A stretch of DNA of 36,237 bases from Clostridium sp. (lineage in GTDB: Bacteria > Bacillota > Clostridia > Clostridiales > Clostridiaceae): the NCBI GenBank assembly GCA_031292145.1, contig JARLHR010000087.1:1-36237 (forward strand). The letters run 5' to 3'. A program made the position numbers and the translations under genes. A model generated the notes under the pieces. The model was not told the origin of the DNA, did no database searches, and was given only the letters and a program-made list of their open reading frames with translations. This document shows, in pieces, positions 1-36,237 of this stretch (within the stretch, counting starts at the first letter, position 1; every line of letters begins with the position of its first letter).

Positions 1-253
1 AGTTTTGGAATACCATCGCAATATCTCTTTCCTTAGGTTCTACATCATTAACTAATTTTCCACCTATATATAATTCACCTTTAGATATTTCTTCAAGTCC
101 TGCAATCATTCTTAATGTTGTTGATTTACCACATCCTGATGGTCCAACAAAAACTATAAATTCTTTATCTTCAATTTCTAAATTAAAATCTTTAACTGCA
201 GTTACATCCCCTTCATAAATTTTATAAATATGTCTTAATGATAAATCTGCCAT
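1..253 (-). CDS. Sugar ABC transporter ATPase, MsmK/UgpC type (partial, N-terminal part)
   Basis: This is the first 84 codons of an ABC ATPase; the gene runs off the left edge. The start ATG is at 253-251, preceded by GGGAGG about 8 nt upstream. The product opens [20 protein letters not shown], with the Walker A motif [10 protein letters not shown] near residue 37 and the Q-loop stretch IAMVFQN near residue 80. The '[12 protein letters not shown]' context is typical of the MalK/MsmK/UgpC (CUT1) family, which powers uptake of di- and oligosaccharides. The regulatory C-terminal domain is outside the window. The CUT1 permeases and binding protein at 20685-23895 have no ATPase beside them, so this protein is a candidate shared motor. 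That is inference from context, since MsmK-type ATPases are known to serve several transporters. Confidence 0.9.
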
Positions 254-429
254 ATCTATGTCCTCCCTTTTAATATATATAATTTCAATTTTTATTTCTT
301 TAATATTTCCTATGTATTTATTTTACTATATGAAATCCTTTAGATTCTATATTGAAAAATTACAAAACTACATTAGCTTTTTTGTGAAATAATATAAAAT
401 AAACAATATAGATAATGTGGTAACTTACC

Positions 430-615
430 GAAATCAGAAATATTTTTATTACGTAGGACTATGACAACTTCGCTGGAAGGTTCTAAATAGATGGTTGTAC
501 CCACTTTAGCATGTTCCCACTTTCAGTGTGACAAGCTAAAGTGGAACAACCATCTATTAATAACCTTCAGCAGCTTATTTTCAAATGCCTACTACACAAA
601 AATATTTCTGATTTC
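430..615. repeat. Long imperfect palindrome (hairpin element) in the 254-799 gap
   Basis: The 546-base gap between the ATPase start and the transglutaminase remnant has no gene. It holds a nested inverted repeat. The outer arms, 430-447 and 598-615, are a perfect 18-bp match (GAAATCAGAAATATTTTT and its complement). The inner arms, 472-510 and 535-571, are a near-perfect match of about 37 bp. The apical loop is about 24 nt. Unpaired blocks of about 25 nt lie between the two stems. It could be a miniature inverted-repeat element or a structured RNA. Its sequence is unrelated to the repeat copies at 4806 and 35692. No second copy was seen in this window. The rest of the gap shows nothing recognisable. 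Confidence 0.75.
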
Positions 616-799
616 TAGTGTAGATATTCACTTAAAATCCAGCAAATATAGGTGTATATTACATTAATAAGTACAATCTAGAAATTGTTTTCTATATAGA
701 GTCTGCAATAGATATTTATTTTTGAAAAGCCAAACGCTTGTCCTTATGGACTTTTCACTAATTTTGCTTTCTAATAAACAAAGTTTACAACCAGACTCC

Positions 800-1123
800 T
801 CATTTAGCAACCTCGTAATATCCCTTTAAGGCTTTTGGATATTTATTTCTATTCCAAGAATATTGTATAGTCGCTAAATTATCATCACTAACTAAAAAAT
901 ATTTATCTCTTTCAATTGAATCATTATTAGTAATATCCAATTGATACCAAATACCTTGAACTTTAACGATATTCCATGAATGTGGATTGTCTTTAATTTT
1001 CCCAACAATAATTCTATTTTCTATGCCTGCATAATTAAACATTTTATAAGCAATCATTGAATATCCTTGACATATGGCTAATGATGTAGTTACTTTATTT
1101 ATTTTATAAACATTATTTTTTAC
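800..1123 (-). pseudogene. Transglutaminase-like protein, C-terminal remnant
   Basis: The frame is open from codon GTA at 1123 (just after an in-frame TAA at 1124-1126) to the TGA at 800-802. It keeps the transglutaminase-like core: the nucleophile Cys in ICQGYS, the His in NPHSWNIVK and the Asp in YQLDITNND, in the right order and spacing. The N-terminal domain expected before the Cys is missing, and the only in-frame ATG lies after the Cys, so a functional start is not available. The broken end lies next to the half-copy repeat at 1140-1215, so a deletion that removed the 5' part of this gene and half of the repeat is the simplest explanation. It is probably not functional. Confidence 0.7.
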
Positions 1124-1139
1124 TTAAACATGTATTATA

Positions 1140-1215
1140 TAATATTTTATACTTCCTTGTTTGACGCGAAATAGGCGGTGCATCTTTGGTCTATTATTTT
1201 CTTTCACGTGCCTAA
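1140..1215 (-). repeat. Structured repeat, 5' half only (copy C)
   Basis: Read on the minus strand, it starts TTAGGCACGTGAAAG and keeps AATAATAGACCAAAGATGC, a TATTT block and AACAAGGAAG, matching the 5' half of the full copy at 4806-4968. Positions 1180-1215 match the complement of 4806-4841 at all but two of 36 positions. The 3' half is missing. The copy starts 3 nt after the TAG stop of the S8 protease gene at 1219. With the full copy at 4806 it forms an inverted pair around the two protease genes. No promoter or terminator could be assigned to it. Confidence 0.75.
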
Positions 1216-1218
1216 TTT

Positions 1219-2937
1219 CTATATCATATTTTGAAATATTTTTACTACATTTAGAATTCCATATCCCCATTGTGGATTTGGATATATATCCCCACTTCTT
1301 TGAATAACTCCTCGTTGAATATATGTTTTTATAGTCTGAGAATATATATTGGGATCATTTCCGTCTACAATTCCCCATTCAAATAACATAGCACAAGCTC
1401 CAGCAAGTATGGCTGCTGCAACACTTGTTCCATTGACAACAGCAGTTGTATTATTAGGCGCCACCGTTAAAGCATTTACTCCTCCTGCTGCAACATCTAT
1501 TTTATCAATATAATCATCTAAAAATGCCATCCCCGAATATTCTACAACATTGTTATTATTTTGATTATATGCTGCTGCTGTAATTGTATAACTTGAAGTA
1601 CTTGGAGTCATAATTGTTCCATATGGATCTGAAGGAATAAATCCCGTACCTCCAACGCTTATGCCAACTGCTGGTATCCACGCATTAAATCTTCCATCTA
1701 AGATAGATTCTCCAGTTAATCTCAACTTCCAGATTCCTTCTTTTATATTTGAAAACCTAATAGTAAATGATTGATCCCCTGTAATTTCTTCTGGGAAATA
1801 AGAATTAATTAAAATTGGCGTATTTTCAAACAAAAATGAGTAAGTATTTACACCTCTAATTAATGCTTTTATTTTCCCAGTGTTTTCTCCAGAAGGTGAT
1901 ATTATTTCTAAAGACATTATATTGGGTGAATCAATCCAAATTTCTACTACAATATTTTTTTGCTCTGGTGACATAAATAATTGTATTATTCTTGATGCAT
2001 TTACTTGTGGTATTGTTCCAGAAGAATGACACCCACTTGCCCCTTGATTTCCTGATCCTGTAACTATTGCTATACCACTATTACTAGATATTGAATCCAT
2101 AAATTGCTCTAGAATACCATCTCCTTTATGACTTCCTAAATTACTTCCTAGAGGGAAATATACAACCAGGGGTTTGTTATTACTTAACGAATATCTATAT
2201 AAAAATTCTAAAGCTGGAAAAATAGAAAATAAATCAAATGTAGGAACTTGTATATTAAATCGCTTTATAATTGCATTGTATTGTAGTAATTTTATAATTA
2301 TAAAATCACACTCTGGAACTACACCTTTTAAATTAGGATTTTTTCCTCTTGCCCCAATTATTCCTGCCATATTTGTTCCATGTCCAATTTCATCCTTAGT
2401 TGGCACTATTTCATATGGTGATTTTCCATTTTTAAAATCATTTATAGCTTCCTGTATATTACTTTTAGTATAAACAGATCCATACGGAACAATACTTTTT
2501 TCATTTTGTCCACCAAACTCTATTGTTTGATCCCAAATATATTCTATTCTTGTTTCTCCATTTTCTCTCATAAACTCTTCATTTAAGTAATCAATTCCCG
2601 TATCTATTATTGCTACAGTAACTCCTCTCCCAGTTAACTTTAAAGGTAATTCCAATTGCAAAAAATCTGCTTGCGATGCGCTAAGTGGTGAAATTTCTTG
2701 AAGTGTAAATAAATCCAGAGGGGCAACATACACTATAGTTGAAAAAATTGGTTCTTCAACATTTAATTGAAGTTCCCTAGCTGCAGATACTACAGCATAT
2801 TTATCATTAATTATTGTCACATAATATCCTGGTTGTTTTGAAATTTCCTCTTCAATATTTCCGCCATATTCAACAACATAATGATAATAATTAGGATCAG
2901 AAAATATATTTCTTGTTTGCCTAAAATCGCCTTTCAT
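1219..2937 (-). CDS. S8 family serine protease, Csp-like (second of a tandem pair)
   Basis: This is a 572-residue subtilisin-family protease without a signal peptide. Residues 1-100 look like a Csp prodomain. The catalytic triad is complete: Asp112 in IIDTGID, His186 in GHGTNMAG and Ser505 in NGTSVAAA. A long insert between His and Ser (about 300-430) carries the jelly-roll type segment typical of clostridial Csp proteases. Known Csp proteins (CspA/B/C) activate the spore cortex hydrolase SleC during germination. No sleC is visible here, so that role is only a family-based suggestion. The ATG directly follows the TAA of the upstream protease (TAAATG, no gap), with a GGGGG ribosome site inside the upstream gene, so the two are probably translationally coupled. 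The stop is 3 nt from repeat copy C. Confidence 0.9.
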   Translation of the reverse strand: MKGDFRQTRNIFSDPNYYHYVVEYGGNIEEEISKQPGYYVTIINDKYAVVSAARELQLNVEEPIFSTIVYVAPLDLFTLQEISPLSASQADFLQLELPLKLTGRGVTVAIIDTGIDYLNEEFMRENGETRIEYIWDQTIEFGGQNEKSIVPYGSVYTKSNIQEAINDFKNGKSPYEIVPTKDEIGHGTNMAGIIGARGKNPNLKGVVPECDFIIIKLLQYNAIIKRFNIQVPTFDLFSIFPALEFLYRYSLSNNKPLVVYFPLGSNLGSHKGDGILEQFMDSISSNSGIAIVTGSGNQGASGCHSSGTIPQVNASRIIQLFMSPEQKNIVVEIWIDSPNIMSLEIISPSGENTGKIKALIRGVNTYSFLFENTPILINSYFPEEITGDQSFTIRFSNIKEGIWKLRLTGESILDGRFNAWIPAVGISVGGTGFIPSDPYGTIMTPSTSSYTITAAAYNQNNNNVVEYSGMAFLDDYIDKIDVAAGGVNALTVAPNNTTAVVNGTSVAAAILAGACAMLFEWGIVDGNDPNIYSQTIKTYIQRGVIQRSGDIYPNPQWGYGILNVVKIFQNMI

Positions 2938-4785
2938 TTAAAATCCCCCGTGTTTTCCCTTAGGAATTCTTATAAACAGCTTATTAATATAATATTCATT
3001 AAATTCATATTCAATATCAACATTGTTTCTATTAAATTTATTAATACCTGTTTTTTCTTTTTTTCCTCTATATATTCCTCCAATAGCATTAAAAGTACCC
3101 AATAAATCAAAATCCCCATAACCAATTTCTCTATTTGGATATTTAGTAGTTTGATTTCTGTTTGCACCATACATTAAATAACTTCTAATTTTTTTCGAAT
3201 ACATTGTTCTATCATTACCATCAACAATTCCCCATTGTAATAAAAGTGCGCAAGCTCCAGCAACTATTGCTGTAGCCGCTGAGCTGCCTGAAAATGTTGT
3301 CACTCCTCCTGATACTTTTGTTGTTAAAATATTTACTCCTATAGTTGCAATATCTGGATTAATCAAATTATTTGTATTAAATCCTTTACCTGAAGCGGCT
3401 ATTAGGGCATTATTATTTCCATAATAAGCAGGTGTTACTACATTAACGGCTTCAGATGGCATTGTTATTGTGTTATATGGATCTGATTCCAGAAATATGG
3501 TATTTTTAGGTAAAGTATCTTTAGGTGAAAGCCATATATCGTATCTTCCGTCAATTATATAATTTCCTATTAAATTGAATCGCCATATTCCCGGCTTTAT
3601 GTTACTAAATGTAATACTTATTACTTCATGACCTGTAAAATGTTCAGGACTATAATATCTAACTGTCATATCCGTATCTAGAAAAACAAATTTTACTGGC
3701 TCAAATTTATTAACCTTTGCTTCAATAATTGATGAAGCTTCTCCGGTTGGAGAAATTACATTTATAGAAGCAATATTAGGTCTTCTCACCCATATGTATA
3801 TAGGCAAGTATTTCATTTCCTTAGGTATTCTTAAATCTACTACTTTTATATCTCCTTGATTTTTAATATAGCCAGATGCATGCCCTTGCGAATCACCTTC
3901 ATTTCCAACTCCGGCTACAGTACATATTCCCCTATCATTTCCAAGATATGATACATATCTTGAAATCAAATTTGTACCGTCATGACTTCCCTCAGTACCT
4001 CCAATACCAATATAAATAACCATAGGTTGTCTACGTACCTTAGCTAATCTTCTTAAATATTCTAATCCACCTACAATTTCAGATGCATTATATACAGGAA
4101 TACTTGGCACACCATTATCTTGCAATTGTCCCTTAAAATTTGTAGACTCAAAAAGTTTAACTATTACGAAGCTACTTTCTTGTGCGATTCCTTGAAATTC
4201 TTTATTGTAACCTCTTGCTCCTATAATTCCTGCAACCTTTGTTCCATGTCCAATTTCATCTTTAGAAGGTACAATTTCATATGGATCCTTATTGTTTCTA
4301 TGAGCATTAATAGCATTATTAATTTGTTCATTAGAATAAGTTTTTCCTATATACACACTTTTATCATTACCGTGTGGAATTGATTGATCCCAGATGCTTA
4401 TTATTCTTGATGTATCATCTTCTCTTATAAATTCTTCATTTAAATAATCTATGCCAGTATCTACAATTCCTACCAATACACCTCTTCCAGTTAGGTCTAA
4501 GTATGGATTAATCTTAATATTATTTATATTATCTACAGAAGCTGGAGAAATATCTTGTAACACGTACATAACTCTAAAATCGTAAAAAACAATTTCTGGC
4601 ACATCTTTTAAAAGCCTCTCAAAATCTTTAACTTGCACTGATACCACCCCAATAGTGTCTGTAATTATATCACCACAAGCATAAGATATTTTATCTATTC
4701 TTTCTTTAAAGTTCCCTCTATATTCTATTAAATAATTTGCTGTATTCGGATCATAATATAAATTACATTCACGTGAAGTAGCCAT
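2938..4785 (-). CDS. S8 family serine protease, Csp-like (first of a tandem pair)
   Basis: This is a 615-residue paralogue of the next gene. The N-terminal Csp-like prodomain covers about residues 1-97. The triad residues are Asp109 (IVDTGID), His180 (GHGTKVAG) and Ser502 in SGSSAATA, where Ser replaces the usual Thr of GTS. Both paralogues share the phrases DYLNEEF, DEIGHGT and WGIVDGND, so they arose by duplication. This copy has an extra basic C-terminal tail of about 45 residues ending KGKHGGF. The start is supported by AGGAG 8 nt upstream of ATG 4785. The leader holds repeat copy A, whose end lies 20 nt before the ATG. No signal peptide is seen, as in characterised Csp proteins. A role in spore germination or the spore coat is inferred from the family only. 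Confidence 0.9.
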   Translation of the reverse strand: MATSRECNLYYDPNTANYLIEYRGNFKERIDKISYACGDIITDTIGVVSVQVKDFERLLKDVPEIVFYDFRVMYVLQDISPASVDNINNIKINPYLDLTGRGVLVGIVDTGIDYLNEEFIREDDTSRIISIWDQSIPHGNDKSVYIGKTYSNEQINNAINAHRNNKDPYEIVPSKDEIGHGTKVAGIIGARGYNKEFQGIAQESSFVIVKLFESTNFKGQLQDNGVPSIPVYNASEIVGGLEYLRRLAKVRRQPMVIYIGIGGTEGSHDGTNLISRYVSYLGNDRGICTVAGVGNEGDSQGHASGYIKNQGDIKVVDLRIPKEMKYLPIYIWVRRPNIASINVISPTGEASSIIEAKVNKFEPVKFVFLDTDMTVRYYSPEHFTGHEVISITFSNIKPGIWRFNLIGNYIIDGRYDIWLSPKDTLPKNTIFLESDPYNTITMPSEAVNVVTPAYYGNNNALIAASGKGFNTNNLINPDIATIGVNILTTKVSGGVTTFSGSSAATAIVAGACALLLQWGIVDGNDRTMYSKKIRSYLMYGANRNQTTKYPNREIGYGDFDLLGTFNAIGGIYRGKKEKTGINKFNRNNVDIEYEFNEYYINKLFIRIPKGKHGGF

Positions 4786-4805
4786 ATTTAACTCCTAATA
4801 TTACT

Positions 4806-4968
4806 TTAGGCACATGAAAAAAAATAATAGACCAAAGATGCGGAGTATATTTTGTACCAGACAAGGAAGCAATTTAGCTCATAGCGGGCCTATTAGCTTA
4901 AATTGCTGACGCAGTATGGTGCAAAATAGACGAGCATACTGGTCTATTATTTTTTTGATTGTGCCTTA
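4806..4968 (+). repeat. Structured repeat, full copy A
   Basis: This is a 163-nt nested hairpin. The helices are: end stem TTAGGCACA/TGTGCCTTA; P2 AATAATAGACC/GGTCTATTATT (perfect); P3 TATTTTGTACCA/TGGTGCAAAATA; P4 AGCAATTTAGCT/AGCTTAAATTGCT. The apical segment CATAGCGGGCCTATTA is at 4880-4895 and can form a small ATAG/CTAT stem. Copy B at 35692-35855 has the same loop blocks (CAAGGAAG, the apical segment, TGACGCA) but different, still paired, stem sequences. As drawn, the TTAGGCAC end faces the protease gene at 2938-4785, 20 nt before its ATG, so the transcript of that gene would carry the complement of this element just before its ribosome site. Confidence 0.85.
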
Positions 4969-4976
4969 CATTAGAC

Positions 4977-5286
4977 ATATTAATAAACCTTAATATTGAC
5001 TTGTATTTTTAAATATGCCTTAATACTATATATATTTTTATACTATTTATTTGATGATTGAAATTGTAAATACCAAATTTTAATTACAGTATTAAAATTG
5101 TAATTTTACTTAGCCTGCATCAATAATAAATATTACGTTTATATATATGAAGAAATGTTCTGTACGCAAAAATCAGCTACTGAAATCTGCTGAATCAGTC
5201 CTCCGAATAAATCTTTTAGTGTGTTTTGCACTCTCAACCATATTACTGGCCTTAACAGATTGAATCCACTCATTCTTGGTACCCAC
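4977..5286. other. Intergenic stretch with two opposed short open frames
   Basis: No firm gene is visible. On the minus strand a 44-codon frame runs 5273 to 5139 (starts MSGFNLLRPVIWLRVQ) and begins close after the terminator at 5287-5326. On the plus strand a 38-codon frame runs 5147 to 5263 (basic N-terminus, hydrophobic C-terminus, ends STILLALTD). Neither has a ribosome site, and at most one could be real. They may be the remnant of a lost gene. A CATATTTA box on the minus strand at 5010-5017 resembles the -10 of mother-cell sporulation sigma factors, which would fit the Csp-like genes downstream, but the match is weak. Confidence 0.3.
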
Positions 5287-5326
5287 TAAAAAAAGATACA
5301 GTTAATATAATAACTGTATCTTTTTT
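5287..5326 (-). terminator. Rho-independent terminator after the laminarinase gene
   Basis: A perfect 10-bp stem (GATACAGTTA/TAACTGTATC) with a 6-nt loop is flanked by an A-run on the left and a T-run on the right. It can therefore work in both directions. It lies about 160 nt downstream of the stop at 5485. Confidence 0.85.
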
Positions 5327-5484
5327 CGTAATTCTATATAACTTTTTATATCCCACTCTTTGTTTATGGTGCATAAATTTGTTAACTTTGTTAAAGGCTC
5401 AATATCATTATTACTTGGCATTGATATTCCAAAGCATCTATTTTATATGATATATTTTCACTAATTATTGTTTTACGAGATTAC

Positions 5485-8400
5485 TTATTCTGCCTTAAGT
5501 GAAACATTATCAATATATACTTTTGTTAGTGCAGGGTTGCTTGTGTTACCAAAACAGAATTTTAGTTGAGCAACATCATCTTTAGGCATTGTGAATTCTA
5601 TAGTTACATGTTGTTTAGTAGGTGTAAGTGACACAGTTTTTGATGCATATGAATTATATGCAACATTTTCTTGGATCTCAGCCACTATATCTCTAGCGTC
5701 ATCAGACTTAGCATCAAATTCTAAAATATATTTAACACCATTCGATAAATTTATATCATTACTATATAACATTGCATCCCAAGGATTTGTACCTAATCCT
5801 GTAACATCAATAGCTGCTGCTTTATCTGCATCATCTGTTATACTAAAGGTTGCTGCAGCTGGAGTTGTAGCAAAATGTCCCCAATTTTCAAATTCAGAAG
5901 AAAAATCTCCATTGCTAATAAGATTATCATGACTTATAGTTCCTGCTGCTGCTTTTATAGTTTGACTTACTTTTGCATCATCAAAACCATTAGATTTTAC
6001 AACAATATTGTAATCACCTTTTTCAGTAAATATACTCTTATCTAATGTTATTGCACCGCCTGTTGTTGTATTATATGATCCTGCATCAATAGTCTTATCA
6101 TTAACAGTTATTCCTGTTATTGAATCTTTCCAGCCACTATCTCCACCTGCATAAGCAATATTAATATCATTTCCAATTGTATTATCTGTAGTATCCGGTA
6201 CTAATGTTGCTGGCATTTTAACTGGTGCATTCTTTACTCTAAGTGAAACATTATCAATATATACTTTTCCTAATGCAGGGCTACTTGTGTTACCCATACA
6301 GAATTTTAATTGTGCGGTATCATCTTTAGGCATTGTGAAATTCAATATTACATGCTGCTTATCAGGTTTAAGTGATAATGTTTTTGATGTATAAGAAGTA
6401 TAATTGGCATTTTCTTCAATTTTAGCCACTATATCTCTAGCTTGATCAGCCCAAGCATCAAATTCTAAAGTATAACTCACACCCTTTGATAATTTCATAT
6501 CATTACTATATAACATTACATTCCAATTTGAGTCACCTAATGCTTTAACATCAATAGCAGCTGCTTTATTTGCATCATCTGTTATACTAAAATCTGCTTT
6601 TGAAGCAGGAGTACCTTGGTTGTCCATAGTTTGCCAATAGTTATATCCTAAGCTAAAATCTCCATTTTTGATTGGATATAAATCAACACCATCATAATTT
6701 ACATTGTTATTTGTTGTTCTTATAAGTTGAATATCATGAATATAAACATCACCATCAGCATTACCCATTAAAAATTGTGTAATTGAATTTACATCAGTGG
6801 TTCCTTTTGGCATAGTAAATTCATAATCATATTCACTGTCTTCTGTTGTTAAATTAAATGTATTTTGTGCATATGTTGTTTGTCCATCTTTAGATGCAAA
6901 TCTTACATCCATTGGTCTATCTTTAGATGCACTTGCTTTAAATGTAAGCTTATAGACATCGCTTTGTAATAAATTAGTTCCTGATTGGGATAATATAACA
7001 CTATTTTTATCTCCTGCAACAGGTATTGTTATATCAGCTTCTTTTTTATCCTTATCGCTCTTAATTGTAGCGCCTTCACCTTTGAAGTCCCAGAATCCCA
7101 TTCCGTTATCTCCTAAATTAAAATCACCATTGTAAATATGATTACCGTTATCTAATGGTTCTTTTGCAGTGCTTGTATTATCTTCTACATCTGCATCAGA
7201 TTCTGTTACTTCTACATCATTAAGATTAATATTAACATCATCAGTTAATCCAAGATTGAATTCTAGTCTACCATGAACATTAGGTGTATCTTTCATTACA
7301 AATGAATATTCATATTCTTTTTCTTCATTTGTAAGATCTACTTTAAAAGCATCTGAATATTTAGTGTACCCCCTATCTGCACCACCACCAAATTGAGCTT
7401 GTACTGATGCATTCTTATCTGCTTTTGCTTTAAACTTTAATGTATATTTTTTATTAAGTCTTAAAGGAACATGGTCAACTAACTGAACTCCGTAGTTTAC
7501 AGTTCCGCCTTTTTTAATATCAATATCTAATCCATTATCGTTCGTAAATGTAGCTTGACCTCCACTTGCTGTAAGGAAATTCCAGTTATCAAAAGAAAGA
7601 TCGTCCGCATCAGTAGCTGCTATTTTTTTAAATGAAGGATCCAAAATATAACTTCCATTATCTAAAGGAGTTCTTGCCCCACTTAAAGGTCCATCATAAG
7701 TTGCAGGATCTGCATGTACTGGATATTGACCATTTAAATCATATACTCTTACATAATCTACTTTCATTTGTGCTGATTTAAATGATTCATCTGGTTCTAT
7801 ATTCCCATCATACGCTCCTCCCACTGCCATATTTAAAATAATGTGGAAATTCCTATCAAATGGCGCTGGATAAGCATATGGTGCTGGTTGATCATTACCT
7901 TGGCTAAACCAATTATTAGCTGTATAATATAGCTCTCCATCAACATACCATCTAATTTCCCCAGGTTCCCATTCTACTGAATAAATATGCTTACCTGTAA
8001 TATCTTTTCCTGCTGGGAATGTATAATGACCACCACTAGATGTGTTATTAGGCCATTCTTTACCAAAATGGATTGTTCCCCATACATTATTTAGTAATCT
8101 TCCTTTAGCCTCCATAATATCTATTTCGCCACCACTAGCCCATTTTCCATATATGTTATCATCATCTGGAAGCATCCAAAATGCAGGCCATAATCCATTC
8201 CCTGCTGGCATAGTAATAGCCGCCTCAATTTTTCCATAAGTTTTGCTAAACTTTCCTAATGTTCTAATTCTTGCTGACGAATATTTCTTTCCACCAAATT
8301 GATCTGGATTATCTTCTTTTCTTGCTTCTATTACAAGATTTCCATCTTCTACTTTTGTATTTTGATCAGTATAATATTCTTTTTCATTATTTCCCCAATC

Positions 8401-9222
8401 TACTGCACCATAGTCAGCACCATTTCCATATTGATAACTCCATTTGCTAGGATCTAAGCTAGTACCATTAAATTCATCACTCCATACTAAATTCCACTTA
8501 TTTTCTTCCCCATTACCATTCCCTGTGTTTGAGTTAGAATTTTCCGAAGTAGAGTTTCCTTGTGTGGAATTTCCTGATGAGGCATTTCCTTGAGAGGAAT
8601 TTCCACGAGAGGAGTTTCCTGACGATGATTTCTTTGATGAAGATTTATTTGATGAAGAATCACTTAATGTTGTGTTGCTTGGTATAGTCGCATTATTTGA
8701 TGGTTTATCAGGTGCTGCCTGCACACCAGCCCCTTTTTCGTCAAACAACTTAAGTGCCTTTGGTGTTTCTCCTATAGCATCTCCACTATTGCTGAAGTTG
8801 TATTCCTTATTATCTATCATAACTTTACCAGTCTGCATTGCTCCTGATGATGCAAGAGAATATACTTTTCCTTTAACTTCAATTATACCAGTTTGCATTG
8901 CTCCCGATGCATCTGAAAAGTACCATGTTCCTTTATCATTTATCCATCCTGTTTGCATTGCTCCTGATTCATCTGTATAGTACCAAGTCCCACCATCATT
9001 TATCCATCCTGTCCTCATTATTCCAGACTCGTCAAAATTATACCATATACCATCTATCATTTTCCAATTTGTAACGGTAGTTCCACTGTCGTCCACATAA
9101 CTCCAATCCCCATTTTCTGTTGACTGTTTCCATTCAGCAATTACTCCATTTGATATAATTGTCGGTATTATTCCCGCGGCAACTATCATGGATAAAACTT
9201 TTTTTAATTTAACTTTCTTCAT
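5485..9222 (-). CDS. Secreted modular GH16 endo-beta-1,3-glucanase (laminarinase-like)
   Basis: This is a 1245-residue exported enzyme. A signal peptide covers about residues 1-29. Five or six cell-wall-binding (CW/choline-type) repeats follow at about 30-150, with units like GTWYYTDESGAMQTGW. A Ser/Asn/Gly-rich linker spans about 165-240. The GH16 catalytic domain (about 245-500) has GGEIDIMEAKG near residue 365, holding both catalytic Glu; the laminarinase-type end reads MKVDYVRVYDL. Four CBM4/9-like beta-sandwich modules follow at about 515-685, 695-840, 850-1000 and 1095-1245, with a DUF1533/HIM-like module (about 1003-1090) before the last. It should cut beta-1,3-glucan outside the cell while held on the wall by the repeats. 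The start has an AGGGATGG site. A likely own promoter is at 9243-9271. Exact substrate (laminarin or mixed-linkage glucan) cannot be told from sequence. Confidence 0.92.
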   Translation of the reverse strand: MKKVKLKKVLSMIVAAGIIPTIISNGVIAEWKQSTENGDWSYVDDSGTTVTNWKMIDGIWYNFDESGIMRTGWINDGGTWYYTDESGAMQTGWINDKGTWYFSDASGAMQTGIIEVKGKVYSLASSGAMQTGKVMIDNKEYNFSNSGDAIGETPKALKLFDEKGAGVQAAPDKPSNNATIPSNTTLSDSSSNKSSSKKSSSGNSSRGNSSQGNASSGNSTQGNSTSENSNSNTGNGNGEENKWNLVWSDEFNGTSLDPSKWSYQYGNGADYGAVDWGNNEKEYYTDQNTKVEDGNLVIEARKEDNPDQFGGKKYSSARIRTLGKFSKTYGKIEAAITMPAGNGLWPAFWMLPDDDNIYGKWASGGEIDIMEAKGRLLNNVWGTIHFGKEWPNNTSSGGHYTFPAGKDITGKHIYSVEWEPGEIRWYVDGELYYTANNWFSQGNDQPAPYAYPAPFDRNFHIILNMAVGGAYDGNIEPDESFKSAQMKVDYVRVYDLNGQYPVHADPATYDGPLSGARTPLDNGSYILDPSFKKIAATDADDLSFDNWNFLTASGGQATFTNDNGLDIDIKKGGTVNYGVQLVDHVPLRLNKKYTLKFKAKADKNASVQAQFGGGADRGYTKYSDAFKVDLTNEEKEYEYSFVMKDTPNVHGRLEFNLGLTDDVNINLNDVEVTESDADVEDNTSTAKEPLDNGNHIYNGDFNLGDNGMGFWDFKGEGATIKSDKDKKEADITIPVAGDKNSVILSQSGTNLLQSDVYKLTFKASASKDRPMDVRFASKDGQTTYAQNTFNLTTEDSEYDYEFTMPKGTTDVNSITQFLMGNADGDVYIHDIQLIRTTNNNVNYDGVDLYPIKNGDFSLGYNYWQTMDNQGTPASKADFSITDDANKAAAIDVKALGDSNWNVMLYSNDMKLSKGVSYTLEFDAWADQARDIVAKIEENANYTSYTSKTLSLKPDKQHVILNFTMPKDDTAQLKFCMGNTSSPALGKVYIDNVSLRVKNAPVKMPATLVPDTTDNTIGNDINIAYAGGDSGWKDSITGITVNDKTIDAGSYNTTTGGAITLDKSIFTEKGDYNIVVKSNGFDDAKVSQTIKAAAGTISHDNLISNGDFSSEFENWGHFATTPAAATFSITDDADKAAAIDVTGLGTNPWDAMLYSNDINLSNGVKYILEFDAKSDDARDIVAEIQENVAYNSYASKTVSLTPTKQHVTIEFTMPKDDVAQLKFCFGNTSNPALTKVYIDNVSLKAE
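5494..6620 (-). repeat. Internal direct repeat coding for the third and last CBM modules
   Basis: DNA around 5494-5870 closely matches DNA around 6239-6600 within the laminarinase gene. Both start with a block encoding the phrase VYIDNVSL, and long stretches differ by single bases. The two encoded modules share FSITDDA.KAAAIDV, MLYSND, ARDIVA and MPKDD. The DUF1533/HIM-like module lies between them. The duplication is therefore more recent than the split from the first two CBM modules. Confidence 0.8.
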
Positions 9223-9242
9223 TTATAATAACCATCCCTTAT

Positions 9243-9271
9243 ACTATATTTTTTGCATTAATTATTTACAA
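9243..9271 (-). promoter_or_regulatory. Candidate sigma-A promoter for the laminarinase gene
   Basis: On the minus strand TTGTAA (9271-9266), a 17-nt spacer and TATAGT (9248-9243) precede the ATG at 9222. This is read by eye only. It would let the gene be transcribed apart from the phosphorylase upstream. Confidence 0.45.
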
Positions 9272-9318
9272 ATACATTTCACACATATATAAATCAAAAT
9301 CTTAACTAAATTTATGAT

Positions 9319-12021
9319 TTATTTAAGAATAACTTTTATTATATGTTGAATATTTTCATTCATTGAGGTTATCAATTTTCTCTCGATAACAAGCTGTCCA
9401 TAACCTCTATATTCTTCTCCATCAATATATATTTCACTTACTTTATACTCCCCATATTCTTTATTATCCTCATTAATATATTCAACTTTAAGTCGTCTTT
9501 CTGCAAAATTCATTTCAATAGAGGCCTTACCTTCATCATCAAACTGCCTTGCTAATATCTTAGGCTCAAATGCTAAATCCCCCATTTTGCCTTTTACCCC
9601 AAACATTTCAGATAGCACAGTTAATATTAACCAACTTGCTGCTCCAGTCAAATAATGATACATACCTCTTCCGTGTTCGTTTATATATTCAGGTACACCT
9701 GGATATATCCTACTAACATCAAAATTACTACAATGACTATAAAGTGTATCAATAACCTTAAATCCTTCGAATGCAAACCCTCTTTTATAAAGTGCATTTG
9801 CATACATAATTGCCATATGGCTAAATACTGCTCCATTTTCTTTGTGTCCATATGCAAATCCAAACATTCTTCCTAAATCTGTTTTTACTTCATTAAAATT
9901 AGTATTTAATCTATAACCACCAATGGATTTATCATAAAGATATTTACCAGCTGCTTTAATAATACTTTCAACTTGTTCTTCTGTGGCAGTATTACTCATA
10001 ACAGTAAAAACTTGTCCAGTAAGCATCATGCGAGTTCCTGATTCCCCATCTCCCTCAACTCTTCGCGCATTATTATCATAATAACCGTTATACCAGCTAT
10101 AGCCTTCCTTATTTGTTATCCATTCGTTCTTTTGAATGTGCTCTTTAAGCCATTTTGCTTTTTCTTCAATGTTAAGAATTAATTCATCGCAGCAGATACT
10201 AATCACTTGTCCACTAATACTATGTTCACATTTATTACAATAATTCTTTAATATATTTTGTTTTTTTTCTACGTTGTCATAAACTTCATTACCATCAGTT
10301 AAAAGTGTTTGTAATTCTTCAGCTAAGTCTATACTTTTTACTTTCTTCACATCTCTTAAGTACTTTAATAGCTCTGCAATGTCCGTAAGATTTCCAGCAT
10401 AAAGTGCACTAAAAGCAACACTTTCACCTTTCTCATCTGCCATGTCAAGTCCATCATTCCAGTCCGCACCGTGCAATTTTAAGTTGTTATGCTCCCCAAC
10501 ATCATAAAATGCTGTTAGATGTTGAACTAAAAGATGTTCCAAAATGGTTCCTTTATATTCCACTAGCTCCTGTGTACAGATTTTATTTCCCTGACTTAAA
10601 TCCCATAGATTATCCTTTTCTGTTCCTCTTCCAGCTTGAAGATCCTTGAAATAATTTTGCTTTTCTAAAAGGAAATCTATATCGCCAGTTTGCTCAATAT
10701 AAAGCTTTGTAGTTAAGAAAGGCCATGCTCCATGATCCATCCAAACACGAACTATATTATTTCTATCTGCTATAAATTCACCTTGTTTTGTTCCTATAAT
10801 AGTAGCATTAGTCCCATCTATACGAATACCACCAAAGTTATCTAATAACATTCCTCTAACATTGCTTGGATCCATTGCTAAAAGAGCTAAACAATCTTGC
10901 CATAAATCTCTCCAACCTCTTCCGCCTTTACCATAATCATGATGCGGTAAGAATGAACATCCATATATTCTTCTAAGCATTGGTTGGAAATTAACCCAAT
11001 GCATCCAATTATCAAATTGTCTGTCTTTTGTTTCATATGAAATATTTATTTTCTCATCCCAATATTCTTTAGTATCTTTAAGGAGATGCTCGAAAGCAGT
11101 TTCGTTTAAGTGATTACTAGCAATACTATCAAAATAAGCATTTGAATCTCCAAAACCTATTGCTACAATATAAGTTTTAGATTCATTGGCTTCAATTACT
11201 ACATCTTCAAAACGAATAGCTCCAACTGCTTCGTATCCTTCTAATTTTACATTGGCGTTAACCTTAAATTCTTCATTTAATAAAACACTCTTTGGAATCT
11301 CAAACGATCCGCCTTCTCCAATGTATTCCTCCACTATTGGACAAAAACTTACTGGCTTTTCGCCATCACCTGTTGCCGCTACAACGCCATATACAACAGT
11401 ATTTTTCTTATGTCCTCTTTCATCAAATGTCAATGTTGGATTTACTATAATTCCCTCCTCTGTTGTTTCTATTCTATTTAAAAGAGAAGTCACATGTCTA
11501 TGATCTCTAAGATTATCTGCTGAACGGCAATATAATGGTATTGCTACTGTTGGTGTTATCTTCTTTGCCTCATCTCCTATATTAGTAATTGTTACTTTCA
11601 TCAATTCTACTTGTTCATTATTAGATGGTACAAATGACACTATTTCACTTTGTATACCAAATTTCTTTGACTTTCTAGTAATCTTATGACACATTATACT
11701 TGCTTCTAATTCAGTTTCTTCTTTTTCTGCACTAAAAGTTTCTGCTTGTTGAGCTGCTGAAACTCCTGTAGCTGACCATGCACCTATGCCTTCAATATAT
11801 ACCCAAAAATTTCTTGAGGATTTATTATTATGAAGCTCTTCACTACTTACTGGTGCAAGTAAATATGTATTTTGACTCATTTTACAATCACCATTTAATG
11901 TTGGTGTTATGCTTGACATAACTCCAGCCTCATTTGCAAGTGGGAAATACATATAGCTATTATTTTCTGGATTTTTAAGCTTAAACATTCCTTTATTATT
12001 TACAAATTCGCAATTTGCCAT
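9319..12021 (-). CDS. GH94 phosphorylase, laminaribiose-phosphorylase-like
   Basis: This 900-residue cytoplasmic protein has no signal peptide. It belongs to GH94: inverting phosphorylases that split a beta-linked disaccharide with phosphate to alpha-glucose-1-phosphate plus a sugar. The catalytic Asp lies in HGADWNDGLD near residue 520. GGRGWRDLWQD, NFGGIRIDGTNATIIG and EFIADRNNIVRVWMDHG match the laminaribiose phosphorylase branch as I recall it, and the length fits that branch (about 900) better than cellobiose phosphorylase (about 810). I chose ATG 12021 because AGGTGG precedes it; an upstream in-frame ATG at 12084 would overlap the LacI gene and has no site. It lies 44 nt after the LacI gene and before the laminarinase, a context that supports beta-1,3 specificity. 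Cellobiose remains possible. Confidence 0.85.
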   Translation of the reverse strand: MANCEFVNNKGMFKLKNPENNSYMYFPLANEAGVMSSITPTLNGDCKMSQNTYLLAPVSSEELHNNKSSRNFWVYIEGIGAWSATGVSAAQQAETFSAEKEETELEASIMCHKITRKSKKFGIQSEIVSFVPSNNEQVELMKVTITNIGDEAKKITPTVAIPLYCRSADNLRDHRHVTSLLNRIETTEEGIIVNPTLTFDERGHKKNTVVYGVVAATGDGEKPVSFCPIVEEYIGEGGSFEIPKSVLLNEEFKVNANVKLEGYEAVGAIRFEDVVIEANESKTYIVAIGFGDSNAYFDSIASNHLNETAFEHLLKDTKEYWDEKINISYETKDRQFDNWMHWVNFQPMLRRIYGCSFLPHHDYGKGGRGWRDLWQDCLALLAMDPSNVRGMLLDNFGGIRIDGTNATIIGTKQGEFIADRNNIVRVWMDHGAWPFLTTKLYIEQTGDIDFLLEKQNYFKDLQAGRGTEKDNLWDLSQGNKICTQELVEYKGTILEHLLVQHLTAFYDVGEHNNLKLHGADWNDGLDMADEKGESVAFSALYAGNLTDIAELLKYLRDVKKVKSIDLAEELQTLLTDGNEVYDNVEKKQNILKNYCNKCEHSISGQVISICCDELILNIEEKAKWLKEHIQKNEWITNKEGYSWYNGYYDNNARRVEGDGESGTRMMLTGQVFTVMSNTATEEQVESIIKAAGKYLYDKSIGGYRLNTNFNEVKTDLGRMFGFAYGHKENGAVFSHMAIMYANALYKRGFAFEGFKVIDTLYSHCSNFDVSRIYPGVPEYINEHGRGMYHYLTGAASWLILTVLSEMFGVKGKMGDLAFEPKILARQFDDEGKASIEMNFAERRLKVEYINEDNKEYGEYKVSEIYIDGEEYRGYGQLVIERKLITSMNENIQHIIKVILK

Positions 12022-12065
12022 ACAACTAAAACCACCTTTACAATATTTTATTAAATATATTTTCA

Positions 12066-13082
12066 TTAATCTCTTTTCTTGCAAGAATCTCTTTTCATAA
12101 GCTCTACTGGTATAATTTTATTAATTTTTAGTTTAGCTTTTTCATTAATTTGCTTTACTAATAGATCAACTGCTGTTTTCCCAATTTCTTTACTATTTTG
12201 TCTTATAGTTGTTAATTTAGGTGTTATATATCGAGCCAACTCTATATCATCATATCCTATTATTGAAATATCCTCTGGCACACTTAAACCTTCCTCTTTC
12301 AATGCATCTATTGCACCAATTGCTATCTTATCTGCAGCTGCAAATACTGCTGTTGGTATTTCTTTAAGCTTTAGTAAATGCTTCATTGCAGTATAACCAC
12401 CACTAACATCAAAATTTACTCCATCTGCAACATATCCGTCAATTATCTCCAAATTAAATTTCTTCATAGCTTTTTCATAACCTTTTCTTCTTATTACACT
12501 TGCCCAGTTATCTGATTTACTCCCACCAGTTATATGTGCAATCTTTCTATGTCCTAAATCATATAAATACTTAATAGCCAAATAACAACCTTCTAAGTTA
12601 TCTGAAGTTACTGTTGCTATATTTTTATTAATCATGTCTATTACTACAATAGGAAAATCACTTTCTATAAGCTCTAAAGTTTCTTTATCCTTTGGATCCG
12701 TACAAATTATAGCGATTCCATCTACACATCTGTATTTAAAATATTCTAAAAAAGTATCATTCTTTAATCTATCATTTTTAGAACCAAATAATAATGAGTA
12801 TCCATGTTTATCTGCTTGTTTTTTAAAGGCTTCTATTACTCCTGAAAAGAAGGAATGACTAAGTCCGACTCCAAGATTTTCAAAATATACAATACCTAAT
12901 GTCCATGTTCTTTTAGTTGATAAAAATTGAGCTTGTGAATTTGGTAAAAAGTTTTTTTCATTGAGAATCTTTTGTATTCTAGCTCTAGTTTTATCACTTA
13001 CATCTGGATAATTATTTATTACTTTTGATACTGTAGTTGGAGATACTCCTGCGATTTTTGCTATTTCATAAATTGTGCTCAT
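12066..13082 (-). CDS. LacI-family transcriptional regulator
   Basis: This 338-residue repressor has an N-terminal LacI helix-turn-helix (TIYEIAKIAGVSPTTVSKVI, residues 3-22), a hinge helix region near 45-58, then a periplasmic-binding-like effector domain with the usual family phrases (TSDNLEGCYLAIKYL, ISIIGYDDIE). It should bind a palindromic operator and release it on a sugar effector. Its place between the lichenase and the phosphorylase suggests it controls this glucan locus. The best operator candidates are the two matching palindromes at 23986-24000 and 24049-24064. The ribosome site is GAAGGGAAG. It lies 78 nt downstream of the lichenase gene, so it may be cotranscribed. The effector is unknown; laminaribiose or another short beta-glucan is a guess. 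Confidence 0.9.
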   Translation of the reverse strand: MSTIYEIAKIAGVSPTTVSKVINNYPDVSDKTRARIQKILNEKNFLPNSQAQFLSTKRTWTLGIVYFENLGVGLSHSFFSGVIEAFKKQADKHGYSLLFGSKNDRLKNDTFLEYFKYRCVDGIAIICTDPKDKETLELIESDFPIVVIDMINKNIATVTSDNLEGCYLAIKYLYDLGHRKIAHITGGSKSDNWASVIRRKGYEKAMKKFNLEIIDGYVADGVNFDVSGGYTAMKHLLKLKEIPTAVFAAADKIAIGAIDALKEEGLSVPEDISIIGYDDIELARYITPKLTTIRQNSKEIGKTAVDLLVKQINEKAKLKINKIIPVELMKRDSCKKRD

Positions 13083-13160
13083 CTTTTCATAACTTCCCTT
13101 CTAATACATAAATCTTTTTACTTATTACCTCCGCTACAGGATAAATGAATCTAAATATTA

Positions 13161-13901
13161 TTACTGTGGATCATAAGCTACCCAATCGTAATACGCCTTA
13201 ATTGGAATTGCACCATTATAAGCACCTAACCATGAATCTACACCTGTTCCAGGCCATAAATTCATCATAATTTTGCCAGGATGTGATGGTATATTACTGG
13301 TTGCTCTATAAACTTCCTTTCCGTCTACCAACCATGCAATATAAGTTGGCTGCCAATTAAGAGCATAAGTATGATAACTTGTTGAAGCATCAAATCCTAG
13401 ACTATAAAGGTGCTCATGATTACCTACACCATTAGTATAATAGTTAAATTGTACCATCGTAGTATCTTTACCTAGAAATTCGATATCGATTTCATCCCAA
13501 GGAGTACCATCTGTTGGTCCTGTATAAGTAAAAAATGAAGAATCTATACCAATATTTTTTGCTGGTTTCATATTTACTTGATAAAGTCCATACGCAAAGG
13601 TATCATTTGAGCGATATTCTCCACCAGCATATGGCTTAGAACCTCCTTGTGTATCTTTATTTAGAGTAAGATTCATAACTCCGTTGCTAAAATTAACATT
13701 ACTAGATCTCCAAGTACAGTTAAACATGCCTCCATTAGTCCATCCGTCTGATTTAGTCCAAGCTGTTGTATTATAATAATCAAAAGCCTCCCCAAAGTGT
13801 TTTGTAGTCAATGCATAAACTTCTATTGGTGTTAAAGCCCCCACTAAAAAAGTACTTACTAGAATTCCTAATGCTGCAATTTTTATTTTTTTCTTTTTCA
13901 T
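13161..13901 (-). CDS. Secreted GH16 lichenase (beta-1,3-1,4-glucanase)
   Basis: This 246-residue enzyme has a basic, hydrophobic signal peptide (about 1-30, cleavage likely after VYA). It is a single GH16 domain with WDEIDIEFLG: Glu137, Asp139 and Glu141, where the two Glu are nucleophile and acid/base. The short form, the phrase GGEYRSNDTFAYGLYQ and the end AYYDWVAYDP are typical of Bacillus/Clostridium licheninases (EC 3.2.1.73), which cut beta-1,4 bonds next to beta-1,3 bonds in lichenan and cereal glucan. The start at 13901 is fixed by AAGGAGG 7 nt upstream; an upstream ATG at 13940 lacks a site. There is no wall-binding module, so it is probably released. It complements the wall-bound laminarinase. 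Confidence 0.93.
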   Translation of the reverse strand: MKKKKIKIAALGILVSTFLVGALTPIEVYALTTKHFGEAFDYYNTTAWTKSDGWTNGGMFNCTWRSSNVNFSNGVMNLTLNKDTQGGSKPYAGGEYRSNDTFAYGLYQVNMKPAKNIGIDSSFFTYTGPTDGTPWDEIDIEFLGKDTTMVQFNYYTNGVGNHEHLYSLGFDASTSYHTYALNWQPTYIAWLVDGKEVYRATSNIPSHPGKIMMNLWPGTGVDSWLGAYNGAIPIKAYYDWVAYDPQ

Positions 13902-14000
13902 ACATTTTCCTCCTTGAATTAAATAATTTATTAAAATCATAATTGATTTTATGCATCTTATTATTCAATTTGTATTCACTAATGCAAAATATAGATCACT

Positions 14001-14029
14001 ATAATATCTACCTATTTTCACTTAGTTAA
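14001..14029 (-). promoter_or_regulatory. Candidate sigma-A promoter for the lichenase gene
   Basis: On the minus strand TTAACT (14029-14024), a 17-nt spacer and TATTAT (14006-14001) lie about 100 nt upstream of the lichenase ATG. The match was made by eye and is modest. Confidence 0.35.
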
Positions 14030-14105
14030 GTTTTTATCTAATATTCAGCACAGTCCTTGCCATCTTCCATTCAAAGTTAGGGATACATATATAATTTTAA
14101 TTAAT

Positions 14106-14135
14106 CTTCAGTATGAGATAAAACTCACACTGAAG
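14106..14135 (-). terminator. Hairpin after the GH16 remnant
   Basis: CTTCAGTATGAG and CTCACACTGAAG form a 12-bp stem with one mismatch or wobble and a 6-nt loop. The minus-strand downstream side is A/T-rich (ATTAATTAAAATT) but has no clean U-run, so termination may be weak. It would separate the phosphorylase transcript from the lichenase gene. Confidence 0.5.
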
Positions 14136-14147
14136 CTAAATTTCACT

Positions 14148-14342
14148 TTATTTACTTAAGCCCAGCTCACAAACTCTTACATAGTCTACTTTCATATACT
14201 GTGTAGAAATATTGTTATCAATGCTTTTTTGACCTCACCAGCTATCACCAACTGCAATATTTAATATTAAATAAAATGTTTTATCATAAGGTCAAGTTCC
14301 TACTTCTTTTATAGTATTTCGATATAAAAAAGCTGTTATTTT
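14148..14342 (-). pseudogene. Decayed GH16 glucanase, C-terminal remnant
   Basis: This reading frame directly follows the stop of the phosphorylase gene at 14360. It translates to the last third of a laminarinase-type GH16 enzyme: PYDKTFYLILNIAVGDSW, then GQKSIDNNISTQYM and MKVDYVRVCEL before the TAA at 14148-14150. In-frame TGA stops are at 14292-14294 (where family members usually have Trp) and 14235-14237. The catalytic EIDIxE region is missing. It most resembles the C-terminal part of the GH16 domain in the large glucanase (ILNMAVGG, MKVDYVRVYDL), so a third GH16 gene was once here and has been lost. Confidence 0.85.
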
Positions 14343-14359
14343 TCAAACCTAAACACTCA

Positions 14360-17335
14360 TTATACTTGGAAGCAGATTTCAACGCTATGCTCCTTACAAT
14401 CCTCAAAATTCTTTATAATATTACCTTCAACTTTTTCACCATCAACTTTTATAGAATATAAAGAATCCTTCATTCTATAGAATCCTTCAGGTTTTGAAAT
14501 CATAATATTAAAGCTAGCCTTACCAGTATTAAGAATCAAGTTTAGTGATTTTTGTTCTTCCGCAAGTATTGGATTTATCTCTACTCCCCTTGCTGTATAT
14601 TCAACACCAAATGCATCAAATAATGATAATGTAAGCCAAGTAGAAGTACCACTAAGTGTAGGCCCTATATTTTCACCAGTATCACTATTGTTATATTGAG
14701 TACAAAATCTTGGGTTTCCACATGTTTCATATGGATGTTTCATTGTGTTGTAAGGTAACACTAGATTTATCATCCAATATGCTGTGCTAGTTAGCTTTCT
14801 TGCTAATTCATCACTTTCAACCATCTTAGCAGCTTTTAGCATAGCACTAGTAGCCATCATTGTAGCATGCTTAAATATTCCACCATTTTCTCTATCTCCA
14901 GGGAAATATTCTCCTGTAGCAGTTCCAGTTGCAACCTTCTCCAAATCTGTTGGACTAATAAGTTTTAATCCATAAGGAGTTTTTAAATGAGCCTCTATTG
15001 ATTCAAGCATTATTTTAATTTGTTCTTCAGTTGCAGAATTAGATAAAATTGCCCAACTGAAAGAATTCAGGAAATATGTTCCGTCCTTATTTGGATCTGC
15101 TGAAAGATTATCACCTTTAGCGCCAAGATAAGTGAATTCTCCATCTTTGTATCTATTAAATAAAACTCTTGCAAAGAAATCATCTTTCCAAGCATATTGT
15201 TGCAGATTATCATAAAGTTTATTAGAAGCCTTTTCAAGGTTACTGTAATATAATGTATCCTCTTTCTGTTTTCCAATTTCAATCATTTCATCCATAGCAA
15301 CCTTTAATAGGAACCCATTCATAACACTTTCAGAATAATCACTTTCAAATGGCTCTCTATCTCTTCCTGTTCTAGCTATCTGCTCCTTGTATCTTCTCTC
15401 TTTTTCAACACCATTTATAAAATCAGTGTCAAGTTTTAGACAGTCATTCCAATCCGCAAAATCAAGTAGAGGTATTCCATGTTTTCCTATTGAAATTTCT
15501 CCTGAATATCTTAAAATAGCTTTCATTGTATCATACAAACTTCTTTTCTTTATTGGGTTACTTCCTCCTATAATGAATTGTTCATCTAAGAATCCAATAT
15601 CGCCTGTAAGATTGATATATCTATATACAGCCTGAATTAGCCACAAGCCATCATCAGACCATTTTCCTGGTTCTTTACCAACCCAGAAGAAGTTATGGTA
15701 AGCATAACCAAATTCAAATACCTTTTCTGCCCATTCCTTTATCAAGTTTTTTGTTAGATCTTTTTTACCCATTCCTATAAAGTAGTACATTGATGCATAG
15801 ATGTCTTGAATTTCTCTAAATCCCATTTCTCTATATCCCTTTTGTGTTTGGTCAAAGGAACGCGATACAAAGGTTTGATATAGAACTTGGAAAGGTAAAT
15901 TCTTATTAACATAAGTATCAAATTGCTGATCTCCTGAAATAACTTGTAGATAGCTTCTATATTCATTAATAAAGTTCATACTTTTATTAAAAGCATTTAG
16001 TATTTCTTTTTCATTGCTATACTTGATAATTAGATTTTGCACCTCATTTTTAAAGGTATTTTCATCAAAGTTATCGTTTGTCTTAGTTGAAACTAATCCT
16101 GTTAAATTATCAATAGAAATTTCAGTTAAGGGTTCTATTGTAATCTCACTGCTAACAGCAAAGAAACCTGGTCCTTTTCTATTTAAATTGCTGCTAAGTT
16201 TGTATAATCCCTTTGGTCTTTCCAATGAACCACTTCCCACAAATTCGCTATAGCTTGTACAAAACTCTTTAGGAAGTACTGATCCTTTTTCATTATGGGT
16301 AATCATAGTATGAAATCTGTAGTCGCCACTTGTATACATTGGATAATAATCTGAAGATATAGCCATTACAGAGCCTTCGTCATCAACCAATACCTTTGCC
16401 TGCATAATTACATTACTGTATAAAACATCCTCCATCAATGCACTCGGAGCGGCACTTCCAAACATACCTGTATAGACTATTTTAATATTCCTTACTCTAT
16501 TTGTATTATTCTTTATTTTAATTTGTTGCGCCTCAACAGCTATAGGCATGTTCTCTTCTTGAGGAAGTAAGAAAATTAATCTTTCAATCTCTAATCCACA
16601 CTTAGTCTTATAAATAATTTTAGTGTGATTTTGAGAATGAATGCATTTACCAGATTCTATATTTTCATCAGTGACATTTGCTGAGTAAAATATTTGTTTT
16701 CCATCTTCCACCAAATAAAACTGACGGCTTGCAGGAAACCCATTTTCCTCTTGAAGCATATCCCATCTTGTAGCTAATACCTGAGTAGCAGCATGAGATC
16801 TAAAGCTTCCTCTTCCCAGTTTATCTACTACGCTCTTTGGAGTAGTTTGTAATGGATGAGAAAAATCAATTCTATTACCTAACAATAAGTTTGTATAAAA
16901 ATGTGGCCCAGGAGCTGGAGCTAATAAGTCTATTTCATGTTCTCCATCTTCATTGATACTTCCCACACCATAGGTTATCTTTTGTACTATTCTGTTTATC
17001 TTATTGCTAATTTCAAGATCTAACGCTATTTCAGTAATTAATCCCTTGTTACATAATAATAAAGTAGTATCATCTATATTTTTAGTAAGTCTAATGATTA
17101 CAAATTCATTGCTTTCTAAAATTCCATCTAACAGTACAGCTATTTCTCGATTCTTAAACATTTCTAAGGTAACAGGAATTTTAATTGGTAAATTAGCAAC
17201 GCCCACTGCCTTTTTATATGTGCTATCATAGAATATACCATCTATAACAGCGTGTTTTTCAATCCTTTCATAAAATATTTCTCTTAAGCTCTGCTCTGCA
17301 GACTTTTTTACTTTTCTAGCTACAACTTCTCTCAT
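14360..17335 (-). CDS. GH94-like glycoside phosphorylase, long form (possible beta-1,3-oligoglucan phosphorylase)
   Basis: This 991-residue cytoplasmic protein has no signal peptide. It has a beta-sandwich N-terminal half and an (alpha/alpha)6 barrel with the catalytic Asp in LLDFADWNDCLKLD near residue 628. Other landmarks are GYREMGFREIQD (about 500), FFWVGKEPGKWSDDGLW (about 555) and the glycine-rich GTSTWL near the end. It is clearly related to, but far from, the GH94 enzyme at 9319. The length and the GFREIQD version of the WRD..QD motif suggest a phosphorylase for longer chains: GH94 cellodextrin type or the related beta-1,3-oligoglucan families GH149/GH161. In this locus, beta-1,3-oligoglucan is the best guess. 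The ribosome site is GGGAGG. It follows the chemotaxis gene by 41 nt and is probably in the same operon. Confidence 0.8.
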   Translation of the reverse strand: MREVVARKVKKSAEQSLREIFYERIEKHAVIDGIFYDSTYKKAVGVANLPIKIPVTLEMFKNREIAVLLDGILESNEFVIIRLTKNIDDTTLLLCNKGLITEIALDLEISNKINRIVQKITYGVGSINEDGEHEIDLLAPAPGPHFYTNLLLGNRIDFSHPLQTTPKSVVDKLGRGSFRSHAATQVLATRWDMLQEENGFPASRQFYLVEDGKQIFYSANVTDENIESGKCIHSQNHTKIIYKTKCGLEIERLIFLLPQEENMPIAVEAQQIKIKNNTNRVRNIKIVYTGMFGSAAPSALMEDVLYSNVIMQAKVLVDDEGSVMAISSDYYPMYTSGDYRFHTMITHNEKGSVLPKEFCTSYSEFVGSGSLERPKGLYKLSSNLNRKGPGFFAVSSEITIEPLTEISIDNLTGLVSTKTNDNFDENTFKNEVQNLIIKYSNEKEILNAFNKSMNFINEYRSYLQVISGDQQFDTYVNKNLPFQVLYQTFVSRSFDQTQKGYREMGFREIQDIYASMYYFIGMGKKDLTKNLIKEWAEKVFEFGYAYHNFFWVGKEPGKWSDDGLWLIQAVYRYINLTGDIGFLDEQFIIGGSNPIKKRSLYDTMKAILRYSGEISIGKHGIPLLDFADWNDCLKLDTDFINGVEKERRYKEQIARTGRDREPFESDYSESVMNGFLLKVAMDEMIEIGKQKEDTLYYSNLEKASNKLYDNLQQYAWKDDFFARVLFNRYKDGEFTYLGAKGDNLSADPNKDGTYFLNSFSWAILSNSATEEQIKIMLESIEAHLKTPYGLKLISPTDLEKVATGTATGEYFPGDRENGGIFKHATMMATSAMLKAAKMVESDELARKLTSTAYWMINLVLPYNTMKHPYETCGNPRFCTQYNNSDTGENIGPTLSGTSTWLTLSLFDAFGVEYTARGVEINPILAEEQKSLNLILNTGKASFNIMISKPEGFYRMKDSLYSIKVDGEKVEGNIIKNFEDCKEHSVEICFQV

Positions 17336-17376
17336 TATTTTCCTCCCAAGATATATTAATTTATTTTACTTTATTT

Positions 17377-19188
17377 TCAATCTTCCTTTAATTTGAAATT
17401 ATTAACTTGTTTAATAAGATTGTTAGAATTATCTGCTAGTATCTGTGCAGTATTGGCTAAATTTTCAGCTGACACAGTAACTTCTTGTGTTGAGGCAGCT
17501 ATTTCTTCTGAAGAGGCTGAGTTCTCTTCTGATATGCTAGCTGTAGAATGTATTGTTTCAACAATCTTATCTTTCTTATTGTTAATTTCTTCAATGGTGC
17601 TATTTATTTCTTCTATTTGTGGCAGAATAGCATTTATAGCTTCAATGATTTTTTTGAAATCATGAACCGAACTTTCTATAACATTTATTTGTTGCTTTAA
17701 ATCTTCATTCACACCATTTGTAGTACTTACTACGGTACTTGCCTCCTTAGAAATGCCTTTAATCAATTTATTGATATCATTAGATGAAATCTTTGATTGT
17801 TCTGCTAGTTTTCTGATTTCATCAGCAACAACTGCAAATCCTCTCCCTGCTTCACCTGCCCTAGCAGCCTCTATTGAAGCATTTAATGATAACAAATTGG
17901 TTTTTTCTGCAATACCATTTATGACCTCTGTTATTTTATTTATTTCCAGTATCTTCATACCTAGCCCTTGAATTTTACCGCTAGCATTATCAAATGAGCT
18001 ACTAATCGTATTTATTGTTTCGATAAGAGCAGACAATTGAATATTACTGCTTTGCGCCTTATTATTAACAGATTTAGTATTTTCATCAACATCTTTAATT
18101 GATATCGCAATACTTTCAATTTCATTGCCCAATTTAGAAAAAGTATCATTTATTCCCATTAATTCATTTGATTGAACTGAAGCCCCGTCAGAGATACCAT
18201 GTATGGCAACAGCAACTTCCTGCATTGTATAATCCATTTCTTTTGATACAGACGCCAGTGACTCCGACTTTTCTAAAGTTAATACGCTGCCGTCCTTAAT
18301 TACTATTAAAATATTAGCAATTGAACTTATAGTAGATGCTAATTCCTTTTTCATTATTCCTATTTCAGACTTTTCATTTGTCTCAATATTAACGGTAAAA
18401 TCTCCCTTAGCTACAGTATCTAAAATACTAGTAAATGAATGGATAGATTTCTTTAATGATTTAATAACCACAGTTGCAGTTAAGAATATCAATATAATTG
18501 AAATAATGAAAAAGACTACAAAAACAACGATACCACTTATATAAGCTTTTTCAGTTTGATTAAATAATTGCTCTGCATCAGCTTTATTTTTAGTAACAGC
18601 AGTGGAAATTACATTTGAAAAATTAGAATCATCACCTTGAAAACTAGTTTTATACTTATCCTTTGCATCCTTGTTAGGAGGATTATTATTTTCAATTTGA
18701 GTTATACTATTACATCGATTTTTTAAATTAAGAAATACTTCACCTGTAATTTCATCTATTTTAGCATCATCACCTACAAACCCCAGTGACTTATATTGAG
18801 TCAACTCCGTAGAAATAATATCAATTTCCTGATTAATGTTCTCCCTAAAGGAGTCCTTGGGATACTCTAAGTGATTTGAAATGTTTTCTCTTAAACTATT
18901 TAAGTGTACATTAATGGAGCTAAATAAAATTTCTCTTTGAAGACAGCTTGTATACATTAACTTAAGATTCATATAAGTTTTATTAATAGTAACAAATGAT
19001 GCTATTCCAATAACGAAAGTAGTTAAAAGTGAAATTGCTAATATAACTCTAAAACTTCTGATTATAGTTATATTTTTAAATGATAGTTTTGAAAAAACGC
19101 TTTGAAAAAAACTACTCTTGGGATATTTATTTTTGAACTCTTTAGTGTTTTTATTGGAATTTTCTTGTTTTTTTATTTTTTTATTCAT
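17377..19188 (-). CDS. Methyl-accepting chemotaxis protein
   Basis: This 603-residue receptor has transmembrane helices at about 42-66 and 213-240 flanking an extracellular four-helix-bundle-like sensor domain. A HAMP domain (about 240-295) follows, then the coiled-coil signalling domain. The CheA/CheW-binding hairpin tip is [20 protein letters not shown] near residue 440, and the downstream phrase [18 protein letters not shown] is canonical. No CheR-tethering pentapeptide is seen. The start is supported by AGAGGTGATG upstream. It lies between the beta-glucosidase and a phosphorylase in the same orientation, so it may steer cells toward the oligosaccharides or the binding protein of this locus. 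The ligand itself is not readable from sequence. Confidence 0.92.
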
Positions 19189-19293
19189 TTTAGCATCACC
19201 TCTAAGTTATCATTAGCAAAATCCCCATTTAAATTTGCTTTTAATCTAAGTCTGCTCCATTAGTTTCAATTTAAAAAGTCATAATCAAAGCTA

Positions 19294-20646
19294 TTATAAA
19301 TTTTCACCATTGCTTTCTATCACATTTTTATACCATAAACCAGAGTCTTTTATAATTCTTTCCTGAGTCTGGTAATCTACATGAATAAGTCCAAATCTTT
19401 CGTTATAGCCTTCAGCCCATTCAAAATTATCCATTAAAGACCAGTAGAAATATCCTTTTGCATCTACTCCATCCTTAACTGCTCTTTTATATTCGCTTAA
19501 ATATCTACTCATAAAGTCGATTCTCTGAGGATCATGAACCTTACCATCAAGACTTACCCAATCTGTATTTGAAAGACCATTCTCTGTTATTAATATAGGT
19601 TTTTGATATCTTTCATAAAAGAATTTTGGCCCCCAATACAGAGCTTCAGGAGTTACTGGCCATTTTATAGCGGTTTGATTATATCCTATATTTTTCTTCA
19701 CCATTTCAGGATTACCATCTTGACCCATATGTACCCTTGAGCCTTGATAGATATTTAAACCAAGAAAATCAACTGGTTGACAAATAGTTTTCATATCATC
19801 TGCACCAATTTTAGGTAGCCACTTTTCAAAAGCCTTAAGACCTTCCTCTGGATAGCTTCCAATGTAAGCAGGATCTACCCACCATGATGCATTCCAAAGA
19901 TTAGGGCCATCAAAATCAAAGGTTGCTTTTCTTGCAGCTTCAATATCTTCTTTAGACTGTGTATCTGGAAATGATACTACTCCAACAGGTGCATATCCAA
20001 CCTCACAAGGTCCTTTTGAATACTTTCTGATAGTTTGAACTGCTTTTCCATGTGCAAGAAGTGTATTATGACTTGCACATAAAACATCACTTAAGTCAAG
20101 TTTTAAGCCAGGAGCATGAATTCCTTTGTTATATCCCAAGTCAATAAAGGTTTGAGGTTCATTTTGTGTCATCCAATGTGTAACTCTATCAGACAATCTG
20201 TTAACAATAACCTTAGTATATTCAGCAAACCAATCTGAACTATCAGGGTTTAACCAACTACCCTTTTTATACAATTCCTGTGGGTAGTCCCAATGGAAAA
20301 GTGTTATATAAGGTGTAATTCCATTATCCAAGAGTTCGTTCACTAGTCTGTCATAAAAATCCAAACCTTTTTCATTAATTTTGCCAATACCATTCGGAAG
20401 AATTCTAGGCCATGAAATTGACATTCTATAAGCTTTTAACCCCATTTTTTTCATAAGTTGAACATCTTCCTTGTATCTATGATAATGATCGCAAGCAATA
20501 TTACCAGTATCACCATCTCTTACAAACCCTGGTCTTTTACAGTAGGTATCCCAAACAGAAAGTCCTTTCCCATCTTCAAATACTGCTCCTTCAATTTGAT
20601 AAGAAGCAGTAGCGGCACCCCATATGAAATCTTTTTTAAAACCCAT
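19294..20646 (-). CDS. GH1 beta-glucosidase
   Basis: This 450-residue cytoplasmic retaining beta-glucosidase (or 6-phospho-beta-glucosidase) has the N-terminal GH1 signature FIWGAATASYQIEGA. The acid/base is Glu163 in TQNEP (Gln replaces the usual Phe or Leu). The nucleophile is Glu355 in ITENG, and WSLMDNFEWAEGY comes near the end. NFEWAEGYNERFG is the non-phosphorylated-substrate type, consistent with ABC rather than PTS uptake. It would hydrolyse beta-glucosides and short beta-glucan oligomers. I chose ATG 20646 (GGAGG 8 nt upstream); the ATG at 20661 contains that ribosome site. It follows the permease gene by 38 nt and is part of the transport operon. Confidence 0.92.
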   Translation of the reverse strand: MGFKKDFIWGAATASYQIEGAVFEDGKGLSVWDTYCKRPGFVRDGDTGNIACDHYHRYKEDVQLMKKMGLKAYRMSISWPRILPNGIGKINEKGLDFYDRLVNELLDNGITPYITLFHWDYPQELYKKGSWLNPDSSDWFAEYTKVIVNRLSDRVTHWMTQNEPQTFIDLGYNKGIHAPGLKLDLSDVLCASHNTLLAHGKAVQTIRKYSKGPCEVGYAPVGVVSFPDTQSKEDIEAARKATFDFDGPNLWNASWWVDPAYIGSYPEEGLKAFEKWLPKIGADDMKTICQPVDFLGLNIYQGSRVHMGQDGNPEMVKKNIGYNQTAIKWPVTPEALYWGPKFFYERYQKPILITENGLSNTDWVSLDGKVHDPQRIDFMSRYLSEYKRAVKDGVDAKGYFYWSLMDNFEWAEGYNERFGLIHVDYQTQERIIKDSGLWYKNVIESNGENL

Positions 20647-20684
20647 TAAAAAAACCTCCATCTTATATTATGTCGTGTTTACTA

Positions 20685-21536
20685 TTAACCTTTTACTCCT
20701 CCAACTGTTAGCCCCCCAATTATCCTCTTTGAAAAGAATGAAAATGCTATCATTATTGGAACAACTGAAATTGCAATACATGTATATATTGCACCAAATT
20801 CAGTCTTATAAACTCCTCTTGAAACAACCTGCATAATTGGAAGCGTATACTTGTCCATATCAGATATTAGAATAAGAGGCATCAAATAACTATTCCAAGT
20901 TCCTATAAATGTAAATATAGACATAGTTGCAATAGAAGGCATAATAAGAGGTAATGCTATTTTGTTAAATATAGAAAATTCACTGCACCCATCTATTCTT
21001 GCTGCCTCGATTAACGATTCATGAACCGCACCATCCGTATACCCTTTAATAAAGAAAACGGAACTTGCGTTAGCAATTGCCGGAATTATTAAAGGTATAT
21101 AGCTGTTAAGCAAATGCATTTTACTTATTAATTGATAAAATCCTATGAATCCTAGCTGCATAGGAATCATCATTGAAGCTAATACAACTCCATAAAGTGC
21201 TTTATTCCCCTTAAATTTATATCTTGAAAATCCATAAGCAGTTAGTGCACTAAAATATCCACTTACTATTGTAGTAGCAACTGCAATAAATAAGCTGTTA
21301 GCAAATCCATTCCAAATATGAACATTGTCTATTAACTTATGGTAATTATCTAATAATGCTGTACCTGGCATAATCCACAATTTTGACGCTATTTCTCCAT
21401 TTGTATGAGTACAATCTATAAGCATTATATAGAATGGAACAAAACATATTATTGTAAGTAAAATTAAAAAGATATACAGACTCATTTTTTTAGTACTTAT
21501 CAACGTATTATTAATTTTTCTAAATCTTGTTTCCAT
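20685..21536 (-). CDS. Sugar ABC transporter permease, MalG type (CUT1)
   Basis: This 283-residue inner-membrane permease has six predicted transmembrane helices, the first at about 18-40. The ATPase-contacting EAA loop is EAARIDGCSEFSIFNKIALP near residue 180, and the family ending is GGLTVGGVKG. It pairs with the MalF-type permease 11 nt upstream. The ribosome site AGGGGGG precedes the ATG. With the binding protein at 22543 it should import an oligosaccharide, here probably a beta-glucan oligomer. Confidence 0.92.
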   Translation of the reverse strand: METRFRKINNTLISTKKMSLYIFLILLTIICFVPFYIMLIDCTHTNGEIASKLWIMPGTALLDNYHKLIDNVHIWNGFANSLFIAVATTIVSGYFSALTAYGFSRYKFKGNKALYGVVLASMMIPMQLGFIGFYQLISKMHLLNSYIPLIIPAIANASSVFFIKGYTDGAVHESLIEAARIDGCSEFSIFNKIALPLIMPSIATMSIFTFIGTWNSYLMPLILISDMDKYTLPIMQVVSRGVYKTEFGAIYTCIAISVVPIMIAFSFFSKRIIGGLTVGGVKG

Positions 21537-21547
21537 CGATATCCCCC

Positions 21548-22453
21548 CTAATCATTTTGAGAATTTCTATTAATAAATTTATAAGTTATTATAGAAAATA
21601 CAAGTATTAATATAAATAAGCCATATCCAATAGCAGCTCCATATCCATAATTTGAATTTTGGAAGGCAGTATTATATAAATACATAACTACTGTCAATGT
21701 CTTATTATTAGGATTTCCTTGTCCTCCAGTCATAACATAAGGAATATCAAATGTCTGCATACCACCGATAAGTGATGTTATACAAGAATATAACAACGTT
21801 GGTTTTAACAGTGGTATTGTTATGTTCTTGAAGCTCTGCCAATGACTTGCTCCATCTATACTTGCAGACTCGTATAATTCTGCTGGTATATTATTTAAAC
21901 CAGCTCCATAAATTATCGTGCTATATCCAAACCACATCCACCATGATATAAGTGACATTATTCCTCTAGCAGTACCCGCATTCAAAAACCAGTTAAATGG
22001 TTCATTAATCACATGTAAATTTAAAAGAATCTTATTAATTGCACCAGTTTGCCAGTCAAATAAAAATGTAAATAACACCGCTACTGCTGCTGGTGTAATA
22101 AGGTTAGGAAGATAAATAGCTGCTCTAAAAAATTCTTTTCCCTTAAGTTTTTTTACACGATCAAATAATACTGCAAGTAAGAGTGCAAATACCATCTGTG
22201 GAATTATAGCAAAAATCCACATTATTATTGTATTTACTATAGACTGATAAAATACTGGATCATGTACAAGGGTAATATAGTTTTTTAATCCTACAAAAGT
22301 TGAGACTGGTGACATTCCATCCCATTTTTTAAGGCTTATAACAAAAGAATATATGATAGGATATAATGAAAATATCAGAAATATAACAAAATATGGAATG
22401 ATAAAATATATCCCATATCTCCCTTTATCTATTTTGTTTTTTTTAGTTATCAT
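21548..22453 (-). CDS. Sugar ABC transporter permease, MalF type (CUT1)
   Basis: This 301-residue membrane protein has about six helices; the first is at residues 15-37. Its EAA loop is ESASIDGASHWQSFKNITIP near residue 190. A strong TAGGAGGCGG ribosome site is 5 nt before the ATG. It forms the permease heterodimer with the next gene. It is separated from the binding-protein gene by 89 nt containing a strong hairpin. No ATPase gene follows in the operon. Confidence 0.92.
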   Translation of the reverse strand: MITKKNKIDKGRYGIYFIIPYFVIFLIFSLYPIIYSFVISLKKWDGMSPVSTFVGLKNYITLVHDPVFYQSIVNTIIMWIFAIIPQMVFALLLAVLFDRVKKLKGKEFFRAAIYLPNLITPAAVAVLFTFLFDWQTGAINKILLNLHVINEPFNWFLNAGTARGIMSLISWWMWFGYSTIIYGAGLNNIPAELYESASIDGASHWQSFKNITIPLLKPTLLYSCITSLIGGMQTFDIPYVMTGGQGNPNNKTLTVVMYLYNTAFQNSNYGYGAAIGYGLFILILVFSIITYKFINRNSQND

Positions 22454-22480
22454 GAAACCGCCTCCTAATTTAAATGTCCT

Positions 22481-22529
22481 ATTAGCTGTTTAAAATACAA
22501 TATTGCAGAATTGCTTTCAAACAGCTAAT
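22481..22529 (-). other. Intercistronic hairpin between the binding-protein and permease genes
   Basis: Perfect 11-bp arms ATTAGCTGTTT (22481-22491) and AAACAGCTAAT (22519-22529) enclose a 27-nt loop. There is no U-run, so it is probably an mRNA-stabilising or partial-attenuation structure. Such structures after binding-protein genes raise the ratio of binding protein to permease. Confidence 0.6.
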
Positions 22530-22542
22530 AAGTTTTATAAAA

Positions 22543-23895
22543 TTATTCTACACTTATATCTGGGAATGCAGTCTTAACATCTGCTTTAAATTGTTGTAAA
22601 AATTCTTCTTTTGATTTTTGTCCAGTTATATATAAATCTAAATCAGTTTGGAATTTACTATTGATTGTTTCATCGTACGCAGTAACTAATTTACCATTGA
22701 TAGATGGAACTATATCAGTATAAGTCTTAGCTAGATTTTGTCCAGCACAGAAAGCATTTTTCCCATCGTCAGTAGTAGCAAATTGCTTACTTACCTCTGG
22801 CATAGATGAAAAATCACCATTTGTTTTCATATCCCATGTTTGGAACTTACTTGAATTGAAGAACTTAATAAATTGCCATGCAAGTTCTTTATTCTCACTC
22901 TTGCTGTACATACCTAACCAAGTACCACCATTGTAGTAAGCTGCTGGTGCTTTAGCAAGTCTCCAATCTCCACTTGTGTCTTTAGCATTACCAGCTATTA
23001 CATATGGTAATCCCCAAGTTGGAAGTGCATAACATAATACGTTTGTACCATCTACTGCACCAGCCATTGATGCTGCCCATGGTGCTGACCATGTATTAAA
23101 CTTAGCATCTATATCTGCATCTCTGATTTGCTTTGCAACATCAATATATTGCATCATTTTATCATCTATAACTAATTTATTATCTTCTACCCATCCATGT
23201 GCTCTGCTACCAGCTGCGATAACAAATCCTTCGCTATAATTAGGAAGTAATTTAACTTTGCCACCACTTTTCTCATTTAGTTCTTTACCAGTTTGAATTA
23301 AAGAATCCCATGAACTAAATTTCTTAGAAATTTCATCTGGATCATCTGTTCCAAGATATTGTTTAGCTAAACTACTCTTGTAGAACAATCCACCTGGAGT
23401 TGCTTGCCAAGAAAGAGCTCTAATGCTATTATCTTTTTTGTTTCTTCCAAGATCTACAACATACTGAGCCTCAGTTTTCCCGATTTCTTCTGCATTATAT
23501 GGAGCTTTTGAAAGATCTTCATAATAATCCGTATTAACATATTTATTTACATTTGCAACTTCTGAAGTGAAAATATCTGGTACACCTGATCCTGACGCCA
23601 ATACTGATGATAGTTTTGTTGAATATGCATTGTTATCAGTAGGTATAACTGTCAAGTTAATCTTAATGTTTGGATATACTTTGTTAAATTCATCTAAAAA
23701 GTGTGATGATTTAAATTCATCTGTAAATGACCACATATTAAGTGTTCCTTTATAATCTTTTGGATCCTTCTCTGCAAAAGCCGTTTGTGTTGCTTCAGTT
23801 GAACTTTTTGAGCTACCACAACCTGTGAAAACAGATCCTACTATTGCAATTGACATTGCAAATATTAATACTTTTTTCAAATAATTTTTTTTCAT
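22543..23895 (-). CDS. Sugar ABC transporter substrate-binding lipoprotein (CUT1)
   Basis: This 450-residue extracellular binding protein is anchored by lipid. The signal peptide ends in the lipobox VFTGC (Cys26). The mature part is a family-1 solute-binding protein: TLNMWSFTDEFKSS near the start, a Trp-rich cleft region, and GGTWLGMYSKSENKELAWQF near residue 320. It should deliver oligosaccharide to the two permeases. AGGGGG precedes the ATG. The leader carries a small perfect inverted repeat (23936-23956) and two operator candidates, so this is the first gene of a regulated operon. The exact sugar is not readable, but the locus points to laminari- or mixed-linkage oligosaccharides. Confidence 0.92.
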   Translation of the reverse strand: MKKNYLKKVLIFAMSIAIVGSVFTGCGSSKSSTEATQTAFAEKDPKDYKGTLNMWSFTDEFKSSHFLDEFNKVYPNIKINLTVIPTDNNAYSTKLSSVLASGSGVPDIFTSEVANVNKYVNTDYYEDLSKAPYNAEEIGKTEAQYVVDLGRNKKDNSIRALSWQATPGGLFYKSSLAKQYLGTDDPDEISKKFSSWDSLIQTGKELNEKSGGKVKLLPNYSEGFVIAAGSRAHGWVEDNKLVIDDKMMQYIDVAKQIRDADIDAKFNTWSAPWAASMAGAVDGTNVLCYALPTWGLPYVIAGNAKDTSGDWRLAKAPAAYYNGGTWLGMYSKSENKELAWQFIKFFNSSKFQTWDMKTNGDFSSMPEVSKQFATTDDGKNAFCAGQNLAKTYTDIVPSINGKLVTAYDETINSKFQTDLDLYITGQKSKEEFLQQFKADVKTAFPDISVE

Positions 23896-23935
23896 ATTAT
23901 AGTTTCCCCCTTATAATTAATTTCTAATAAATATA

Positions 23936-23956
23936 TAGACTAACAAAATTAGTCTA
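23936..23956 (-). promoter_or_regulatory. Small perfect inverted repeat in the leader of the ABC operon
   Basis: TAGACTAA and TTAGTCTA flank a 5-nt spacer about 40 nt upstream of the binding-protein ATG. It could be a 5' mRNA hairpin or an extra protein-binding site. Its sequence differs from the two operator candidates upstream. Confidence 0.5.
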
Positions 23957-23985
23957 GTTTTTGAAAATCTAAAAAACTCATGTCC

Positions 23986-24000
23986 TGAAACCCATTTCGA
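23986..24000 (-). promoter_or_regulatory. Candidate LacI-type operator O1
   Basis: The minus strand reads TCGAAATGGGTTTCA, a near palindrome, 3 nt downstream of a TATAAA box at 24009-24004. It shares TCGAAAnnGGTTT with the site at 24049-24064. The distance between the centres is about 64 bp, close to six helical turns, which would allow repressor looping. Confidence 0.55.
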
Positions 24001-24048
24001 TACTTTATAAAAAAAATATTTATTAATATTTTTTCTTAACCCAATATT

Positions 24049-24064
24049 TCAAAACCAGTTTCGA
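24049..24064 (-). promoter_or_regulatory. Candidate LacI-type operator O2
   Basis: The minus strand reads TCGAAACTGGTTTTGA, a 16-bp palindrome with one mismatched pair. It overlaps a possible -35 box TTGAAA (24052-24047). Same core as O1. The LacI-family protein encoded at 12066-13082 is the obvious candidate binder. Confidence 0.6.
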
Positions 24065-24220
24065 AAATTGATGAATTTAATTTTCTTTTATTTATATACT
24101 TACCTCCTCAATTCTTACTACATCTTTATGATATATTAAAAGAGCATTTACTAGAATGGTATAAAATTACGATAAAGTATTAAAAAATTACTTAATTTAA
24201 ACATTTACATAAAAATTCAC

Positions 24221-24250
24221 AAAAAAGAGACTCTTTACAGAATCTCTTTT
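24221..24250 (-). terminator. Rho-independent terminator after the response regulator
   Basis: On the minus strand AAAGAGATTC pairs with GAGTCTCTTT around a 6-nt loop, followed by a T-run. It ends the sensing cassette and separates it from the ABC operon. The stop codon of the regulator is 12 nt upstream. Confidence 0.8.
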
Positions 24251-24262
24251 ATCTTTTATCTT

Positions 24263-25864
24263 TTATATGTTGCATTTTTTGTATTCAGCCGGAGTATAAC
24301 CGGTATGCTTTTTGAAGAGTTTGCTAAAGTACGTTGTCTCCTTATATCCCAGCATATCACTAACCTCATAAACCTTATAGTCATGCTTCTTTAATAATAT
24401 TTTTGCTCTTTCCATCTTTGCTTTTGTTGCATATTCCAAAAAATTTTCACCAGTTTGCTGCTTGAATATTGAACATAAATAATTCTTACTGATATTTAAA
24501 TTATTTGCGATAGACGTTAATGTAATATCCTCATCTATATGTTTGAGTACATATTCACATGCTCTATGAACTGTATTATCACTTTGATTTAGGTTGTATT
24601 CCTTTATAATATCTATAAGTTTAGCTATATTATCCATAAGTTGCTCTTCTATATTGTCAAGAGTTTCGACACCTACAAAACCAATTTTAATTATTTGACT
24701 TAAATCATATATATCTTCTAAAAAACTATATTTTTTAAGCACATTATTGTATATATTGTATATTACTTGGGTAAACGCAATATTAATACTAAAAATATCA
24801 AAATTTAATATATTAGCTATTTCTTTTACTAAATCACGAAGCATACTTAGCGAATCATCTTTTCCTATAAGTATTGAGTTTATTAGTGCTTTTTCTTTCT
24901 CAACTGGATAAACAAAATTCTTCTGCCTAAGTTCTGTCAATTCATTTACGTGAATTAGCTTATTTGTACCCAATACATATTTATATTTTAGTGCTTCTTT
25001 AGCATTTAAATAACTTTTGTAAATACTATATACTTGATTATAAGCATTTCCAACACCAATATTTAATTTTGTTCGCAAAGCCTCACTACTAGTTTCAAGT
25101 ATTCTTTTTAGTATTCTAATAAAGCTTTGATTCAAATCCGATATTTCAACCTCTTCATTAGCCTGTACAATAATAACCTTTTTCCCAAATTCTCCATCTA
25201 ATACGGAGAAGTATTCTGCACCACCCTTTTTCAGTTCTGCTTCTATTAAATCATTTACCTTGTTATTCAAATAGTTACATTCATCATTTTCAGTTAAATC
25301 CTGGCTGCTAATAACAATTTCATTTATTTCAATAATTGCCACCTGAACTTTACCTTTAATAAGAGGAAGATTATATTTCGAAATATATTCATCCATCATC
25401 ATCAGATTTTTCCCTCTTAATAAATCATATAGTATCTTTTCGCCAGATATAATTTTATTTACATTGTATTCATAATCTTTTTTTTCTTTCAAAGTTAGTT
25501 TATTGTAAGCATTAATTAATATGTTTTTCAGTTTTTGAGAATCTAACGGCTTTAATATATAATCAAATGCTCCCAGTCTTATGCCCTCCTGAGCATATGA
25601 AAATTCATCATATCCACTTAATAATAATACCAAAGTATCTAATTCCTTTTCCCTAATTGCCCTTAATAGCTCAATTCCAGTCATTCTGTGCATCTTAATA
25701 TCTGATACCATAAAATCTATACTATGCACTTTAAGTAATTCAAGAGCTTCTTCTCCATTACGTGCTTCGCAAACTATCTTAAAACCATACTCTTCCCAAT
25801 TGATTATTTTCTTTAGCCCCATTCTAATAATTGGTTCATCATCTACAATCATTACTGAATACAA
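24263..25864 (-). CDS. Response regulator, YesN type (receiver plus AraC DNA-binding domain)
   Basis: This 533-residue protein has a receiver domain at 1-120 with the acidic pair in IVDDEP, the phospho-acceptor Asp55 in MVSDIKM and Lys in ILKPLD. A middle region of about 300 residues of unknown fold follows. The C-terminal AraC/XylS double helix-turn-helix (about 430-530) has ITLTSIANNLNISKNYLCSI and YKETTYFSKLFKKHTGYTPA. It should activate transcription of nearby transport or hydrolase genes when phosphorylated by the kinase encoded just upstream. The ATG has AAGGGGG upstream. It lies 44 nt after the kinase gene. Its likeliest target is the ABC operon that begins on the far side of the terminator. 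Confidence 0.92.
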   Translation of the reverse strand: MYSVMIVDDEPIIRMGLKKIINWEEYGFKIVCEARNGEEALELLKVHSIDFMVSDIKMHRMTGIELLRAIREKELDTLVLLLSGYDEFSYAQEGIRLGAFDYILKPLDSQKLKNILINAYNKLTLKEKKDYEYNVNKIISGEKILYDLLRGKNLMMMDEYISKYNLPLIKGKVQVAIIEINEIVISSQDLTENDECNYLNNKVNDLIEAELKKGGAEYFSVLDGEFGKKVIIVQANEEVEISDLNQSFIRILKRILETSSEALRTKLNIGVGNAYNQVYSIYKSYLNAKEALKYKYVLGTNKLIHVNELTELRQKNFVYPVEKEKALINSILIGKDDSLSMLRDLVKEIANILNFDIFSINIAFTQVIYNIYNNVLKKYSFLEDIYDLSQIIKIGFVGVETLDNIEEQLMDNIAKLIDIIKEYNLNQSDNTVHRACEYVLKHIDEDITLTSIANNLNISKNYLCSIFKQQTGENFLEYATKAKMERAKILLKKHDYKVYEVSDMLGYKETTYFSKLFKKHTGYTPAEYKKCNI

Positions 25865-25908
25865 ATACTTCTCCCCCTTAAAAGCGCTTATTTGATTAAT
25901 GTTTCTAA

Positions 25909-27750
25909 TTAATTATCCATCCCATTAGGCAGCTTAAGTGTTATTTGAGTATAACACCCTTCTTTAGCTTCAATGGTAATACCATATTGTTTTCCATAAA
26001 AAAGCTTTATTCTGTCACTAACATTTTTAAGGCCAAGGCCATATCTTTTATCTACATTTCCATTAATATGGTTCTGCAGTTCATGCACTTTGCTTATATC
26101 CATTCCTTTTCCATCATCCTTCACATTTAAATATAAATATGTTTCATCAATCTCAACAGATATTGAAACTATGCCATTTTCACTCATTAATTTTTCTGAA
26201 ATACCATGCTTCACTGCATTTTCTACTAAAGGCTGAATAGTTAACTTTAATATTTCTCCATTAAGAAATTCAGCATCAATATCAATCTTTAAAATTATTT
26301 CGAAGTCATATCTAAGAGTCATTAATGATATATAATTTTTAATATGGCTTATTTCTTCACTTAGTGATACAAACTCATTGTTCCATTTCATATTATACCT
26401 CATCATATCACCTAAAGATGCCAAACAATCAGATACCATATAATTTTCTTCAACTAGTGCCATCATCCTAATATTTTCAAGAGTATTATATAAAAAGTGA
26501 GCATCTATTTGAGTTTTTAATGCTTTCAACTCTGCTTCCTTGGTTATTATTTCTTTATTTACGCTCTCCTTAATCAGTGTATCTATAGTTTTCATCATTT
26601 GCCTAAAATTATAAGCAAGTACTCCTACTTCATCATTACCGTATACTTCTATACTAGGCATTAAATCTCCAGTTCTCACCTGTTTAACTGCAGAAATTAT
26701 TTTGTATAATCTTTTGAGAATAGTTTTAGTTGCATAATATACAACTAAAGATAGACACAGCAGTAAAAAAATAGAGCCCCAAATAACCACATGTTTAGAG
26801 TTTTTGATTTCTTGTGAAAGGTTATTTAATGGTATAACATTTATTAAGTAATTGTTCGGAATCGGTGACTCTTTGTATAATATAATATAATCTTCATTTC
26901 CCTGATTATAATACACTTCTCCTTTTTCGTGCTCTAACTTATCTTTAATAAATTCCTGAAAATTTTTTTTATCAAAGTTGAAATTTTCAAGTAATATACT
27001 ATTTTCATCTGTTTTTATATCCATATTTTCTTTACTTACTAACAATATTTGTCCACTTTTTAAATCATCATTTTCGTACATTTTAGGAAAAAAATCCTTA
27101 GCTCGCATAGTAACTCTGCTTATACCTAAATATTTACCAACTGGATAATTTATTTTTTTATTAAGAGATACCACTACATCTTTTGATTCATCATTTAAAG
27201 TTGATTTAACTGCTATATCGTTGTCATAGTGATTAACATTCCAATATTCCGCACCATTTTTTTCAATAGTATTTTTATACCAATCATTATTGATAATTCT
27301 ATCTATTTTATAAAACGTAGGCCAAATTTCACTCACTTTTGAATTCCTAGTAAATATATTAATTTGCTTAATTGTCGGATTACTATTTTGCAAATTTATT
27401 AACTGTTTATAGGTGGTTTCTCTAAAATCAATTAGTTCTTTCGATTCTTGATTCTTATCACCTTGTAAATATCCTATTACTCCACTATCAGATTGTATAG
27501 AGTTAATTATATTTCGCATTATATACACATTCTTTTCAACGCTGTCATATTCAGTACTTAGATCATAATTACCCCTACTTATTGCATCATGCTTCGCATT
27601 ATCTGAAAGTGAACTAAATATATATATAGAAAATATTAATATTGGAATACCGATAATGAATATATACGTGGCAATTAATTTTTTCATTAAACTTTCATTA
27701 ATAAATATTTGCTTAACTTTCCCCCAAAAAATTACAATATTATTTCTCAT
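25909..27750 (-). CDS. Sensor histidine kinase, YesM type
   Basis: This 613-residue membrane kinase has transmembrane helices at about 23-45 and 322-342 enclosing a large extracellular sensor domain. A HAMP domain (about 343-395) follows, then a His_kinase domain with AHFLYNTLENIRMM (phospho-His near residue 416), then an HATPase domain with the N-box PLVENAVKHG, DDGKGMD and YGLGLKNVSDRI. The residues before the His are IDA rather than the common INP. It pairs with the YesN-type regulator downstream. The lipoprotein gene 21 nt upstream encodes a solute-binding protein that probably presents the ligand to this kinase. The ribosome site is AGGAG. Confidence 0.92.
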   Translation of the reverse strand: MRNNIVIFWGKVKQIFINESLMKKLIATYIFIIGIPILIFSIYIFSSLSDNAKHDAISRGNYDLSTEYDSVEKNVYIMRNIINSIQSDSGVIGYLQGDKNQESKELIDFRETTYKQLINLQNSNPTIKQINIFTRNSKVSEIWPTFYKIDRIINNDWYKNTIEKNGAEYWNVNHYDNDIAVKSTLNDESKDVVVSLNKKINYPVGKYLGISRVTMRAKDFFPKMYENDDLKSGQILLVSKENMDIKTDENSILLENFNFDKKNFQEFIKDKLEHEKGEVYYNQGNEDYIILYKESPIPNNYLINVIPLNNLSQEIKNSKHVVIWGSIFLLLCLSLVVYYATKTILKRLYKIISAVKQVRTGDLMPSIEVYGNDEVGVLAYNFRQMMKTIDTLIKESVNKEIITKEAELKALKTQIDAHFLYNTLENIRMMALVEENYMVSDCLASLGDMMRYNMKWNNEFVSLSEEISHIKNYISLMTLRYDFEIILKIDIDAEFLNGEILKLTIQPLVENAVKHGISEKLMSENGIVSISVEIDETYLYLNVKDDGKGMDISKVHELQNHINGNVDKRYGLGLKNVSDRIKLFYGKQYGITIEAKEGCYTQITLKLPNGMDN

Positions 27751-27771
27751 TTAAGCAGCTCCTATTTCAAT

Positions 27772-29397
27772 TCATCTGACTACATTTAGCTTCTTCTTAT
27801 TTTCTTCATATTTTTGCTGGATATATTCTTGTATCTTATCCCAATCGTGCTCCTTTCTATATGTGATAAATTCATTTAATATTCCATTAAACTCATTCTC
27901 ATCCTTAGCTATAAGTAGATTCTTCAAAGTACTTCCCCATTTGGCATTTATTTTAGAGAAAGCCACTCCTTCCTCGCTGTCTCCATAGGGATAAATGTTA
28001 TCATATAAGGAATAATTATAGGTCTTTCCCCTTGTCCAGTCACTTATTATATTTATTGCTTCCGCACTAGCCGGCGTCCACTTCTGTATTAAATCTCCAT
28101 CCGCTAACATCCAATAAGTGTTTGCTGCACCATATTTATTGTCAAAAGCTATTCTATCCTTATTTAGCAAATCTACTATTTCGGGTTTAAATTGTTCCTT
28201 TCCATCAATTACATCCCAAGTTGAGCCTTTTATTCCTAAATACAAATCTCTATTTCCCTCCTCACTAATTAAATAACTTAAAAAACTTATAGCTCTCTTT
28301 GGATCTTTGCATGTTTTTGAAATTAGCGTAACTGTCCATCCTGAAATACTGTCTCCAGCTAGTTTAGGTTGGTCTCCCTTAGAGTTTGAAGGTCCATCAA
28401 TTGCCATATATATTTTATTTTTATCTTTAGAATATAATTCCAGTTGCTGAGCAGACATATCAGAACTTTGATAAAGCATTGCAAAATATCTTCCTTCTGT
28501 AATATTTTCTTCTATCTGAGCTCTTTTATCTACAAAGATTTCCTTCGATAACAACCCTTTCTCATTAGCAGTTCTTAATGTTTTTAACCATCTTATGTAT
28601 TCTTTATCTATAATTTTATCATATACCTTACCATTTTCTTCTCTAGGAATCGCTAAAAAACTTGGTAAAATACTATCCAATGAAAGATTTCCTGTTTCAT
28701 TAAACTCATGAAATCCTAATGGTATCAATTCTTGACCATCAATTATTGGAAATTGTTTCTTTGCTCTTTCAAGTGCATCCAAAAACGCCTCTGGTGTACT
28801 CATATCTGGCTTGCCTAAAGCTTCATAAATATCTTTTCTAACTAAAAATGTTTGATTAGATGGCTTTTCTTCCTTATAGTCCTTAAAGTCAGTCACTGGA
28901 CTTGAAAAATTAGGATAGCAATAAACATGTCCATCACTTTGCCTATACCAGTCTAATTTTTGTTTATCTGCCACTTTAATAAAGTATGTATCGTATTGTT
29001 CTGATAATTTGTCAAGTGGTAGTGCTAAACCGCTTTGTATAACTCTTTTATAGCCATCATCTTGAGAACTTAATGTAATAAAATCCGGCAATTTGCCTGT
29101 TTCAATCATAGAATTTAATTTTTCGGTTTCATCACCGCTTGGAGTTATTAAATTTAAGCTAACACCAGTCTTTTCAGTAACATATTTCGAAACAGGATTA
29201 GTCCCCCATTTAGTTTGAAACCACGAAAAGTCAATATACCAATCAAATGTTATGGGTGTTGTATCCGCCTTCCACCCTTCTTCACTATATTTATTATTAA
29301 TTGTAGTATCTATTTTTTTATCAGATAGACTACACGCTGTAAAAACTACAATTAAAGTTATAATGCCTATACAAACCTTTACAACTTTCCTTTTCAT
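27772..29397 (-). CDS. Extracellular solute-binding lipoprotein of the sensing cassette
   Basis: This 541-residue lipoprotein has a signal peptide with lipobox VFTAC (Cys22). It is a family-1 solute-binding protein of the large LplA/LipO type (about 500-560 residues). Phrases include TPITFDWYIDFSWFQTKWG near residue 50 and WTPASAEAINIISDWTRG near residue 450. It is the first gene of a set with a YesM-type kinase and a YesN-type regulator and has no permease of its own, so it more likely acts as a ligand-presenting sensor subunit than as a transporter part. That role is inference. AGGGGG precedes the ATG. A candidate promoter is at 29427-29456. Confidence 0.88.
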   Translation of the reverse strand: MKRKVVKVCIGIITLIVVFTACSLSDKKIDTTINNKYSEEGWKADTTPITFDWYIDFSWFQTKWGTNPVSKYVTEKTGVSLNLITPSGDETEKLNSMIETGKLPDFITLSSQDDGYKRVIQSGLALPLDKLSEQYDTYFIKVADKQKLDWYRQSDGHVYCYPNFSSPVTDFKDYKEEKPSNQTFLVRKDIYEALGKPDMSTPEAFLDALERAKKQFPIIDGQELIPLGFHEFNETGNLSLDSILPSFLAIPREENGKVYDKIIDKEYIRWLKTLRTANEKGLLSKEIFVDKRAQIEENITEGRYFAMLYQSSDMSAQQLELYSKDKNKIYMAIDGPSNSKGDQPKLAGDSISGWTVTLISKTCKDPKRAISFLSYLISEEGNRDLYLGIKGSTWDVIDGKEQFKPEIVDLLNKDRIAFDNKYGAANTYWMLADGDLIQKWTPASAEAINIISDWTRGKTYNYSLYDNIYPYGDSEEGVAFSKINAKWGSTLKNLLIAKDENEFNGILNEFITYRKEHDWDKIQEYIQQKYEENKKKLNVVR

Positions 29398-29426
29398 AAG
29401 TAATCCCCCTTAAGACTAAAAACCTT

Positions 29427-29456
29427 CTTATATTTAGCACAAATACTTTTATGCAA
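29427..29456 (-). promoter_or_regulatory. Candidate sigma-A promoter of the sensing cassette
   Basis: On the minus strand TTGCAT (29456-29451), an 18-nt spacer and TATAAG (29432-29427) lie about 30 nt before the ATG at 29397. An alternative -35, TTGATA, lies further upstream. Read by eye only. Confidence 0.4.
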
Positions 29457-29591
29457 TTAATAGGCTAAGTATCAATTATGTTTTCATTGTATTTAGAATG
29501 TTGCAGGTAATTCTGGAAAACTTCTAGATATTAATGAGAAATTAATACCTACTTTTCTATAATTTATATAAGTTTGCAAACAACAGTAAAA

Positions 29592-29738
29592 ATTGATAAC
29601 AATAGTTTAGCATATAGTAAATGGAACTGTAAATACCACATAGTATTCGTGCCAAAACCTCCTCAACGAGTGATACAAAATGGAACAAAGTACAGAATCA
29701 CATTGAAGTTGTTATGTTTGAGCAATTGCTCTCAGTAA
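29592..29738 (+). pseudogene. IS200-type transposase tnpA, 5' remnant (plus strand)
   Basis: The frame reads IDNNSLAYSKWNCKYHIVFV then PK, the unmistakable N-terminus of IS200/IS605 TnpA (Y1 transposases, usual length about 130-150 residues). The start ATG has become ATT. The frame continues with decaying similarity (RVI..., KLLCLSNC) to a TAA at 29736-29738. The catalytic HUH motif and Tyr region are absent. It points toward the alarmone synthetase gene and mirrors the remnant at 31508-31657. Confidence 0.85.
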
Positions 29739-29862
29739 ACATTTATTAAGAAAAATTGATAAACACATAGTTTTTATTTAAGAGAATATCAATAATTTAA
29801 TAAATTTACAAAATATAAATGCTTTAGAAGTGTATGAAAATACAATAGAAATTACAGCTGAG

Positions 29863-29962
29863 AATATTTTACACTAGGTCAAGAACCATAACCCGCGCAT
29901 AGCGATCTATGTAAAGATTGTGGTGATGAAGCATAGCACAAAATAGACCAGAATCTGACTGG
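29863..29962 (+). repeat. Structured repeat, degenerate copy D
   Basis: This copy keeps TATTTTACACTA paired with TAGCACAAAATA (the P3 helix), GGTCAAGAA in place of the CAAGGAAG block, CATAGCG from the apical loop and CAAAATAGAC. It lacks the TTAGGCAC end stem and most of the outer helix. The similarity is clear in order and spacing but partial, so it is probably an eroded copy. Confidence 0.5.
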
Positions 29963-30105
29963 TTATCTTTTCAAAGATATCGCAAAAGGGAACCTTTTAC
30001 AATTTCAAAATACATGACTTGAGAAATGAAACTTTAGCTCATCTTGTAATAAGGAAGAACATTGGAAGAATTGCGTAAAGATAAGATTAATAATAAAAAT
30101 GTATA

Positions 30106-30246
30106 TTATATTAATCCAGTAGCTGTAGTTCCTGTATTAATATAATCTAATAATACTTGAAGTGGTTTCAGCGTTTGATTGATTTTTCTATTTCCTGTTC
30201 CATAGAAACCAGGCATCTCATATCCAGTTACGAAACCGAAGAAAAT
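30106..30246 (-). pseudogene. Unidentified coding remnant
   Basis: A 46-codon minus-strand frame with no start reads like real protein: GYEMPGFYGTGNRKINQTLK, then PLQVLLDYINTGTTATGLI and TAA at 30106-30108. An in-frame TAG at 30247-30249 closes it on the 5' side. I do not recognise the family. It may be the 3' end of a gene lost from this island. Confidence 0.3.
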
Positions 30247-30574
30247 CTAGGCAGACAGTTTCACAAATTTAAGTTAAAGCATTGTAACTCTATATACACT
30301 CATGTAAACTTCTATCTTTTTTCTATTCGTAATTTATTATTGCTTTAACATGTATTTTCAGAAAAAATGCCGTACACTAAAATCAAAGGCATAAATTTCT
30401 TAAATCTCTCATTTTACTATGTTCCAGCACTTTTATACATACAACTAATAATGAAAAAAATACTTTTATATATTTCAATTCTTTTTTACCCTAGTACTTA
30501 ATCATCTATGGTTTAAATTACGCATTGAATTAGTGTTAATTGTCTCAATTCTCTGAATTACCTTATTTCTGTTT

Positions 30575-31471
30575 TTATACTTTTGTGATTCTACTATCAT
30601 GGTATATATTTGATTTAGGAAATTTCTTTTCTAAACAAGCAATTTTATTTTTTAATTTTTCTTTATCTGCAGATTCTATTTCTAACTTATCTATGGTACT
30701 TCTTAATTCATCAATAATTTTATTTTTCTCTTCTAATTCTTTGCAATGACTCTCATTTATATTATTCAATTCATTATGTAGATAATTAACATAAGATCCC
30801 ATTTCATCCGCACTTCCAGAAAGTCTATTAAATATAACTAAGAAATTGGCTAGGATAGTGTTATCAATGTCATACGGATACCTAATCTTATGATCAATTT
30901 CACTCCATCCTTCCTCAAATATTGTTCTAACTTGTATTTCTGAAACAAATGTTTTCTTGCCATAATTTACCTTGATGAGGTAATGAACTGATCTGTATCC
31001 AAATGGATGTTCTACTATTTTACAACCTTTTGCTTTAAAACTATCAATTAAATTTCCTGAATCTCCTTTTCTGATATTTGCCTTTGGTTTTTCCGCAGCA
31101 GGCCATGTGTTAATTACATATTCATGAATATTCTCCCAATCTTCTTTGAAAAGATGTAGTACTCGTATTCCTATTAAATCAGTAACTTTTTTAGTATAAT
31201 TTTTCAGAGTTATAGTTATATTGGGTTTACTTAATTTTTTTCTTATTATTTTTTCTATAAGATGTTCTGGATCTTTAACTCTATGATTAATCGAATGAAC
31301 AGCTTCAACTTTTTTTAATAAATTTCCTACAAAATTAGCTATTACTTCAAGCTCTTGAATTCTTGATTGAAAGTCAGTATAAATTTCCATTAAATCATCC
31401 CACTCAAGATTAGTTTTATTAAAATCTTCTTCAGAAATATTGTACTTTTTAAAAAAAGTTAACTTGTCCAT
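30575..31471 (-). CDS. Stand-alone RelA/SpoT-domain (p)ppGpp synthetase-like protein with coiled coil
   Basis: This 298-residue protein has a RelA/SpoT synthetase domain at about 40-225: VTDLIGIRVL (metal-binding Asp), PFGYRSVHYLIKV (the Tyr that stacks on the GDP/GTP base) and EIQVRTIFEEGWSEIDHKIR. There is no HD hydrolase domain and no TGS/ACT region, so it is a small-alarmone-synthetase type that would move pyrophosphate from ATP to GDP/GTP or, as in toxic SAS enzymes, to tRNA or adenosine. Residues about 235-290 form a charged coiled coil (CKELEEKNKIIDELRSTIDK), longer than in RelP/RelQ. I chose ATG 31471, preceded by GGAGGG; a TTG start 24 nt upstream would run into the tnpA remnant. No antitoxin gene is visible. 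The gene lies between two inverted tnpA remnants. Confidence 0.88.
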   Translation of the reverse strand: MDKLTFFKKYNISEEDFNKTNLEWDDLMEIYTDFQSRIQELEVIANFVGNLLKKVEAVHSINHRVKDPEHLIEKIIRKKLSKPNITITLKNYTKKVTDLIGIRVLHLFKEDWENIHEYVINTWPAAEKPKANIRKGDSGNLIDSFKAKGCKIVEHPFGYRSVHYLIKVNYGKKTFVSEIQVRTIFEEGWSEIDHKIRYPYDIDNTILANFLVIFNRLSGSADEMGSYVNYLHNELNNINESHCKELEEKNKIIDELRSTIDKLEIESADKEKLKNKIACLEKKFPKSNIYHDSRITKV

Positions 31472-31507
31472 CCTTTTCCCTCCATATGCTACCAATTCTT
31501 TTCTAAT

Positions 31508-31657
31508 TTATCCATCCTTATTATGACATAATTTTCTTAGTATTACTTCTATGTCTATTTTTATCCTTTTATAAATTACTTATCTTCTATACTTTGCCAC
31601 AAATACTATATGATATTTACAATTCCATTTACTACGTACTAAACTGCTATTGTCCAT
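31508..31657 (-). pseudogene. IS200-type transposase tnpA, 5' remnant (minus strand)
   Basis: The frame starts with a normal ATG at 31657 and reads MDNSSLVRSKWNCKYHIVFV then AKYRR, the TnpA N-terminus. An in-frame TAA at 31580-31582 replaces the expected Lys. The frame then resumes as VIYKRIKIDIEVILRKLC before a TAA at 31508-31510. The rest of the transposase, including the HUH motif and catalytic Tyr, is gone. Its truncation point lies about 36 nt upstream of the alarmone synthetase ATG, in the same reading frame. Together with the plus-strand remnant at 29592 it forms an inverted pair around that gene. Confidence 0.88.
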
Positions 31658-31753
31658 TTCGGAGATGCCTTATTGTATTTAGTTGAGATTCACAAACCTA
31701 CTACTATTTTGCAATTTAGATATTCTTTCTTATATTTATATCTAAAAACCTTT

Positions 31754-31784
31754 AAAAACCACAGGCCTAACCTGTGGTTTTTTA
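31754..31784 (-). terminator. Rho-independent terminator after kdpE
   Basis: AACCACAGG pairs with CCTGTGGTT around a 5-nt loop, with an A-run before and a T-run after, so it can stop transcription from either side. It lies 45 nt downstream of the kdpE stop. Confidence 0.88.
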
Positions 31785-31828
31785 AATACAACAACCTAAT
31801 CTTTTGGCTAATAAATTTATTTATATAC

Positions 31829-32527
31829 TTAATCTTCCACTAATCTATACCCTACTCCAACTTCTGTATAAATATATTGCGGCTCAGCTGGATTCTTTTC
31901 TATTTTTCTTCTAAGGCTTGCCATGAACACTCTGAGGGATTGAGTTTCACTCCCCGTTGGCGAACTCCAAATTTTCTGAATTATAAACTTATGAGTTAAC
32001 ACCTTTCCTGAATACTTACAAAGAAGGACCATTATTTTATATTCTATAGGAGTTAAATGTATGTCTTCATTATCTATTGTTACTTTTCTTTTATTAAAAT
32101 CAACAACTAAATCCTTAACTTTAAAAATACCTTCATTCTCTTTTTCCTTATTAGTTGCTATACTATGCCTTAATGACACTCTAACCCTAGCTAATAATTC
32201 GCCAATTCCAAAAGGTTTAGTTAAGTAATCATCTGCACCTTTATCTAAAGCTTCTATTTTCTGCCTTTCATTTTCTCTTGCAGAAACAATTATTATTGGA
32301 ACTTTAGACCATTCTCTTACTTTTGTAACTACATTAATTCCATCCATATCTGGAAGTCCCAAATCAAGTATTATTAGATCTGGCTTATGTGACATTGAAA
32401 GTGCAATTGCTTCTGTTCCTTTATCTGTTTCTATATAATTAAATCCTTGTGCTTTTAAAGATGTTGTTATAAAATTTCTTATCGGCTTATCATCTTCCAC
32501 AACAAGTATATATTGTTTACTGTCCAT
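31829..32527 (-). CDS. kdpE: Potassium-responsive response regulator KdpE
   Basis: This 232-residue OmpR-family regulator has a receiver domain at about 5-120 with VVEDDKP, the phospho-acceptor Asp in IILDLGLPDMDG (about residue 55) and YLTKPF. A winged-helix DNA-binding domain follows at about 130-230, with LTPIEYKIMVLLCKYSGKVL and the closing YIYTEVGVGYRLVE. It acts with KdpD to induce the KdpFABC potassium pump. I chose ATG 32527, which has AGGAGGGG upstream and overlaps the 3' end of kdpD by 11 nt (translational coupling). An upstream in-frame ATG at 32620 lies deep inside kdpD and is not credible. Confidence 0.95.
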   Translation of the reverse strand: MDSKQYILVVEDDKPIRNFITTSLKAQGFNYIETDKGTEAIALSMSHKPDLIILDLGLPDMDGINVVTKVREWSKVPIIIVSARENERQKIEALDKGADDYLTKPFGIGELLARVRVSLRHSIATNKEKENEGIFKVKDLVVDFNKRKVTIDNEDIHLTPIEYKIMVLLCKYSGKVLTHKFIIQKIWSSPTGSETQSLRVFMASLRRKIEKNPAEPQYIYTEVGVGYRLVED

Positions 32528-35234
32528 CACTATTCCCCTCCTTTGGAATATTAAATCTAAAAATAGCTCCTCCTCTATTATCTCTGTTATAAGCACTAAT
32601 TGTTCCTCCATGTGCTTCAACTATAGATTTACAGATTGCAAGACCTAACCCAACTCCTCTTCTTGAATCAGATATTTTATCTCCATTAGTAAAAAATCTA
32701 TCAAATATGTGTGGTAATATATCTTCTGATATTCCCATACCATTATCAATTACTTCAAAAATGATATTTTTTTCATTTTCATAAACTTTAACTTCAATCA
32801 AAGAGCCTTTAGGAGTAAACTTAACGGCATTGTCAAATAGATTTATGATTACTTGTTCAACCAAACTTCCATCCATAGGAGCCATTATGACATCTTCTGG
32901 AACTGTTACTTTTATTTCATGCTCTTTAAATCGTTTTAAAGTTCTTTGAACTGCCTCATATACGACTTCTTCAACAAGCTCCATATCCTTTTTAATTTTC
33001 ATATTTCCACCATCAAATCTTGTCATACTAAGCAGGTTTTCTACTAATCTTATAAGCCATTCAGTATCATCATAAACACTTTGAAGTAATTCTCCCCTAG
33101 TTTCTTCAGATATAAGATTCCCTGTTTCAATAATAGTACTTACAGATCCTTTAATACCTGCAAGGGGACTCCTTAAATCATGAGAAATCGATCTTAATAA
33201 GTTACTTCTAAGTCTTTCGCTTTCAATTTCTAAATTAGATTTCTTTTGAGTTTCAGCTAAAATTTCTCTATCTAGCGCAATATAGATTTGACTAGCAACT
33301 GTTTCAAATATATATTTTTGTTCAGGTTTTAATGCCCCATTAATACATGAAATACCCAATACCCCTAATATTTTCCCATGACTTTTTAAAGGCATGTAGT
33401 ATCCTTTTGCACCATGAAATGTATTAGTGCCTGCTCCAGATTCCTTATCATTTAAAAATGTCCAATAAGCAACAGCTTCTTCATCTTTATTAAGTAAAGT
33501 TCTGTCTTTTTCTCCCTTAGTAGCTGTATATATGAATGGAGTTGAAAGTTTATTATCTTGATCTAAATAGCAAACAACAGTTCTCTCCAATAATCTTGAT
33601 AGATATTTTATTCCTATTCCAACAACATCTGCAGTACCTGTTGCACTTAATAATTTTTTACTTACTCGATATAAATTTCGAGTTCTACTTTCTCTTTGTG
33701 AAGAATTACGAGCTTCTCTTTGTATTTTATTTGTGAGTGTACCAATTGTAAAAGTTACTATTAACATTATAGGAAATGTTGCCAAATAACTTTTATCATA
33801 GACCTCTAATGAATACCTTGGGTCTGTAAAAAGATAATTAAATAAAAATATACTTATAATTGAACAAACAAACCCTAAAATGTATCCTCTTGTTTTAATA
33901 TTTACAATAATAACACCTAATATAAAAATCATAATAACATTAGCAGTATTAAAACCTAAATAATCAATAAATAATGAAATTATTGTAGTAATTATCATTA
34001 TTAAAGTAGATACTAAAATTTCTTTGCTTGATACATTAAACTTTTGTCTATTATTTTTTATACTATATTTTTTCTGTTTATCAGAGGCTGCATTGGGTAT
34101 AACGTAAACATCTATATACGAATTAGATTCCATGAGTTTATCAACTATATCTTTTGCATAAAAATGAAATAAATTATTGGGCTTCTTATGATTTTTACCT
34201 ATAATAATTTTTGTTGCGTTTCTAAATTTTGCATATTGGATTATTTGTTCAATAGTATTATCACCATATGCTGTTACTACTTCTCCTCCTAATTGCTCTG
34301 CTAAACTAAAATGAGAATTTAGCCTTTCCCTATCTTCCTTGCTTAAATTTTGAGATTTGGTTGTTTCAACATAAAATGCTATCCATTTTGAATGATGAGC
34401 TTCGGCCATTCTTGTTGCTGTCCTTATAACTCTGGAAGATGAAGGTGATGGAGAAATGCATGCAAGCACCACATCTGATGTTGGCATTACAGTTATCTGA
34501 CCTTTTGATAATCTTACACTTTCAACTTCATAATTCACTCTATCTGCCGTTCTTCTTAATGCAATTTCTCTAAGAGCAAATAAATTATTTTTAGCAAAAA
34601 AATTATTGAAAGCATTTTTAGTCTGTTCCTTGCTATAAACTTTTCCTTCACTAAACCTATTAAGAAGTTCAGTTGGTTCAATATCAACTAATTCTACTTT
34701 ATCAGCTTCATCAAATACCTTATCTGGAATTGTTTCTCTTACAGCAATATGAGTTATACTTTCAACTATATCATTTAAGCTTTCAATATGCTGAACATTT
34801 AAAGTTGTATAAACATCTATTCCAGCCTCTAAAAGTTCCTCTATATCCTGCCATCTTTTTCTATGTCTTTTAGTACTAGCATTGGTATGAGCAAGTTCAT
34901 CTACTAATATTATCTCCGGTTTTCTAGCAAGGGCTTTATCTAAATCAAATTCTTTTAAGGTTATTCCTTTATAATTAATAATCTTAACACCTATATCTTC
35001 AATTCCACTTACTAAAGCCATAGTTTCTGGCCTTGCATGAGGTTCTATATAACCAATTACTATATCTTTACCTAATCTCTTCATGTCATGTGCTTCCATA
35101 AGCATAGTATAACTTTTCCCTACCCCTGCTGCATAACCAAAAAATATTTTTAATTTTCCTCTTGTAGATTCATGCTCTTCTTTTTTTATTTGATTTAAAA
35201 GATAATCTGGATTGGGTCTTTTTTCAATATCTAT
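32517..35234 (-). CDS. kdpD: Sensor histidine kinase KdpD, apparent ATA start
   Basis: This is an osmosensitive potassium sensor kinase. Counted from the ATA codon at 35234-35232 it has 905 residues, near the family norm. Order: N-terminal KdpD domain beginning DIEKRPNPDYLLNQIKKEEH with Walker A GYAAGVGKSYT (34-43) and Walker B-like EIILVDELAHTN; a UspA-like domain (about 250-380); four transmembrane helices (about 400-490); a GAF domain; a HisKA domain with SISHDLRSPLAGIKGS (His near 685); and an HATPase domain with DNAVKFTPKG and GVGLGLAICKSIVEAHGG. The first in-frame ATG (35105) falls inside Walker A. AAGGAG lies 8 nt before the ATA, directly after an in-frame TAA, so initiation at ATA (or a mutated ATG) is the best reading. 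Translation from 35105 would give an 862-residue protein without the P-loop. Confidence 0.9.
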   Translation of the reverse strand: MDIEKRPNPDYLLNQIKKEEHESTRGKLKIFFGYAAGVGKSYTMLMEAHDMKRLGKDIVIGYIEPHARPETMALVSGIEDIGVKIINYKGITLKEFDLDKALARKPEIILVDELAHTNASTKRHRKRWQDIEELLEAGIDVYTTLNVQHIESLNDIVESITHIAVRETIPDKVFDEADKVELVDIEPTELLNRFSEGKVYSKEQTKNAFNNFFAKNNLFALREIALRRTADRVNYEVESVRLSKGQITVMPTSDVVLACISPSPSSSRVIRTATRMAEAHHSKWIAFYVETTKSQNLSKEDRERLNSHFSLAEQLGGEVVTAYGDNTIEQIIQYAKFRNATKIIIGKNHKKPNNLFHFYAKDIVDKLMESNSYIDVYVIPNAASDKQKKYSIKNNRQKFNVSSKEILVSTLIMIITTIISLFIDYLGFNTANVIMIFILGVIIVNIKTRGYILGFVCSIISIFLFNYLFTDPRYSLEVYDKSYLATFPIMLIVTFTIGTLTNKIQREARNSSQRESRTRNLYRVSKKLLSATGTADVVGIGIKYLSRLLERTVVCYLDQDNKLSTPFIYTATKGEKDRTLLNKDEEAVAYWTFLNDKESGAGTNTFHGAKGYYMPLKSHGKILGVLGISCINGALKPEQKYIFETVASQIYIALDREILAETQKKSNLEIESERLRSNLLRSISHDLRSPLAGIKGSVSTIIETGNLISEETRGELLQSVYDDTEWLIRLVENLLSMTRFDGGNMKIKKDMELVEEVVYEAVQRTLKRFKEHEIKVTVPEDVIMAPMDGSLVEQVIINLFDNAVKFTPKGSLIEVKVYENEKNIIFEVIDNGMGISEDILPHIFDRFFTNGDKISDSRRGVGLGLAICKSIVEAHGGTISAYNRDNRGGAIFRFNIPKEGNSDGQ

Positions 35235-35332
35235 TTAAATCACTCCTTACTCTCACGTAATTCTGCCTTATATTGGTTAAAATTATATATCTGTATACAT
35301 TATTATAAAAGTAGTATATTTCTTAATTTGTA

Positions 35333-35677
35333 CTACCCCTCTTTTGAATAAATCCACTCTTTCCCATCTACTGAACAATTATAAAATTCTATGCTACTTC
35401 CTTTGACTTTTCCTTTTAAACTTTGAACCCTAAAATAATTCTCTTCATTATTCTCAAAAGTTATTTCTATTTCATTATCATTTATAGAGTATTTCCCATA
35501 AGTATAAAATACATCTTTATATAGGTTGTTTATAATTGTGCAATTACCATTTGAACTAAGTTCTAAAATAGTATTATCGGAAGATTTATATCTTCCGATA
35601 TATGGATCATTGCTACAACCTACTATAAAAATACTACCCATTATAAAAACTAGAAATATAGAAAGCATCTTTTTCAT
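35333..35677 (-). CDS. Small predicted lipoprotein between kdpC and kdpD
   Basis: This 114-residue protein has a signal peptide MKKMLSIFLVFIMGSIFIVG followed directly by the lipobox Cys (IVGC, Cys21). The mature part is short and beta-rich (YIGRYKSSDN, YGKYSINDNEIEITF), like a small lipocalin-like or domain-of-unknown-function barrel. I do not recognise the family. The start at 35677 has GAGGGGA 8 nt upstream; extending the frame further upstream would run through the structured repeat and is not credible. Repeat copy B ends 14 nt before this ATG. It lies inside the kdp cluster in the same orientation, so a role in potassium or osmotic sensing is possible, but nothing in the sequence proves it. 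Confidence 0.75.
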   Translation of the reverse strand: MKKMLSIFLVFIMGSIFIVGCSNDPYIGRYKSSDNTILELSSNGNCTIINNLYKDVFYTYGKYSINDNEIEITFENNEENYFRVQSLKGKVKGSSIEFYNCSVDGKEWIYSKEG

Positions 35678-35691
35678 AACAAATCCCCTCA

Positions 35692-35855
35692 TTAGGCACA
35701 TGCAAATAAATAACAAGTCCAAAGTTGCCATGGATATTTTCATCAGGCAAGGAAGTAAAATGCCATCATAGCGGGCCTATTATGGTATTTTGCTGACGCA
35801 TGATGATGGAAAATAGGCTGGCAAATGGACTTGTTATTTTTTTGAATGTGCCTTA
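35692..35855 (+). repeat. Structured repeat, full copy B
   Basis: This 164-nt nested hairpin has the same plan as copy A. End stem TTAGGCACA/TGTGCCTTA; P2 AATAACAAGTCC/GGACTTGTTATT (perfect); P3 TATTTTCATCA/TGATGGAAAATA (one bulge); P4 GTAAAATGCCA/TGGTATTTTGC. The apical segment at 35767-35782 is identical to that of copy A, as are CAAGGAAG and TGACGCA. P2, part of P3 and all of P4 differ in sequence from copy A yet still pair. It fills most of the 213-nt gap between the kdpC stop and the lipoprotein ATG. Confidence 0.85.
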
Positions 35856-35890
35856 ATATACAATATCAAGTGAGTACAAATACTAAATTA

Positions 35891-36237
35891 CTAACTATTT
35901 AAAAGTGAAGCTATTTCAGTATTAACTTTTACAATATTCACTCTTGGCTCTCCAAATATACCTAAAGTTCTGCCTTCAGTATATTTATCTACTATTTTAT
36001 GAAGGTCAGCTTCACTTATTCCTGATGCTCTTGAAACTGCTGGTATTTGAATTTCTGCTGCTTGAGGACTTATATCTGGATCAAGCCCTGAAGCTGAACT
36101 TGTAAGTAAATCTGTTGGAATATCTTCCTTTTTAACCCCAGGATGAGTAGACAAGAAATCTGCTATATCATTTTCTACTCTATCTTTAAGAGCATCATTG
36201 GAAGGTGCTAAGTTTTGAGATCCTGAGCCTACTCCAG
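35891..36237 (-). CDS. kdpC: Potassium-transporting ATPase subunit KdpC (partial, C-terminal part)
   Basis: The gene runs off the right edge; 115 codons up to the TAG at 35891 are visible. Family landmarks are [20 protein letters not shown] (the KdpC signature), [23 protein letters not shown] and the closing [11 protein letters not shown]. KdpC is the single-pass membrane subunit that assists assembly and ATP use of the KdpFABC high-affinity potassium pump. Upstream genes kdpA/kdpB should lie to the right, outside the window. The regulatory genes kdpD and kdpE follow after one inserted lipoprotein gene. Confidence 0.95.

Follow-up and report, generated by a model that had tools for sequence, protein, structure and literature searches.

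The window, by which we mean the whole 36,237-nt stretch of Clostridium sp. DNA that was analysed, carries two full copies (A and B), one half copy and one eroded copy of a dispersed, non-coding element of ~165 bp with inverted ends. A and B, like their kin, belong to the MITE type of non-autonomous transposable element. A core of ~83 nt within them recurs in many families of Bacillota (the phylum was taken from the named kin), in which the outer stems and transposon ends differ. The recurring fold with its differing ends suggests that the folded strand has a role of its own. The best-supported reading is that the interior of the element would function, with a presumed partner, as a single strand that folds, and most likely as RNA. 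We assign a probability of about 0.55 to the reading as a whole, in which a MITE-type element would use an IS5/PIF-type transposase in trans and its core would act as a factor-bound RNA. The features in the window are as follows:

4806..4968, plus strand: copy A, complete, with a target duplication at each end (R1, 171.4 bits; R2, 171.3 bits)
4806..4808, strand not applicable: target duplication TTA, left of A
4966..4968, strand not applicable: target duplication TTA, right of A
4848..4930, plus strand: folded conserved core of A (R3, 76.4 bits, E 1e-16; not independent, A being among the R3 training sequences)
35692..35855, plus strand: copy B, complete, with a target duplication at each end (R1, 176.8 bits)
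35692..35694, strand not applicable: target duplication TTA, left of B
35853..35855, strand not applicable: target duplication TTA, right of B
35735..35817, plus strand: folded conserved core of B (R3, 65.1 bits, E 7.8e-14; likewise not independent, B being in the training set)
1152..1215, minus strand: half copy, confined to the 5' half (81% identical to A over 64 nt by blastn, E 8e-13)
29824..29984, plus strand: eroded copy (R1, 33.8 bits, E 7e-6; R2, 57.3 bits, E 7e-10)

Copies, target duplications and neighbouring genes

The coordinates, ends and paired P2 and P4 arms of A and B are all as the original prediction gave them. The half and eroded copies, for which it gave no coordinates, were located at 1152-1215 (minus) and 29824-29984 (plus). 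Its description as a structured repeat stands; the mobile nature, with TTA/TAA duplications, was missed, and the conservation of the apical loop was over-read. The loops are indeed identical between A and B, but across 138 copies the apical CGGGC columns vary, with 6 to 21 changes each, a rate similar to that of the other unpaired columns (mean 10.4), and the apical loop sequence varies from genus to genus. The half copy matches the first 64 nt of A. In the eroded copy, which was left out of every model's alignment, the core (29865-29947; R3, E 1.9e-12) is better kept than the ends. The loop block CATAGCGGGCCTATTA occurs twice in the window with at most 3 mismatches, against 0.12 expected.

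A genome-wide search found many copies, not few, in line with the predicted family. In the own genome (6.34 Mb, 282 contigs), 150 of 8038 candidates were scored with the covariance model and all 150 matched, which gives at least 150 matches. The loop block was found there at 166 places with at most 2 mismatches, and the reversed control gave 0. Some draft contigs end within element copies (C67, C69, C154, C167, C174, C211 and C237 of the own genome, and L315), so the element breaks assemblies. Searches of plasmid and phage collections with B gave no match, and a scan of viral contigs for one core pattern gave 0.

The flanks were examined in 150 distinct copies, 108 from the own genome and 42 from relatives, of which 146 are at least 150 nt long. 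Identical flanking triplets were present in 123 of these 146 copies (TTA 62, TAA 60, CTA 1); one copy is discordant (TTA/TAA) and the remainder are near misses or eroded. In genomes of other genera, 26 of 30 copies had identical triplets. TTA and TAA are one site read on two strands, and their nearly equal counts fit random orientation. The flanks form a direct repeat, whereas pairing of the ends would predict TTA opposite TAA; they are therefore target duplications. The site of B is empty in two relatives, with 47 nt (G007) and 28 nt (G023) between the matched stretches against 211 and 191 nt in the window, this being a single site at which the short intergenic alignment is imprecise. Elements of IS200/IS605 or REP type are not known to make a target duplication, and this identity was rejected on the clear direct duplication in 123 of 146 copies. 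A three-base TWA (TNA) duplication is made by Tourist-type MITEs of PIF/Harbinger and by the bacterial IS5/IS1031 subgroup. For PIF, the 3-bp duplication is given in an excerpt of PMC2213677.

Of 132 copies compared with the frames of a simple frame caller, 3 extend into a long one. The neighbours of B are a gene resembling kdpC and one for a small lipoprotein-like product, both named from translations alone. Both A and B lie directly upstream of minus-strand gene starts and are antisense to those genes. This position, together with the strong structure, would be expected of a cis-regulatory RNA of adjacent genes (riboswitch, leader or terminator). Among the 132 copies whose neighbours were mapped, orientation to genes is nevertheless random, with 43 sense, 50 antisense, 21 convergent and 18 divergent (sense versus antisense, p 0.53), and this disfavours a cis-regulator. 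At A and B, scans for promoters and terminators were at or below chance, there is no terminator-like site at either copy, and target duplications are present. We consider cis-regulation very improbable.

Several further observations were made on the copies and the window. In some copies the stem holds, at fixed points, additional hairpin modules of ~40-80 nt (L026, L031, L033, L035, L038, L039, L048, L049, L055, L184, L188-L190, L192 and L194); a module is shared between subfamilies and is found in both arms at mirrored positions. Derivatives shortened to 61-85 nt retain the ends and lack the core (L116:4768-4828, L037:2862-2936, L083:2084-2156, L125:3979-4047, L274 and L275). Their lengths all differ, which suggests separate deletions after insertion. 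Between 5485 and 24000 the window holds what looks, from the translations, like a locus for beta-glucan use, with putative genes for a glucanase, phosphorylases, a glucosidase, a sugar transporter and regulators; the gene at 5485-9222 contains a 287-nt repeat that is 82% identical.

Folding, covariation and the strand probably under selection

On the plus strand, A folds at -71.7 kcal/mol (z -11.6 against dinucleotide shuffles) and B at -73.2 kcal/mol (z -9.5), and 0 of 200 shuffles was as good in either case. The minus strands are less stable (-63.6 and -63.4 kcal/mol), and on either strand both copies lie 8.5 to 11.6 standard deviations below shuffles. RNAalifold applied to 35 own-genome copies gave 55 pairs, 24 of them with compensatory changes. 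Among 36 diverse copies, compensatory changes occur in 34 of 52 pairs and 94.9% of cells are paired, with 251 double-change cells where shuffles give 69.5 and slid controls 28-38; the outer helix, where the terminal inverted repeats are present, is 98.8% paired. The core-only alignment A9 (49 sequences) behaves in the same way: compensatory changes are seen in 20 of 22 pairs, 87.9% of cells are paired, and double-change cells number 268, where shuffles give 84 and slid controls no more than 100. A point against the reading of a folded single strand is that unpaired columns change faster overall than paired ones (10.4 versus 5.8 events per column over 138 copies). It had been claimed that the stem changes preserve pairing, and the 34 of 52 compensatory pairs and the 251 cells against 69.5 bear this out. 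The proposed selection on folded RNA or single-stranded DNA is likewise supported, by this covariation and by the excess of G.U over A.C described below.

The original prediction recognised no known riboswitch, tmRNA or published motif, and in line with this no Rfam family lies on the element at threshold. With Rfam 15 at the gathering threshold, the window gave 0 matches, and 11 plus 20 further loci gave only three, all outside the element. A permissive comparison of B returned four unrelated sub-threshold families that we took as chance (best E 0.34); the best of them was STnc150, with 15.6 bits against a cut-off of 60.

In a tree of 138 copies, Watson-Crick pairs changed to G.U in 150 events and to A.C in 67, and reversions to Watson-Crick numbered 71 from G.U and 6 from A.C. 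On internal branches the ratio of G.U to A.C events was 32:8 (32:6 in the IQ-TREE tree), and on terminal branches 118:59 (125:64). The excess is thus found on terminal branches also, and the contrast between source lineages and tips in this ratio is weak (p 0.13 and 0.03 in the two trees). Other breaks of pairs numbered 11 on internal and 97 on terminal branches (15 and 95 in the second tree), over total branch lengths of 2.5 and 6.5 (2.9 and 7.8). Few breaks internally and many terminally indicate that source lineages keep the fold and that inserted copies decay. Counted as alignment cells, G.U exceeds A.C by 138:19 (A7), 98:11 (A9) and 39:5 (phylum set), in consensus structures that were derived on the plus strand and so favour G.U columns; without columns of at least 30% G.U, the counts are 76:17, 74:11 and 30:5, respectively. 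Departures to wobble pairs are mostly G.U on one strand, and it therefore seems that one defined strand, the plus strand of A and B, is selected to fold.

Two other influences on this excess were considered. C>T and G>A changes are balanced at paired sites (117:121), and at unpaired sites G>A is the more frequent (66:110), so mutational strand bias is not the explanation. An effect of host transcription was not significant: the bias is weaker in antisense copies (42:24) than in sense copies (29:9), at p 0.20, and the lack of a significant difference counts against the one-strand reading.

The paired changes could also come from an ordinary MITE, without any RNA, in which the arms copy each other by template switching in replication and the ends suit one transposase. 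Such copying fits the 97 double changes from one Watson-Crick pair to another that fall on single branches, the mirrored hairpin module in both arms (by eye, for example in L033), and ends that co-vary, such as GGCACATG/TGTGCC and GGCATCTG/AGATGCC. Symmetric template switching is not expected to produce an excess of G.U over A.C on one strand, and it should erase an asymmetric internal loop, yet the loop of the core is kept phylum-wide. An ordinary MITE explains part of the paired changes but does not account for the G.U asymmetry or for the persistence of the asymmetric loop; as the full account it is unlikely.

The folded strand could instead be single-stranded DNA, a transposase or host factor recognising the one-strand hairpin during replication, as happens in other single-strand systems. 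G.T pairs better than A.C in DNA too, so that the asymmetry is compatible with this reading, and the asymmetry occurs without an orientation preference to genes. In the closed genome G012, 33 of 41 among the copies listed share one orientation to the presumed replication direction, with the origin assumed at coordinate 1. No such bias was seen among the copies listed for G022 (10 of 20) and G029 (7 of 14), and a 3-bp direct duplication misfits transposition of IS200/IS605 type. We hold single-stranded DNA to be rather unlikely.

A core that outlives its ends

Matches to model R1 were found in 23 of 68 genomes of the genus and, across the family, in 81 of 206 genomes from 21 of 46 genera, which leaves 45 and 125 sampled genomes without the element. 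R2 matched 36 of 391 genomes of the class (24 of 222 genera), with 355 genomes lacking the element; many of these matches are weak (E 1e-3 to 1e-5) and many cover only the core (positions 33-134). The core model R3 matched, often in multiple copies, 23 of 398 genomes of the phylum (20 of 267 genera), and 375 genomes had none. All 30 genomes picked from the positives, which represent 18 other genera, had matches, from 2 to at least 96 each, with 96 candidates scored per genome. Named carriers are C. chromiireducens, C. uliginosum, C. puniceum, Clostridium sp. LS and two metagenome assemblies. One genome of another genus of the family, G149, has 2 matches only (L108 and L245), one of them nearly the own-genus consensus (196 bits); a recent transfer and a misplaced contig are candidate readings of this copy.

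The core consists of GACAAGGAA, an apical ATA[G/C]T and TGACGCAGTAT. Most of the elements retrieved at the level of the class and phylum have in common GACAAGGAA or ACAAGGCGG, the apical sequence ATA[C/G]T...[G/C]TAT, and TGACGCAGTAT or ACAACGCAGTAT. Their outer stems differ: GGCAYNTGAAA, TACTAATCC, GGAACAACT and GGGGCTATC occur with TTA or TAA alongside, TGCCCTGTCAACC or TACTCTGT with CTAG, and GGGCGTGTCT with TA or CTAG. A scripted search for duplications at 78 matches gave TTA/TAA in 15, CTAG in 8, none in 25 and other short repeats in 30, the last of which may be due to chance. CTAG is its own reverse complement and may therefore belong to the ends and not to a duplication.

In A9 the apical pair is C-G in 32 sequences, G-C in 15 and A-U in 2. 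The arms beside the apical helix are mostly 5'-GGAA and 5'-TGAC and form an asymmetric internal loop. Columns 23.75 and 24.74 hold G.A and A.G in 35 of 49 sequences; the others have G.A with C.A (6), G.A with G.A (4) or other combinations (4). Tandem G.A pairs are typical of folded RNA and are found in DNA too. The unpaired bases A16, C19, A21, G77, A79, G80 and A82 are near-invariant (44 to 49 of 49). In L314, L320 and L321, paired cores lie inverted, 7-15 nt apart, followed by a short motif like GAGATTCGACTCC that by eye resembles a tRNA T arm.

According to the reading we prefer, an IS5/PIF-type transposase supplied in trans would recognise the ends and duplicate TWA. The core would act as RNA, made upon transcription of the plus strand, and its internal loop (5'-GGAA/5'-TGAC with tandem G.A, plus ACAA and GCAGTAT) would be bound by a conserved host or helper factor. 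Binding of this factor would be needed for the element to spread or to be tolerated, and copies would decay after insertion. A wider claim is put forward tentatively, and we think it somewhat less probable than not: the core may be a mobile structured RNA, or a folded single-stranded DNA, of a new class found across Bacillota and residing in MITEs of several transposase specificities, with the ends exchanged and the core, more than the ends, making the elements succeed.

MITEs are usually viewed as passive pairs of ends with a drifting interior. Here the interior is the most lasting part, with a one-strand fold and a conserved asymmetric loop kept across families while the ends change. By its features the element is a bacterial MITE, and an exchange of ends around one folded core across the phylum is the bold reading. 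The lasting interior raises the testable question of whether a non-autonomous element is helped to spread, or to be tolerated, by its RNA or its folded strand. With the covariance models, as many as 150 or more copies in a genome could also be annotated.

Related elements and candidate helpers

As judged from excerpted descriptions, the closest analogue in size, number and structure is bcr1. The host of the MITE Chunjie, Geobacter uraniireducens, belongs to another phylum. Chunjie, compared by description in an excerpt, is a many-copy MITE of 178-235 bp with direct repeats and one copy in an operon (PMC10969869). The bcr1-bcr3 elements of the Bacillus cereus group are MITE-like, with tens to 130 copies and a predicted common structure, and are partly transcribed; they are linked to a TTTAT motif and are set apart from our element by description and not by sequence (excerpts of PMC6542083 and PMC3446304). 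Bcr1 is 147 or 167 bp long (excerpt of PMC2267715) and is reportedly confined to that group (excerpt of PMC6542083), whereas the present hosts are Clostridium. Clop-1 (93 bp, C. perfringens), Clot-1 (74 bp, C. tetani) and Efa-1 (163 bp, E. faecalis), again compared by description, are repeated stem-loop families of low-GC Firmicutes, two of them clostridial (excerpt of PMC2267715).

The bacterial MITEs Correia/NEMIS, ERIC, RUP, RPE, CIR and YPAL were reviewed by Delihas in 2007 (PMC2229807). Like our element, as given in excerpts of that review, they are ~100-200 bp long, protein-free and A+T-rich, have mostly inverted ends and a target duplication, and lie mainly between genes; their transcripts form long stem loops, as a transcript of ours would. 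They mostly end in a TA motif, whereas the present element has a TTA/TAA duplication, and the excerpts describe no folded core shared among elements with different ends (PMC2229807). A literature search gave no description that we recognised as this element, and the core may sit unnamed among the 3161 candidate RNAs in the supplements of PMC8040213.

The TWA duplication of IS5/PIF-type elements is matched here, and the search, which covered two transposase families in part of the genomes, found no such transposase with matching ends. PF13359 gave 0 matches in the own genome, and none of 36 fetched PF01609 loci had GGCAC ends with equal triplets. A scan of 1.34 Mb of loci for long pairs flanked by TWA gave 9, with no convincing helper. 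Those in L183, L015, L116 and L031 each join the ends of two separate copies, and the genes enclosed in the L116 interval are ordinary by their translations. In L146 a copy is linked across an ordinary gene to an isolated end-like site, L222 is a PF01609 insertion sequence with different ends, and the pairs in L111, L102 and L002 appear to be due to chance. Another PF01609 insertion sequence, L203:1045-1923 in G007, has the ends GGGCGTGTCTGAAAACAA beside TA. These ends closely resemble those of core elements in G941 and G902 (L337 and L341), and an insertion sequence of this type is a possible helper for that subgroup.
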